A stretch of DNA of 64,000 bases, taken from NCBI GenBank assembly GCA_905221615.1, contig CAJNDT010005914.1, positions 1,540,556 to 1,604,555 on the forward strand. The letters are read 5' to 3'. Made by a program: the position numbers and the translations under genes. The notes under the pieces were generated by a model. That model saw only the letters and a list, made by a program, of their open reading frames with translations. It was not told the DNA's origin and made no database searches. This document shows positions 1-64,000 of this stretch, one piece after another. This stretch comes from Symbiodinium sp. CCMP2592 (lineage: Eukaryota; Sar; Dinophyceae; Suessiales; Symbiodiniaceae). How positions within the stretch are numbered: the first letter of the stretch is position 1; the number at the start of each line of letters is the position of its first letter.

Positions 1-826
1 CGCAGCGCTTGTTGAGGATGTTCGTGATCCCCGGGCATCTTTGTGCAATGCAGTGCAATATAGGTGACAGATCTACCCAACTGGCGCCAACTTTCCCGCT
101 CGACCAGAAGTTCCGAGGCCCGTGGTCCGTCCGCCGGCTTGTGCCCACTGCCTCGTTTCTTCTTAGAGGATGCCGCTTGCGCATGTGCTTGAGCGGCCAC
201 CAGGCCTTGATTGATCATGTGGCAGGGATGGGCAGCATGGACAGGCTCGGAAAAAGCCCGTCTGGCACTCACAAGCCTTCATGACAAGTAGATGGATGGC
301 AGAAATTTTCCGAGTGCCGCGCCGGTTCTACAATAAGAGTCGAGCAAAGGCCCTGCCGTAAGAACAGAGGTGTGTCCACAGCAAGCCTCCGCGTAGTGCT
401 TGCTGGTCTACGTATGAGTTATTGAATGTTGCCTCTCAGAGCAACCTCTCATGTGTAAGTGTGCATGATGGAGAGTCAATGCTTGCCTGCGATGTGGGTA
501 CCATGTTTCCTGTAAAGCCGGCAGGCCCGAGTCAGTTGTGGAATATGCGGAGAAGATATACACATTCACGGACGAGAGCCCCACAACGTCGGACGCCGCC
601 TCCTACACTGCAGCCTTTAGAGACGATACTGACCAGAAGTTCTACGAATGCCTCTCGACTTGTTGAGCACTGTCAACTTGGTGTTATCTAGGGCAAGCTC
701 GTCTATCTTTCTGCCCGAGCATCTGCACTGAGTTTAGCCAAGTCTACTTCATTCTTACGCCGAAACTGCTGCATCGAATTCGCGCACAGCAAGACCCATT
801 GTGCCGAAAGCCGCGTTCACGCCGCG
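1..826. other. No recognisable gene
   Basis: No open frame here has recognisable domain composition, and frames are short on both strands. I see no RNA gene or clear repeat. Confidence 0.4.
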
Positions 827-1285
827 GTGGACAAGAATCTCGAAAGTTTGCTTCGGCACTGCCTGAGTGCAGATGCGTCCATAGTTACCTCCGCCCAACG
901 CGTGGTTGTGAGCTATGCCGAGAATGCCGTGCCTTTCGTGCAGCAGCGTACTGCAGGAGCCACATTGGAACTGATGAGCTGTCTAGTGCAGGCTGGCATT
1001 CGCAAAAACTTGCAGCACATATGGATGTGTGTCCAGACTCTCGTGACCGTATTGCGCGCACTGAGCCTGCGCCAGCGTCAGAAGTGCGTGTCCCTGTTTG
1101 CCAAGCTGCTGCTGGATCCTGCCTTTCCAAAGCGGAACATCTTGGAACAGCTGAAGCTGCTCTGGATAGTCGACCGCGATCCCAGACGAACCTATGCAGA
1201 TGCCTTGCAACAGATGCGGATTGCCGCAAAGATCTGCACCGAAGCAGATGTGCAGCGTGAGCTGAACACTAAGGATGAGTCATGA
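827..1285 (+). CDS. Hypothetical ORF cut by retroelement
   Basis: This open frame of about 150 codons begins at GTG; no ATG was chosen. Its leucine-rich, probably helical composition (for example ALSLRQRQKCVSLFAKLLLD) looks protein-like rather than random. I do not recognise a family. The last codons lie inside repeat A1 of the adjoining retrotransposon, so the stop codon is supplied by the element and the original 3' end is lost or displaced. It may be a fragment of the host gene or older transposon into which the element inserted. Intron structure cannot be judged. Confidence 0.3.
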   Translation: MDKNLESLLRHCLSADASIVTSAQRVVVSYAENAVPFVQQRTAGATLELMSCLVQAGIRKNLQHIWMCVQTLVTVLRALSLRQRQKCVSLFAKLLLDPAFPKRNILEQLKLLWIVDRDPRRTYADALQQMRIAAKICTEADVQRELNTKDES

Positions 1286-1305
1286 TTCGCGCCGTCTCAA
1301 GCTTC
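1263..1305 (+). repeat. Split direct repeat A1
   Basis: This 43-bp repeat is identical to A2 (8383-8425). It contains the symmetric nonamer ATGAGTCAT and marks the left boundary of the retroelement. Confidence 0.85.
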
Positions 1306-2589
1306 AGGTTGATGGGTTTCTGGGAGGTGCTCCCCCAGGTCCTTAACCTCCTCCAGTGGGGTTCCGGCCACGCGTGGTTTGGGCTGTCTTGCCCAGCACA
1401 CTGTTCGGGTTCCCTTTTGCTCTCCTTCGCTTTCTTTGCTTGTGGCTTTAGCTCGGGGGCCCTGGCTGTGGTTTTCTTCCTGAGGGCCCACCTTTTTGGA
1501 CTTTCTCCTGAGCCTGCTCCTTCGTGGACTTCCTCCTCTCCGGCTCCAGATCCCTCTCGGCCACCACGGCCTCACCACCTTCGGCTGCGTGCTTACGCGT
1601 TGCATGGGGGACAGTGAGGCTGACCTGTCCTCTGCCATCACTGAGGTCAATTGCCTTGGAGAGGCTGCGCGTCGCTTCCCTCCGCACCTCGCCCTCCAGG
1701 GCTGCTGCGTCTGAAGCTCCGGAGTGGGAGCTGGTCTCTGCTGCTGATCCTGCTGGTCAGCCTTTGGGGTCTAGTTTGGGTTCTAGTCCCGCCCCTAGTG
1801 GTTACCCTAGGGCCGACCCTATCCCTCCTTTGCCTGCTCCTATCAGTCGCTCCGAGACTGAGGCTGGCTTTCGGGATTGCCCTCAGCACTGCTTGGATTT
1901 GTGTGCACGGCTCACTGCCGGTCCTCTCTCAGCGGAAGCTCGGGCGAGACGGGCCTGGCGTGCGTTGGGCTGCAGAAGTCCTGTCGGGCCGCTGGGCCAC
2001 ACCTCTTTCCTCGGCTCCCTTGGCTGTCAGGCCGGCTATCTACATTGTGCTTCGGTCTCGTCTGGGCCGCCCTGCTCGCTTCACTTCCTTTACTGCCCTT
2101 CGTCGGGCCATTGGGGAAATTGAGGGCAGCCGGCGTGCCCTTTCCCGAGCCTCTTGCGTGATGAGGATAGACGACCGGAGCAGGACTCCCATGGACTCCC
2201 CTGCCGCCTGACGTGGCCGCTCATCTCCAATGGCACTCGCGACCTCCAGGTCTTGTGCCTTCCGTTGCTGCAACGGCTTTATGGTCTGCGTTCCGGCTTT
2301 CCTCCATACCTCTGCTATGGGCAATGCTGCGAGCACCGAGCCTTTGGACTCGATTGGCCCTTTCTGCCTGGAGTCTGTCGAGACAATCGACGAGGACGAG
2401 AGTGGAGAGGAGCACCCTACAGGGATCCAGTGCCAGGTCCTTCTCGTCGATCTGGACGAGAGCCTCCTTTCCTCGATGGAGCCCTTCGATCCGGTGACGG
2501 ACCTGACGGTCATGCCTTCCTCAACTGGTGCCCCAAGGCGAGGCTCTTATGCTGGCAGCCCGAGCATGGATCGGAGGGGACGGCGGCGA
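1306..2589 (+). other. 5' leader region of retroelement
   Basis: Several overlapping plus-strand frames are open here, with composition biased to Leu, Ser, Pro and Gly. None matches a domain I recognise. It sits between terminal repeat A1 and the gag-like coding region and is either leader or heavily frameshifted gag N-terminus. Confidence 0.4.
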
Positions 2590-3666
2590 ACGGCTCGCCT
2601 TCTACACCGCAGGCGAAGAGATGGAGGAGGCCCAGGATGCTCAGTGAAAGGAGGTCCCTCCAAAGCGGGCCGCAGCGGCAAAGAAGAGGGTGACGGTGAC
2701 GCAGCTGGCCGAACAGGTCACGGCTTTGGCGGGCCTGCTGCCCGGCCTTGTGGATCAGGTCAACTCGGTGGTAGACCGACAAAATGCAATGGAGAAGGCG
2801 GGCCAGCCCCTCTCACCTCCGACCTTGGCGGTAACCGCTCCGGCTCCATCGGCCTTGCCGCAGCCCGTTCCGTTGCAGTTCCCTCCAGCAGGTCAGGCAG
2901 GTCAGGCAAGCCAGGCGAAGGCCCTAGGTGCTTTGGCGAAGGTGCTGCCCTTGCCCGCAAAGGTCCCAGGTGCACTGCCATTTCAGGCTCCTCCTCCGCA
3001 GGCGACCCTGGCCGATCCTGACTTGGCTGCAAGCTCGGGCTCTCAGAGCTCCTCTTTGGCAAAGGCCCTGACACAACAAGGCGAGGCCCTCTCGATGCTG
3101 GTGGGGCACCTAGTTATAATAGTTGCCCAAGGCGAGCACTTAGACTTGTCGAGCTCGTCGGCCGGCCTCTCTGGCAAAGGGACAGCAAAGAGGGAGAAGC
3201 TCCAACAGGAGCTGGCAGTGGGGGCTCCAACTTCTTTCTTCAGGTGAGGCAAGGGGCCCACCGACGTCTCCTCGAGGAGATGCAAAGCCAAGGCCGGCTG
3301 TCTCTTGTGACCTACTTGGAGAGGCAGGGTGGATACGCCCACCAGCGAAACATGGGGATCCATATGCTGATGCTGACGCCTTCCTCCGCGGAGACGACCG
3401 CGCCGCTCGCGAGCACCTAGCGTTGGCCCTGAGTGCCACCGAGCAGGCAGCGGCCGACAACGGCCCTCCGTGCATTCTCTCCTCTAGTGCCTGCGGGCCT
3501 TGCTTCGGTGACCCTGGCTTACGTCAAGGAGGTCGACCTGTTGTCTCAGAGAAGGAAGGATGCTGTGCAGCCGGGCCGCAGCCAGCCCAGAGAAGGAGAA
3601 GATGGAGGGGAAGCGGAAAAGCCACCGAGGCGCCCGCGTTTTCCTCGAAAGCCAAAGGACAGCTAG
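2590..3666 (+). pseudogene. Gag-like protein of DIRS element, broken
   Basis: Coding potential runs through a block beginning near LAFYTAGEEMEEAQ, then a KRAAAAKKRVTVTQLAEQVT segment (about 2655-2715) and a long Ala/Pro/Gln linker to 3247. It continues in other frames to a basic tail ending PRRPRFPRKPKDS at 3666. The TQLAEQV helix followed by an Ala/Pro linker resembles the gag-like ORF that, from memory, precedes RT in dinoflagellate DIRS-type elements. An in-frame TGA lies at about 2643, and frame changes occur near 3247 and 3430, so it cannot be translated as one protein. Its role would be nucleocapsid formation. Family assignment is by resemblance, without alignment. Confidence 0.5.
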
Positions 3667-4440
3667 ACTGCTGCTCTGGCCTCCCGGGTTCTTGCCGAAG
3701 TGCAGCCCCCGGTGTTTCCCGAGCCCCGCCGGCGTTCCCGCTCCCGGCCCCACCTGTGCTAATTCAACTGCAGCCTGTGCCGACCATGCTCGCTCTGAGG
3801 TAGGCCGTGCCGGCGTCCCTTTTAAGGTCGATGCCCCAATCTCTTTTAGGTCTTGGGCTTTCTGTGCGCATTTGAAATTTCTTAAGGCCCGCACGCCCTT
3901 CTCCTATTTTCTTTCGAGAACTTTGCACCTTTGCCGGCGCGGTGGTTCCCCCCCGGCTTCGGTCCTCTTCCCGCTCCCCGTACCATACCCTGGCATGTTC
4001 CGGAGCACTTCCTTTGTGGGCTCCCGCCGTCGCACCTTGACCGCTGAACGGAGGCTTTTGCACATCTTGGTGATGGCCCTCAACTATCTTCTTTACAACG
4101 ACTGTTCTTTTGTGCCGGTGCACCTCTTGCAACGAGAGCCTAACCGTGCTCAGTGGCGGTGCCTGTGCTACATGGGGAAGCTGATCAGGACCTACGGTAG
4201 CGAGCTGGAGGGAGTAATACCTTCCACCGCCGGCCGTCGAATGAGCGCTTTGCGTGCCCGCCTTGGTGAGCTTTCGGAGAAGCTCACAAAACTGGGTCCG
4301 ACCCCTACGCCTGGATCCCACCGGAGGACCGCGAGCTGCCTCAGGACTCTCCTGCTGAGGCCCTGCAACCCTACGTGTCTGTCCAGGCCGACCTTCTCCA
4401 ACTGAGTGGCACGGGCTCCCATCCGACTCCTTTTCTTTCG
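3667..4440 (+). pseudogene. Pre-RT region of retroelement polyprotein
   Basis: This belongs to the open frame 3560-4405. The segment SRRRTLTAERRLLHILVMAL at about 4023-4085, followed by a tract rich in Tyr, Trp and Arg, looks like real protein. It corresponds in position to the conserved N-terminal region upstream of the RT fingers in dinoflagellate DIRS-like polyproteins. The frame closes at 4405 with no obvious start, so it is a frameshifted part of the same polyprotein rather than a separate gene. Confidence 0.4.
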
Positions 4441-5532
4441 GATGAGCTCTGGCTTGCCTACGTCGAGCCGAAGTCGCTCCTTTTTGGAAGGGTGCAGTCG
4501 AGAGGACCCCGGTGAAACACTGCGCCTTGCCCGGCTCTGGTCGTCCATGGGCCTCTTGTGCCTCGAGCCCTTTGACCCCAGCCTGCCGGAGCACTGCTAC
4601 ACGCGCATCTTTTGCGCAAAGAAAAGCTCGGGCAAGCTTCGCCAGATAGGCGTGGGCCCAACGGAACGGAAGCCTCACTGAAAGGGCCCTCACAACATCT
4701 CCCCACTGGAGAGGTCATGACATCCCTCAGCCTCTCTCCCTCCAAGGAGGGTTTCGCTCTGTGCGTGACTGATCGACGTGATTTTTATCACCAGCTCCAG
4801 ATCAGCAAGCAGAAAGCAAGGACGAACCGGCTTCGGCCGCTTATCCCCGCTAGTGAGGTTGCCGGCCTTCCGGCTTGGGAGGCGTTGCTTTCGGGGGCTG
4901 ATCCTGCAGTCTTGCCCTGCCCTCTTGCGAAAGGGCTCTCGCCAGCTGGGTGCCCGAGCGCGGGCCGCTCTTCGAGCCCTCCTTCCTATGTCCAGGCTTG
5001 CTTCGCCTCCGTTCTGCAAGGTGACCACCTGGGGGTTGAGCATGCTACGTGTGCCCACGCGGGCCTTCTGATGTCGGAGGGTTTGCTCGACTTCCACAGC
5101 CGGCTCGTTGCTCACAGCCCGGTGGTCGACGCTGTCTGCCACGACGGCCTGATCATCGACGACTACTTTTCCATTTCGAAGGTCCCCCGAGCCGACCATG
5201 ACAAGCTGGAACCTGCCTCTGACACGGCTGCCCGAGACCGGCTCCAACATGCGGGAGATCTACCTCCACCACTCTCTGCAAGGTTTGAAAATGCAAACGT
5301 TGCGTCCATAGCAGGTGCCGAGATCGACTCCCGGACGGCCACCCTGGATAAGCAGCTCTGTGTCGTTGGGGCCCCTCGCTGCAAGAGGCTCGCGCTCAGT
5401 GATCTCACCGCGATGCCTTGCATGCGTGCGTCATGGGCACGTGGTCCTCGGTGTTCACTTTCAGACGGCCCTGCTTCTGTGCGTTCTCCGCTGCTTTTGG
5501 CCTCGTCCCGCTCAGCCAGCTCGACCCTCTGA
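4440..5532 (+). pseudogene. Reverse transcriptase of DIRS element
   Basis: RNA-dependent DNA polymerase domain, spread over at least two frames. One frame gives DPGETLRLARLWSSMGLL near 4500-4560 and then KLRQIG. The frame of 4612-5532 gives DRRDFYHQLQ (motif A; the first Asp is in TDRRDFY, about 4770-4790). It then gives QGDHLGVEHATCAHAGLL (motif B; QGD, about 5019-5072) and DGLIIDDYF (motif C, with IIDD in place of YxDD, about 5143-5169). The QGD plus IDD pair is characteristic of DIRS/gypsy-clade RTs. At least one frameshift lies near 4610-4680. The catalytic Asp pair is present, so inactivation is by frame, not by active-site mutation. Confidence 0.7.
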
Positions 5533-5957
5533 GGCCTCGTGTGTTGCCTCTGCCACGCCGCTGTGCGGAGGAGCTCTTGCTTGCGGCCGCTTTGGCCCCC
5601 GTTGCCTGTGCTGATGTGGCGGCTCCCTTTGCAAAACGCCTATATGCTACCGATGCCTCCGAGGAGCGAGGAGCTATCTGCTCAGCCCCCCTTCCCGGTG
5701 ACTTGCAGGCCCTGGTGTGGAAGACTGACCGCAAACGGGGTTATGCACGGATCGCCTCGCCTGCGCGAGTGCTGCTAAAGAGGGCCGATCCTTTCTGGGA
5801 GGATGAGGAAGGCGAGCCGCCTGGGGCCCCTCCTCTCAGAAGGCCTCTGGGTTACCTTTTCATAGGTAAAGGAGCAAGGGCCATTGGACTTGAGCTTGGC
5901 TTTGGGCCCTTTGCTCGACCCGGCCGTGTCTCCTTACTTCTCCTTGACGGTCCCTAG
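5533..5957 (+). pseudogene. RNase H domain, N-terminal half
   Basis: In the frame of 5418-5957 the segment KRLYATDASEERGAICSA lies at about 5637-5690. The Asp of ATDAS is the first catalytic acid of a DIRS/Ty3-type RNase H, which degrades the RNA strand of the RNA:DNA hybrid. The domain follows the RT directly, as expected, but in another frame, so a frameshift separates them near 5420-5530. The second half of the domain lies downstream of the methyltransferase-like insert. Confidence 0.55.
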
Positions 5958-6135
5958 GCTGATAGAGTGGGTCTTCTTTCTCATTGAAGAAGACCGGGTC
6001 CGGTGCATCTACATTGTGCCTCCGCTCCAGCCTCGGCGCCCCATCTTGGGTGGATCCTCTGGCCCTGCCGACCGCGCTCTGCGGCTCTGCCCGGACGATT
6101 GGGCCTGGGTCTCGCGTTCCCTCGCCATAGGCTAG
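5884..6135 (+). pseudogene. Possible methyltransferase-like insert (degraded)
   Basis: The frame reads LIEWVFFLIEEDRVRCIYIVPP near 5958-6023 and then CPDDWAWVSRSLA. Many DIRS elements carry a DAM/C5-like methyltransferase domain between the two halves of the RNase H region, with a short Pro-Pro motif after a hydrophobic strand. The strand-PP arrangement and the position fit, but the usual Cys or Tyr after PP is not evident. Assignment is tentative; it could simply be a linker of the polyprotein. Confidence 0.3.
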
Positions 6136-6187
6136 GCCGGCAGCTGTTATCCAGGTCCCTGCCGAGGCTCCCTGCTCCAAGGCGAAG

Positions 6188-6790
6188 GTGTGGTCCAGAC
6201 TGAGGGACCTCCCGGGCTCCACCGAGACTGTTGCTCACTCCTGTGCGTTTGGTTCTCCTTTCCGGAAGGCCATCAGGCTACTCGCGGTTGGTTGCTCCTT
6301 GAGCTCTGTTGTCCGACCCTGCTTGTGCGTTGGAGGACACAAAAGAGTACAGGGCCGCTACGGGACCGCTTCTGCGCCCATTACCCCCGGCCTGGCCCAC
6401 GCGATTGGGTCCAGCTTTGATGCCTCCCTTCGGGCAAAAGTGAGCCGGCTCGCCCAAGCCGATCTTCGTGTTGAAGGCCTGGAGCGGATTGCTTCTTCGG
6501 ACCTTGCCCTCTCCCTTGACTGGAGAGTTGAGCAAGCTTGGCCATGGAAGGGGCAGGTCCACATTAATATCCTCGAGTCCTCCACCATTGCCCGCCTCTT
6601 CCTCTGAGGGTGGCCCCTTGCGTTTTGCGAACCTTTGCGACGGTTGTTAAAGGTCGCTCGCCATCCCAAGGCCTCCGCCATTCAGCCCGACGGGCTTCCG
6701 CCATCAGTCTGGCTGCGGGCCTCTATCATGGTGGGTTGTTCTGCCCGACCCGTTGGATTCCAGCCGATGCCCCTTCACGCTCGAAGCCTC
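6188..6790 (+). pseudogene. RNase H domain, C-terminal half
   Basis: In the frame of 6188-6607 HINILESSTIARLF lies at about 6560-6605; the Glu of NILES is the second RNase H acid. From 6610 another frame continues with FCPTRWIPADAPSRSKPLP (about 6737-6795), the PTR..PAD.SR ending typical of RNase H in this element class. A frameshift lies between them near 6605. It leads straight into the recombinase ORF, suggesting a single RT-RNase H-YR polyprotein in the ancestor. Confidence 0.55.
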
Positions 6791-8253
6791 TGCCGGAGCC
6801 TGTCAAGAGCCTTGGCCCGGGAGTTTGGAATCAAGACAGGTTCTACGAGGATGCTCGCCGACCCCGGCTCCGCCGCTGGGCTGCCAACTGGCTTCGTCTT
6901 GCCTTTGTGCTCCAGCCTTCCCTTGCTGATCTGAAGACTGCCTCTTTTGAGAGCCGGTGGACTTCCGTTCCCTTCCGTGCCTTCACTGCCTCTCGCCCGT
7001 TCGACTCGACGTTGGGCTTTTGGGGCGAGGGGCCCTCCTTCGGCGCCCGATGGTCTTTCCTTGTGCCCTGGCTGCTCTGCTTTCCGGCCCCCCTTTCCTC
7101 AGGCAGGCTTACCTTCAGGGTCTGCGGATTGGGGTTTGTAGCTTTTGCGCCTGCGGTTGCAGCCATGGAAACCAGAGCTCTGAAAGCAGAGGCCGAGAGG
7201 AGACTGTTTCGTACCGGTCTCGAGCTGGAGAGAGGTCGCCCGGTTCAGCAGACGACGAGGAACCGCCGCGGAAAACTGAAAGCTGCTTTCGAAGACTGGC
7301 TTTTCGATAGAGGCCGCACCTGGGAAGGACTGAGAGCTCTAGGGAGGAGCGACGTCGACCAGCTCAACGAGGTCCTTATTTGGTATGGCCAGTGGCTTTT
7401 TGAGGAGGGAAAGCCATACTACCATTACGCTGAGACCTTGAATGCTTTTACTCTGGACTGCCCCTCTGTGAGGAGACTTCTTCAACCAGCTTGGGATTTG
7501 GCTTTTGCCTGGCAACGACATGAGCCTCCGACGCACCACACTGCTATGCCTTGGCAAGTGCTTCTTGCCCTCATGGCAGTGTGCTACGTCTGGGGCTGGG
7601 ACGATGTCGCTGGGCTCCTAGCCCTTTGCTGGGGAGGTTTGGCCAGAGTTGGTGAGGTGTTGGCGGCCAAGAGGCGGAACTTGGTGGTCCCGGCTGACGT
7701 CGGCCTGGAGGCGCTGCCAGGACCCAAGCAGGTCTTTCTTTCAGTGCTGGAACCAAAGACCCGCTTTAAAGCGGCCCGTCACCAGTGTCTGAAAATTGAC
7801 CAACCCCAGCTGGTCGAAGCGATCATCTTTGCCTTTGGGCGGCTCGGCCCCGAAGCTTCGCTCTGGCCACGCTCGGGCTCTGCTCTCCGACTTCGTTTCA
7901 AGAAACTGCTCGCCGCGGTCGGGCTTCCTATTGGAGCAGTTGAAGGAGTGCGGGACTTTGACCTCGCCAGCCTCCGCGCAGGAGGCGCCACATGGCTGAT
8001 GAACGTTACAGAATCTCCAGATCTGGTCAGGCGACGCGGCCGCTGGATCACGAACAAGGTGATGGAGATTTACGTACAGGAGGTTTCTGCGATGATGTAT
8101 CTTCCCCGCTTGGAGCAAGGCCAACGGAAAAACCTCTTTGCATGGACAAACTCCTTTCAGTCAGCCTTCGAGTTTGCCCAGTGGAGCTCGTCGCTCCACC
8201 TTTCTCCGAGCCTGAGGCACGTTCTGCTGCAGCACGGCGTTTGCAATGCTTGA
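6610..8253 (+). CDS. Tyrosine recombinase (DIRS/Ngaro YR)
   Basis: Integrase of the retroelement: it would insert the circular cDNA by strand exchange through a phosphotyrosine. The open frame is 547 codons; the first ~60 are the RNase H tail. A plausible internal start is the ATG at 7165 (METRALKAEAERR). The N-terminal DNA-binding region covers about residues 200-310. The catalytic Arg is in LARVGEVL (about residue 346) and the second Arg in SLRAGGATWL (about residue 456). RRRGRW is near residue 474-480 and the nucleophilic Tyr is in MEIYVQE (about residue 488). The usual His of the HxxR box is absent (DLASLR), a substitution I believe common in dinoflagellate copies. It ends 50 bp before repeat B1. 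This is the only intact domain ORF of the element. Confidence 0.8.
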   Translation: MAPCVLRTFATVVKGRSPSQGLRHSARRASAISLAAGLYHGGLFCPTRWIPADAPSRSKPLPEPVKSLGPGVWNQDRFYEDARRPRLRRWAANWLRLAFVLQPSLADLKTASFESRWTSVPFRAFTASRPFDSTLGFWGEGPSFGARWSFLVPWLLCFPAPLSSGRLTFRVCGLGFVAFAPAVAAMETRALKAEAERRLFRTGLELERGRPVQQTTRNRRGKLKAAFEDWLFDRGRTWEGLRALGRSDVDQLNEVLIWYGQWLFEEGKPYYHYAETLNAFTLDCPSVRRLLQPAWDLAFAWQRHEPPTHHTAMPWQVLLALMAVCYVWGWDDVAGLLALCWGGLARVGEVLAAKRRNLVVPADVGLEALPGPKQVFLSVLEPKTRFKAARHQCLKIDQPQLVEAIIFAFGRLGPEASLWPRSGSALRLRFKKLLAAVGLPIGAVEGVRDFDLASLRAGGATWLMNVTESPDLVRRRGRWITNKVMEIYVQEVSAMMYLPRLEQGQRKNLFAWTNSFQSAFEFAQWSSSLHLSPSLRHVLLQHGVCNA

Positions 8254-8303
8254 GACTTCGGGTGCTTCTTCTTCTTTCTCCATTCTATTGTGTTTGGGGC
8301 GGA

Positions 8304-8384
8304 GGCCGCAGCAGCTGTACAGCGCAGCATAGCTGCCAACCTGTGACCTCCACTTCAAGGTGCAAACAGAGTGGCGAATCCTTG
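8304..8384 (+). repeat. Split direct repeat B1
   Basis: 81 bp, matching B2 (8449-8529) at all but one base (AAACAGAG here, AAAAAGAG in B2). It overlaps A2 by two bases. Confidence 0.85.
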
Positions 8385-8425
8385 AACACTAAGGATGAGT
8401 CATGATTCGCGCCGTCTCAAGCTTC
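8383..8425 (+). repeat. Split direct repeat A2
   Basis: 43 bp identical to A1 at 1263-1305, sandwiched between B1 and B2. Confidence 0.85.
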
Positions 8426-8448
8426 GCCCGCCCGGCCCGCCCACGCCC

Positions 8449-8529
8449 GGCCGCAGCAGCTGTACAGCGCAGCATAGCTGCCAACCTGTGACCTCCACTT
8501 CAAGGTGCAAAAAGAGTGGCGAATCCTTG
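8449..8529 (+). repeat. Split direct repeat B2, right end of element
   Basis: 81 bp, one mismatch to B1. A 23-bp C/G-rich spacer (8426-8448, CGCCC-type) separates it from A2. Confidence 0.85.
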
Positions 8530-9417
8530 TACAATCTCGTTCAATTTGGCTGAGGCCTGCCTCCAAGAGTCAGTGCGTGTCAAAAGAGAACTGGTCGTGC
8601 TGGTTGAGCATAAACAGATTGAATCACCCTCACACCCTCACCGACATCACCAGCATCACCAGCATCAGTAGCATCGCCGGCATGAACAGCATCACCACCA
8701 TCATCACTTGCTTTGCCTTCACCTTTCCTGTCAACAACATCAGGATCAATGTTCATCATCGTCACCACCACCATCATCATCATCATCATCCATGCTGTAT
8801 TTTCACACGCGGCAAAAGTCTCACGCTTGTCCTGCGGGCGCCGTTCAATCGTCACAGACGATTGGCCATCCTGTGATGACTGGCACGTCACCGCAGTGCC
8901 TTGTTGCGGTGTGGGTTTTCCACAGCTGAGATTACACGTCTTACCCTCGCATCAATGACTTAGTCATCCAATGCGTGGAGGTAAGGCGTACGAGCTTCGC
9001 AAACGACCACTGAGTACTTGTTCTGTGCAAGTTTTCGAAGCACTGACCACTGATCAGATCACTCATCATTCGTACCCGATGATCCAGTCGGTTGAGCGCA
9101 CTTGAATGTTCTCCATGTTCAGGGCAGCTGCATCCAGCTGAACTTGCTTGAGGATTAGTTGACTCCACCCCAAATCCTCCTGTGTCAAAAATGGCCGAGT
9201 CATTTCTGATCCGTCCACCTTCGGCGTTGGAAACTAAGTGTACGCTAGCTTCCTTCTGGGGTTCGACCCTACAAGACAACGCATAAGTTTGTGCTCAAGT
9301 GATCCAACTGCCCCGTTTCACGGATTTGGGGCGGTGTGTGGTCATCATACAGCCATGTTGATGGAGCAAAGCCATATAGTGACTTCAGGGATTAACAACC
9401 CTACCAAGAGTTCCTTG
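8530..9417. repeat. ATC/CAC microsatellite and unassigned flank
   Basis: About 8641-8793 is a degenerate ATCACC/CATCAT microsatellite, purest at 8760-8792. The rest of the interval shows no coding or RNA feature I can support. Confidence 0.6.
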
Positions 9418-9798
9418 CACTGTGCGAGACGCAGTGGACCCTAGACATCATGTCATAGTCATCCAAGAGACCCACTGGCATAAGACTGGGGACTATATTT
9501 CGGGACCCTTGGCTAGCTTTGACCCCTCGACCCGTGGGCTCAACATCAACTTTGGCAGGCGCTCGGGACTCCTTTTCCTCATCGCGTCCTCAAGGACCCG
9601 CGCATACAGGAGGTCCAACACGCACGTCTTGCACGTGTTCCTGTGGTGCGCAAAGTCAGCAACATGCCTTTCAGCATCGCGGAGGTCTATCAGCACGCGT
9701 GGAAAAGTAAGCTCACTTCAGACAAAAATCTAGAGCTTGGGCAAGGCATCTGGACACAACTTGACGACATCATCACGAAAGCTCCCATCCGGCATGTC
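9418..9798 (+). pseudogene. LINE endonuclease fragment (decayed)
   Basis: One frame reads HHVIVIQETHWHKTGDY at about 9440-9490; QETHW is the catalytic Glu motif of AP-type (EEP) endonucleases of LINEs. A shifted frame continues with AEVYQHAWKSK near 9680-9714, resembling the GCYQHVW segment downstream in the same family. At least one frameshift separates them. No RT follows, so this is an isolated fragment. Confidence 0.55.
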
Positions 9799-11479
9799 TG
9801 ATAACCTGTGGTGATTGTAACACTACCCTGCGACCGGAACATCCCGTCAAGGGCTGAGAGGCTCAGCGGCTGGCTCCAGGGTGTCGGAGGAGGTCCACCC
9901 GTTCGGAGGAGGAGTGGCGCTCGACGGCATGCAGTGGGCGAAGATTTTCGCCTCTACGTCCGCTGCTGCCGACAATGTCATCCTGGAATAGGCCTCGTGC
10001 GCAGTATTCAACCGCAATGGCAAGTTGTGCTTAAAGGATTATGCGTTGATTAGAGTGCCTCCCCGGGGAACTTACCTGGCTTTTGCACCGCCTGCACGTT
10101 CGGCCACGCGTCAAATGGCTCTTAAAGCTCTTGCTACGGCAGAGGGCAGCGGGGAGCCGGATGACTGCTGTAGCGGGTTTGTTGTACTGCTGACGAATGT
10201 GTTTTGCACCTGCTACTAAGTAGAGCCTTCGTGGAGACGCCTGACGAGCGCTTTCCGATCGGCCTATGTCAGCATGAAACTCTGGTTGTGGGAGTATGTG
10301 TGGAAGCGAGCTCGACGTAGTTTTTTGCTAGGTGGGATTCTTGCTTCAGCGAATGTCGTCTCAGCAGATCACGAAGAGACCTGACGGAGGTCTCGGGTTT
10401 GGGAGGGCTCAACTTGAGGCTGTCGCCGGTCGCCGAGCACTGGGCACGAGCGCTTAGTGATGCACAGATTCAACTGTTTCAGAAAGCCACGGAGGCACAG
10501 GTTGCACGTAGGCATTCCCGCGACTGAATGCTTCCCCGCATTGAACTGCTCGGGTGCAGCTTCTGGCCGCGACTCCTCCGGGTGATGCAAGGCAATGTGA
10601 ATGTCCAATGCTTGAGTGTGACCACGGAGTGGCCGCTTCTATGTCATGTGGCTCCTGTTTTCAGCTACGCAGTCCAAGGGTGGCATAGCAACCTACTACT
10701 ACTTCCAGCGAGGAGATCAAGCTGGGGCTGATGCAGACTTGCCACAGCCGCAAGCGATGCTTCGAAGAGAGGAACCTTTGCCGTTGAGAGCTTTACGACT
10801 TTACGAATGTGCTGATACTTGCGCCCCGCAGCCTCAATTCTATGTTGTATGTGTCACATGGAGGTCAAGTCTGTTCTTGTAGGCAATGGCTGTGCCCACC
10901 TAAACGTGAGAGGTGTGTGTGCAAAGCGAGTGTTCTTGGCCTAGTGCCTGCAGTCAACGATGGTAGTTAGGCTTTCCCTCCTTTGTGTAGGTGTGTTGCC
11001 GTGAAAGTTTGTCGGCATCTTTGCCTTCAGTCAACATATAAGAGCAGTTTTCTGATAGTTGACATCAGTTTACAGATGGCGAGCGATTCAAGCAACAATT
11101 CAATATTACAAAGTGTTTGAGGAAGTTCGGCCCTTTTTTGACTTCCCAACACCCGTGCCAATCATCCCGGACTTTCTGCAAATTGGGGTAAGGGGGGTCC
11201 ATGACGGGGCTTATGTTCTGAAGGATCTGAGGCGCCGTGATAACCAAACAAACCACAACTTTGTCCCGCGTGCCTGGAGTTTTCATTCTCTGCTTTGCGG
11301 GGGAAACAGCTTGTTTGGCTTGTCTGGTGCAGCCTGAGCGCGACCCGTCGGGGCTTTCGGACTGTTCTATTGGATTTCTGATTGTAAGCTGTCCACGTCG
11401 TAGGCTGCAGCAGCCTTCTTGGCGTGAGGCTGCAACTGGTATGGCGCCGGCCGGGCAGCGTTCGTCGGAATATGATTGG
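9799..11479. other. No recognisable gene
   Basis: Only short, unrecognised frames are present and no repeat structure is apparent. It lies between two LINE endonuclease relics of opposite orientation. Confidence 0.4.
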
Positions 11480-12090
11480 AATGGCGGTCTCCGGTAACAG
11501 AAAATTGTGGATGGGCGTCGTGTGCTTGACACTGGCCCCTGCGTCGTTTCATCTGACAAGGATGTAATTTGAATTGGCTTTTCTTTGCGCAGAATTCTTG
11601 ATCACGTACGATTTGCTGGAGGGTGGGGTCAAAAATATCATGGGATGTAGGGTTCGGGACGGCACAACCTATACCAGGGTGGGCTGTGTTTAGGGTGGAG
11701 TTGAAGTCTCCCTCGATGAGTCTGTGTCTGGCACCAAATTCAAACTGTGTGGTGCGTTCGGTACACGTGCTGACATATGCCAAGCACATCAACTGGCAGC
11801 TGACTCCGAGCGCGCGTGGCTCAGACTTGCGACAGCCTACCACATGTTCCTGTGTTGCAATGTTGCGGAATGCCTTGCGGGAGATCATGACCAGCGCGCC
11901 GTCGTGCTTGTCCGGTCCATCTTTGGCGTCCTGTCCAAAGCTGTGTACCCAACACCACTCCCCACAACGGAAGTCTTCTGTGGGCTTCCAATGTGTTTCT
12001 TACAAGTTCCCATTTGCCACTTGATGCAAGCCACGCCATCAGTTCTTGAACTGTACCTGGGGCCCAGCCTCCTACGTTCCAGCTGAAAGT
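11480..12090 (-). pseudogene. LINE endonuclease fragment (decayed, minus strand)
   Basis: Read on the minus strand, the segment passes through QELMAWLASSGKWELV (near 12045-12000), ALVMISRKAFRNI-like residues (near 11890) and IEGDFNSTLNT near 11710. GDFN is the Asp/Asn motif of AP-type LINE endonucleases, and the first block resembles the ELM.WL helix after the N-terminal strand. Frames change at least once. It is opposite in direction to the fragment at 9.4 kb, so the two are separate insertions or an inverted pair. Confidence 0.55.
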
Positions 12091-12980
12091 GTTAATCGCT
12101 GGCAGTGTCCTGTCTGCTGGGGCACTTGGTTGTCTGCCGCCACTGCAGAGGGAACTCTCACCCCCTACCGCAGCATGAAATCAAGCGAGCCGTCGAGGAT
12201 GCCGAGGCGACGTGCGTGCTCTCCTTCGTGGCCGTTTGGCGATGGCTGCTGTCCATGCTCCGGGCCAGTCGCAGCATTGGTGCTTGAACGATTGCCAAGG
12301 TTACAGGGCTGAAGCTGGAGGTTCACAAACCAAATTCATTTTACGGCAGCGCTGCCTGGGGCGTCGTCGCTGGCTTGCGGAAGTTTCAGGCGTGCCAGCG
12401 TGCCAGGTTGCAGCAGCCTCTGCCTCAAACGACGACGACGACTACTCTTCTTCCTAATTGCCGTAGTCCACTTTCTCCGCAGGAAGTCAAGACGGCATCA
12501 GTGCATGGACGAGGAGGTCGATCACAGCCAGTGCCTTGTATCGCCAAAAAGACGCAGGATGCGGAAGCACACCCAACCACAAGATCGCACGCAGGCAAGC
12601 AAGGATGGTTTCAACGCAACGTCGCAGGTATCTCATGGGGCGCCATTCGCGAATCTGTGCAACGGTATCTCATCGGGGTTATACTGGTGCAACGGAGCAA
12701 CTGGGGCCGAATCAGTGCTCGTGGCCACAGGCACATTCGGGAGAGACGTGCCTCACGCGCGATCTATGAACAAGGTCTTTACCGCTGTAGGCACCAGGTG
12801 GTGGCGGTGGCCCCGCGGGCCGACGCATCCACCGCTCAGCATTATTGGTACCATGATGAGCCCCGCGGCTCCTGTCGTGAGAAGCTATTGAATAGCTATT
12901 GCACTCTCATTCTCACGTCCATCATGGCTCATCGTCCGATGCTACCAGCTTCAAAAAGACTTGGGCCTGTGGGCCTCACG
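12091..12980. other. Unassigned region
   Basis: Overlapping plus-strand frames of up to 160 codons (for example 12400-12891) have no motif I recognise. Their ends run into the microsatellite that follows, which extends them artificially. Confidence 0.35.
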
Positions 12981-13087
12981 TCATCATCACCATCATCACC
13001 ATCATCACCATCATCACCATCATCACCATCATCACCATCATCACCATCATCACCATCATCACCATCATCACCATCATCACCATCACC
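12981..13087 (+). repeat. (CATCATCAC)n minisatellite
   Basis: About 12 copies of a 9-bp unit. It makes poly-His and poly-Ser-Ser-Pro in the two open frames; neither is taken as a protein. It marks the 5' truncation point of the LINE fragment immediately downstream. Confidence 0.9.
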
Positions 13088-13495
13088 GAGTGCAGCAATC
13101 CTGGGTGACGTTTAACCGCATCCGTCGAATGCTGGTGACCAAAGCACTACCGCTGCATGTAAGGGTTCGTCTTTGGACAGCTTGTGTGCGGCCAGTTCTT
13201 TTGTACGGTTTGAGTGCCCTGTGCCTGGACGCCAACTCTGCCTCTCGTCTACGAGCCCAGGTAGCGAACCAGCTTAGGTTGGTGGCCAAAAGCCCGGGTC
13301 ATATTACCAAAGAGACCAATCATCAGCTTCAGAGTAGACTAGGCGTGCCTGACATAATGCAGCATTTGTCTTCTCTTGTTGATAAGCGTGTTCGGCAGGC
13401 CAGGGGGGGACTCGGAGCCCAGCAGCCGCGTAGCGTTCAGGATTGGTGGTCCGACCTGGTTGCTTCTGCCAGCTGCTGCTACCCCCGCAACGCAG
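13088..13495 (+). pseudogene. LINE RT C-terminal (thumb) region
   Basis: The frame reads WVTFNRIRRMLVTKALPL, then RVRLWTACVRPVLLYGLSAL (about 13105-13220). The pattern LW.ACV.P.LLYGL is the conserved post-catalytic region of LINE RTs, matching CVWSTLTYGILELG and CVWPTLTYGVLEAG in the two large ORFs. It is followed by GHITKETNHQLQSRLGVP, the same HITKEN-like block seen in the 4610-codon ORF. The polymerase core is not present. Confidence 0.65.
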
Positions 13496-13519
13496 CAGAC
13501 GACACAGCTCACAGAGGTA

Positions 13520-14240
13520 ACGCTAATGCAGTGCAGCCCCACCGCATGCCCTCATTGCGGCGTAGTGTATGGCAGTCTACACGCATTTCGCACGCATATA
13601 GTCAAGACACACATTGAGCAAAGCAAGGCCTTAACAAAAAGCACGTACGTGGCCAGATCGTACCGTACCAATGATTTCATGCGTCACGCGAAGCAGGGCA
13701 AGCCTGAATGTCGCTACTGTAATAAACGTTTCTTTTTGTTGGAGAGCGTTTATGGGACACTGGCGCCAGCAATCATGTTCTGTCTACTTTAGCTCTGCCC
13801 TGCAGACACCCGCAGAAGGATTGACTCCCAACCAATCGGCTCCTGCATATGGGGTGCTCGCACCGGGGAGTCAGTCGGAGTCTACTTCTGCTGCAGCAGC
13901 TTCCTCACTCGACTTCCCAGCTGATGAAATACCGCTTGCACTCAGACCTGAAGTGCGAAAAGCAGTCAAGGAGGATGCTCGCAATCTGCTGCCTGCGCTC
14001 ATCAGATTTTGCAGGGACACTGCCCTGAGTGTCGTTACAAGTGTGCAGATCCCATGCACATTGCCCGTCATGCCAAGCTGCAGCATCCTGCGTATGCTGA
14101 ATCGGAAGCCTCGGTTAGACAGTGGGCCCAATGCCAAGCCGGTGGACCTGTCGGCCACCCGTGTCGTTGGTGCAAGAACAGCCCAACAAAGTGCCCGAGC
14201 TCATCAGAAAGCCTGTCCTGTCTTGTGGGCTTGCGGCCAG
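13520..14240 (+). pseudogene. Zinc-finger region of truncated LINE
   Basis: C2H2-type fingers in shifting frames: CPHCGVVYGSLHAFRTHIVK near 13540-13605, CRYCNKRFF near 13705, and CPECRYKCADPMHIARHAKL near 14020-14078. They match in position the finger array between RT and USP in the intact ORFs and probably bind element RNA or target DNA. At least three frames are used, so the copy is dead. Confidence 0.55.
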
Positions 14241-14269
14241 TTAATTCGCACCTTTAGCTCTCTCACAGA

Positions 14270-15376
14270 TGCCAGTCAAACCTTGCTCAGGCAGTATGGG
14301 CGTCGACCTCAAGGGAGCGGTGGAAGACCCGGAGCTTGTGAGAGCTCGCTTGGAGTTGCAGCAGTTCGAGGCTACAAAGCGCCTCCACAGGACTCTCCTC
14401 GACCCGAGACGCCGTCCACAGCCTCGGTGACAAGTCAGCCGGGTCTCTTTCAGACACCTCCGCCGGAGGCGGAGGCAATGGACACCAAGGAGGCCGACAA
14501 GCGGGGACACCGGGAAGGAGAGCCTTCTTCGCTGGCCGGAGCCCCACAGGCGAAGTGGCAGAGGGCCCAGGACAAAGGAGAGGGCAAGGGAGGGGCAGAC
14601 AAGAAGCTGGAGCTCCTCAGCGAGGTCGAGGCGCAACAGGCCACGCCCACAAGAAGGCAAGTCAGGTTTCCCAGCCAGAGACGGGGCGACTGGAGAGGTT
14701 CTTCGGGCGCGGGGAACCAGGACAAGTGGTGGACCAAAGACGCGCGCAGCGACACCGAGCTGAGGCAGATCCTGAAGGAGCTCTGTCGTCATCTGTCGTC
14801 TCGTTCTCCGCCAGTCAGACACGATTGCGTATCTGCAAGTGGATGTCGGCTTTATGATTTTCTTGAAGACGACCAGGACGTGGCCAAGGAATGGTCGATC
14901 GTCAAGTGCTTGCACCAGACGGCCCTGGACTGGCGCAAGAAGAAAGAGGCCTCCCCGAACGAGCTGAACGCAACGCTCCGCACGACCCTGGTCTGCTGCA
15001 TGATCACAGCGCTCTTGCACAGGATCAGCGAGCTGGAGAACAACGAAGCCGACCTCCTTCGACGGGAGAAGCTCGGGATCATGGAGAAAGGCCAGTTCCT
15101 CTACGTCCAGTGGAACCCGGAGCTCAAGAAGCACGAGCGTTCAGAACGCGAGCCCCTCGAGCTGACGGTGGTAAAGAAGCACCTGGAGACGGTCAAGAAC
15201 TGCCCTTCACTCTCGAGATCCACAATCGCTGTCAGGAGAGCCAGTTGGTCTACCAGGCCATCGAGCGCCTCTCGTACAACTCGGCGTGGCACCTGATCGG
15301 AGGCACGGCCAGGCCGGCGAAACTCGGCCGTGGACCTCTCGAGAAAGCCATAGAGGAGATGGCTCGGAAGCTTTGA
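14270..15376 (+). pseudogene. Homologue of the LINE overlapping-frame protein
   Basis: In the frame of 13671-15296 a helical stretch runs from AKEWSIVKCLHQTALDW (about 14884) through ATLRTTLVCCMITALLHRI to GQFLYVQWNPELKKHE (near 15090). A shifted frame then gives FTLEIHNRCQESQLVYQAIE and ends at 15376. This parallels, block for block, the alternative-frame proteins at 43787-44749 (WAYLQWSPKEQK, then VPWRLELSLRH) and 51464-52513 (WVFMAWDASSK, then VPWKMDVSLRH). Function unknown. A frameshift near 15200 breaks it. Confidence 0.5.
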
Positions 15377-15396
15377 GCCTCCCGAGTGACGTTGCC

Positions 15397-15564
15397 AGCA
15401 TCAAGCTTGGGAACCGAGCTGATTTCTGTTATGCCAATGCAGTCCTTAGCTCGGTGCTTCGGCTCTGCTCTCAGGCTGACTTCGCGCTTCGTCCGCCTTG
15501 CATGCACCTACGGCAAGCGCTGCAAGAGGTGTTCACTTGTCCAGGCAGGGTCCACCACGGCTGA
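15397..15564 (+). pseudogene. USP Cys-box fragment
   Basis: The frame of 15286-15564 contains IKLGNRADFCYANAVLSSVL near 15399-15458. NRxxFCYANA matches the nucleophile box of ubiquitin-specific proteases (N..CY.NA). It stops at 15564 before the QQDA and His boxes, so no protease can be made. Its frame differs from that of the preceding protein, as in the intact elements. Confidence 0.55.
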
Positions 15565-16276
15565 GATGTGCCGCCGTCCATGCGTCCCCGTGCTTCGAAC
15601 CTCAGCAGAAAGTGGTTTTGCGTGGCCTCTTCCGCTGTCATGTCCGACGTGGCTTGGATGTAGCGCTCGAGCTTCGATTGACTGCGGGTCTGCTGTCTGG
15701 CATCTAGTCAGCGCAAGGATGTATGCACCGGCTTTATTCTTTCCGCATCGCCAATCACATGATGTTGGGCTCCCCTGACACTCAGAACGTTGTAATGTCT
15801 TGAGTCGAGACGTTGCCCATGGTGCAGGATGGGCGAGCAAGGTGTACCGATGACCGAGGGAGACGCGCAAGCCAGAGCCTTGACCACTCATCCTGACCCT
15901 ACCCCTCACCCGGCCACACACACACACCCTGAATGCACATTCATGGTCAGCATATCCTCTTACATTACGACCTGCTATTTTTCAAACTTCTAAACCCCAG
16001 CAACTTACCTCAACGCTACAGTATATAGCCTCGACATCCTGGAAAGTCACACCCGGCAAAACATACTGCCATCCGCCTTTCACGGTAATCCTCTCGCACA
16101 CTGATGACACAGACTTTACCCGTAAAAATCACGACCCCATACTCACCAAGGTCCTTAAAATTCCAGAGTTCGTGAGCCCGCTCTCCATAGAGACGCGGTG
16201 GCCTCCGCCGTATGTCGTGTGGGCCAGCTGTTGTGCCAGGGTTGCCTGTTCTGATCGCCGGCCTTCATGCCGAACC
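15565..16276. other. No recognisable gene
   Basis: No motif or repeat I can support; a short CA run is at about 15915-15925. Confidence 0.4.
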
Positions 16277-16657
16277 CTACCAGGTTGGCGATCGCTTTTG
16301 GAACATCTCGTAGGCATCTGCGACCTGAGATGCAAGGATACTCCCAGGTGGAATATGGCTTGCTGAGCCGCTGAGCCCCTTCTCTTCCAGTTTGGCCAAA
16401 TTGACCGTATTCTGGAGTTTGTGGACCACATCGCCACGCAGCAGCTTCTGCAACTCTGCGAGTATGCGGACCGCCTGGAGTAGTGGAGTCCGGGTTTCGC
16501 CCGCCACTACTTTCCGAAGCTTCGTCGACCGCCACGTGTAGGCCCATGCGATGTCGGTCGTGAACCACTCGGCCTTCTTCAACGGCTCCCGACCTGGCTC
16601 TGCCGCCACTACTCTCTCAGCAGAGATGCATGTTGGTCTTGGCTTGAGTTTGAACAT
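16277..16657 (-). CDS. Hypothetical ORF (minus strand)
   Basis: An ATG-initiated frame of 126 codons; the downstream half (TPLLQAVRILAELQKLL, then VHKLQNTVNLAKLEEKG) looks like amphipathic helices. I recognise no family. Another minus-strand frame overlaps it, so it may be part of a frameshifted or intron-containing gene. Nothing nearby informs its role. Confidence 0.3.
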   Translation of the reverse strand: MFKLKPRPTCISAERVVAAEPGREPLKKAEWFTTDIAWAYTWRSTKLRKVVAGETRTPLLQAVRILAELQKLLRGDVVHKLQNTVNLAKLEEKGLSGSASHIPPGSILASQVADAYEMFQKRSPTW

Positions 16658-16740
16658 GTTTTCATGTCAAGGCAACTGAGTTTAGAGTTTTCTTTGGAAA
16701 GATTTTTATGCGGAAAATAAACCCCCTATCCCTTTGCATT

Positions 16741-17200
16741 AACCTTTTGTAAATGCTCAAAGGGTGAATCTGTCCCCTCATAGGGGTTTCCGATGGTTTC
16801 CGGTCTGGTTTCCGATGGTTTCCTGTAGTTTCCTATGGGTTTCCCATGGGTTTCCTGCGGTTTCCTCCAGGTTTCCGAGCGTTTTCTACACCTTTGTTGT
16901 GGTCTGCTTTGGTTTCCCATGAATTCTAGATAGAGATATGCTCCTCAAAAGTGAGTCTGTTCCTCGTACGGGGTGTCTGATGGTTCCCAGTCTGGTTTCC
17001 GATGGTTTCCTGTGGTTTCCTGTGGGTTTCCCACACGTTTCCTGCGGTTTCCTGTGACACCTTTGTTGTGGTCTGCTTTGGTTTCCCATGAATTCTAGAT
17101 AGATATGCTCCTCAAAAGTGAGTCTGTTCCTCGTACGAGGTTTCGATGGTTTCCTGTGGTTTCCTATGGGTTTCCCACAGATTTCCTGCGACGCCGGATC
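16741..17200. repeat. GGTTTCC-rich tandem repeats, ~170-bp unit
   Basis: Two or three imperfect units of about 170 bp, each built of degenerate GGTTTCC-type short repeats. The block ACCTTTGTTGTGGTCTGCTT recurs near 16890 and 17060. The block CTCAAAAGTGAGTCTGTTCC recurs near 16942 and 17110. Confidence 0.7.
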
Positions 17201-17267
17201 TTGGCAATGCTTTGCGTGGCTCGTGTAGTCATGACTGCGTTCGGAGCAGGCCAAGACATAATCGAAG

Positions 17268-19160
17268 TTTCTGAAGCAGGCGGCGAGGTTGAGATTCTGT
17301 AGTGCTTCCAATAAGCCCACTTCTGGGTCCGGAAATTGTCAGGATTGTGGTGGCTGTTGTGAAGGGGCCTCCAGAGTGCCGGGAGATCTTCTTTGGTTTG
17401 TTGATTTTCATACCACAGCTACACCATATCGGTGCTGTCGTTGCCTCAGAATCTGCAGCAGATCAAGATGCTCAAGCTGTAGTCGCTGTTGTGGCTGCTT
17501 AAAAAAGAGGAGAAGTTGTGACTTTCACAACACCTGTTGGCGGCCGTTCTTTGAAGTTCTTTGTAAATTGAGAATTCAATAAACGGGCAAAGTTCCGGGT
17601 AAAGAGCGGGGCCAAAAACGGGTCCAGAACTGGACGCGTTTTTGGAGCCATCTAACATTGGCACAATTCCCGCAGGCTCAGAAAACGGCCCCATTTTGGG
17701 GGCCGCATTTGTTCGCGGGGAACCACTTTCGAGCTCGTTGTCGGAATCGCAAAAATCTGGACACGCATCAAGGAATACCGTCCAATGTTACCATTTGGTC
17801 AGCAAGATGCAGCTGGATAACTCCAAAATGTAGCACCCAGTCACTGCTTGTCTTGAACACATCTTCGGTTCAAAAAATCAAATTGCAGCATGTGTTCTTG
17901 CCAACTGCAGGATTCGCTGCAGGATGCTGCAGCAACTGTGCCGGGAGATCTTCTTTGGTTTGTTGATTTTCATACCACAGCTACACCATATCGGTGCTGT
18001 CGTTGCCTCAGAATCTGCAGCAGATCAAGATGCTCAAGCTGTAGTCGCTGTTGTGGCTGCTTAAAAAAGAGGAGAAGTTGTGACTTTCACAACACCTGTT
18101 GGCGGCCGTTCTTTGAAGTTCTTTGTAAATTGAGAATTCAATAAACGGGCAAAGTTCCGGGTAAAGAGCGGGGCCAAAAACGGGTCCAGAACTGGACGCG
18201 TTTTTGGAGCCATCTAATATTGGCACAATTCCCGCAGGTTCAGAAAACGGCCCCATTTTGGGGGCCGCATTTGTTCGCGGGGAACCACTTTCGAGCTCGT
18301 TGTCGGAATCGCAAAAATCTGGACACGCGTCAAGGAATACCGTCCAATGTTACCATTTGGTCAGCAAGATGCAGCTGGATAACTCCAAAATGTAGCACCC
18401 AGTCACTGCTTGTCTTGAACACATCTTCGATTCAAAAAATCAAATTGCAGCATGTGTTCTTGCCAACTGCAGGATTCGCTGCAGGATGCTGCAGCAACTG
18501 TGCCGGGAGATCTTCTTTGGTTTGTTGATTTTCATACCACAGCTACACCATATCGGTGCTGTCGTTGCCTCAGAATCTGCAGCAGATCAAGATGCTCAAG
18601 CTGTAGTCGCTGTTGTGGCTGCTTAAAAAAGAGGAGAAGTTGTGACTTTCACAACACCTGTTGGCGGCCGTTCTTTGAAGTTCTTTGTAAATTGAGAATT
18701 CAATAAACGGGCAAAGTTCCGGGTAAAGAGCGGGGCCAAAAACGGGTCCAGAACTGGACCCGTTTTGGAGCCATCTAATATTGGCACAATTCCCGCAGGT
18801 TCAGAAAACGGCCCCATTTTGGGGGCCGCATTTGTTCGCGGGGAACCACTTTCGAGCTCGTTGTCGGAATCGCAAAAATCTGGACGCGGATCAAGGAATA
18901 CCGTCCAATGTTACCAGTTGGTCAGCAAGATGCAGCTGGATAACTCCAAAATGTAGCACCCAGTCACTGCTTGTCTTGAACACATCTTCGGTTCAAAAAA
19001 TCGAATTGCGACATGTGTTCTTGCCAACTGCAGGATTCGCTGCAGGATGCTGCAGCAACTCTGGAGGCCCCTGCGCAGCAGTCACCAAAATCCTGACAAT
19101 TTCCGGACCCAGAAGTGGGCCCGTGGAAGGCGCGTCAGAATCTGAGTTTGCTTCAGCAGC
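17268..19160. mobile_element. Non-autonomous inverted-repeat element
   Basis: The ends are long imperfect inverted repeats. The left arm, about 17268-17374, includes CCCACTTCTGGGTCCGGAAA then GGGGCCTCCAGAG. The right arm, about 19061-19160, is its reverse complement, running from CTCTGGAGGCCCC to TTTCCGGACCCAGAAGTGGG and on. Between them are three tandem 562-bp units. No frame inside looks like a transposase, so this resembles a MITE-like or foldback element. I could not define a target duplication. Confidence 0.6.
17379..19060. repeat. Three tandem 562-bp units
   Basis: Unit starts (CCGGGAGATCTTCTTTGG) are at 17379, 17941 and 18503, spaced exactly 562 bp. The copies are nearly identical, with a few substitutions and small differences near 18755-18765. 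Short repeated frames inside are not proposed as genes. Confidence 0.9.
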
Positions 19161-19164
19161 GGTT

Positions 19165-20636
19165 CGTTGAGTCCGCCGCCGTGGCTGTGGCCGCTCGGCG
19201 ATTGGACATGTCCAGCGTCAAGCATATATTTCCAAGGCAATCGAGAAGAACTGGAAAACCAGGTGTGGGCCCACAATGTTTGGAGCTTTCACAAGGTTTT
19301 CTCATTACATTCATTCCATTGAGGTCTGGGGCCGACCTTGTTGTCGTCGCCGACAAGGGTTTTGGCGCGCCGGCGAGCCGTGCAAGGGTTGTCGGGAGGC
19401 CGCTGCTCACATGTGATGATGACTTCGGGGCCTGCGCGGTTGGTTCAAGCCCCAGCAGATGTTCGCGACACTTGCACTTGAAAAGCTTTTCTTGGCCGTT
19501 TGTCGTGGAGACTCACATACATTAGGTCTTGGTAGGCTCATCCTTTGCTGTCAATGCTGTACATGACTGTACATAGTAGTATACTATACTAATATATGTA
19601 CAGCGAAGCCGACAGAAGTTTGCACGTGAGACCTCAGTTACCGAAGGACTTCAAGTAGGTTCGTCAGCAATGTGAAAGCATTCTTGTCTTGCCGTGCGTG
19701 CTCTCCAAAACACAGATCCGGAAGAACTTGTTCACCCTTTGGGCACGAGTGGAAGTATAATACTGCGATTGGCTGGGATGATGAAGTGTGGAGTGCTGTC
19801 GACGGTGCAGTTCGGTAATCGTGCTGTAAGTACAAGCCGTTATTTTCGGGAGATTTTCGAATCTTTATGATGAGAAAATTTCGGCTTACAGAACCTGCAC
19901 ATCCCGAAGTTTGGGAGTGGAAAATTTTTCTTGTGGCCACAGCGCTACAGGAATAGAGGGGGAGGGAGCGGGTGCCTTAATGAAGGTCCATGTGTTGCCT
20001 CCTTAGAGTGAGATTGTATCTATTGGCCTGTATCTTGGACTGCAGGCCTTTCTCTCGTGAGGTGAAGCGTGTTTACAGGACCGATCAAATCCCACCCGTG
20101 TGTATCTCAGAGCGTGGGAGAGTATGTCAGATGTGCCTTGATCCCTGGAGCGTTTTACTCTGTTTGAGAGGCCTCAAGATGGGCGAACAATCCGCAGCGG
20201 TCCCAGAACTGACTGGTGAGGTGGCCAGTGATCATTCCTGGAGTACCGACACACTGAGCCTGGTGGGTAGGCATGCGCACAGCCTACAGCTTCAGGTCTT
20301 CAGGATCTCCTTGCGCACTAATTGGCTTTTGAACTCAGTCATGGGCCGTCTGTCAGTTTTGGAGGATCAGGCGCTGCTAGCCCGGTGCTTCAACTTTTGG
20401 AAGTCCGACAGCGTAGTGCAGGTTGCCCGTAGTGCAAGTTGAGTGTGTGTGCATGCTCCACCTATGAAGAGGACTCGGTGATAGCCTCGGCATTCGCTTC
20501 CTGATTGAACGAAAGAAATAAGTCCGATGATGTGCCTACAGGACAGAGGCGAAGCGTGTTTAAATGGCTCAAAGTTGTTTTTTTCTCTCAAGCCAGTATC
20601 TCCAGCGAATTCATAGACGCACGCCTCCTCCCGTAG
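19165..20636. other. Mostly unassigned
   Basis: A 150-codon plus frame at 19990-20442 (ends LLARCFNFWKSDSVVQVARS) is open but unrecognised. A 31-bp imperfect direct repeat (core TAAGTCCGA.GATGTGC) occurs at 20516-20546 and again at 21167-21197. No RNA gene seen. Confidence 0.35.
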
Positions 20637-20638
20637 TC

Positions 20639-20830
20639 ATGGGCAAACGAGGTCGCCAAGCGACTCCATCCCCTGCGAGAGAGCAAGGCAGCAACGAGCG
20701 CAGTTCTGGGAGCAATGGGGGGAATGACAGAGTTGAGAGGTCCAGGTCTCCAGTTCAGCCGCCCCCCACCTGGAAATGGTGCTGGAAAGTAACAAACGGA
20801 GTCTGGTGGTGGTTGTGGTGGCGGGAATGA
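20639..20830 (+). CDS. Small RS/Trp-rich ORF
   Basis: From ATG 20639 a short frame reads MGKRGRQATPSPAREQ..., an Arg/Ser segment with RSRSPVQPPP, then WKWCWK and a WWWLWWRE end. It strongly resembles the minus-strand ORF at 54880-55125, which has KRKRG, RSRTPPP, WRWCWK and WWWKWWKQ in the same order. This argues for a genuine small protein family or a shared first exon. It lies just upstream of the RS-rich genes of the second YR element and may be its first exon or leader peptide. Function unknown. Confidence 0.4.
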   Translation: MGKRGRQATPSPAREQGSNERSSGSNGGNDRVERSRSPVQPPPTWKWCWKVTNGVWWWLWWRE

Positions 20831-21284
20831 AGCAGGGCCCGCTACCCGCTACCCGGTCGGTCCATTTACCAGGGGACGTCCTTCGTCCCGGATCTTCAGA
20901 ACTGAGAAGTTCCTGTTGAGCCGCCACAAAGATGAAGCATGAAAACAGACATGCAGGTCAATGTGAGTCGGGATGTCTTGTATAGCCGCTGGTTTCCAGT
21001 TGGAATTTCACGAGTGCACGAGGGCCACAACATCTGTGGTTGCCGCCAGTTGCCGGTCTCTTCACTTTGCTTGTGGTTCGAAAGAACTGCAACACATTCT
21101 AAGAGCATGGCCGGGTTTGCATTCAAACTCTTGCATCGACAGAATTTCGTTTGCTGCAGAGACAGGTAATAAGTCCGAAGATGTGCTTACAGGACAGTTG
21201 TTGCAGCTGAGGCCTCGATGCCTCGACCTTTGAATGTGCGGACAGTTCTGCTTCATGGTTCGCAGCCGTGCCTTCTCAGGAGAC

Positions 21285-21869
21285 ATGGAAGAGGACAATC
21301 TAGGGGAAACATTCGCCGAGGAAGACTCCGATTTGTCTTCGTGGAGTTCGGCTTTCGAGCCGCTACCAGCGCAGCCCCCGAAGGCTACAAAGAAGAAGAA
21401 GAAACATAAGAAATCCAAAAAGAAGAAAAGGACTAAGGAGAAGAAAGCATCCAAGCGCGCTGACAGGGAGCCTGCTGATGGTTCAGATTCTGCCGAGATT
21501 CTCGCTACGGCCCAAGCTAGCAGTCCTGGCAAGGACCTCTTGGAGGACAGTCCTTCAGAGTGCAGAGGATCAGTGCCGTCCGCGGACGCGAGCTTTGTCA
21601 GGGCTCGCACTGACATCGAGGACTCGGGCGAGTACGTATTCATGGCAGTGTGGCAGCCAGCTGCACAGCCACCGAGGTTGAACAGGACCCGTGCATGCGC
21701 GAAACTACTCGTGCGTTCGGGGCTCCGGTGCCCGTGTCACTTCAGATATGTCAGCTCATGCCCAAATCGGGCTACTTCTTCGCCCGGACCTCAGTTTTCA
21801 GTGTGCTTTCGGTCAGTGAGTGAGTCGGGTAACGAGTCCAACAGTGCCTTGCCAGGCCGTGACTCATGA
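21285..21869 (+). CDS. Acidic then Lys-rich N-terminal ORF
   Basis: ATG at 21285 (MEEDNLGETFAEEDSDLSSW) is a plausible start. An acidic-serine stretch is followed by a strongly basic KKKKKHKKSKKKKRTKEKK-type tract (about 21390-21450) and a Ser/Ala-rich linker. No folded domain is visible. It overlaps the RS-rich ORF from 21820 in another frame, so the two are probably one protein split by a frameshift or intron. Such disordered segments often head dinoflagellate retroelement polyproteins. Confidence 0.35.
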   Translation: MEEDNLGETFAEEDSDLSSWSSAFEPLPAQPPKATKKKKKHKKSKKKKRTKEKKASKRADREPADGSDSAEILATAQASSPGKDLLEDSPSECRGSVPSADASFVRARTDIEDSGEYVFMAVWQPAAQPPRLNRTRACAKLLVRSGLRCPCHFRYVSSCPNRATSSPGPQFSVCFRSVSESGNESNSALPGRDS

Positions 21870-22863
21870 GAGCAAAGTGACGTCCTGGGCGGGAAAGAAG
21901 GAGCAGACCGCCCGCACAGAGAGTGCTTGTATGTTCGTCGGTTGTTGTGTTTGCAAGCGGACAAGGGTCCTAGAAGGGAGCCGTAACTCTTTGCTCGGCT
22001 CAAGAGGGAGGACAGCCTCCTGCAGCAATACGGCAAAGGCCAAAAAAAAAAGCAAGGATTGCAAAGAGCAGCAAAGGCTGCGGGGTCCAAGAGGCGGAGA
22101 GCCCATCATGTTTCCTTTCTGGATGATTGACCCCTCGGGACAAGGGAGGCGCAGGAAGCGCGACTCGAGCAGCTTCAGTGACAGAAGCAGACGTAGGAGG
22201 TCTCGGCGTCGCGATAGACGCGACCGTCACCGTCGCAGCTCCTCTGAGTCAAACCGGAGGGGCAGGAAGCGTGAGCGCTCCAGGGATGCTTTGCAGGCTT
22301 CGGCAAGTTCATCGGCGATGCCCCCCACGGGGATGGCACAGGGCCACGCTTGGGTGCAGGTCCCATTGAATGCCCAGGGTCTTCCTGCCATGCCCAGCAT
22401 GCCGATCGCACAAGTTGAAGCAGCGCCGGCGGCAAAAGAAGACACATGGGAAGGGTCTTGGAAGAAGCAGACCCCATGGAAGGGGGGCGAGTCGTGGAAG
22501 GGCGGCGAGTCCTGGAAGAAGGACACCAACAAAGGTTGGAACAAGTGGGTGAACCCACAGTGGAAGCCCAAAGACAAGCCCTATCAAAAGAAAGATTGGG
22601 GTCACGGCTGGACTTCGAGTTCCTCCGCTGACAAGAGGCCTCCTCCGCCTCCCCCTCCACCACCTCCCGAGGAGGATCCCAACCTCCACGCGGCTGACAA
22701 TGATCGGTATGACATCAAGGAAGCTACCGAAGAAGAAGAAGAACGTGCAGGCAACCAGAGGAGGAGTCGTTTCAGGACTCCTTGTGGCGCGAAGCCGTTC
22801 GGGCTGCCGTCAACGATGAGTGCCGACCCAGGTCCGCGAGAGAACTGGTCAGAGAAGGGTTGA
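21820..22863 (+). CDS. RS-rich, Gly/Trp/Lys-repeat protein
   Basis: An Arg/Ser tract (SDRSRRRRSRRRDRRDRHRR, about 22180-22240) is followed by KGGESWKGGESWKK-type repeats (22460-22540), a ten-Pro run at about 22634-22670 and an acidic patch. The end runs past the start of the next frame: the natural continuation appears to be the frame of 22782-23543, with a switch near 22780. Composition suggests an RNA-binding, nucleocapsid-like or splicing-factor-like role. That is inference from bias only. Confidence 0.4.
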   Translation: MSRVTSPTVPCQAVTHESKVTSWAGKKEQTARTESACMFVGCCVCKRTRVLEGSRNSLLGSRGRTASCSNTAKAKKKSKDCKEQQRLRGPRGGEPIMFPFWMIDPSGQGRRRKRDSSSFSDRSRRRRSRRRDRRDRHRRSSSESNRRGRKRERSRDALQASASSSAMPPTGMAQGHAWVQVPLNAQGLPAMPSMPIAQVEAAPAAKEDTWEGSWKKQTPWKGGESWKGGESWKKDTNKGWNKWVNPQWKPKDKPYQKKDWGHGWTSSSSADKRPPPPPPPPPPEEDPNLHAADNDRYDIKEATEEEEERAGNQRRSRFRTPCGAKPFGLPSTMSADPGPRENWSEKG

Positions 22864-23543
22864 TGCGGGATTGGTGGAGCCTCAGTTGGAGAGACTGCAA
22901 AGAGTTGGTCGATGGAGAGCTCCATGATCACTACCGCGCACTCTTGACCAAGATGTTCGCGGCACAGACCGATGCGGGATCCAGGGCACCCGATGTCGTG
23001 CTCGAAAGGTTCTCAGCCCTCTGCGCTTACTTCAAGCAGTGCGGCACCCCGCTCGAGCAGGACGGAGCGCTCGAGATGACTATCTTCAAAATTCCAGGTC
23101 AGAAGATAGCATGCGTCCGGACCAAGATCGAGGGTCCCAGCTACTGCAGGCCAAGGAACGCGAGGCATTACCTCGTTGCATCGCACGGAACTTCCTTTCC
23201 TTCCGCATTCGGCGTAGCCGAACAAGGCGAACTTTGTCCGGGGGACCACGTAGACGGAGAATTTCCGCAATACGGGTTCAGTGGTCGCGGAACCTGCAAC
23301 GACCTCAACACGGAGTCCCTCAGACAGTCCATCGGGAAAGTGGCACATAAGAGCAAGGGGATGGGACACGTCATACTGTCCTATGAGGGGACGCTTGAAC
23401 AGGCAACACCGAATACAGAAGGCGGAATGCCGTATCTATCGGCTGCCTGTAAGGACGCTGGCAGCTCGAGGTCAGGAGAGCATTTGATGCTCAGTCCTCG
23501 TTTTGCAATCTTGCGAGCCGTCTCGACCTCCTGGCCGGCCTAA
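22782..23543 (+). CDS. 'HGTS' domain protein of YR element
   Basis: A helical part (MRDWWSLSWRDCKELV..., about 22860-22920; DVVLERFSALCAYFKQCGT, 22993-23050) is followed by HYLVASHGTSFPSAFGVAEQ at about 23167-23226 and PQYGFSGRGTCNDLN near 23268-23310. A His-Gly-Thr-Ser motif followed by a glycine-rich turn is reminiscent of the NAD-binding start of PARP/KptA-type ADP-ribosyltransferases. I recall the same HGTS block as common in dinoflagellate retroelement polyproteins, but its activity is unproved. It starts without ATG and should be joined to the preceding RS-rich frame. It ends 113 bp before the next frame. Confidence 0.4.
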   Translation: MWREAVRAAVNDECRPRSARELVREGLMRDWWSLSWRDCKELVDGELHDHYRALLTKMFAAQTDAGSRAPDVVLERFSALCAYFKQCGTPLEQDGALEMTIFKIPGQKIACVRTKIEGPSYCRPRNARHYLVASHGTSFPSAFGVAEQGELCPGDHVDGEFPQYGFSGRGTCNDLNTESLRQSIGKVAHKSKGMGHVILSYEGTLEQATPNTEGGMPYLSAACKDAGSSRSGEHLMLSPRFAILRAVSTSWPA

Positions 23544-23655
23544 GCCTCAGCCTCGGAACCAGGCACAATGAGCTCTTCCCCATCATACAAGAAAAGAAGG
23601 GCAGCCTTCGAGTCAGTCTTGTAGTCTGTCTGCGCTGGTTTTGCGATTTTGAGAC

Positions 23656-24054
23656 TTGTCGGAACCACATGTTTTTGTTCCTTGGCGTGGGCTCCAGCGG
23701 GCCGCAGGGATGCTTAGGCTTCGGGCCGAGGACGTGCCCTCAGAGAGCGATGAAGAACACGTGCCCACAGGCGCACTTGAGAACCAGGGGCAAATCTTGG
23801 TCTCTGCCACCCTGCCTCAAGTTTTGATGCCTTGGCAGCAAGGGGTCTTTCGAGACATCTTCGAGGACCCACCGGCACTGCAATGCGAGCTGCCGTCTCC
23901 TCAGGTGTTGTTGCCGTTGGCAGAGTCAGCTGCCAGTCAGGCTCCCGACCTTGTGTCGAAAGAGCGCTCTGCGACCTCGCCCTATCACCCTAAGGTGAGT
24001 GAAGCGTCAGGCCTTGCAATCTTCTCCAAGGTCATCCGACACAAGACCTATTAA
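23656..24054 (+). CDS. Linker ORF before recombinase
   Basis: 132 open codons with an acidic Ser segment (EDVPSESDEEHVPTGA) and hydrophobic/Pro-rich sequence; no domain recognised. It lies between the HGTS domain and the recombinase and probably belongs to the same polyprotein, with a frame change near 24010-24060. Confidence 0.3.
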   Translation: MSEPHVFVPWRGLQRAAGMLRLRAEDVPSESDEEHVPTGALENQGQILVSATLPQVLMPWQQGVFRDIFEDPPALQCELPSPQVLLPLAESAASQAPDLVSKERSATSPYHPKVSEASGLAIFSKVIRHKTY

Positions 24055-24057
24055 AAA

Positions 24058-24947
24058 GTGGCAGATGCTCTTCGAGGCATCCCCCTCCACAACCCTTTGC
24101 AAGGAGTTCAACAGCATGACGCTTGAGGAGCGAATGAGCTCCCTACGCGACGTTTTTGGTTCCAAGTCGCCACACACAGTGGAAAAGAGAGCCACGGCCC
24201 TGGTGAGATTCTTTAAGTGGCTCCAGTCCGAAGCTTTCTTGGACGAGGAGGCAGCTGGCTCCCTCTGAGGCATCTGTTTATCGCTTGGGCCAGCACGTGT
24301 CGGCAGGGGCCAAAGGAAAGCTGGCTGCTCAGGGATTCGTGCAGGCCCTGACATTTGTCAGGCTTGGTTGTGCCGGCCATCCACCATTGCCTGTCGCCGC
24401 TCGTACAGGGGCTAGCAGATCGAATGGCTGGAGAACATGACCCTGCTCATCAGGCCAGAGACCTTACGGTTCTCGAGGTGCAGTTCTTGGAAGAGTGCTT
24501 GGCTGATGACAGTCTGCGCATCTTGGACCGTTTCGCGGCAGGAGTGTTCCTGTTTCAGATTTACGCCCGAAACAGGTGGTCGGACATCCGCTTTGTCCGG
24601 TCCTTTGAGTGGGACTTCATACAGATCCAGGGTCAGACTGAAGGGTACATAGAAGCGAGGTCCAAGGACGTCAAACAATCCAACAGGAAGAAGAAGCAGA
24701 CTTTATTCATGCCGCTTGTGGCCCCGGTACGTGGAGTACACCCCACAATTGTGTGGGGCCTTGATGAGTGGAAGGACGTTGCCTCCAAGGTCGGCCGCCG
24801 CTTCGACGTTACTCCGCTGGGACCCCTGTTGCCAGCAGTGGACGCTGAGGGCAAGTGGTTGAAGCGTACTGTGGATTCCGACGAGGCTTCGGAGTGGTTG
24901 ACGCAACTACTGAGGCAGCGCGACCCATCGATGGACAAGGTCACCAC
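24058..24947 (+). pseudogene. Tyrosine recombinase, 5' part (split by insertion)
   Basis: KKWQMLFEASPSTTLCKEFN and HTVEKRATALVRFFKWLQSE (24058-24250) form the N-terminal core-binding segment. A frameshift precedes the catalytic part in the frame of 24355: DRFAAGVFLFQIYARNRWSD (about 24526-24585) holds the first catalytic Arg (ARNRWSDI). The frame then runs to SMDKVTT, where the insertion begins. The His box and nucleophile are on the far side of the insertion at 61.29 kb. Joining the two flanks at the 8-bp duplication gives ...DKVTT-HSLK... in frame. Confidence 0.7.
24940..24947 (+). repeat. Target-site duplication, left copy
   Basis: GTCACCAC, identical to 61286-61293. Eight bases is the length expected for hAT superfamily transposons. 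Confidence 0.8.
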
Positions 24948-24975
24948 TATGGTGTTTGCTCTGGAGCCCGGGTCA
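24948..24975 (+). repeat. Left terminal inverted repeat (28 bp)
   Basis: Begins TATGGTGTTTGCTCTGGAGC and is a perfect reverse complement of 61258-61285. Confidence 0.9.
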
Positions 24976-25365
24976 GGGCCCAGCCGACGGGGTTCGGCCT
25001 AGGTTCAGCCTCAACCATCAGATTTGATCGATTTGGAACATTGATTTCTGAAACGTGTGAAATCGAGGTTTTGAGTCCCTTAGATTTTTCTCAAGTCAAA
25101 TCTACCGACGGGGCCCCTCCCCTGGCCTTCCCCCACCGTGCATACTCTGCATTTTTGGCTCACACAGCTTGTGTGACGTCCCAAATTCAAAAGTGAAGCA
25201 AGACAGTACTAAGTGTCCACGTGCTTAAATTGGTAATCTTGGGGAATTCTGGGAAGCTGACTGTAACCCTCTCAGAACAATCAGAACCATACTGCGACGA
25301 CCACATGATGCACATGCGTTGTACAAAAGTCAGCTTAGGGATAGAGCAGCTCATGGAAAGTAACG
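24976..25365. other. Left subterminal region
   Basis: Non-coding. Near its right end the block GAGCAGCTCATGGAAAGTAA is imperfectly duplicated (25344-25363 and again about 25389-25408), a possible transposase-binding subterminal repeat. Confidence 0.45.
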
Positions 25366-28300
25366 TTGCGTAGGGATCGAGCAGCTCACAGCTCATGGAA
25401 AGTAACGTTTTCAGTTTGCCGGAAAGTTTTGACACCGGCGACGGTGGCCTTGGCCGCCACGGTTCGAGGGCTGCCAGAAACAAGCTGCCCGCTGCCCCAA
25501 TGGCTGGTGCTGTATACAGTGCTTGTGAAGGAAAGTGAGCATGCTGAGATCACACATCTGTGCCGTGCCACAGATGTGTTTGAGAATTGGAGCAATGCGA
25601 CCCCAGCAGAGCTTCATGAAATCCAGCTTTGGAGCGGCTACGGCCAAAGACAGAGGAAGCGTGACCGTGATAGGCAAGCTCAGAAAGAGTTTTTTTGTTT
25701 CGTGCTGGATCGTTGCTTTCTGCTCCGGTCGCCGGTGCGATTGAAACGGGAGCAGTTTCAAGGCAGGCAGTTGCAGCGTGTGTCTCGTCCGACCTATGAG
25801 GTGTACAAGCTTTTGAGTGAAGAGCCAGGGCAACACTTGATGGCTTGTCCTTCTGGGGGAGATTTGCTCCCAGAGTTGAAGCGGGAGAAAGGGTGGTTGG
25901 TGCAGGTCCCACGGGGCCTGGCCGTTCTGTCTCAGACACAGGCAGTGGCCACACCACTGAATCTGTGGATGCCGGGGAGCATGATGGCAGGCTTGCACGT
26001 TCAGGTATCCCGTACCCCCTCAGCTCAGCCTCAGGCGGCTCAGGAACTGGAACCGGCAGAGGCAGAGGCGGCAGAGGCAGAGGGGTCAGCAGACGGTGCT
26101 GAAGAAGTTCCGGAAGAACGTGCTAAAGCAGCACGTGGAGTCGCTGGAGCTAAGGCCAGATGGAACAAAAGCATTGTGCGTTTGAGCTCCATGCAGGAGA
26201 TACAAATCGTCAGGTTAAACTTCGCCATGCAGAATGCCAAGGACATTCCTGTCGTTGTGAGCTGCGTGGCCCGTTTCCTGGAGCCGAAGCTAGGGCCCTT
26301 CGACCCTGAAGCTCTTCAGCAGATGCTTGAGTCTGTGCCTGGTAAGTACAAACTCCACACCCAAATGCTTCGCCTGGATTGGCTTCACATGCACCACAGA
26401 AGATGTCTGATGGCAGAGCAAGCCCTCTGTTCTCACACGTCTGTCAGCAGATTCTTGAGCATGGATGCCAGCCCCCAAGGGGGGTACGAATACTTGGCAA
26501 TGACAGAGGAAGTTCTTGTGAGAAAGTTGCCGTTCATGCCACCGGCAGACCCATTTAAAGGTTTCTCACACGAATTTAGGTTAATGCCTGTCATGACTTT
26601 GGCCAGAGGAGAGGCCAGGACATTTGTCAAGGCCCAAAGGTTGAAGTCTGCAATAATCCTGGAGGCTGGAGAGCCTCATTTCCAGCTTTACAGGAAACAA
26701 GTGAAGGGCTGGGTTTCAGATCAAGGAACGGAGCGATTGATACCGGAATGGCCCATAGGCGACGAGGCTGCCATGAAATCCTTAGCAGCATCCTTGAAGG
26801 AGGAGGCCACCCTAGAAAACCTGGCTGCTGGCACAAGTGAAGCCTTCCTTTTCAACAGCCTGAAGCATCCAGGGATCCTCCACGTGCTCTTCAATTCACT
26901 TGAAGAGTGCTGCAAAGGGTGCCCAAGGTGGGATGCAGTCGAAAAGCAGGTGTCTGCCGTCTCGAAGCTTTTGACGAACAGAAGCTATAAGGAGATCGTG
27001 GTTTCAGTCATGCTGAAGCATGCCAGCGGAGAGCACAGGCGGATTGTTCAACGATACCATGGTGAACTGCTGTCCTGGCGGTGGGAGAGTCTCCATGTAA
27101 CGTTGAAGAACTACTTGGAGGTCAGGCCGATTCTGTTGGAGCATTGGGATCGTTCTCTTTTGTCGTCCGATGCTGCTTTGTGCGACATGGTCGATGCTGC
27201 TCTGAAAGATCCTTTCCATCTTGCATATGTGCATTGGGCCTTCATGTTTGCTTGCTTTGTCCAAGGTTGGGCACATTGGTTTGAGGGTTGTTTTTGCCAC
27301 GAGAAGGAACTGCTGGAGAACAAGTCCTCTCGGACTCGGACCACGATCAAGTGCCCGTGGAAAGGCAAACGATCTTGTGTGCTCTGTGCAGGCTACAGGG
27401 ATGAGATCACCAACTCGGTCTATCGTTTGGCTAGCGCCTCGCTCACAGAGGTGCTCCTGGAGCTTCCAGACGAGGTGGGTGCTGCAATGGCCTTGATGGA
27501 CCAGAAAGCCCGTGACAAATGGGCTTCCATTGTCAAGGGAAAACTGGACTATCTAGGTCATGTTCCTCATCTGCTTGCGGCCGGGTTTGCCCATCATGCA
27601 AGACCAGACCTGTATTCTTTGCAACAATCCAAAGATGCTGTTCAAAAGTGTTTCACTCAGTACGAGTCTCTCCGGGGGCAGGGTCGAACCACGGAACTGC
27701 TTGAGAGTTTGTTTCACAGAAAAGGAGATGCAGGATTGGCTGAGCAGTTATGGAGCTTTTGCGAAAGCCCCGCGGACAAGGTGCTGGAGGACTTTCCCCT
27801 GGCATTTGCTGAAATCCAAGATCGCTCGTTCTGCCCCATGGCGGAACGAAGCACAGAGCGACAGCACGTGCTGATCAAAATAGCTTGCCGGAGGACACTT
27901 CGACATGCTGGGCCAGCAATGACATGTGCACGGGCCCGCAGGAGCCAGCTGCAGAGTATGATCGACACTCCTAAGGAGTGTAGTTTCTTGGAAGCCAACT
28001 GGGGTTCCAAAGGGCTGGACCTGGAACTGCTTTCGCACATCATGCCCAAGGCCGAATGCATGACCAAGACCCGCAGCTACCGAGTTGCTCGCATCTACGG
28101 CTATCACGAAGAAGACCATTTTCTCGACCACCAGGCTGATGAAGAAGCAGCTGCGAAAGCCTTGCAGGATAGAACACAGCTGGCACTCCAGGATGCGGCT
28201 GAGGACGATGCATCAGGAGTCAAGACTTTGGAGAAAAAACAGTGGATGATAGTAGACTACCTGAAGTCCCAATTGCAGAGTGGCATCTTGTTCAGCTTGC

Positions 28301-29805
28301 CTGAAGGCCTTTTCCGGGCCATGTTGGCAGGGCCCCCCTCAGAGGACTCTGAGGCTGTGCATCCAGAGATATGTTTGGATTTGGAAAGTTTTGCTGAGGC
28401 TTTGCTGCCCGAGGACAATCCAGACGTATCTGCCGAGGACTTGATCTACGGCTATGTGGTGGATGCGAGGCCTGAGAGAAGAACACAGAACAAGGCCCTG
28501 GCTCAAGAAAGCCACAAGGGTTTTGTGCATGTGCTCCGCTTCACTGCTGTTGATCTGCAACAGCCGGCCGTGCCTCATGTGTTGTACAGCAACACAATGC
28601 AACACACGTTGGATTTCGCAAAGGTAGCAACTCCGGCCATGCTGAAGTTGTTGTCCTCGGAACTGCGTGTTTGGACGGCAAAGGCAACTTCGGTTAAAGT
28701 GCAGATCATGCCCCAGGCAGGGTCTTCAGATGCCCTTGTGCACGACGGCCCTTCTGCGGCGCTCAGATTGCCTGCCTTCGTCACAGACGATGACATGCTG
28801 GATGATCTGGCACGTGAGGATGGAGTTGTGTCGCTTCAGCATGCAGCAGCAGGGCCGCAAGCCGAAGCTGGCATTCTCCCAGACAACCAGCAATCCTTGT
28901 TGCAGGGTCTTCTTGAAAGGCGTGCACTGGGTGAAAACTTTGTTGATGTCATTCAGCTTCCGCATTACAATGCGGATGCATGCAGGAGCCTTGTAGACAA
29001 GGGACTTGTCCAGGCTCGCGTGGACGATTTTGGAGCAGTCACTGTAGCATTGAGCGAGGCCACCAAGGTCACCAGTCGCTTGGCTCTCCGAGACCCAACA
29101 CCGCTTTGCCAAGAAGAGACGGTCATGAACAATGGCCCCGGCAGGAATAAACTTGCGTGGTTGAAGATGCTGTTGCAGGATGGATGGAAAGCTGCTGCGA
29201 CCGGTGATTGGCACAACCGAGGGCAGGCCCTGAACTTGCCCTCAGGTCTCTTGGACAGGCCAGAAATGCACTTGAAAGCCTTGTGTTTTCATGTCAGCCT
29301 GTGGGAAAAGGGCTTGCTCAAGATCTCCCACTCAGGCAGTGTTGCCTATTATGAGATGCTTCTGAAAGAAACTACTCTCTCTGCTGTGAATGACTTCAGT
29401 TTAAAGCAATGCAAGGAGTTTGCTTTCGAGAGAAAGCGGAAAAGGCCAGCACACGGACAGAGTGCTGCGAGACCCGAGCAGGGCATCTTGCGGCTTTCTT
29501 TGGACCTGCCCAGTCTGCCTGCCGTTCCGTGCCGTGTTCCGGGAATGGCGGACTTGACAGTCCACTTTGATAACTGGAGTCATTCATCCGGTCATAGACG
29601 AGGATTCATACAATGCACACGGCATGCGAAGTGCCGGCGATACAGCTTCCTCAAGAGCCATTGTGACCAGGCCACTTGTGTGGCCTGGCTTCTGGTTTGG
29701 TGCCAAGAGGGACACAGATTCGAGGACACCCACCAGCATGTTGCATTCAACCCAGACCCCGCTTCTGTGTCCCGAATGAAAGAGAGGCAGCGGCTGGGTG
29801 CGTGA
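25366..29805 (+). CDS. hAT-like transposase, 1479-codon frame
   Basis: Probably the DDE-type enzyme that moves the surrounding element. The frame opens with TTG; the first in-frame ATG is at 25840 (residue 159). Protein-like sequence upstream suggests a 5' exon or non-ATG start. Features: basic N-terminal segment (QRKRDRDRQ, about residue 100); acidic EAEAAEAEG linker (about 225-250); RFLSMDASPQGGYEYLAM (about 361-378), a likely first catalytic Asp. Next is a helical insertion, then WRWESLHVTLKNYLEVRPIL (about 570-590), matching the RW.S...L...L pattern of hAT transposases. Cys/His-rich segments are CHEK...CPWKGKR (about 655-680) and a C-terminal CTRHAKC...HC...C. Position next to the TIR and the 8-bp duplication agree with hAT. 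It lacks an obvious hATC dimerisation motif, so a related DDE family (for example KDZ) remains possible. The frame is uninterrupted, suggesting recent activity. Confidence 0.6.
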   Translation: MRRDRAAHSSWKVTFSVCRKVLTPATVALAATVRGLPETSCPLPQWLVLYTVLVKESEHAEITHLCRATDVFENWSNATPAELHEIQLWSGYGQRQRKRDRDRQAQKEFFCFVLDRCFLLRSPVRLKREQFQGRQLQRVSRPTYEVYKLLSEEPGQHLMACPSGGDLLPELKREKGWLVQVPRGLAVLSQTQAVATPLNLWMPGSMMAGLHVQVSRTPSAQPQAAQELEPAEAEAAEAEGSADGAEEVPEERAKAARGVAGAKARWNKSIVRLSSMQEIQIVRLNFAMQNAKDIPVVVSCVARFLEPKLGPFDPEALQQMLESVPGKYKLHTQMLRLDWLHMHHRRCLMAEQALCSHTSVSRFLSMDASPQGGYEYLAMTEEVLVRKLPFMPPADPFKGFSHEFRLMPVMTLARGEARTFVKAQRLKSAIILEAGEPHFQLYRKQVKGWVSDQGTERLIPEWPIGDEAAMKSLAASLKEEATLENLAAGTSEAFLFNSLKHPGILHVLFNSLEECCKGCPRWDAVEKQVSAVSKLLTNRSYKEIVVSVMLKHASGEHRRIVQRYHGELLSWRWESLHVTLKNYLEVRPILLEHWDRSLLSSDAALCDMVDAALKDPFHLAYVHWAFMFACFVQGWAHWFEGCFCHEKELLENKSSRTRTTIKCPWKGKRSCVLCAGYRDEITNSVYRLASASLTEVLLELPDEVGAAMALMDQKARDKWASIVKGKLDYLGHVPHLLAAGFAHHARPDLYSLQQSKDAVQKCFTQYESLRGQGRTTELLESLFHRKGDAGLAEQLWSFCESPADKVLEDFPLAFAEIQDRSFCPMAERSTERQHVLIKIACRRTLRHAGPAMTCARARRSQLQSMIDTPKECSFLEANWGSKGLDLELLSHIMPKAECMTKTRSYRVARIYGYHEEDHFLDHQADEEAAAKALQDRTQLALQDAAEDDASGVKTLEKKQWMIVDYLKSQLQSGILFSLPEGLFRAMLAGPPSEDSEAVHPEICLDLESFAEALLPEDNPDVSAEDLIYGYVVDARPERRTQNKALAQESHKGFVHVLRFTAVDLQQPAVPHVLYSNTMQHTLDFAKVATPAMLKLLSSELRVWTAKATSVKVQIMPQAGSSDALVHDGPSAALRLPAFVTDDDMLDDLAREDGVVSLQHAAAGPQAEAGILPDNQQSLLQGLLERRALGENFVDVIQLPHYNADACRSLVDKGLVQARVDDFGAVTVALSEATKVTSRLALRDPTPLCQEETVMNNGPGRNKLAWLKMLLQDGWKAAATGDWHNRGQALNLPSGLLDRPEMHLKALCFHVSLWEKGLLKISHSGSVAYYEMLLKETTLSAVNDFSLKQCKEFAFERKRKRPAHGQSAARPEQGILRLSLDLPSLPAVPCRVPGMADLTVHFDNWSHSSGHRRGFIQCTRHAKCRRYSFLKSHCDQATCVAWLLVWCQEGHRFEDTHQHVAFNPDPASVSRMKERQRLGA

Positions 29806-30189
29806 ACCAATTCGCATGATGAAGGAAATTTTTCTACTTTGTGCAGATCGTTGCAGCATGTTGCAGCAGCTTGTCGTTATATGTTGCACAAAAAGTTGAT
29901 GGACAGTTGCATGCCCGTAATGTGATGTTCGATTCTGATTTCTGAGCACAGCAGATGAACGATCGATTTCAGTTTTCATGTCTTGCCTGCACAGCACATC
30001 AGCATGTCAGTGAGAGTTGTTTGGCAGAGCAGTGCTTGATGGTTCTGTTGCCGCTGTTGCCGTTTCCGCAGCTTTTTTGGAGCCTCCATGCTGCAGCTGT
30101 TCCTGCGTGGAGGCGGGGCCGCTGTGGGACCTTTACTGTAAAGAGGGTTAGGGCGGGAGTTTTGGATGTTTTTTCCAGGGTAGAGAAAG
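29806..30189. other. Transposase 3' flank
   Basis: No gene recognised; open frames at the right end run into the tandem repeat. Confidence 0.4.
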
Positions 30190-30435
30190 CAGCTCGTGCA
30201 GCCAGACGTGGCGGCGAGCAAGCAAGTTCAAGCAGGGCTCGTGCAGCCAACGTGGCGGCGAGCAAGAAGAAAGGCTCGTGCAGCCCCGACGGGGCGGCGA
30301 GCAAGAAGAAAGGCTCGTGCAGCCCCGACGGGGCGGCGAGCAAGAAGAAAGGCTCGTGCAGCCCGACGTGGCGGCGAGCAAGAAGAGAGGCTCGTGCAGC
30401 CCAACGTGGCGGCGAGCAAGAAATACTCATGCAGT
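30190..30435 (+). repeat. 39-bp tandem repeat array
   Basis: About six units of a 39-bp sequence (core GGCTCGTGCAGCC, then GGCGGCGAGCAAG). In one frame each unit encodes KKKGSCSPDGAAS. The 39-bp length keeps all frames open, so the frames here are not good evidence for a gene. Confidence 0.85.
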
Positions 30436-30548
30436 CGGTGCCTTGGTGCTGTCGGAGGGCCGGAGTCTTTCTCGACTTGCAGGCCCCGACGGTACTTAAG
30501 GCATGCAGGCGGTGAGTCCAGGAAAGGGCTGAGGGATGAGGGTGAGGG

Positions 30549-31841
30549 ATGGGGTGTTGGGGTATGTTAGGATTGACAGTTTTGTTTTTGAGTGCCTTGC
30601 CGCCAGGCCGATTGAAGCCGATGCCGGAGCCGAAGCAGGGCCCCAAGCCGCGAGAAGAGAGCTCGGATTCAGAAAAGGACAAGCCTGCGGGCAAGTCCAA
30701 TTCCTCGGACAAGTCCGAGGAGAAATCCGAGGAAAAGTCCGAGGACAAGTCCGAGGAGAAATCCGAGGAAAAGTCCGAGGAAAAGTCCGGGAGCGGCAGC
30801 GAGGAGAAGAGCGATGGCTCGGCAGACTATGGGAAATCCAAGAGCAAGTCGCACTCCCGGGGCCGGAGCCGCAGCCGACGGGCAAAGAAAGAGAAGAAAG
30901 ATAAAAAAGAGAAAGATAAAAAGGAGAAGAGGAAGACTTCCCCTTTTGATGCCCTGCTGAAGCAGGGCGGCCATGATGAGGGCACCGGCCTCACCGGCAC
31001 CGGGGCCGGGGATGATGACGAAGAGGAGAAGAAGACATGGGGGCCCTATGGGGCGGTCCATGCTTTCAAGATCGCCGAGTTGGAGACGGTGAAGCCGGCA
31101 GGATATACGAAGCAAGGACAATGGGTGGAGGAGAAGGTGCGGTGCCCAATATGTTGGGCAATCAAGCCAAGAAGCACGCTGTTCATGCACATAACATCGA
31201 ACAGCGGCTGCATGTCATGGCAGCAAAAGCTGCGGGGATTGGAACCCCCGCCAGCAAAGTTCCCTTGCCGCTTCTGCGGCAAGGCGTTCTTTAAGGCGCC
31301 AGACCGCGAGCAGCACGAGTACGGCTGCGGCGCCAAAAAGCCGGCAGAGCCCAGTGAGCCTCCGCAGGAGCCAAAGGAGCGGAAAAACAAGAAGAAAGAG
31401 AAGAAGAAGGATCACCGGGACAAGAATGATGAAAAGGAAAGGGCACGGCCATGCTCCTGGTCCGAGGTGTCGAGGCGAGGCGGGCTATCGAGGCGAAGCG
31501 TCCGAAGCGAGGCCTCCAGGCCAAGCAATGCCTCGGTAGCCTCGCCGCCGAGATCGAGGGGAAGCTCGCGCGAGCGACGGAGCCGGGGCGCTGTGGTGAT
31601 AGTGCCCCGCCGTGGCCGGGATGTCATCGATGTCCCGTCTGTCTCCGTGCAGAGGCAGCGGTTGGACTCCCGCAGCCGAGGCCGGGGCCGCAGCAGATCC
31701 AAGCACTCCCGGCGCCGCCAGGAGAGTCGCCAGAGACAGAGTCGGCAGGGCCAGAGCCACCAGAGCGAGGGGGGCGAATCCTCAGATCAGAGGGTGGTGG
31801 CGTTCAACCGACTTCTGTCTTTGGGCGAGAGGATCCTCTGA
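30549..31841 (+). CDS. SR/KE-rich zinc-finger protein
   Basis: ATG at 30549; ATG 30621 (MPEPKQGPKPREESSDSEKD) is an equally likely start because the sequence becomes charged only from there. Layout: SDKSEEKSEEKSEDKSEEKS repeats (about residues 50-85); RS stretch (SHSRGRSRSRRAKK); KEKKDKKEKDKKEK; a Cys/His pair CPIC...H...C (about 200-225); then a C2H2-like CRFCGKAFFKAPDREQHEYGC (about 243-263); a Lys-rich stretch; and a C-terminal RS domain ending in SLGERIL. Disordered and highly charged, it is likely nuclear and RNA-binding. It follows the transposase on the same strand inside the giant element and may be an accessory protein of it. The role is inference. Confidence 0.5.
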   Translation: MGCWGMLGLTVLFLSALPPGRLKPMPEPKQGPKPREESSDSEKDKPAGKSNSSDKSEEKSEEKSEDKSEEKSEEKSEEKSGSGSEEKSDGSADYGKSKSKSHSRGRSRSRRAKKEKKDKKEKDKKEKRKTSPFDALLKQGGHDEGTGLTGTGAGDDDEEEKKTWGPYGAVHAFKIAELETVKPAGYTKQGQWVEEKVRCPICWAIKPRSTLFMHITSNSGCMSWQQKLRGLEPPPAKFPCRFCGKAFFKAPDREQHEYGCGAKKPAEPSEPPQEPKERKNKKKEKKKDHRDKNDEKERARPCSWSEVSRRGGLSRRSVRSEASRPSNASVASPPRSRGSSRERRSRGAVVIVPRRGRDVIDVPSVSVQRQRLDSRSRGRGRSRSKHSRRRQESRQRQSRQGQSHQSEGGESSDQRVVAFNRLLSLGERIL

Positions 31842-32409
31842 AGGGCCCCTGAAGGGCAAGCGGCAAGCACAGGGTGTGCCTGCAGCCAGGTTTTAGATGT
31901 TGTATGTATGTGTTGTGTGCACACAGATATCCATACCTAATATGTTAGGAAATAAGTAGGGTGTTTTTCCGAGCTGCAGGGCACCGATGCTGTTAGGCCC
32001 TTCGTTTCACACAGAATGGGCAGGCACAGGGAGAACTATAGTATCTAAGGGGTTACAATATGTCACAATAGGTTTTATAGCACGATAGGTCTCAGAAGCA
32101 GTGTGTAGATGTGCCAAGCCGACACTACAGTTGCAAACTTCACCGTGCCGGACCGCACGATGCAAAAAACAGGGCATAGCAGTGCAAACCGTTGTGTATC
32201 ACAGTCGAAAGCAGGGCTTCAAGGATTTTTTGTGGTATCGCGAGGGTTTGGGGTGGAGGTTCGACAACCCACTGGATTCCAGGCTTAAGTAGGGGAGGGG
32301 TTGTGTCCCTCCCATGTCCCTCCCGTGTCCCTCCGGTGTCCCTCCCGACCCGCCGGGTCGGACCGGCCGCACCCCCGGTTTCCTGTGGCAGTCCAGGGGC
32401 CTCCCCGGC
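31842..32409. other. Unassigned region upstream of LINE 1
   Basis: No gene. From about 32300 there are degenerate TCCCTCCCGTG-type units that grade into the 12-bp minisatellite. Confidence 0.4.
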
Positions 32410-32520
32410 CGTCCCGCCACCGTCCCGCCACCGTCCCGCCCCTGTCCCGCCCCTGTCCCGCCACTGTCCCGCCACTGTCCCGCCACTGTCCCGCCACTGT
32501 CCCGCCACTGTCCCGCCACT
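32410..32520 (+). repeat. 12-bp minisatellite, array 1
   Basis: About nine units of GTCCCGCCACTG (early units GTCCCGCCACCG/GTCCCGCCCCTG). Same orientation and unit as arrays at 46738 and 54510. Confidence 0.9.
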
Positions 32521-32540
32521 AAGCACCACGGCTCAAAAAG

Positions 32541-32558
32541 CAGCTCGCAAGCGAGCTG
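32541..32558. repeat. 18-bp perfect palindrome
   Basis: CAGCTCGC-AA-GCGAGCTG, an 8-bp stem, 20 bp after the minisatellite and about 90 bp before the first ATG of the LINE 1 ORF. Confidence 0.6.
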
Positions 32559-32592
32559 AAGCGACCGGGTTCCTTTCGGGGTCCTGGGGTTC

Positions 32593-35500
32593 TTGTTGGG
32601 TCTGCTGCGGGTTTTGTTCGTTCAGGGGGTCGCCGGGCGGGAGCTTAGAATGCCATGGCGACGCATCCTTGTGCTGCTGCTTCTACTGCACATTTTCTTG
32701 ACTGTGAGTTTGAGTGTGCAATTTGCAGGAAACAGCACAAGCTTGCAGAGAGATGTTCGGCTCAATCTGCAGAGCAGTGTGCACTCTCGGCCCGTAAGAA
32801 CGGAACCGCTTCAGGTCTTGGCAGGCCAAAGCAAGATACCAACAAGATGCGTACATGGACTAGGCGACAAGAGTTGCAGCGGCTCTTTACATATCAATAC
32901 ACATGGTCGCAGAAACAGGGCACGCAGGCAACAGCGCAGGTCAGAACGGAGCTTTATGCGCTGGCAAGCGCCCGTCCAATCACTCAGTCAGCTCAGAGAA
33001 ACCAGCGGGATCAGCTGGCAATGGGGAGAGTCCAGAGCGGTTCGGACGCTGCTACAGCCAAAGCATCCACCACAGATCTCAATCAATTGGATTAGGATGC
33101 TTCCACGGACTGAGGCATCCTCGTCCGCTCAAACAGTTGCACAAGACACCATGCAATCGGCGCATGCTGACACGGTCAAGGTTCCGGTATTCTTAATCGT
33201 TTCTAATCGATCACAGCAGCACTGGTTCTCTGATTCCCTTGATATTGAATTGAGCGTTCCTCATTGCTTCAGGGAGTGCGAACGGAGGTCCTCGTGTGAG
33301 GATGTCGATTCTTACTGTCTGTTGAGATGGACAACACTGGTGGAAGGGACTGAGGAATCCTCGCCCACTGGCGCTGGCCTAAACTTGCAGCTAACAACTT
33401 GTTGGTGGTTGGAAAAGTGTAGGCCATGCCGTGGTATGATTTGCCAATGCAATAGAGAACAATTCACTTGTGGAACCTTAGCTGAGCGGCACACTTTCAT
33501 CTTGCAGGGACATTCAAGGCAGGTTGTCCTCATGACCAAGGCTATGGCATCCTCGTCCGTGCTAGTGCCGTGCTTGCGAGAACAGCGCAGGGATACACCA
33601 AATGTGCATGAAATGTGCGAAGCCAAATACAAGCAAACAAGCTTAGCGACCAGGCTCCTGAAGGTATGCTGGTTTGAGGCATCCTCGCTCACCGCTAACC
33701 CACGCTTCTCAGCATCCGGTGACAACTGGCTAGAGCGGCATCATGACGTTGCAGTTTCGAGCATGCCGACTTCTCACATCAATAGGACTGAGGTATCCTC
33801 GTCCACTGGTAAGAAATCCAGCCTGCCGGTCCAAGTTGAGGTATCCTTGCCTCAGCCTTTGATACCCGTGTGCGAATGGTCCTCAGCAAATTTAGCCTTT
33901 GCGGGGCGGACACTGGGGAAATCACGGATGGGGGTAGGAAGCAGAACTGGATCCATCAGCAGGCTTTCCTATTCACAGCTGCCATCAACCGCTATTCAGG
34001 GAGTTCTTCGTCTGGAAACGCTCATGGCGGCAGCCACAGGGACTGAGGCATCCTCGTCCGCTGGCCTTCACCTAAGTGTGAACCAACTGTGCCCATCTGT
34101 GACAGCTGTGCCCTCGTTATCCTCAATAGACCGTCCATGCGATCAGCTTCAACTGCGCATTCCCATGCAGCTAGACTTGCATCTGTCCTGGGAAAAGTGT
34201 CTACGGCACTCTGATGTATGCTGCAGCTGCAATTGGGGAAGTTTTAGCCGCCATCCCAACATACGTGACGGCACTCTCGCTGAGGTGGATTGGTGCCAGT
34301 CCTGGATGCGGCCAGAACCTTACTACGCGAAGGCAACTCATACTGTGGACTCAGTTTGTTTGGAGAATCCGGTTGCCGGCAAATCATATGACAGAGTGGA
34401 GTGCATTCAGTTGAGGTATTCACGAACAGTTTTGATTCGATTCGTTTCTCATAGGATGAAGTACATTCCAAACCCCTCTAACTGGGCTCATGTCTTGGTG
34501 AGAATAAACCCTGGCCAAGTTCTGCACTTACAGCCAAAGAACATCCACATGAACAGTACGTCTCGCACCTCTGTCACACGCTGGCAGCACTACACACATG
34601 AGGTTCTGCCCCTGGTTTCGATGGCTGATCCTCGAAACTATAGGGCGTCGCCACGGCCTGAGGAATCCTCGGCCTGGATCTGGCGTACAATACTCGCAAA
34701 GGCCGCAGGGACAGAGGAATCCTCGTCCGTTTGTGCGCACCTGAACATGAAACAAACGTACCCAGCAATGCCGTCAGCGTCAGCTTTAGGATGTCCATGC
34801 GACCAGTGCCTACTGCACAGTTACATGCACTTCAAGTTGCCTCCTCTGGTGCGTCCTGCTTTGTGCTGCCGCTGTACTCGGAGAGCTTTCCACAGCCCTC
34901 TCCGCACTGGCTGCAGCGCTCTTGCCGAGGTGGACTGGCTTTTGACACGTGAAGGGTCTGAGCCTTATCAAGGAAGGGCAGCTGAGACTTTCACCATGGT
35001 TCATTCAGAGTCTCCGGCTATGGGCGTTTCTAGTGTCAGTGTTGGCGGCGCTAGGTTGGGGGACCCTCACATTGTGATATCTGCACATGCCACTGTCCGG
35101 CCTGTTCTGCCCTTAACACATATGAACGAGGGCTGTATCCAGGTGCCTGTGAATCCAACGAGTGCTCACTTTGTATTCCGCAAGACATTGTATCCTGCAG
35201 CGACCAGTTCATATCATGGCTTAACAACGCTCTGGGAAACATACGACAGAGAGGCCCGGCTCTTGGCACCGGTGGGAGATCAATGGAAGTGCATTGGCGT
35301 GCCGCCGCCTGAGGAATCCTCGGCCGAGTCAATTGTGTGGACTGATTATTGTGCTGTAGATGACCATTGCCGCAGGTTTGAGTACTCTCAGACATATCCC
35401 TATGCTAGCTGGGTCTTTGCGTTTGCGACCTTCCACTTCGATTGGGAGCAACACTCACCACAGCACTATATCACATCCACTTCTTACCATTTCAGCTTCA

Positions 35501-38500
35501 ACGCATGCAAACTGTCTAGTGCACTAATTGAGGAATCTCCCTTGGTCGCGATGGGCTCACTGCAGCAGTGTCCGGAGCGGCGATGGCCTGAGGAAACCTC
35601 GGCTCGGAACCGGTGCACTGCTCCACAGCTGAAGTTGCAACCCATGTTTGTTGATTTGAAGGTCGTAGCAGTGACTGCGGGCGTGTGTGCTAGCACTATG
35701 CGGCGATGTGTGATACTCTCCTGGCGCCGGATCAACACGTCAGGCCCTCATGCTGAGGCTGACTGCTGGTGGCGACACTCTCAGCAATGTCGTGGAGTTT
35801 CCATACCAATGTTAGTCATGTGTCAGATGCCGGTCAAACTACCTGGCAGCCTTGAACTGGAATCGGTGATCGGGCTTTTGACACGTGAAGGGTGCCTCGC
35901 AGTGACCAGTTCATCAGAGCACAGCTCAGCAATGCATGAGCAACCAGACAGAGAGGCTCAGCCTTCGGCTGTGGAGGGCGTCCAGCGACGTTGCAAGATG
36001 CAGCTGCAGCCTGAGGAATCCTCGGCCGAGTCATTCATGTGGTCTGATGGTCGTACTGAAGTTGAATTGCTCGGCAGGCTTGCGATTTCGATCCATCCTT
36101 ACGTTAGCTGGGTTTGTGCGCTTCAGCAGTTCTGCTTTGCTGGGGGGCCTCCCTTGCCGCAGGCCTCTAGCGCACTGAACTGCTATCGCTACAGTCACCA
36201 CAGCTTCCGCAAACACAGTCAGTTGCGCCACTGCTGCCGCTGTATTCCGCGAGCCTTCAATAGCCAACTCCACATTGGCCATGCCACCCTTGCTAAGGTG
36301 ATCTGGCCTCTGACGAGTGACGAGCCTGAGCCTTATCACGGGAGGGCAGCGGAGACTTCTGCCTTCGCTTATCCTGAATCTCAGGCTATAGGCCCTTCAA
36401 GCGTTAGTGTTAAGCTTGCTTGGTTTAGGGGCCCCAAGCCAACCCCCCCATTCTCGGCTCGAGAATGGGGGGGTTGCCAAACCCCTGTTTTTCAGCACTT
36501 CCCAACCCCCCCCTTCCAGGCACGAGAATGGGGGGTTGCCAAACCCCTGATTTTTAGCATTTCCCAAACCCCAGGGACCGGACGGGTTTTGGCAGCTAGA
36601 CAATCTTCCGACTGGTCAGTGCTCACCTCAACACATTTATGCACTGGCTGTGCTTATGTTCAGGTGATAACAACCCCAAAGTCAATGTGCGTCGTACCGA
36701 CCAGTACACAGCATAACGCAGCGTCGCATTGGGAACTACGCTGCCGAGAGGCCCGGCCTCTGGCTTCAATGGGTGGTCAATGGCATCGCCTCGCACTGCC
36801 ACAGCCTGAGGAATCCTCGGCAGAACCATACCTGTGGCCTGATTGTTGCGCCGTCGCATTCGGGAGTTGTTTCGGAGAGCTTGGATTGTGCGGATTTCGC
36901 TACCGCCGTCAAACTAGGAGGCACAGAGTACGAGCTGTGTTATCTGCTTTTGACATGCACAGCTGTTACTATGTATCGCCGGTCGATGTGTGCTTCGCTT
37001 GTGTCACTCTGCAACCTGTGCATTTCTGTTATGCGCATGCTTCCGAGCGGCAGGAAGTCTTAAATTGGAACCGGCCGGGACCCCAATGTCGGCAAAGTAT
37101 GCAGGCCATCATGCGAGTAAGATGGTGGAGGACAGGCCGCTTCGCGGACGGGAAGCCAGTTCCAGCTCGAGGTGATTCTGGCGCGGACTCAGCCACAGAC
37201 ATGCTTTGTTGTTCCGGGCTAGAGTGCCGTAGTATGTACTCCACAACGAATATGTACACGCAAGACCCTGCCTCGTGTGTGAGTAGGGTGACACATCGTG
37301 TGGAACGGTATGCAGGTCATTCACTTGATTGCTTCCATTGGTTGAGTCGCTGCTGCACCTCCCTGACCTCAAATACAAATGATAGCATCAAGCTGATTCT
37401 CTCCGATCGCACAAATCAATGCCATGTGAGTCTGCCCTTTGATGAAAACATGGTGAAGGGCCAGATGTGGGCGCAGGGGCGTGATAAGGATGGATGTGGT
37501 CAAACACGACGCCCTAGAACGGCAAAGGATAAAGCTAGAGAGGCCAACCGCCCTTGGCGGTACCAGCGACAGGGTATTCCAACAGATGACGTGCTAGAAC
37601 AGCAAAGGCTCGCTCGCTGGTCTGCTGATGAAGAGGCTAAATGGGCAGATTGGGGGGCAGGATGGTGGCAATGGCGAGAACCGCCAGGTCATCGTTGGGA
37701 TCGAGAGGATTGGCAGGATTCATCATCACGTGAGCATATCCGTCCGAACACAGTGGTGAGACAACCGCCGCCGCCGCCCAAACCTAGGCGCCAGTGGCGG
37801 GTGAAAGAAGATGAAGCCATGGCCGCCAATGATGAACACACAGAAGCCTCAAAGGATGATCGCAGACTGACGGATCCCGAAACTCAAAGTTCAGGGGCTT
37901 CCTCTGGTAGTCAAGAAGCCGGGATTCGGCAGAGTAACCTGAATCCACATGCACCTGAATTCATGCCTGCTGGTGCCGCACCTGTTGTGTCTGCTCAGGC
38001 TGAGGTATCCTCGCCGGGCAAAGTCCGCAGAATGACGATCGAGCCTGATGCTGGCTCAAGCTTGACTTCCCTACCGCTGACGCATTTTCGACCAGCAGTA
38101 CCAGATACAGACATGTCGCTAGACACATACAGCACCACGTCTGAGGACACGGCAGAGGCATCCTCGCCACCTCAAATCAACAGCCAGTGTACTGCGCAGA
38201 TGGGGCCGAAGCCGGAACCAAAGCCTCAACAATTGCAAACACGCACATATGTGGATGTGCCTGCTTCCAGAGTGCAAGTTGCAGACGCTGGCAGCGCTCA
38301 GACTGGATCGATGCATGCCGAGATCAAGACACAATTTGCAAAGCCCCAAAGACTGGAATCCATCAGCGTTGAGCATGAGAAGACCTCGAATCTTCCGGAA
38401 GTGACTGTTTTTGAAGTACCTCGGGCCACAGTCGAAAATGGAATACCATGCATTCCATCACTAGTTGCAGAAGATGGCATTTCTCGACAGACGGTCCTGA

Positions 38501-41500
38501 CTTACGAGTCTGGGCTGTTAGCTTCTGTTTGCAGCTTGCGATGCCAACACACTCAGGCTGAGAAGCTCTATGCCTGGACAAGGTCCACCACTCAAACCTT
38601 TATTTGCAACGCCATGTTCTGCAGTCAAACGCAGAGTGCGAAAATCAAACATGCAAAAATTCGCTCCTGCATTCATAACGATGTACACTCATGGCCGTCG
38701 ACAACAGCTTGGATTGCCACGGTTGGTGCTCCCCCAACACGTATAGATTCAGCACATCGACAGGTGCACGGAACCGCCGCTACAATGAGCCGACCCGGTC
38801 CCAAGTCCGGGCCTGATCACCAAAACGCGCGGATTGATGTTGCTTACCCGGTGATCAGGGGTGTGAGGGTGGGCGTTCCTGCCCCAGGAAGCCCGAAGTC
38901 CGCTGCTTATCCTCGAGTCCCATACGGTAGTAACGAGGGACGAAGCCAGGGGAACAGGGCCACAAAAGAAGCCTCCCAACGACGTAGCCTTTCTTATTCT
39001 GCATGGGTCACAAGACACTCTTCTCGAACCATGCCTAATTCAAGTGCAAGCCATCGCTGCAATCAGGATTCTTGGCGGAGGAAACGACGGAACGTTCAAG
39101 ACTCGGCTGGCACTCCTCAGCAGAACCGTCAGAGTTGGTGTGAGCCGCGCAACTTTGCCACACACGTAATTGCTCGTTATCGACATGCATCGCTGCCTGT
39201 AGCACACACTCATCAGACTGGTCTTGAGGCATCCTCGACTTGTCTGTTGCATTATCCTGAACACATCACTGACTGGGGACGGCGTGTCTCCAAACGTCTC
39301 AGGTGGGTGCGAAGCACCGCCAAGCGCAAAACAAGCCGATCCTGGATACGCTGGAACCGTCGGCTAGTGCGGGCCTGGAGAGTGCTCTGGATGTGCCCAT
39401 GGCGTGACCCCGTACCACTTCTGTATCGCAGACTTCAGCTCCTGCAAGTAATCCAGCCCCTCATCAGACCTCTTTTCAGTCAGCGCCCCCAATTAACATT
39501 CCGATTTGTTGCCTATACCCCGCCCTTCTGCATCTCTAGACCCAAAGTGCCAGCCTCTTGTTGTGTACACTGCCAAGGCGAGACATCCATCACCCCGCAA
39601 CGGCGCTCCAAGGACGGAGGACGAACTCGCGTGGGCGTGCGGCAACCATGTCAAGTAGCCGGTCGTAGAGTGCTGGTGGATGTCATGCTAGTCCTGGCAA
39701 CCCAACTTATTGCAACAACAGCTGCTCACCCCATTCCTGCAGCAAGTGCGGCTACCGAGCCTATCAAACACGCCAAGAAGGCATACATTAAGGCATGCAC
39801 CACCGCACTCATCAAGGGATCCGCGAAGTACAAACAACAGTACATCACACCCAGCATGGTGCCGAAGTCTATTCAAGATTACATACATCAACAGGCCACC
39901 AAGGCTAAGTTCCACTCTTCGACTCAGCAGTCGGAGACCCGCATGGGCTATCATGTCTGGACCGCAGACGGGCTCCCGTATCAGGAGTATATGGTCTGGC
40001 TTGCGCAGTCCGACTATGACATTCAGGTCATCGCGGAAACACGTATGCAACACACCGCTGAGTGGGAGACTGCCACGCATTATCTAATCAATAGTGGTGC
40101 CAAGAATGCTGGAGTTTTGGTTGCAATTTCCAAGAAGTTCTGCAATGCCAGCTCTCTCACCTGGCGTGAGCTCGTTCCAGGCAGATTGCTACATGTACGG
40201 GTGCATCAAAAACATGTCCTAAACGTCTTCGCCGTATACCAAAAACTTTACACTGGGCATAACACCTTAAACCAGAGACAACTCACCCTCAAGAAGCTAA
40301 GCCATGGAATTGCCCAATGCTCGGCGAGGGATACGCTTTTGATCCTGGGAGACCTCAATACTAGCCTCTCCGATACAACTGCGCACGTGGGATCTGTAGA
40401 CCCTCATCATGAAACCCGTGAGCCCCAGCCGGATCACTCCGAGCTTGGGGAGTTTCTTGAAAGGCATTGCCTCTGTGCCCTGAACACCTTTTCTGGATGG
40501 CAACCCACCTGCGTTGGTTCGGCTACTGACAGGCATAAAGGCACCAGAATAGATTATGCCATCACCTGGAGCCGATTAGCGGATAGGACTGCCAAAGCTG
40601 TCCGACATGATCACTCCTGGCCGCTTGCAGGGCATCGCACGGGAGTTCGACATCTACCTCTATCGGGCACGATCAGGCATGAGCGTCATCATGTGACGCC
40701 TCCCAAGCATCAACGCTGCACTGCCAGAACACGCCGCTTGCTCCGCGATCATTGCAGAGCCAACACGCCGGAGTGGCAAGACCTATTGACAACTCTTCAT
40801 ACCCGACTTGCCTCAGCAACAGATTTGCATGATGCAGAGCGCATCTTGGTGCAGGCCTCCAATGGTCGCATGCCCGCGCTGCTGGCGGACCTTCAAAAGG
40901 CGCACCAGCAGGCGCCGTACCAAGTTGCTACCAGACAAGTCTGGGAACTCTGGCGGGACATCAGACGATTGCGCATGATGTCGATCAAGTCGGTTTGGGA
41001 GGTCTGGACTAACATGGTACGATTCCGTAAGGCTAGTAAGCAGCTCAGACATCAGGCCAAGATGTACAAGAGACAGAATCTCGAACACTTCCTCGTGAGT
41101 ACGGCTCAGTGCGGACTGCAGCATGACATCCACCTGTGGTACAGAAGAATTCGACAAATCTGTCCGAAAGATAGACATCCCAAGATTCACTTGAAAACTA
41201 AAGAGGGCAATCCCCTCTCACCACAGGAATCCATCAAAGCACTGCAAGAATACTTCACTGCCTTGTACCATGAGCCCCAACACGAACGCTCATGCATCTC
41301 ACCCCTGCGGCAGCTCCCATTTAACGAACAGCAAATTGAGGGTGCGCTCGCTGCCTTGCCAGCTACCAAAGCCCTCAAGCCTCAGACAGCGCCTGCAATC
41401 TTGTGGAAATGCTGCGCCGGGCAGTTGGCGCCACTGATTGCCCGAGCGATGCAGGAAGCGTGGGTAGGGGATCAAGTGCGCACGGTGGATCACTGGCACA

Positions 41501-44500
41501 CCACTACGATGGCTCTTCTCCCAAAACCGAACAAACCGGCAGCCCTGCCGGAGAACCTGCGGCCTATCTGCCTGCAACATCCTGTGTGCAAAATCGCCGC
41601 ACGTCTGACGACGGAGCAGGTGCGGCAGCAAGTGTATCAGTCCATTCGGCACCTCCCTATCTACGCATATATGCCGCACAGATCGACGACAGATTGCCTG
41701 CTTCGTGCGTTTCGCCATTGCGAGGCCGTCCAGGCGATGTGCGCCACCACTACAAAGGCCAGGAAGCGGAAGGGACAGGTCGTTGGGGGCATATCTTTGT
41801 CAATAGATCTTAGCAAGGCTTTTGATAAAGTGAACCGCAGACTCCTGCTTCAAACTTTGCGCACGCTGTTAGCTGACGAGCATATTACGATGCTCATCCG
41901 CTGCATGGAGGGAGACTACTTGATTGAACACAAGGGTCAGAGCGCACGCATTCCAGCCACGCGAGGCGTCAAGCAGGGCGCGACTGACGCGCCATTGTTG
42001 TGGAATGTCATCCTTCTTGCACTGTTACGAGTTCTTGAACAGAAGCTCAGCTTAGAGTGGATACAACAACATGTCATCGTGTACGCTGATGATAAGCTGT
42101 TCTTGTGGACGATCCACAGTCAAGCGGAACTTGACCGTGCCGTCAGGGAAGTCGGCATCATCCTTGAAACCTTACAACAGCTAGGATTCGATACCAACTT
42201 GGAGAAAACGACTGTGATGGTGAAGCTGACTGGGCAGGCTGCCAGAACTGCGCTGGCCAAGTATCACAGGCGCCGGCCAACTGGACCGGTTTTGCAAGTG
42301 CAGTGCCCGGATCTGACCAGGATTGAGCTACCCATGCAGGCTAGCCAATCGTACCTGGGTGCCGTGCTCAGCTACTCGTCGCATCGCAGGCTAACCCTAA
42401 AGAGACGTGTAACAGCAGCTAAGGTGGCATTTCAGCAGCTTAGAGCCGTTCTTACCAGTAAGCGCACGCACAGTCTCAAACAGCGGATGCATTTGTATTT
42501 CTCATGTGTGTGGCCCACGCTCACATATGGAGTGCTCGAAGCTGGTCTGAGTTCTCATGAGCTTCAGGCAGTACATAAACTCTGCACTAGACACATTAGA
42601 GCCATTGCTGATTCGCATGTGCACATTACCAAGGAGAACACTTGCGCTCTATACGCCAGGTTAAGCATCCCTTATCCGTGGCAGAGGATACAACACATGC
42701 ATTCACAATGTAATCAGCGTCGAAGTGGTCTACTGCAACACATGGCTGAGGATGACCTGTCATGTCGGGAAATGCTTCCGCCCTGCGATCTTCTGTACAA
42801 CCCGACTGAAGCTATGACTGTATGCCATCTTCAGGCCCCGGTGGAAGAGGTGCGACATCAACCACCAGCAGAACGAAGGACTGCGGTCAGGACTGAGGTA
42901 TCCTCGTCCACGGAAGCTCCCCCCGCACAGCATGACAATCAGGCAGGCACACTCTTTCCGTGTGCCGAATGCAAGAAGGTGTTCCTCACGAGAACAGCGC
43001 TGAAGCATCACAGGCGAAGTGAGCACAAGATGAAATGTGATGACCTCATACCCTTCAGACCGTTAAGAGATGCGTACAGCGGAAGTAATCAGTGCAATCA
43101 CTGCCGAATCACACTCGACAACCGGCTTAATCTCCGCAGGCACATTGAAACGGCTTCCTGTGCACAGTTCAATCCGGACAAGCCGGATGGGCCGAGTATG
43201 GCCACGGACCAGAATCTCAAAAGACTTGCGGACGACGGCCAAATAACAGCACTGATTAAGGCTGTCGCAAAACACCCTCTCACATGGTATCACTGTGCCT
43301 TCTGCAATCAGCGCCTGCACGCCAGACAGATCACAAACCACATCTACAAGGAACATGGCGAGTGCAAAGAGCCGATCAACACACAGTTGAATGCCATGAT
43401 CCGACAGCAGCACTGGCAGAAGCAGAATGCGGTTTGCCCTTTGTGTAACACTCGTGTCAAAGACCTATCAGCTCACAAATGCCACATCCTGACGCAGGTG
43501 GCATGCATTCTCGCACGCAAGTACTGCACCTCAGAAGAGATGCCAATCAGTGATCCCCATGAGTGTGAAAAATGCGGTAGGCGATTCGCTTCAGCGGTCA
43601 AGCTCAAAGAGCATCATGCTGCTAAGGATTCTACTACCCGTGCGAAGGCGCGGACCCTTTCCACGGGTAAGGTCAGCTGCAAGGTATGTGGGATGGAAAT
43701 GCATGCATGTCAGTTCCGCGAGCACTATCAAGCGCATGGTTCAAAGCCTGCGACGCCTGCCACGGTAACTGCCACTCCTAAGCCGCATGACCTTCAGCAC
43801 GTATCAGATGGACGACGACGACATGCCAGATCAATCCCATGTGGACTTGATGGCGCAATTGGGGTTTGCTTCGACCCCAAATCTGCTGACAGGAGCGGGG
43901 CCGAAAATCAAGCGTCAACGACAAGAACCGGAGCACAACAGTGGCAAGGGCAAGGGAAAGGGCAAGAACACAGGCAAGACTCAGACACCATCCCGCCCCT
44001 CCGGTGTCACAGGCATCAATCACAACGGGATGGAGATCAAGCCGGACATGCACCAGGTGCTGAAGAACTTTGCAACAATCTTGCTGAGACACGAGGCCTC
44101 GATCCAGAGTCTTGCAGTCGACAGGGAGTTTATGCTCTTCGTCACTGGAGGGCAGGGCTCACCGCTGCCTCAGATGATCGTGACATCAGAGGACTGGCAC
44201 TCCAAGGTGGGGTCCGAGGAAGGGGCCCAGAAGCCCCTCAAATGCATCATGGTCCAGACGCTCATGGACACCATCATAGACAGAGTGGTCAAAGTCAAGA
44301 CCGATCTGGCACGACAGCAAGTCCTACAAGGATTGGGGATTCTCGACTCCGAGCTAAACTGGGCGTATCTGCAATGGTCACCGAAGGAGCAAAAGCAGAT
44401 TGTGTCGCAGACAGACGGTCTGTCGATGACGGATGCGGAAAAGCACCTAAGGGAAGCCCAGCAGTTACTTCAGCTGGAGGGCATGTTGAGACGATTCACG

Positions 44501-46425
44501 GCATTCAAGGCACTCAAGTTCGTACAGACACCGGAGAAGGATCCTGCGCTGGTCGTGCCGTGGCGCCTCGAGCTAAGCTTGCGACATCCTCAATCGTTCC
44601 GATTAATGGAGGTGCTGACCAAGCTTTGCAGAAACGGAGTCACGCAATTGGCGATGACCAGAATGCGCCCGGCGACTCCTCGTCCAGGTGGACTGGTACT
44701 CCAAACAATGAGGCAGGCAGCCACTCTGGCAGATCAATCATCGACCTAAGGTTGGTGAACAACGCCAATATGTGCTACGCAAATGCCATCGTGAATGGCC
44801 ACTTGTGGTCCATTCACTCCTTGCTTGAGGCATCCTCGCGGGGACATACCACAGACATGCGGTGTGACTGGGGATTATTCACTCATGTCCTTGAATGGCA
44901 ACCTGTACGGGATCATATGAGTGAATGGCGGGGCTGGGGACTCCAGCAGGATGCTGGAGAGTTTTACGACTGGTTGCGCACACATCTGAGCGAAAAGCAC
45001 CAACCCTCCGTCTGGATCATGTTGTCGAAGAGCACCGGAGTGAAGACGCTGCAACAAGGGTCCATTCTAATCCCCCCGCTTCTAGAAAAGCGCCCGGGTA
45101 GCCTGCAGGAACATGTTCAAGCCTGGTCATTCGGCTCCGATTCCTATCAGGCGCTTCTTCAAGCAGACCGGGGACTGTTCATGCTTCTGAGGGACACTTG
45201 TCACGACCAACATGCCAATGTAATCGTCGATCCAAACCACCCCTTTGTGCTCATTCCGCAAATTGACATGCTTAGCACTGCGGATCCCCCGGTTATGCGC
45301 TGGCATAAGTATCGCATTACTGCGGTCCTGCTGCGACACGGTCAAACCCGTGAGACGGGACATTACACCACATTGCTGTTTGAGTTGGGGTCGCCTTATG
45401 TTTGGTTGAAAAACGATGACCAGCCACCAAGTCTAGGACGGTATCACAGCTGGTACTCGGACGCACTCTATGGCATCTGGTTAGTGCCTTCTTCTTCGAA
45501 CGATCTACTGAGTGAAGGCATTGATGAGCCAGTCGCTGAGGGTCTAGACTTGGATGCAACAGGGCATTTAGTGCAAGCGGTTGCGCCGTGCAACGATGTG
45601 ATGAGCCCTGAATCCTTGGAGAGCGGAATCAACCCATACATGACAGCGCATGTGAGGGGCGGACCTCTGGTAGACGTGTGCAGTCCGGGACAATCCACTC
45701 TTGTTGACGGCGGGTTTGCGCCACCACACGCTGCAGGCAGTGGTGCTCGACCTGAGTCCGATGACGTGGCAATGGAGAGGTGGCGCGGCCCTCGGCAGGG
45801 GATGACGACTGAAGACAATACAGCTCAGAAGGAGCAAGGAGGATCAATCGGCACTCCGCCACAACTGCGATCCACGACTGAGGAATCCTCGTCCAAAGAC
45901 CGTCAGCCAACGACACTCGGGTCAGTACTGCTGGAGGTTGACAACATCAACAAAGTTGCATCTTGCAAACGTCAGAGGTCTACTAGGGCGCACGATGACA
46001 CAAATACCAAGACGAGTAAGCCTATGCCTCGCAAACGCAGTCAGCTCCTGACTCCATCGCAGCGGTGGCAACAACATCAACTGCCCGCCGAAGCCGCAAC
46101 CCTGAGGTGTGATGCGCGCAAGGCTGAGGAATCCTCGCCACATTGCCCTATGGCACCAGATAAGGTTGCCAGCGATGTTGATTCCCGTCCACCTCAGCCA
46201 ACGTTGACAATGTATTGGACCTCACACAATCCTCTCACCAAACAGGCTGAGGGATCCTCGCCACAAGTACCTGCAAAAATTTCCAACAGTGAGAAGGCGC
46301 ATAAGCTTAGCGAGAGAGATGCTGCACGCAAGAGGCTGAAGAGAGGCCATGGTGCACAGCAGCGTCCTAGATTCACCGGGACAAAAGCTCTTGGTGAGGC
46401 GATTGGGGCCATGTTCGGCCATTAG
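32593..46425 (+). CDS. Giant LINE ORF: EN-RT-zinc finger-USP (LINE 1)
   Basis: 4610 codons with no stop; the first ATG is 32650. Residues 1-1500 form imperfect repeats of unknown function. About 1620-2000 is disordered and includes a PAM2-like SNLNPHAPEFMPAG (about 1781-1794). The AP-type endonuclease spans about 2450-2700: AETRM (Glu), LLILGDLNTS (Asp/Asn), RIDYAITW (Asp) and GVRHLPLSG (His). The RT spans about 2880-3300: LSIDLSKAFDKV (motif A), GVKQGATDAPLLWN (B), IVYADDKLFL (C, about 3163). C2H2/CCHC fingers lie at about 3450-3730, first CAECKKVFLTRTALKHHRR. The C-terminal USP spans about 4050-4300: NNANMCYANA (Cys), QQDAGEFYDW and RETGHYTTLL...LKNDD (His and Asp). It would copy its RNA at a nicked target; the USP could counter ubiquitination of the RNP. 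A ~950-nt region is also open in the +1 frame. Intact, so potentially active. Confidence 0.75.
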   Translation: MLGLLRVLFVQGVAGRELRMPWRRILVLLLLLHIFLTVSLSVQFAGNSTSLQRDVRLNLQSSVHSRPVRTEPLQVLAGQSKIPTRCVHGLGDKSCSGSLHINTHGRRNRARRQQRRSERSFMRWQAPVQSLSQLRETSGISWQWGESRAVRTLLQPKHPPQISINWIRMLPRTEASSSAQTVAQDTMQSAHADTVKVPVFLIVSNRSQQHWFSDSLDIELSVPHCFRECERRSSCEDVDSYCLLRWTTLVEGTEESSPTGAGLNLQLTTCWWLEKCRPCRGMICQCNREQFTCGTLAERHTFILQGHSRQVVLMTKAMASSSVLVPCLREQRRDTPNVHEMCEAKYKQTSLATRLLKVCWFEASSLTANPRFSASGDNWLERHHDVAVSSMPTSHINRTEVSSSTGKKSSLPVQVEVSLPQPLIPVCEWSSANLAFAGRTLGKSRMGVGSRTGSISRLSYSQLPSTAIQGVLRLETLMAAATGTEASSSAGLHLSVNQLCPSVTAVPSLSSIDRPCDQLQLRIPMQLDLHLSWEKCLRHSDVCCSCNWGSFSRHPNIRDGTLAEVDWCQSWMRPEPYYAKATHTVDSVCLENPVAGKSYDRVECIQLRYSRTVLIRFVSHRMKYIPNPSNWAHVLVRINPGQVLHLQPKNIHMNSTSRTSVTRWQHYTHEVLPLVSMADPRNYRASPRPEESSAWIWRTILAKAAGTEESSSVCAHLNMKQTYPAMPSASALGCPCDQCLLHSYMHFKLPPLVRPALCCRCTRRAFHSPLRTGCSALAEVDWLLTREGSEPYQGRAAETFTMVHSESPAMGVSSVSVGGARLGDPHIVISAHATVRPVLPLTHMNEGCIQVPVNPTSAHFVFRKTLYPAATSSYHGLTTLWETYDREARLLAPVGDQWKCIGVPPPEESSAESIVWTDYCAVDDHCRRFEYSQTYPYASWVFAFATFHFDWEQHSPQHYITSTSYHFSFNACKLSSALIEESPLVAMGSLQQCPERRWPEETSARNRCTAPQLKLQPMFVDLKVVAVTAGVCASTMRRCVILSWRRINTSGPHAEADCWWRHSQQCRGVSIPMLVMCQMPVKLPGSLELESVIGLLTREGCLAVTSSSEHSSAMHEQPDREAQPSAVEGVQRRCKMQLQPEESSAESFMWSDGRTEVELLGRLAISIHPYVSWVCALQQFCFAGGPPLPQASSALNCYRYSHHSFRKHSQLRHCCRCIPRAFNSQLHIGHATLAKVIWPLTSDEPEPYHGRAAETSAFAYPESQAIGPSSVSVKLAWFRGPKPTPPFSAREWGGCQTPVFQHFPTPPFQAREWGVAKPLIFSISQTPGTGRVLAARQSSDWSVLTSTHLCTGCAYVQVITTPKSMCVVPTSTQHNAASHWELRCREARPLASMGGQWHRLALPQPEESSAEPYLWPDCCAVAFGSCFGELGLCGFRYRRQTRRHRVRAVLSAFDMHSCYYVSPVDVCFACVTLQPVHFCYAHASERQEVLNWNRPGPQCRQSMQAIMRVRWWRTGRFADGKPVPARGDSGADSATDMLCCSGLECRSMYSTTNMYTQDPASCVSRVTHRVERYAGHSLDCFHWLSRCCTSLTSNTNDSIKLILSDRTNQCHVSLPFDENMVKGQMWAQGRDKDGCGQTRRPRTAKDKAREANRPWRYQRQGIPTDDVLEQQRLARWSADEEAKWADWGAGWWQWREPPGHRWDREDWQDSSSREHIRPNTVVRQPPPPPKPRRQWRVKEDEAMAANDEHTEASKDDRRLTDPETQSSGASSGSQEAGIRQSNLNPHAPEFMPAGAAPVVSAQAEVSSPGKVRRMTIEPDAGSSLTSLPLTHFRPAVPDTDMSLDTYSTTSEDTAEASSPPQINSQCTAQMGPKPEPKPQQLQTRTYVDVPASRVQVADAGSAQTGSMHAEIKTQFAKPQRLESISVEHEKTSNLPEVTVFEVPRATVENGIPCIPSLVAEDGISRQTVLTYESGLLASVCSLRCQHTQAEKLYAWTRSTTQTFICNAMFCSQTQSAKIKHAKIRSCIHNDVHSWPSTTAWIATVGAPPTRIDSAHRQVHGTAATMSRPGPKSGPDHQNARIDVAYPVIRGVRVGVPAPGSPKSAAYPRVPYGSNEGRSQGNRATKEASQRRSLSYSAWVTRHSSRTMPNSSASHRCNQDSWRRKRRNVQDSAGTPQQNRQSWCEPRNFATHVIARYRHASLPVAHTHQTGLEASSTCLLHYPEHITDWGRRVSKRLRWVRSTAKRKTSRSWIRWNRRLVRAWRVLWMCPWRDPVPLLYRRLQLLQVIQPLIRPLFSQRPQLTFRFVAYTPPFCISRPKVPASCCVHCQGETSITPQRRSKDGGRTRVGVRQPCQVAGRRVLVDVMLVLATQLIATTAAHPIPAASAATEPIKHAKKAYIKACTTALIKGSAKYKQQYITPSMVPKSIQDYIHQQATKAKFHSSTQQSETRMGYHVWTADGLPYQEYMVWLAQSDYDIQVIAETRMQHTAEWETATHYLINSGAKNAGVLVAISKKFCNASSLTWRELVPGRLLHVRVHQKHVLNVFAVYQKLYTGHNTLNQRQLTLKKLSHGIAQCSARDTLLILGDLNTSLSDTTAHVGSVDPHHETREPQPDHSELGEFLERHCLCALNTFSGWQPTCVGSATDRHKGTRIDYAITWSRLADRTAKAVRHDHSWPLAGHRTGVRHLPLSGTIRHERHHVTPPKHQRCTARTRRLLRDHCRANTPEWQDLLTTLHTRLASATDLHDAERILVQASNGRMPALLADLQKAHQQAPYQVATRQVWELWRDIRRLRMMSIKSVWEVWTNMVRFRKASKQLRHQAKMYKRQNLEHFLVSTAQCGLQHDIHLWYRRIRQICPKDRHPKIHLKTKEGNPLSPQESIKALQEYFTALYHEPQHERSCISPLRQLPFNEQQIEGALAALPATKALKPQTAPAILWKCCAGQLAPLIARAMQEAWVGDQVRTVDHWHTTTMALLPKPNKPAALPENLRPICLQHPVCKIAARLTTEQVRQQVYQSIRHLPIYAYMPHRSTTDCLLRAFRHCEAVQAMCATTTKARKRKGQVVGGISLSIDLSKAFDKVNRRLLLQTLRTLLADEHITMLIRCMEGDYLIEHKGQSARIPATRGVKQGATDAPLLWNVILLALLRVLEQKLSLEWIQQHVIVYADDKLFLWTIHSQAELDRAVREVGIILETLQQLGFDTNLEKTTVMVKLTGQAARTALAKYHRRRPTGPVLQVQCPDLTRIELPMQASQSYLGAVLSYSSHRRLTLKRRVTAAKVAFQQLRAVLTSKRTHSLKQRMHLYFSCVWPTLTYGVLEAGLSSHELQAVHKLCTRHIRAIADSHVHITKENTCALYARLSIPYPWQRIQHMHSQCNQRRSGLLQHMAEDDLSCREMLPPCDLLYNPTEAMTVCHLQAPVEEVRHQPPAERRTAVRTEVSSSTEAPPAQHDNQAGTLFPCAECKKVFLTRTALKHHRRSEHKMKCDDLIPFRPLRDAYSGSNQCNHCRITLDNRLNLRRHIETASCAQFNPDKPDGPSMATDQNLKRLADDGQITALIKAVAKHPLTWYHCAFCNQRLHARQITNHIYKEHGECKEPINTQLNAMIRQQHWQKQNAVCPLCNTRVKDLSAHKCHILTQVACILARKYCTSEEMPISDPHECEKCGRRFASAVKLKEHHAAKDSTTRAKARTLSTGKVSCKVCGMEMHACQFREHYQAHGSKPATPATVTATPKPHDLQHVSDGRRRHARSIPCGLDGAIGVCFDPKSADRSGAENQASTTRTGAQQWQGQGKGQEHRQDSDTIPPLRCHRHQSQRDGDQAGHAPGAEELCNNLAETRGLDPESCSRQGVYALRHWRAGLTAASDDRDIRGLALQGGVRGRGPEAPQMHHGPDAHGHHHRQSGQSQDRSGTTASPTRIGDSRLRAKLGVSAMVTEGAKADCVADRRSVDDGCGKAPKGSPAVTSAGGHVETIHGIQGTQVRTDTGEGSCAGRAVAPRAKLATSSIVPINGGADQALQKRSHAIGDDQNAPGDSSSRWTGTPNNEAGSHSGRSIIDLRLVNNANMCYANAIVNGHLWSIHSLLEASSRGHTTDMRCDWGLFTHVLEWQPVRDHMSEWRGWGLQQDAGEFYDWLRTHLSEKHQPSVWIMLSKSTGVKTLQQGSILIPPLLEKRPGSLQEHVQAWSFGSDSYQALLQADRGLFMLLRDTCHDQHANVIVDPNHPFVLIPQIDMLSTADPPVMRWHKYRITAVLLRHGQTRETGHYTTLLFELGSPYVWLKNDDQPPSLGRYHSWYSDALYGIWLVPSSSNDLLSEGIDEPVAEGLDLDATGHLVQAVAPCNDVMSPESLESGINPYMTAHVRGGPLVDVCSPGQSTLVDGGFAPPHAAGSGARPESDDVAMERWRGPRQGMTTEDNTAQKEQGGSIGTPPQLRSTTEESSSKDRQPTTLGSVLLEVDNINKVASCKRQRSTRAHDDTNTKTSKPMPRKRSQLLTPSQRWQQHQLPAEAATLRCDARKAEESSPHCPMAPDKVASDVDSRPPQPTLTMYWTSHNPLTKQAEGSSPQVPAKISNSEKAHKLSERDAARKRLKRGHGAQQRPRFTGTKALGEAIGAMFGH
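33108..37100 (+). repeat. Imperfect tandem modules in LINE 1 ORF N-terminus
   Basis: Protein-level repeats with variable spacing of about 540-820 bp. The block LAEVDW/LAKVIW recurs near 34278, 34926 and 36292, with a weaker HAEADCWW at about 35750. EGSEPYQGRAAET near 34957 matches DEPEPYHGRAAET near 36325. PEESSAE is followed by a W.D-type block at about 35308, 36010 and 36805. Each module is rich in Cys, His and Trp. No known domain is recognised. Confidence 0.55.
36441..36560. repeat. Duplicated hairpin module inside the ORF
   Basis: A perfect 16-bp stem (36441-36456 with 36460-36475, loop 3 nt), AACCCCCCCATTCTCG and its complement. It is followed by a second, imperfect copy (about 36502-36538), each trailed by TTGCCAAACCCCTG and TTTTAGCA/TTTCAGCA. 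It reads through without a stop, so the insert preserves the frame. Confidence 0.75.
43787..44749 (+). CDS. Overlapping +1-frame protein of LINE 1
   Basis: 320 codons from ATG, lying entirely inside the 4610-codon ORF but in the +1 frame. The N-terminus is acidic (MTFSTYQMDDDDMPDQSHVD), followed by a KGKGKGKNTGK basic stretch and a helical region. Blocks shared with the ORF at 51464: LLRHEASIQSL, LFVTGGQGSPLP, WAYLQWSPKEQK, FKALK, VPWRLELSLRH and MTRMRPA. The zero-frame product over the same DNA is low-complexity, so the +1 frame is more likely the selected protein here. It starts near the last zinc finger and ends just before the USP Cys box. It may be made by frameshifting, reinitiation or splicing. 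Function unknown. Confidence 0.6.
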   Translation: MTFSTYQMDDDDMPDQSHVDLMAQLGFASTPNLLTGAGPKIKRQRQEPEHNSGKGKGKGKNTGKTQTPSRPSGVTGINHNGMEIKPDMHQVLKNFATILLRHEASIQSLAVDREFMLFVTGGQGSPLPQMIVTSEDWHSKVGSEEGAQKPLKCIMVQTLMDTIIDRVVKVKTDLARQQVLQGLGILDSELNWAYLQWSPKEQKQIVSQTDGLSMTDAEKHLREAQQLLQLEGMLRRFTAFKALKFVQTPEKDPALVVPWRLELSLRHPQSFRLMEVLTKLCRNGVTQLAMTRMRPATPRPGGLVLQTMRQAATLADQSST

Positions 46426-46518
46426 ATTCTCTAAGCGCGAGAACGCAGACTTTTACAGTTTCACGCAGTTTCAGGTCTGGCTCTGATCTCCTCCTGCTTT
46501 CCTTTTCTCCGTTTTTCT

Positions 46519-46521
<3 letters not shown>

Positions 46522-46553
<32 letters not shown>
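46522..46553 (+). repeat. (TC)n microsatellite
   Basis: About 16 uninterrupted TC units in the 3' flank of LINE 1, about 100 bp after the stop. Confidence 0.9.
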
Positions 46554-46555
<2 letters not shown>

Positions 46556-46737
46556 CTCGCTCCCTTCCTTCTCCTCCCTGTGATCAGAGCCTGGGTGGAC
46601 TTCGGTCCTCGTAGGGCCCTCCGGGGCGGCTACGTTGTAGGGGGGCGCCGTCCATGACGGCAGGCAGTGCATAGTCATCGCCAGGCCCACGCTAGTCGAG
46701 CGGGAAAGGACTCCGACTGCGAACCAAAGTCAAAAAG

Positions 46738-46972
46738 TCCCGCCACTGTCCCGCCACTGTCCCGCCACTGTCCCGCCACTGTCCCGCCGGTGTCCCGCCA
46801 CTGTCCCGCCGGTGTCCCGCCACTGTCCCGCCGCTGTCCCGCCGCTGTCCCGCCGCTGTCCCGCCGCTGTCCCGCCGCTGTCCCGCCGCTGTCCCGCCAT
46901 TGTCCCTCCACTGTCCCGCCACTGTCCCGCCTCTGTCCCGCCGCTGTCCCGCCGCTGTCCCGCCGCTGTCCC
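46738..46972 (+). repeat. 12-bp minisatellite, array 2
   Basis: About 19-20 units of TCCCGCC(A/G)CTG(T/C) with occasional GGTG variants. Lies 313 bp after the LINE 1 stop and about 275 bp before the LINE 2 ATG. Confidence 0.95.
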
Positions 46973-47247
46973 AAGTGCCACGAGCGGTTCAAATCTAGAT
47001 TGATCCTAGTCTGAGCTGCATGGTTTCAACTGCCATTTTCTTGGTGGACTGAAGAATTGCACACATACTTGACTGCGCCTCTCTCCGGCAATTTCTCGAA
47101 AGCTGCTGTGGACAGAAGAGATTTCGATTTCTGTTTTGTTGCTTCAGTGAGGGCATCTGCATATAGGAGATTCTGGCTGATTGTCAAGGCGAGCAACTAG
47201 GACATACATCTCAATTGCTCGGCTCGGTCCCAAGTCCGAGCACCACA
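46973..47247. other. LINE 2 5' region
   Basis: No gene or repeat seen; presumably LINE 2 leader or residual host sequence. Confidence 0.4.
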
Positions 47248-50200
47248 ATGTACGTGTGGAGCATCTTATTGCTCTATAGCTTTCGACTTTGTGGTGGGCA
47301 CGAGGGTGGTGGCTTCGCCATGGAGGTCACCGAAGTGGCTCAAGACATCAAGATTGTGGATACAAGCTGTGCCACGAAGCATCATGGAGTATGGGCTCAA
47401 GGAGACTTCGGTCTCATTACCTCCTCCAACAAACAGAAGATCCTCAAACGTTCTTTTAATCGTGCATGCAAGAGAGCGCTGGTTCAGGGCTCTACCACTT
47501 ACAAGGGCAGAACTTTTTCGGCATCTGATGTTCCGAGTGCATTTCACCAGCAGCAAGTTGCTACATCATCATCGCCAGAACAGCCGGCGGACGTCAAGAC
47601 ACGAGCTGCGATTTTTGCATCCACTTTTTCCTTGACCCGTAGGCCTCGCCCTCCCAAACCACGGCTCAGATATTTGGTCTGGAATGCGGGCGGTTTGCCT
47701 TATGATGAGTTTATGATTTGGGCCTCAACAGCGCCCTATGATGTGCTCATTATTTCTGAGACGCGCATGAGTTTCAGTTCCGAGTGGGAGGTCCCAGGCT
47801 GGAGTTGTGTACACACAGGCCACAAACATGCGGGTGTGCTCGTCATGGTGGCCCATGCTTGCTGCCCTCCGGACAGGCTCTCGTGGAGTGAAGTGGTCAA
47901 GGGACGCTTGATTCATGCACGTCTGCATTTAAGTACTACCATCAATATCATTGGAATTTATCAGCATGTGTGGGATGTAGCCAAACCGACTTGTGTCTCG
48001 CAACGCAAACAGGTGTGGGACGCACTGACACAGGTTCTGAAGCTCTGCCCGAGCAGAGCTATCACGCTTTTGTTAGGGGACTTCAACACTGATTGCGAGC
48101 CTCTTCGGGGTCATGTTGGACCTGCACATGCACATCAAAGAATTCCCAGCTGCCAGCGCTTTGGAGACCGAGATAGGCTACACACATGTCTACATGATTT
48201 CCAGCTTGTGGCGCTCAACACATGGCACGGCTGGCAGCCGACCTATGAGTTTCGAGGCCAGAGCTCCCACCAGAGCCGCATCGACTTCGCGTGCACACGT
48301 ACACCTCAAGCAGATTTTACAGCCCGACGCGTGCATCATGAACGAGATTTTCCTGTTGCATGCTATCGGCAAGGTTCTCGGCATCTACCACTAGCCGGCT
48401 CCATACCGGCCAAGTGGACTCCGTGGCAGCCCCAGCCCTCCGAGCTGGTCTACAGTGCGAGATTGCGTCAAGAGCTTTGCGCAGCCTGTAGAGACAACAC
48501 TCCCCAGTGGTATAACATGCAGCAAGAGGTCGAATCTCGACTTCGTGATCTTCCGGAGTGCTGTGTTGCGCAGGCTGAGGCGGTGATGAAGGATTGTGTA
48601 TCTAAACATTTCCCGGTGCGACGGCAGGAACGGACACCAAAGCCCTTTCAACAGCCGGACCTCGTGGGGCAGACCAGGCAGATGTGGGCCTTGCGGAAGG
48701 CACTACAACAGCAGCACGGAGCCTCTCTGAGTGCGGTCTTTCGAGGCTGGCATCTTCGATCGGCCTTTCAAGCCATCAGTCGCAAACTCAGGGCTCGCTC
48801 TAAGGAGATACGCAAGCAACGACTCCACACCTTCTTGAGTGAGACTGCAGAGTGTGCCGTTAAGAAGGACATGTACAGCTGGTATCGTCAAATTGCTCTC
48901 CTATGTCCCAAACAGGCTCGTACGAAGATTCATCTTCGCAGTGACCGAGGAATTTCGCTGGGCCCCGAGGACTCTCTCAACACTCTTCGCGACTACTACA
49001 GTCGGCTCTATGAGGATAACAGCTTTCGCATGTATGACTTGCCACGACTAGATGAACTACCTTTCAGTGCTGATGACCTGTGTGCAGAATTGCGACGTTT
49101 ACCTGTTCACAAGGCCCTGACTCCCACAGCAGTGCCGGCGGTGATGTGGAGGAGTCAAGCTCAGCTTATTGCGCCCATCTTACATCAAGAACTTCAGCAT
49201 CTATGGTGTCGTGACAAGTGTCGACTCCCTCAGCGCTGGATTGCAGGACACCTGGCTCTTCTGGGCAAACCATCGAAGCCGCCGACCAAGCCTGCCAACC
49301 TCAGACCGATATGCTTGCAACATCCTTGTAGCAAAGTTCTCTCAGGTGTCGTGACCAGACAGGCGAGTGAGCTCATCACCCCGATGTTCAGTGAAGTTCC
49401 CTGCTTCGCGTATCTTGCACATCGCTCCACCAGTCAGTGTCTGTTGCGAGTGTATGAGCACTGCAGACTTGTGCGTGAACTTTGCACGCGAACACGTGAG
49501 CACAATCGCACGCGCAAAGACAAAGCAGCATTAGCTGGTGGGGTGCAAGTGGCACTTGATTTGCAGAAGGCTTTTGACCTGGTTAGCCGCCCATTCGTAC
49601 TTCAATGCATTGATGAAGCTCAACTGCCGTCTGATCTGGCCACGAGCCTGAAAAGCAGCGTTCTCTCCGGCGAATACACCATCAAGCACAAGGGTATCTC
49701 ATGCAGTCTCGAGGCTCACAGAGGTATCAAACAGGGGGCGAAAGATGCCCCTCTGTTATGGAATCTGGTAGTACTGGGGGTACTAAAGAAGCTTGCCTCC
49801 AAGCTAGGGTGGTCGTGGATCCGGGCGCATCTCACAATCTATGCTGATGACATGCACATATGTTGGGTGCACAAGACTGGCCATCATGCTGATCGCATTT
49901 TCCGGGAACTTGGACAGGTCTTGAGTTGCCTTGAGGCTATGCAGCTTAACATCAACTACGACAAATCAGTCGTCATGATGTCCTTCGCGGGAACTCGATT
50001 TCAACAATTTCAACAAACCTACATTCGGCGACTCAAAACCGGACCTGTGATTCGATGTCCCATGCCGGATGGCACCAAGCGTGATCTATCGTTGGTGAGT
50101 AAAACAAGCTATCTCGGAGTGATCATTAGCTATCATCGCTTCGAGCGAGACACTGTTGATCGCAGAGTGCAAGCGGCTCGCACTGCATTCTCCAGGCTCA

Positions 50201-53200
50201 GGCGGGTGCTATGTGATCGCAGGTGTCACGCTCTTCAGGATAGATTGCGCCTCTACGATGTCTGTGTTTGGTCTACCTTAACATACGGTATCCTCGAACT
50301 TGGAGTCGATGAATATGCATTGCGAAAAGTCCATCAAACTGCTGCTCAACATGTTCGCATCGTTGTCTGCCGAGCCTACCACCTGAGGCCTGTTACCACG
50401 ATAGAATTGTACACTCGCTTGGGTAAGCCACTACCTTGGATTGCACTCAGGGACATGCTACTACAACGACTTCGCAAAGCTCAGGCTGCAAAGGCGCAGT
50501 TGCCACCTGACGACCTTGTACATTCGAGCGAGTGGCCTAACAGTACGCTTCTGCAGGACCGTGACCGCGCTGAGAAGATTTGCAAACTACATCAAGAAGT
50601 CACTCATCAGGATGAGCAGCGCTTCGAGTGTCCCACATGTGCCCGTAGCTTTCGCACCGAAGCCACACTGAAGCGACATCAACGAGATGCGCATGGACAA
50701 CATTGCGATACCCAGCCTATCTTCGATCCAGTGCGTGATGCATTGAAGGGAAGCTCCACGTGCGCACACTGTGGACTGCGCCTTCGCAATAAGACGAACC
50801 TTATGCAACACATCAATGCAAGAGCCTGTCCGATGTTCGACCCCAATGCTGCTGCCATTCAACTTCCCTATGCGCAGCAGGAGGCCACGCTTGGACTTCT
50901 ACATGATGGCGGCGCCGTTCGACTCCTACAGGACTCGCGCAGTTTGCAGATGCTCAGATCAGCATGCGCGTTATGTGGACAGATATGTACACTGAAAGGG
51001 CTTCGCAAGCACTTTGGGTACAGTCACGCGGAGCTGGTACCCAAGGCTCTGACTCTTTCTGAGCACTTGCACCGAGCACACATCGCGCCACACGGGCAAG
51101 GTACCTGTAAATATTGCGGGGAGTATGTGAAGGGCAAGACTACTCACGTCTGCGCCGTAGTCCTACATGCTGCTGCCGTGGAGGTCGCTACTGTGAGCCC
51201 ATCCACTGCGACTCCTGATGAGGTCACCTCTTCAGCGATGAATACCTCAGCAGCCCCTGCAGGTGAACCATCCGCTGATGTCAAACATCTGTGTCTGCAT
51301 TGTCATCGATGCTTCTCGAATCAGGCGCATCTTCGAGCACATCTTCGCAATGGTCCGACGAAGTACAGGGCTCAATGCAGTAAGACCGTTCCGGGCACAG
51401 TGAAATGCAAGAAATGTGGGGCTATCATGCCCTCCTGTGTGTTTCCTGAGCACTATCTGAAGCATGGCACCAAGACGCAACAGACATTGGATAACATGCA
51501 GCACTCATTGGCTCGACCTGCAGGGAAGATTGCCGAAACTGATAGCCATCATGACCGGGGCGCCGCTCTTCGTCAACAACGGCCTCACGACTGCCGCGGA
51601 TCAGCTCATGGACCCGATGATGGGAGTGGGAACGGAGCAAAGCCACGAAGAGCTACTTCAATCCCTAGGCTCAGTCCTTTCAGGCTCTCCAATGCTCCGC
51701 CAGCTCGTGTCGCAGGCTCCAACGCCCCAGCAACGGCAGACACCATCTCGGGCCCCGCCTGGCAAGCGACCTCGCGGACAAAACGATCAACGCCGTCTCG
51801 AAGCAGATCACGCTCACGATCCACAGGACATGCGGCAGATCATCCGACTCCTGACGATCTTAATCTTGAGACAAGAGGCCACCCTTCAGGCGATGTCCCT
51901 CAACACGGAGATCATCCTGTTCATCCAAGCTGGAGCTGGCTCCTGTCTACCCACGTTGGTCGAGACCTCGGCAGCTTGGCATCGGCAAGTTCAGAACAAC
52001 ACCGTGGATGCTCCTCTTCGCTTACGCATGGCGTCCAACTTTTGGAGTGCGCTTTCCGCGAGAGTGGAAATGGTCCAGGCCAATCTTCAAACGGAGCTCG
52101 GGCAGGGGCTACGGGACAAGGGCGTGCTGAATGCAGATGGAGCGTGGGTCTTCATGGCCTGGGATGCATCCAGCAAGTCACTCAAGCCAACAACGAAGAC
52201 CCCCATTCCAATGACGGAAATGGTCTCAATGATCGCGAGCATTGCGGAACTAGTCAAACTGCCAGAGATGATCAACCAGTTCAAAGCTTTGAAAGCGCTC
52301 AAGAGTTTGGACTTGAAAAGCCCAACCATCATCGTGCCTTGGAAGATGGATGTCTCCCTACGCCACGAACGAGCGCAGCAGCTTTGGCAGCATCTGATGC
52401 GACTGGTGGGGAACAGTGTTACGCAGCTCCTCATGTGCCAGATGCGCCCGGCGAATCTGAAGAGGTCGAAGCTGAGCGAACAGATCTCCAAGTGTGTATT
52501 CGGCCCGAAGTAAAACATGAAGTCCTCGAACTACGGCTCTTCAATGACTGTAACTGCTGTTACATGAATGCGGTGCTGATCATTCATCTTTGGGTGATTG
52601 CCTCTTTGCCTTCAGCGAGGGCATTGCACACATGGTTTCGGGGTATGTTACAGGTGCTTGACCACTTCGAATGGAAAGCGTCAGTGTATGATATCCCAAT
52701 CTTTCAAAACGCACTTACTGATTGGGAATGTGGTCATGCATACGGGCTTCAGCACGATGCTGCTGAATTTTATCAGTGGGGGCTCCAATGCCAGCTCTTT
52801 CCTCAGTGGCCTGGCTCATGGCAACAAAGACGCGACGGTGAAACAATCACCTCAGATTGCACGCCTATCATGCTGCCTGTTCTTTCCGAGGGAGCCTCAC
52901 TACAGGATCACATTCGACATTGGCATGCATGCATGGACGGACTGCATGCGCTGGCTGCTCAGGCCGACTTCATATGCATCCAGGTGGGCGACGCACCTAC
53001 CCTAGTGGAAGGAGCGTGCGCTGAACTTGCCATCCCAGGTTGCGGACTTCGTATGCCCGTTTTCACACAGGCTCCTGGCATAGATAATCGTGAGCACTTG
53101 ATTGTGTGGCAGTCCTACATCGTAGTGGCCACTGCGCTACGGCGCGGATCAACGCGCGATGCAGGACACTATCAAGCGCTGCTATACACTCATCAACAGG

Positions 53201-53451
53201 TCTATCTATGTGATGACGCGCGATCCTCAAGGCCACTGACGCATGCACAAGTACTTCGCGAGGTCCTGGATACTTTCCTCATATGGGCAGTGAGAGCTGA
53301 TGTAGCAGACATGCACTTGGTCCGTCGCCAGGTACCATCAGGCACCGAAGATGTCCCAGAAATTGCGGATTCTGGTGATGATGAGCCTCTGAGGCCTATC
53401 TCAAAGCCCGCAGTCTCGCTCGGAGAACTGCTACAGGCTCACTTTCAGTGA
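47248..53451 (+). CDS. LINE ORF: EN-RT-zinc finger-USP (LINE 2)
   Basis: Starts at ATG 47248 (MYVWSILLLYSF); the frame is open from 47215 (2078 codons; numbering below from there). AP-type endonuclease about 150-400: LVWNAGGLPYDEF, IISETRM (Glu), LLLGDFNTD (Asp/Asn), RIDFACT (Asp), GSRHLPLAG (His). RT about 640-960: VALDLQKAFDLV (A), GIKQGAKDAPLLWN (B), TIYADDMH (C, about 875), LNINYDKSVVM (D). Zinc fingers about 1136-1420, first CPTCARSFRTEATLKRHQR; six Cys/His sites in all. USP about 1770-2010: FNDCNCCYMNAVL (Cys), LQHDAAEFYQW, and RDAGHYQALLY...LCDDA (His/Asp). It lacks the long repeat-rich N-terminus, PAM2 motif and ExSS palindromes of LINE 1, showing two distinct lineages. The DNA shares no obvious long identity with LINE 1. 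Intact frame. Confidence 0.8.
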   Translation: MYVWSILLLYSFRLCGGHEGGGFAMEVTEVAQDIKIVDTSCATKHHGVWAQGDFGLITSSNKQKILKRSFNRACKRALVQGSTTYKGRTFSASDVPSAFHQQQVATSSSPEQPADVKTRAAIFASTFSLTRRPRPPKPRLRYLVWNAGGLPYDEFMIWASTAPYDVLIISETRMSFSSEWEVPGWSCVHTGHKHAGVLVMVAHACCPPDRLSWSEVVKGRLIHARLHLSTTINIIGIYQHVWDVAKPTCVSQRKQVWDALTQVLKLCPSRAITLLLGDFNTDCEPLRGHVGPAHAHQRIPSCQRFGDRDRLHTCLHDFQLVALNTWHGWQPTYEFRGQSSHQSRIDFACTRTPQADFTARRVHHERDFPVACYRQGSRHLPLAGSIPAKWTPWQPQPSELVYSARLRQELCAACRDNTPQWYNMQQEVESRLRDLPECCVAQAEAVMKDCVSKHFPVRRQERTPKPFQQPDLVGQTRQMWALRKALQQQHGASLSAVFRGWHLRSAFQAISRKLRARSKEIRKQRLHTFLSETAECAVKKDMYSWYRQIALLCPKQARTKIHLRSDRGISLGPEDSLNTLRDYYSRLYEDNSFRMYDLPRLDELPFSADDLCAELRRLPVHKALTPTAVPAVMWRSQAQLIAPILHQELQHLWCRDKCRLPQRWIAGHLALLGKPSKPPTKPANLRPICLQHPCSKVLSGVVTRQASELITPMFSEVPCFAYLAHRSTSQCLLRVYEHCRLVRELCTRTREHNRTRKDKAALAGGVQVALDLQKAFDLVSRPFVLQCIDEAQLPSDLATSLKSSVLSGEYTIKHKGISCSLEAHRGIKQGAKDAPLLWNLVVLGVLKKLASKLGWSWIRAHLTIYADDMHICWVHKTGHHADRIFRELGQVLSCLEAMQLNINYDKSVVMMSFAGTRFQQFQQTYIRRLKTGPVIRCPMPDGTKRDLSLVSKTSYLGVIISYHRFERDTVDRRVQAARTAFSRLRRVLCDRRCHALQDRLRLYDVCVWSTLTYGILELGVDEYALRKVHQTAAQHVRIVVCRAYHLRPVTTIELYTRLGKPLPWIALRDMLLQRLRKAQAAKAQLPPDDLVHSSEWPNSTLLQDRDRAEKICKLHQEVTHQDEQRFECPTCARSFRTEATLKRHQRDAHGQHCDTQPIFDPVRDALKGSSTCAHCGLRLRNKTNLMQHINARACPMFDPNAAAIQLPYAQQEATLGLLHDGGAVRLLQDSRSLQMLRSACALCGQICTLKGLRKHFGYSHAELVPKALTLSEHLHRAHIAPHGQGTCKYCGEYVKGKTTHVCAVVLHAAAVEVATVSPSTATPDEVTSSAMNTSAAPAGEPSADVKHLCLHCHRCFSNQAHLRAHLRNGPTKYRAQCSKTVPGTVKCKKCGAIMPSCVFPEHYLKHGTKTQQTLDNMQHSLARPAGKIAETDSHHDRGAALRQQRPHDCRGSAHGPDDGSGNGAKPRRATSIPRLSPFRLSNAPPARVAGSNAPATADTISGPAWQATSRTKRSTPSRSRSRSRSTGHAADHPTPDDLNLETRGHPSGDVPQHGDHPVHPSWSWLLSTHVGRDLGSLASASSEQHRGCSSSLTHGVQLLECAFRESGNGPGQSSNGARAGATGQGRAECRWSVGLHGLGCIQQVTQANNEDPHSNDGNGLNDREHCGTSQTARDDQPVQSFESAQEFGLEKPNHHRALEDGCLPTPRTSAAALAASDATGGEQCYAAPHVPDAPGESEEVEAERTDLQVCIRPEVKHEVLELRLFNDCNCCYMNAVLIIHLWVIASLPSARALHTWFRGMLQVLDHFEWKASVYDIPIFQNALTDWECGHAYGLQHDAAEFYQWGLQCQLFPQWPGSWQQRRDGETITSDCTPIMLPVLSEGASLQDHIRHWHACMDGLHALAAQADFICIQVGDAPTLVEGACAELAIPGCGLRMPVFTQAPGIDNREHLIVWQSYIVVATALRRGSTRDAGHYQALLYTHQQVYLCDDARSSRPLTHAQVLREVLDTFLIWAVRADVADMHLVRRQVPSGTEDVPEIADSGDDEPLRPISKPAVSLGELLQAHFQ
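51464..52513 (+). CDS. Overlapping +1-frame protein of LINE 2
   Basis: 349 codons from ATG 51464, or 320 from ATG 51551 (MTGAPLFVNNGLTTAADQLM). It is in the +1 frame of the 2078-codon ORF, beginning at the last zinc finger and ending just before the USP. The order of blocks matches the LINE 1 counterpart: LRQEATLQAM, LFIQAGAGSCLP, WVFMAWDASSK, FKALKALKSL, VPWKMDVSLRH and MCQMRPA. The zero frame over the same DNA yields an RSRSRSRS-type low-complexity sequence. Predicted mainly helical; no known domain recognised. Same position, same frame offset and same length in two diverged elements argue strongly that it is real. Confidence 0.65.
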   Translation: MAPRRNRHWITCSTHWLDLQGRLPKLIAIMTGAPLFVNNGLTTAADQLMDPMMGVGTEQSHEELLQSLGSVLSGSPMLRQLVSQAPTPQQRQTPSRAPPGKRPRGQNDQRRLEADHAHDPQDMRQIIRLLTILILRQEATLQAMSLNTEIILFIQAGAGSCLPTLVETSAAWHRQVQNNTVDAPLRLRMASNFWSALSARVEMVQANLQTELGQGLRDKGVLNADGAWVFMAWDASSKSLKPTTKTPIPMTEMVSMIASIAELVKLPEMINQFKALKALKSLDLKSPTIIVPWKMDVSLRHERAQQLWQHLMRLVGNSVTQLLMCQMRPANLKRSKLSEQISKCVFGPK

Positions 53452-54509
53452 TCCGCTCGAGTGGTAGTGTGAACCATAATTCGTTTGCTTGGCCGATGCT
53501 CTTCCGTTCATTCGTTTCTGCCGCTTTTTAATGATTTTCGGGGGTCCATGGGACAACACTTGTTTCGTTCTTTCGAGCCCCACCGTGCTAAGCGGGTGAG
53601 CTCAAACTTTTTGGGCAATCAGCTGTGACAGTGATGTTCATTTCTGGCTTTGAGCCTTTGAATGTCCACGCGTGTGAGCTGACTCACATGCGCTGTGACA
53701 GGTTTTGCATAGGCTGTGGATGCAGTTATGGTCTTTGGCGCCCAAACAAGAAAGGCCCCTAAGATGGCCGCGCTGAGGACTCGTCCTTGCTTCATTGGTA
53801 AGCGCTGCTGGGACTAGAACAAAATGTCCGGACTCCCACCAGAAGGAGCCCAGCAGATAGCCGGTGATCACGTCCAGCGAACTGGTGTGGCACTCACCGA
53901 GATTGCATCTCGCATGTCGTCTGGGGTTCACTGTAACAGGGATTCCTTTCCTTTTACTCTTTTACTCTTGTTTGCCCTTAGTTCTCACAGTGCACACGAC
54001 ATTGTGAAATTTTGCAATACGGGCATGCACAAGTTCAGGGTTGCGCGTAGCTAAATTGGCATTGCGCACTCAAATCTTCTGTGTTGCATCGGCCAGCTTG
54101 TCAAACCAGCATATTTCTGTGTGACCATGCATCGGCACACACATGTATAGCACTATGGATGTGCGTTTGGCCACCTTTTCGTACAGTTTTAGTGGGCCAA
54201 AACGTCACCAAAATTATGATGCGCGCGCGCGCGCGCGCGCGCGCGCGCGGGGGTTGGGGCCTGAGACAACATCATACAAGATGTTTACTTGGACTCCATT
54301 TCCACTTTTACACTTTTTACTCTTAGCAAGTTCGTTGCATAGCGCAGCGGACCGGCCAACTTTAGGCACCAAGGTGCAACGGCCGTCACGTTTTCGGACT
54401 TCTGTTGTTAGTTTGGAGGGCTTGCTCGTCTACAAGACGACCAGTTTCGAAAGCGAAGCTGTTGCCCACGTCAGCGAAGAACCTTTCTCGCTACGTTGCA
54501 AAGCAAAAG
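53452..54509. other. LINE 2 3' flank
   Basis: No gene recognised. Contains a (GC)n run at 54221-54249 and leads into minisatellite array 3. Confidence 0.45.
54221..54249 (+). repeat. (GC)n microsatellite
   Basis: About 14 GC units, a sequence prone to Z-DNA. Confidence 0.95.
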
Positions 54510-54576
54510 CCGCTGTCCCGCCGCTGTCCCGCCGCTGTCCCGCCGCTGTCCCGCCACTGTCCCGCCACTGTCCTGC
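54510..54576 (+). repeat. 12-bp minisatellite, array 3
   Basis: About five units of CCGCTGTCCCGC/CCACTGTCCCGC, same unit and orientation as arrays 1 and 2. Confidence 0.9.
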
Positions 54577-54879
54577 CTTTTCAAGACTGTTTCCAGGTTC
54601 TTTTGCTGCTTGTTTGGCTCGCGAGGGTTGAACCAGTATCTAAAGTCTTCACACACAACACACACAGTTGTCACACATAGCATGCTGTTTGCTCTATGCT
54701 TGCAAATGCGAAGCTGCGAAGCTTCTGTATGCACGGAACAACACAACTTTTGAACTCCGAGTCTTCAGGCACGAATCATGCATAGTCATGCAGTGAGAGA
54801 GTCATGCAGCTGCTCTTAGCGGTCTGTTGCACACCATCAGGCATGCAAGAGAAAAAAGAAACACACGTCAGCTCACCTT

Positions 54880-55125
54880 TCATTGCTTCCACCATTTCCA
54901 CCACCAGATTTGCTCCCCGCCATCTTGAATGCTGAGTTTCCAGCACCACCGCCACCTGGCCTGATGGCTAGGTGGCGGTGTGCGGGATCTTTCGTGCCGG
55001 CCGGCCTCACCACTTGCTGTTCCTTTGACGGAGGCAACCGTGCGGGTCTCCTCCTCTCTTTCGACCCTTTGAACCGCACGGCTACTCTGTGGCGAAGCAC
55101 CCCGCTTCCTTTTGTCTGACATGCT
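54880..55125 (-). CDS. Small RS/Trp-rich ORF (minus strand)
   Basis: Read from the minus-strand ATG near 55122 (MSDKRKRGASPQSSRA), it has an acidic/Arg segment, RHERSRTPPPSHQA, WRWCWK and a WWWKWWKQ end. It parallels the plus-strand ORF at 20639-20830 block for block. It is divergent from, and 190 bp upstream of, the methyltransferase gene. It could be the first exon of a gene running leftward, with the Trp tail from a TGG-rich intron start; function unknown. Confidence 0.4.
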   Translation of the reverse strand, partial: SMSDKRKRGASPQSSRAVQRVEREEETRTVASVKGTASGEAGRHERSRTPPPSHQARWRWCWKLSIQDGGEQIWWWKWWKQ

Positions 55126-55312
55126 GACTGCTAGCAGAAGGTTGATGCTTGAACACACATTCTGCGGATCAGTTTCAACCTTTGTGTTTGCAGCTTGGCA
55201 AGAAGGTGCATTCCCGTCAAGATTTGTCTCACAGTGGCTTGTTAGCTAACTAGTTAGAAAGGGAACCGTCCCCTTTGGAAAGAAGGACCGGTGGGCACCG
55301 GCCTGCCGGCCA

Positions 55313-56854
55313 ATGGCCGACGATCATCTGGACACAGAGATCGCCGGCTACAGGGCCGGACGAGTGCTGCGGGTTCTTGGCCGCCCTTTGAGGGTGACTG
55401 AGCCTTGTGTTGGACTGGGAGGGCTACGACGGTTGTGTGAGCTGTCAGGAAGCCAGTACCTGTCCACACAGGGCTTTGACACGGAAGCTTCCTTGCTTCC
55501 CTACTACAATAACTTGCAGAGGTTTTGTGGTGCTAGCGGTGTCCAAGCCTTGAGATTGGGCACTGACGGCGATGTGGAGAAAGTTAATCCGGAGAGCTTG
55601 TTGCCCGTGGAAGCCATTGTGGCTGGCCCCCCGTGCCAGCCATGGGCAGGAACCGGACAGCAGCAGGGCACAGCTGATGCAAGAGCTTCGGTCATGGATG
55701 TCTGCATCGGCTGGATCATAGCTCAGGCTTGGCAGGGTCAGCTGCTAGCCTTCGCTGTGGAAAACAGCCCCCGGCTGCGTGGAACTCCATATCTGCGGGA
55801 ACTGCTGCAGCGACTGCGGGCGTGCATCCCCATGTTTGCTGTCTCCGTGGAAGTGCATGACCTGTGTCAGCTTTGCCCGCAGCACCGGGAACGTTTGTGG
55901 ATCCGGGGCTTGAGGAGGGATTGCCTCCGAGGCTTGCCTGGCCTGCCGCCGCCTGCGAGCATGAAAGACCTCGGTGGCAAGGTGCCTTTGGAGACCGTGT
56001 TGGACTCGAGAGCACTCCCAACGGACCCAGGATCACTCTCTCCAAACATGCAGTGCAACTTGGCGGCCTATTTGACTCGTGTGCAGGGAGACATAGAAAA
56101 TGGGAAAGCAGGCGAGATAGCCGTGATCGAGCTGGACCGCAATCCTTTGAAGGATTTCGGCGGCGGTATAGTCTACGACGGCACCCCGCCTCTGCGAACA
56201 AAAGGGCCGAAGCTGTGGCTGCTTCGGACACAAGATGTCAAGGAGAAGCGCCCTTGGCAAGAGCACAGCTTGCATAGGTACATGCTACAGGAGGAAAAAG
56301 CTATGCTCCAGGGGCACGAACCCCGAACCCCGTGGCTCTTCAGCAGCCAGACCCAAGCAGAGAAAGCAATCGGTAATGCTTACCACCCTTTGCATTTGGG
56401 CATCATGCTGTGCCCTTTGCTGGAGATTGCTTTCCTGCAGGGCAAGTTGAAGTCCGAGCCGCAGACCATTACTCAGGAAGAGTTGTGGCAGCTAACCCCT
56501 CCCCCAGAGGCAGCTCTGGCAGCTCAGCTGTCAGAAGGCGATGAAATGGACGAGGATGAACAAGCCGCAGTTCACCCGGAGCCAACGATGCCACTGCCCA
56601 TAAAGGTGAAGGTTGAGCCTGGGTGCAAGACTTGCGCAGTTCACCCGGAGCCAACGATGCCACTGCCCATAAAGGTGAAGGTTGAGCCTGAGTGCAAGAC
56701 TTGGGCAGTTCACCCGGAGCCAACGATGCCACTGCCCATAAAGGTGGAGACTTGGGCTTCCGGCAGACTCAAAATGGAAAGGTCCAAGCGGGACTCTGTG
56801 GTGAATTTGGCTTCACCGCAGAGGCGGGTCCGGAGAAAGAGAGGCGACTGCTAG
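55313..56854 (+). CDS. C5-cytosine DNA methyltransferase
   Basis: 513 codons from ATG 55313. It transfers methyl from S-adenosylmethionine to carbon 5 of cytosine in DNA. Motif I: EPCVGLGGLRRLCELSG (about 30-46). Motif IV: GPPCQPWAGTG, catalytic Cys108. Motif VI: FAVENSPRLRG (Glu about 149). Motif VIII: QHRERLWIRG (about 189-198). Motif X: KAIGNAYHPLHLGIML (about 351-366). The target-recognition region between VIII and X is short. The C-terminal tail (about 420-480) has three tandem 23-residue repeats containing PEPTMPLPIKV and, in two of them, VKVEP, which fits a SUMO-acceptor pattern. It then ends in a basic RRVRRKRGDC that could localise to nucleus. No other chromatin domain is present. 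It lies inside the giant TIR element, downstream of LINE 2. Confidence 0.8.
   Translation: MADDHLDTEIAGYRAGRVLRVLGRPLRVTEPCVGLGGLRRLCELSGSQYLSTQGFDTEASLLPYYNNLQRFCGASGVQALRLGTDGDVEKVNPESLLPVEAIVAGPPCQPWAGTGQQQGTADARASVMDVCIGWIIAQAWQGQLLAFAVENSPRLRGTPYLRELLQRLRACIPMFAVSVEVHDLCQLCPQHRERLWIRGLRRDCLRGLPGLPPPASMKDLGGKVPLETVLDSRALPTDPGSLSPNMQCNLAAYLTRVQGDIENGKAGEIAVIELDRNPLKDFGGGIVYDGTPPLRTKGPKLWLLRTQDVKEKRPWQEHSLHRYMLQEEKAMLQGHEPRTPWLFSSQTQAEKAIGNAYHPLHLGIMLCPLLEIAFLQGKLKSEPQTITQEELWQLTPPPEAALAAQLSEGDEMDEDEQAAVHPEPTMPLPIKVKVEPGCKTCAVHPEPTMPLPIKVKVEPECKTWAVHPEPTMPLPIKVETWASGRLKMERSKRDSVVNLASPQRRVRRKRGDC
56569..56752 (+). repeat. 69-bp tandem repeat in methyltransferase gene
   Basis: Three near-identical 69-bp units (start GCAGTTCACCCGGAGCCAAC), the third shortened; encode the VHPEPTMPLPIKV repeats. 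Confidence 0.9.
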
Positions 56855-57228
56855 GTTGGCTAACAGATTAATTCGACAATTAGCAACCAAGCCGGTTGCT
56901 GCAAATTACGTGCAACCGTGCTGCTGGATGTGAATTAGACAGAAACTGAACGGCGAAAACAAATAGGTTTCATTGGAGCAGACCGAGGCACGACAGAGCA
57001 AGCCAATCCATTAATGTGTGATTCCCATAGCACACCCACATATTCATGCTAGGGGTAGGGTTTCAGCTCAGCAGAGCGAGAGTTCGCTGTAGGAGCCTTT
57101 GGTGTTGCTTTTGAAACCATGGATGAAAGAATCCTCTGAGCTTTTCCCGCAGCCGTGTTGGGCCGCTCTGCCCAGGGTGTTAACTGGTGGGTGTACAGTG
57201 TACAAGAGACTGCTGTTCTGTAGTGAAC
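56855..57228. other. No recognisable gene
   Basis: Spacer between methyltransferase and coiled-coil gene; nothing identified. Confidence 0.4.
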
Positions 57229-58662
57229 ATGGCAGCTGCGGGATCGGCTGGGGAACCTGCGGCGGCGAGCGGAGAGACTGCACTGGGGGCACTGTGCTGC
57301 CAAAAGTGTGGCCAGTCGACGACCATGTCGCTGTCATCAGCGACTGGTCGAAATCCATTGCTCCGAGCCTGTAATGGCTGTTTGGCAACAGATCGCTGGA
57401 TCAGCCGCATCACAACGAAACCCAAGAACCGCGAAGAAACTGAAGACGAAAAGCAAAGGAGGGCGAACGGTATGAAGATAAAAGAGGACCTCAAGAAGAA
57501 GTCGGCTGAAGAGAAGAAAGCCTTCTACCTCGAACAGAAAGTCAACCGCCAAGCGGAGGACCAGAAGAAGAAAAGGACGTTCTCGTCCGCGGTGGGATCC
57601 GTGGAGGAGTCGAGGGAGGCCGCGGCGCTGAGAGACGATGTCACGAATTACATACCCTTTAAGAAATGGGCGGCTCAGGAAATGGCACTCCGAATCTATT
57701 CGAGTCTCGGTGAGGCGAAGGTTGCCTGGGAGAAGTTGCTTCAGGATCCGAGCACAGTGAGCATAATGGAACACGGTGAGGCGCTCGTGTTGGATTATTC
57801 GGGCATCCAAGTCCGTGGACGACAGTCCCACAGCCTCAAGTCAGCCATGCGGCAGAGGATGGACATCTCCGAGCAGAAGGATTTGGATGAGTACATGGAG
57901 GAGTCCGACTCCCGCATCAAAAGGGGCCGGTCGAGGCTGGCTGTGGAGATGACCGCGAACTCGGAAAAGACCGGCGACGAGCCCATGTCCGTCATCCCAC
58001 TGCTGACGGTTTCAAAGGATTTGAGCCAGCTGCGGGAACTGGAGGAGGCCCGAGATGCGGATCTGCAGATGCAGGCAATTGCCATAGAGGAAAGCCAGAG
58101 GCAGGAAAAGGAGGAGAGAAAGCGGAAGGCCGAGGCCGTCGAGAAGAGCCTGCCTCTGGAGAAGTTGGCCCTGCAGGCCTCCCGGAAGAAGGCCATCCAA
58201 ACGATGGGAGATGTTGTCCTCCGGAACCAGGCGACAATCACAGCACTCTCCGCTGAGAGCCAGAAGCTTTGTGAGTTTGAGAACCAGGACCTGAAGGACG
58301 AACTGAAAGAGAAGATGAGCCACGTCGACCGGGCTATTGCGGTTCTGAGTGAGGAGATCGCCAAGTATGACTCTGAGTGGGAGAAGAAGGAAGTGGAGGC
58401 CACAACCACGGCGGATGAGATGGCCGAGCTCCGAGGGGAGATCGCAGTGGTCCTCAAGGGGTTCCACTCCAACAACGACTCATGCAAGAACGTGAAGAAC
58501 AAGATCCAAGACGTGCGAATTTGGATGGCGAAGACGAAGAAATCGATCAACGAGCGAGAGAAAGCAGCTGCCAAAACAGCCGCTGGAAAGAAGATGGGCA
58601 AGCTTGCAGCAAGCATGCCCCTGGAAGCCTTGGCCGAGAAATCATCGTGGACTACAGCTTGA
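57229..58662 (+). CDS. Coiled-coil protein with N-terminal Cys cluster
   Basis: The frame is open from 57187; ATG 57229 (MAAAGSAGEPAAASGE) has a good context. CQKCGQS...CNGCLATDRW (about residues 25-55) is a possible zinc-binding CxxC...CxxC. Long charged helices follow: EDLKKKSAEEKKAFYLEQ and QEKEERKRKAEAVEK, then KMSHVDRAIAVLSEEIAKYD. No known family. It ends at 58662 while a second frame (from about 58645) continues with clearly protein-like sequence, suggesting one gene interrupted by a frameshift or a missed intron. Inside the giant element, same strand as the methyltransferase; role unknown. Confidence 0.5.
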   Translation: MAAAGSAGEPAAASGETALGALCCQKCGQSTTMSLSSATGRNPLLRACNGCLATDRWISRITTKPKNREETEDEKQRRANGMKIKEDLKKKSAEEKKAFYLEQKVNRQAEDQKKKRTFSSAVGSVEESREAAALRDDVTNYIPFKKWAAQEMALRIYSSLGEAKVAWEKLLQDPSTVSIMEHGEALVLDYSGIQVRGRQSHSLKSAMRQRMDISEQKDLDEYMEESDSRIKRGRSRLAVEMTANSEKTGDEPMSVIPLLTVSKDLSQLRELEEARDADLQMQAIAIEESQRQEKEERKRKAEAVEKSLPLEKLALQASRKKAIQTMGDVVLRNQATITALSAESQKLCEFENQDLKDELKEKMSHVDRAIAVLSEEIAKYDSEWEKKEVEATTTADEMAELRGEIAVVLKGFHSNNDSCKNVKNKIQDVRIWMAKTKKSINEREKAAAKTAAGKKMGKLAASMPLEALAEKSSWTTA

Positions 58663-59390
58663 ACCCCAAGCAGCTGCTGGAGAAGCTGGCCCCGGTCACC
58701 TTCGATCTTGCTCGGGGGAAGAGCCTCTGCGAGACAGTGGCCACCCTCGACTACTACCGACTTCAGCAGTCGTGGGTGCTTGAGAAGATGAAGGCGAGTG
58801 GGTCGAACTCCTGCTGTGCGGTGATATCCAAGAAAGCAGTCGCCAAAAGGCTGAAGGACCAGCTGATCCGGCAGTACCCTGAAACTGGCGACTCCGAGGG
58901 GGATGCGATGGCAGGATTCCCGACCGAGATGCAGGACACCTTCAGCTTGCAGTTCGGCCAGCGTTTGGGGGGCACAGCCTCGTTGTGGACCCGGACAGAC
59001 ATGAACTGCCCGATGCTCATGGTTTGCCTGGAGGGCAAGCTCACAGTGGGCGGGGTGCCATCGAAGCACCTGCAGGCCGCGACCTTGGCAGAGCTGCCCA
59101 AGAAGCTCGAGAAGATGAATGCCAAGGATTTGGCCCAGCTTGTGAAGACCAAGGGCTGGATGGTTCAGGTGCAGGCTCAAGGCAGCATCGTCATTCCGCC
59201 AGACACGTGCTGGTTCGAGGTTTCCTCGGGGGAGACTGTGCACAGCCTCAGGATGCTGATGGCTCGCGAGTCGCTGGCTGGGCCAATGAAAGCTTTCTTG
59301 GAGAAGATGCAGTCGGAGGGCAGTCTCCAGGATGGCGATTCTTACTCCAAGATGCTGGCATGGCTCCGAGGGAACAATGCTGCGGCATAG
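58640..59390 (+). CDS. Continuation of coiled-coil gene
   Basis: Within the open frame 58482-59390, protein-like sequence begins near REIIVDYSLNPKQLLEKLAP (58640) and runs to MLAWLRGNNAAA. The part before 58640 overlaps the previous ORF in another frame and looks spurious. Helix-rich with a compact C-terminal part (MLMVCLEGKLTVGGVPSKHL, VPPDTCWFEV-like strand segments); no known domain. Probably the C-terminal half of the protein beginning at 57229. Confidence 0.45.
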
Positions 59391-59417
59391 GCCAGCAAAA
59401 CAAAGGCCGGGGCATCG

Positions 59418-59600
59418 ATGCTGGATGACCCGAGCATCGCCCCAGCAGTGGCACCGATGCTGGATGACCGGAGCATCGCCACAGCAGTCCCACCGATGCT
59501 GGATGCACAGTGCACAGCAGAGGCGGCGATGCTGGATCGTGAGCATCGCCGCAGCAGTCCCACTGATGCTGGATGCACAGTGCACAGGGGGGGGCATTTT
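59418..59600 (+). repeat. GATGCTGGATG tandem repeats
   Basis: Four or five imperfect copies of about 33-48 bp with GATGCTGGATG...GAGCATCGCC.CAGCAGT. Non-coding or in the 3' UTR of the coiled-coil gene. Confidence 0.75.
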
Positions 59601-59907
59601 CAGAGTGAGTGCTAGGCGCTAGCTTACCAGGGTCCAGTAGTCGCACATGATGTCCATCAGAGAGATGCAAGGTAATAAGAGTGCATTTTGACCTGGGCCC
59701 GTGTTTTCCTCCATGATGCTAGCCTGACTTGAGGGGTGACCCGACCGCGAGAAAGTGATTGCTTGTGTGTGCATGTATGGATGTGTTCGTAGCTCGGCTA
59801 GTCTAGTTTGTTGCGGCACGAGGGTCCATGGATGCAAAATGTGGCTCAGAGCAGCACTCCAGCGAGGTCAGGGTACCGAGGAGAGCACAACGGGGATCCA
59901 CAATAGC

Positions 59908-60360
59908 ATGTTGCGCAGCATGGCATCCGACGAGCAACCTTCGGAATCCCCGATCTTCCCATCGCAGATTGATGTCTCCGATGGGGAGGAAGCCCTTGGC
60001 GAGACTCGTGAGAAATTTCTTCCGCTTGCTTCGCGAGGTGATGTGCTGAAGAGGAGCAAAAAGTTTTTCGAGGGAGACAAAGACCTTGAGTTATTCTGTC
60101 TCGAGCAAGAGCTCGAGACAGTTAAAGAGGAGAATGTCAAGCTCAAGCTCACGACGAAATCGCAGCAGGACTCCATCGCCGTCTTGAGCCAAAAGATCCA
60201 TCAGCTGGAGTCGTCCAAAAGCCAGGGCAGCCAGGGCGAACGGTGGTTTGGCGAGAATGAACAGTTCACCTATGTAACCAAGCGAGGAATCCAAACCTTG
60301 TTTGGCGGCTCGTCGCCGTCTCAGCCGTCGCCAAAAAAAAATCGCCAGCTCTCACCCTGA
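59908..60360 (+). CDS. Small coiled-coil protein
   Basis: The frame is open from 59755, but the sequence looks real from ATG 59908 (MLRSMASDEQPSESPIF) or 59920. An acidic DGEEALGETREKF segment leads to LELFCLEQELETVKEENVKL and then SIAVLSQKIHQLESSKS, heptad-like (coiled coil about residues 60-110). The tail is SPSQPSPKKNRQLSP, basic and Ser/Pro-rich. About 150 codons; no family recognised. Last gene before the right end of the giant element. Confidence 0.5.
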   Translation: MLRSMASDEQPSESPIFPSQIDVSDGEEALGETREKFLPLASRGDVLKRSKKFFEGDKDLELFCLEQELETVKEENVKLKLTTKSQQDSIAVLSQKIHQLESSKSQGSQGERWFGENEQFTYVTKRGIQTLFGGSSPSQPSPKKNRQLSP

Positions 60361-60531
60361 CAAGGTGTGGAGGGCATTGCAAACCAGAAGAGTTTGCAGT
60401 GCCAAAGTTTTGACGGGAGCAAAGGGCCACCAGTAGGTTTGTGTGCCGTAGTCCTAGTTTTGACTCGTGTTGACAGGCGGTTGAAAAAAACAGGGAGTCC
60501 GAGTGCCGTGTGAGTGAGAGGGGCCACCCAA

Positions 60532-60634
60532 AAACCCTAAACACCTAACCTTCAAACCTAAACCCTACCTTAAACCCTAAACCCCAAAACCCTCAACCCT
60601 TAAACCTTAACCCTAAAACCCCAAACCCTAAAGC
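60532..60634 (-). repeat. Degenerate telomere-like CCCTAAA tract
   Basis: About 13 units of CCCTAAA, CCCTTAAA, CCCAAAA and similar. The C-strand of the TTTAGGG repeat used by dinoflagellates and plants, imperfect, 0.65 kb inside the right end of the giant element. Confidence 0.8.
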
Positions 60635-61257
60635 AGAGGAAAGTTTTGTGTTTGCACCGGGTAGGGACGCAGTTCTGACACGACATTTGTGTGCGAGCTG
60701 CAAAACAAACTGTTCGCGAATACTTGAAGCATTAGTTTCATGGCTTTGTGGGCAACATCACATAAAAGTGGCTGTAAGCTGAACATACCACCGTGTCCAT
60801 CCGAATTATCGTGTAGGTGCCGCTGTTGGCACTATTTCGTAAGAATATCACTATGACGTCTGTTGCCACTTTTGGAGCCCGGGCCATTCTTATGGCGGTA
60901 ATGCATCGTTTCTATTTCTGAAATAAACACGACCCAAGTTCCATCAATTTGGTACATCTGCACCGAAAGACACCTGCACTGGCAGTGAAAATGAGGTTCT
61001 GGGCTATAACTATCATTCGAGTCTCAAGTGAAAGTGATCGCCTCCTATTGACCGGCCCGCCGCTGCTTCTGTTGATATGTAAACAAAAGCCCGGAAATAG
61101 AGAGTTTTGGAACATTTGCAATTATGAGATGAACTCATATTGTTGTTGTTGGCCTCCAAACCCAGAACCTCGTGCCGGAAATTGTGTTTACCCCAAATAT
61201 GGCCATATTTGCCCGAACCTCATAGCTTTTTGGGGTAGGGGTTTGGGTAGGTGCGCA
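60635..61257. other. Right subterminal region
   Basis: Non-coding. Includes a perfect 16-bp palindrome AAATATGG-CCATATTT at 61195-61210, about 50 bp from the right TIR; possible binding site. Confidence 0.5.
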
Positions 61258-61285
61258 TGACCCGGGCTCCAGAGCAAACACCATA
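61258..61285 (-). repeat. Right terminal inverted repeat (28 bp)
   Basis: Perfect reverse complement of 24948-24975, ending ...AGCAAACACCATA. Confidence 0.9.
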
Positions 61286-61293
61286 GTCACCAC
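61286..61293 (+). repeat. Target-site duplication, right copy
   Basis: GTCACCAC, identical to 24940-24947. Confidence 0.8.
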
Positions 61294-62115
61294 GCACTCC
61301 CTTAAGCATACAACCTTGGGGTGGCTGTCCAAGTACGGACTCTATGGAGAGACTCAATCAAACGCTTCTCTCGCACCACTCTACCGGGGCGTTGAGTACG
61401 TTAGCCTATTCTAGGGACGCTTTAAGTGGACCTTTGAGGCAATACGAGGGGCTCCTCAGACAGATACGGCTTGGAAGCTTTTCGCCAGACAGTACTCGCA
61501 GTGGGTATTGGACAGGTCGGCGATCTCAAGGACCCGGGTCTAGCCTTGGATCGTGGGACGAAGTAACACCGGAGCCGAACTTCTCAGTGCTGCCCGTTTT
61601 GCAGTCTGGAAATAAAGCAGTGAGCTCCCAGCCAGAAGCTTCACTGGCAGAACAACCGCTTAGCCCCCATACTCGCGGCGCGGATGCCTTTTTGCCACCG
61701 GCGATGGACGAAGACTCGCCCAGCGGAGCTCCGGTCAATGACAGTGCGCCGGGCTCCGAGCAGGATGAATCGGAGCCCAATCGTTTTGACCCAGACAGTC
61801 TCGAGGCCCAGCTGGCAGACGGCGTTGGTGAAGCCTTGTTGCTTGAACAGGAGGACTATGTCAGGTCCCCGACCCCCCGTCCGACAGCTCCGAGGGGTGT
61901 GCTTCAGATCGCGATTCAGGGGACGATGAGCCCACGGCGACAGAGCTACAGCTTCCGGAGGGTTTTGTAGCTATTCAGAACATCAAGTCCACTATGCTAC
62001 ATCTTTGTCGAGAGGGCGGGACCGCCCTTAAGTGCGGGCCCTAGGTTAGCAGCAATTTTGAGAAGTTGGACAAACCCGCCACAGTGTGGGTACGTTGCAG
62101 CAAGTGTTTTGCGTA
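61286..62115 (+). pseudogene. Tyrosine recombinase, 3' part
   Basis: Begins VTTHSLKHTTLGWLSKYGLY: HSLK is the His box of this YR family. A frameshift near 61345-61370 moves to the frame with LSHHSTGALSTLAYSRDALS (His/Arg-region and nucleophile Tyr in AYSRDAL, about 61395-61420) and LRQYEGLLRQIRLGSFSPDS. An acidic linker (MDEDSPSGAPVNDSAPGSEQ) follows to 61970. Then, in another frame, comes a Cys-rich tail (LHLCREGGTALKCGP, then WVRCSKCF near 62091-62115), probably zinc-binding. It joins in frame to the 5' half across the giant insertion. Several frameshifts; not functional even before the insertion, or decayed since. Confidence 0.65.
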
Positions 62116-62202
62116 TTGAAGGAGTGCACCAAGCGGTTGCAGCGCTTGCACTTGTGCCAGCAGCCTCCTTCACCTCTTCCTGCAGCCCCACTTTGCTCAA
62201 CA

Positions 62203-63508
62203 AGATGGCGAGTGCCCCAGATAGTCAACCTTTCTTTGAGCAGCATGCTACTAAGATCGGAATGGAAAGAGCTCTGTTGGACAAGTTCATAGCCGGAGGG
62301 ATCAGAACGGTCTCCCGGCGGCCTGCGCAGCGACCCCTCCTGGACAGGTCCTCACTGACGAAAAGGTAACGGCTCTGTGCAACACTCTGGGAGAGGCCAG
62401 ACCGTCGCTGGCTCAATTGACAGTCGTCAAACGCCTGCTGTTCGAGTCTCAGACCATGAGTCTGGCCCATCTGAAATCCAACATCGAGCAACAGCCCGAT
62501 TCAACCGTGAGGAAGCTGCCAGGTGCAGAGCGGGCTCAGAGGCTAGAGCTGCAAGCGACTCGCTTGGGAGGCCTCGAGATCAAGCATGACTTAGAGCCTG
62601 CTTTCTGCGTTTACGATGCGGTGACGACCCAGGTTGAGCAGGGATCCCTCAAGTACATCCACCCTAGCAGGGTGCCGACGAGGCAACAGAAGCTAGCCCA
62701 GGCCAAGCCCGCGAAGGAGCTCACTCTGGACGCCTCGGGCAATGGCTTGTCAATTCAGGATAAGCAATCTAGGGCCCTGCAGAGACGCGGTCTTGCCTAC
62801 GACTTGGTGGGGGTGCTCAGCTTCCGTGTGCATGAACGATGGCTTCAGAAGGCTTTTGCGCACATGAGCACGCCGGCACCCCCAGGATACAGCAGACCCT
62901 CTTTGCAACAGGTCCTCAGAGCTGATAGAGCTCTGTGGCTGGAACTGGCAGGGCGCCAACCGGCGCTCGCACGTTCGCCAATTAATGCTCCCTTGGCAGA
63001 AGCTCGCTGCTTGGACAAGGCCTTCGAGGAGGCTTCTCACACCATGGATGTGAACTTTCATTTCATGCCTTTGCAACAGTCACCGATTCCGCTTGAAAAT
63101 AGGGGCCATGCAGCCAGATGGCGCAAGTGGGGTGACGGCAAGGGCTTCCAGCCTCAGAAGTGGCAACGCACGGACAAGGGGAAGAACGGCTGGAAGGGCA
63201 AAGGAGAAGGAGGTTACAAAGGAAAGGACGCTTGGAAAGGAAAGGGAGAGAATCAGAAGGGTCACTACGCCAACAAGGGGTTCGACAACCGCGGGGGCAA
63301 ATCCACCACCCCCATGCCAGCGGCATTGAGAGGGGGTGTGCCGTGTGACGACTCAGGCGAGCCCATTTGCTTCGGCTTTGGGCTGGGTCAGTGCAAAGAT
63401 GCGCCGGTTGGCGGGCGTTGCGCTCGTGGGAGACACGTCTGCTGCTGGCCAGGCTGTTTCGGCAAACACGCTTTTGTAGAACACAAGAACAAGACAGCCA
63501 AAGCCTGA
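62203..63508 (+). pseudogene. Gag-like protein with Cys-rich C-terminus
   Basis: Starts at about ATG 62204 (MASAPDSQPFFEQHATKIGM) in one frame; near 62311 it shifts to the frame ending at 63508. Helical N-terminal part; central DASGNGLSIQDKQSRALQRR; then Gly/Lys/Trp repeats (KGKNGWKGKGEGGYKGKDAW, about 63178-63240), and a C-terminal Cys-rich segment ICFGFGLGQCKDAPVGGRCA then CCWPGCFGKH resembling a CCCH-type finger. This type of protein accompanies YR retroelements in dinoflagellates (recall, not a search). Probably binds element RNA. One frameshift near 62311 disables this copy. Confidence 0.55.
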
Positions 63509-63536
63509 GGGTTGCCGCCTCCCGCTGCGGTGCCGG

Positions 63537-63890
63537 ATGACGCTGCTCCGGCGGCTGAGAGGGCGCCCACCTAAGTTCACCGAAGCCTCGATTCGCGGAA
63601 CCGTGTTAGGGGTTGAGGAAGGGTCTTCATTTTTCAACAGTGATACATCGATTTTGCCTTTGGCACCAACGGCGGATGAGCCTTCGGCCTCCACTGAAGA
63701 TAGTTTTCAGACATCGGAGCTTGAGCAGTTTGACCAGACGGTTGCGGACAGGTCTGACGATCCTGTCCTGGAGAGTCAGCCGACAAAAGAGGGCCAGGTC
63801 GCCCAGCATGAAGTCACCTGCACGACCTCTCAGGCCCAGCGGGCAATAGGCCCCCACCAGCGAGGGGCTCAGGAAGAGAGGACAGTCAAG
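63537..63890 (+). CDS. Polyprotein N-terminal segment
   Basis: Open from ATG 63537 through a Ser/Asp/Glu-rich, disordered stretch (SFQTSELEQFDQTVADRSDD). No domain. It probably leads into the methyltransferase-like domain after a frame change near 63840-63890. Confidence 0.35.
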
Positions 63891-63892
63891 AG

Positions 63893-64000
63893 TATCCATT
63901 CCAGGAGTGTTGGATTCTGGAGGTGTTCGCAGGAACTGCAGGCATGGTTGCAGCCGCGGCTGCAGCCGGCATGAAGCGGTCAGTGGGTTTGGACCACATT
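63893..64000 (+). CDS. Methyltransferase-like domain, truncated by window end
   Basis: The frame reads WILEVFAGTAGM (about 63911-63946) and then GMKRSVGLDHI. FAGTAG followed by a hydrophobic strand and D is motif I (SAM-binding) of C5/DAM-like methyltransferases. In dinoflagellate retroelement polyproteins a LE.FAGTAG domain precedes RT (recall). Only about 36 codons are visible. Confidence 0.55.

Follow-up and report, generated by a model that had tools for sequence, protein, structure and literature searches.

The window, that is the whole stretch of 64,000 nucleotides of Symbiodinium sp. CCMP2592 that was analysed here, very probably holds a young DNA transposon from a multi-gene Symbiodinium lineage, which has a transposase of the hAT fold, bears a C5 cytosine DNA methyltransferase (DNMT) and in this copy was swollen by two LINE-type retrotransposons. 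DNA methylation normally silences transposons and is a classic host weapon against them, which makes a jumping gene with a DNA methyltransferase of its own unusual.

The element ends in two 28-bp terminal inverted repeats (TIRs) that are reverse complements without a mismatch, with GTCACCAC outside each end as an 8-bp target site duplication (TSD; Table 1). By chance about 3e-8 exact 28-bp inverted pairs are expected in 64 kb, at equal base frequencies and with the 8-bp match not yet counted. When the flanks are joined, they form one open frame of 238 codons, reading ...DKVTT and then HSLK... across the junction. The empty site (C5052:1614700-1618300; L079) lies on the contig of the filled locus, whose left flank is 51 kb away; it agrees with the left flank over 2085 bp (99.86%) and with the right flank over 1524 bp (98.9%, 13 gap positions). 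Since this pre-insertion site exists and holds a single GTCACCAC at its junction, the window element is a transposon insertion into one of two copies of a duplicated locus. The original prediction of perfect repeats, flanking 8-bp copies and a single insertion event was therefore correct, as was the assignment to a dinoflagellate, and the genome holds both an empty site and paired TIR copies of the kind that it proposed to look for. Its claim that the interrupted gene is a tyrosine recombinase stays unconfirmed, as the joined host frame gave no PF00589 match in Pfam at E<=1. The target-locus junction is also uninterrupted in a paralogue on C1091 (86%) and is likewise crossed by a 71% match on C5311. 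The two copies of the target locus on C5052 (1565103-1565502 and 1616385-1617184) lie about 51 kb apart, are about 99-99.9% identical and are filled in one case only. In the left flank (17376-19060) there is a tandem array with a unit of about 562 bp, the units being about 98% identical.

Table 1. Coordinates of the element, its genes and the nested insertions within the window.
Feature	Position	Strand	Remark
Left TSD copy, GTCACCAC	24940..24947	.	Single copy at empty site
Left 28-bp TIR, TATGGTGTTTGCTCTGGAGCCCGGGTCA	24948..24975	+	Used for genome-wide TIR search
ORF1, 1479 codons, putative hAT-fold transposase	25366..29805	+	By fold and motifs; adjoins left end
ORF2, 430 aa, SR/charged-rich	30549..31841	+	Two C2HC-type zinc-finger-like motifs (by eye)
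Minisatellite, 11-bp unit (GTCCCGCCACT)n, left remnant	32411..32520	.	Element's own; both nested LINEs sit in it
Nested LINE-type retrotransposon 1	32521..46736	+	4621-codon frame with reverse transcriptase; outside the 14.7-kb element proper
Minisatellite between nested LINEs	46737..46972	.	
Nested LINE-type retrotransposon 2	46973..54508	+	2094-codon frame with reverse transcriptase
Minisatellite of element, right remnant	54509..54577	.	
C5 cytosine DNA methyltransferase (PF00145), 513 aa	55313..56854	+	Motifs GPPCQPW, VENS, PQHRERLWIRG, GNA
ORF4, zinc-ribbon-like, coiled-coil and predicted cupin/JmjC-like	57187..59390	+	Broken here by 34-bp deletion at 58642/58643
Small ORF, 206 codons	59740..60360	+	Two weak coiled-coil-type matches, below Pfam cut-off
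Degenerate telomere-like (AAACCCT)n array	60526..60632	.	Inside the transposon's right end
Right 28-bp TIR	61258..61285	-	Perfect reverse complement of left TIR
Right TSD copy, GTCACCAC	61286..61293	.	Matches left TSD and empty-site copy

The size of the unit was established from its sibling copies (family A). The TIR was searched with up to 3 mismatches through the 1.10-Gb genome (5,383 contigs) and was found at 39 places, which make 15 pairs and 9 single ends. Twelve of the 15 pairs span 14,616-14,774 bp, and the remaining three span 2,026 bp (C4959), 27.6 kb (C3635) and 36.3 kb (the window); perfect 8-bp TSDs, each of a different sequence, flank 13 pairs out of 15. Nine of the 12 copies of 14.6-14.8 kb were read over their whole length, and from these the window differs by one large gap (32,520-54,509), by small indels and, in the case of four of the nine, in the left ~330 bp. 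The gap begins and ends in the element's own minisatellite, a third block of which lies between the two reverse-transcriptase elements, and the 36 kb are therefore one 14.7-kb DNA transposon holding two LINE-type elements. The original prediction had seen in them a single composite, or a Starship-like giant, moving as one unit with its cargo. The TIRs and TSD in the window do bracket 36.3 kb, but this account is very improbable in the light of the prevailing length of the pairs, of the nine whole-read copies that go without the 22-kb middle, and of the minisatellite that borders each of the two insertions composing this middle. No second 36-kb copy with the same LINEs and another TSD was found among the 15 pairs genome-wide.

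The second nested LINE also gave endonuclease and C2H2 zinc-finger matches, both below the cut-off, and neither LINE frame has a PF00145 match in Pfam. The ends of the LINE ORFs (32593-46425 and 47215-53451) resemble by eye ubiquitin-specific protease motifs; Pfam gave no such match at E<=0.1. A 507-bp piece of LINE 2 adjoins the same minisatellite in C3635 (L028, 1-507). Since both window LINEs and this piece border the (GTCCCGCCRCT)n repeat, and both window LINEs start with AAGYRCCACG, the nested LINEs may target this repeat.

The two pairs that have no matching TSDs, C717 and C4908, carry flanks that are in part those of C1333 and C2244, with the combinations swapped. Such flank swaps among sibling copies were observed in C717 (L015-L016), C4908 (L029-L030), C1333 (L019-L020), C2244 (L023-L024) and C1943 (L036), and they point to ectopic recombination between copies or to chimeric assembly. 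Some joins inside the repeat are perhaps chimeric, yet it is scarcely credible that the element as a whole is an assembly artefact, given 13 perfect TSDs that all differ in sequence, the unfilled site elsewhere on the contig and the same signature in three families. The shortest pair (C4959; L031, 501-2526) is a non-autonomous derivative that shares the TIRs and has the TSD CCCTCTAC; at its two ends it agrees with the full element at 81-95%. Next to the left end, ~330 bp (24948-25280) occur in two forms that are 83% identical, the window form in five of the nine whole-read copies and the other form in four. Given these two forms, family A, though otherwise near-identical, is not uniform. One might wonder, have ends been exchanged between subfamilies? 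Among ten copies, substitutions, counted without gaps, amount to 0.02-0.14% over the left 6.4 kb (with the first 480 bp left out) and to 0.02-0.49% over 6.2 kb on the right. The window element is young, and its family has recently spread.

The protein encoded next to the left end, ORF1, has a predicted fold like that of Hermes, RNase H-type, in which a large helical insertion precedes the last of the catalytic residues; the structure used as the yardstick was that of Hermes. The candidate catalytic residues D367 and D452 are present in 13/13 aligned rows and E831 in all 12 rows that hold a residue at this place, and there is a conserved WRW motif. ORF1 is thus assigned, from its fold and motifs only, as a DDE transposase of hAT (Hermes) architecture. 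That the ORF adjoining the left end would be the transposase, and that the enzyme would be of hAT type, had both been anticipated from the sequence, and the Hermes fold together with the 8-bp duplication agrees with this. Known hAT profiles comprise the hAT dimerisation domain and the BED finger. The window ORF1 gave no match in Pfam and, by sequence, no transposase match in the PDB, and among 11 ORF1 relatives no hAT or KDZ model was matched in Pfam at E<=0.1, the two weak unrelated matches coming from one member each. A transposase of another superfamily with 8-bp TSDs (e.g., KDZ/Zisupton), or one from a distinct superfamily with the hAT fold, is an unlikely alternative that retains a real chance: ORF1 is without a transposase match in Pfam, and the 8-bp TSD found in families A, B and D is, by the rule given in PMC12730594, also that of Zisupton and Dileera of KDZ. 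For gene delivery in dinoflagellates, an intact hAT-like transposase from a member of the group would offer a lead. ORF1 is open without stops in 12 contigs including that of the window, over residues 1-1479 or 42-1479; residues 1-41 vary between copies, and in four copies the frame is split near residue 600. Some ORF1 relatives bear source names (TOP2, rsgI2) that seem to be mis-annotations.

Besides ORF1 and the DNMT, the unit of 14.7 kb, which has about five ORFs, encodes the accessory proteins ORF2 and ORF4. ORF4 is open in 12 other copies, with 746 codons, and is frame-shifted by the 34-bp deletion in the window, so that the window copy is probably no longer autonomous; C1333 and C2244 carry another ORF4 break. 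The C-terminal domain of ORF4 (window 57187-59390; L046, 6867-9086) is predicted to be cupin/JmjC/AlkB-like, from a poor whole model (pTM 0.38). Its residues E628, E690 and H698 are kept in 11/11 chosen relatives and may form either an unusual metal site or part of a dead fold.

The same gene set recurs in related families of the genome. Family B (C852, C2291, C2535 and C4887) measures 15.9-16.0 kb, and its copy C852 shares the gene order with the window family at identities of 48% for ORF1, 28% for ORF2 (low-complexity filter off), 42% for DNMT and 47% for ORF4. The TIRs of family B begin with TATGGTCGTTGC and show 1-2 differences over the 24 bp compared, and the TSDs are perfect in all three pairs with both ends read (C2535 is outside this count). 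In family D, the copy C5081 has an ORF1 that is 30% identical to that of the window family and 72% identical to an S. microadriaticum protein, followed, in the same order as in the window, by a weak ORF2 relative (27% over 73 residues), a repeat region of low complexity, the DNMT and an ORF4 of reduced length; its 30-bp TIRs are perfect and its flanking 8-mers are unmatched. For seven further copies of family D the ends were predicted beforehand from the position of the DNMT alone. Both 30-bp TIRs and perfect 8-bp TSDs were then found in five of them, at 15.8-16.2 kb, and one end only in the other two within the stretch examined, so perfect TSDs flank 5/6 complete pairs of this family. Family C (C326, C3447, C4918 and C1180) has DNMTs of 45-46% identity (three of the four) and ORF4 of 40-44%. 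In families A, B and D the unit was thus shown to include the SR/zinc-finger protein, the C5 DNMT and the coiled-coil/cupin-like protein. A distance of 23-52 kb separates the ORF1 match from the DNMT match in C606, C229 and C3447, which likely reflects nested insertions. In ENA, the ORF1 relative P0004 and the ORF4 relative P0024 are each on a contig of 145,136 bases, and the S. natans protein P0005 joins, by eye, ORF1 and then an ORF2-like part in one reading.

The methyltransferase, SR and coiled-coil genes had originally been regarded as cargo, which does not agree with a gene set conserved in the same order across families. That DNMT, ORF2 and ORF4 are mere passengers which take no part in transposition is quite unlikely, even if ORF1 or ORF4 is frameshifted in some copies and the functions of the set are predicted ones. 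Against it stands, first, that the same genes in the same order are kept in families whose DNMTs are merely 36-42% identical. Second, among 25 listed ORF4 matches (29-30% identity) at least 21 are preceded on their own strand by a DNMT match no more than 3 kb upstream (hand count); of the other four, two have a DNMT 10-16 kb away and two have none among the matches listed. Third, Ka/Ks is below 1 in 6/6 pairs, which are few and non-independent, confined to families B and C and in part taken from decayed copies. That a DNA transposon lineage has retained its DNMT down to 36% identity speaks for a benefit of the enzyme to the element.

The 14.7-kb unit inserted at GTCACCAC, duplicating it, and two LINE-type retrotransposons, which lie in its minisatellite, bring the window copy to 36 kb. 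For the mechanism, the following is proposed. ORF1 would excise the element by double-strand cuts and join it to the target at an 8-bp stagger, as may be expected from hAT biology, and the DNMT with the accessory proteins would methylate the element's own DNA, either at its ends or in freshly moved copies. Most of the Symbiodinium genome is CG-methylated (PMC5890265), and a methylated element would resemble this heavily methylated host genome, so that copies might pass unnoticed and transposition would be tuned. Such self-methylation is a possible, if somewhat doubtful, role of the DNMT and its helpers; it is not visible in base composition, since the CpG observed/expected ratio of the element (0.68-0.70) is only slightly under that of the flanks (0.77 and 0.72). 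Rather unlikely, though worth stating, is the broader idea of a class of DNA transposons for which writing of cytosine methylation is obligatory to transposition, with a dedicated complex of DNMT, zinc-finger SR and coiled-coil/cupin proteins that methylates the element's own DNA and lets it pass as host chromatin; such transposons would be among the sources of the unusual CG methylation seen across the Symbiodinium genome. As the repeated family is young and many of its ORFs are open (ORF1 in 12 contigs and ORF4 in 12), excision, transposition and self-methylation are directly testable.

A DNMT-bearing hAT-like lineage was not found in a literature search among the titles listed of open-licence papers. 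The window lineage has in common with hAT (Hermes) an RNase H-type transposase with a large helical insertion and DDE residues, as predicted, short TIRs (28 bp in family A, 24 bp compared in B and 30 bp in D) and the 8-bp TSD, but no sequence similarity was found at the Pfam level, and it differs by its 14-16 kb, four conserved genes, an ORF1 of ~1,470 codons and the C5 DNMT. Starships, as described in PMC11623301, are fungal, typically ~100 kb, with a tyrosine recombinase captain as the first gene and tens of cargo genes. Both they and the window element are large, eukaryotic and carry several genes; however, the first gene here encodes a putative DDE transposase of hAT fold rather than a captain, in a 14.7-kb unit, and the proposed likeness to Starships holds neither for the type of enzyme nor for the size. 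The ends of IS3EU (TAYGG..CCRTA) are like those of the window element, but its TSDs are of 6 bp (PMC12730594). According to the same source, some DNA transposons of fungi, hAT7 and Dileera of KDZ among them, also carry an enzyme that acts on cytosine methylation, yet this is a TET/JBP dioxygenase, which oxidises the mark, whereas the window DNMT would write it; moreover, hAT7 makes 7-bp TSDs in contrast to the 8 bp here. Extra genes are reported in a Pseudocercospora hAT with a histone H3 (PMC6710886), which was captured and whose copies are RIP-inactivated, while the window lineage keeps a conserved gene set. A C5 cytosine methyltransferase is described in Mariner-1_OLpv, integrated in a virus (PMC3627910), which differs by its mariner transposase, its viral host and an endonuclease as the third protein. 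The closest parallel in host is provided by SymbioLINE-Dnmt and SymbioDIRS-Dnmt3, described as Symbiodinium retrotransposons with intronless C5 methyltransferases (PMC5890265). They likewise have a DNMT in a mobile element of the same genus, but are retrotransposons and not DNA transposons with TIRs and TSDs. In SymbioLINE-Dnmt the DNMT ORF lies directly upstream of a reverse-transcriptase ORF, whereas in families A, B and D the DNMT is followed by ORF4, and the window element's own ORFs gave no reverse-transcriptase match in Pfam. With the lineage described here, the DNMT-bearing retrotransposons reported from this genus (PMC5890265) are thus joined by a branch of DNA transposons.
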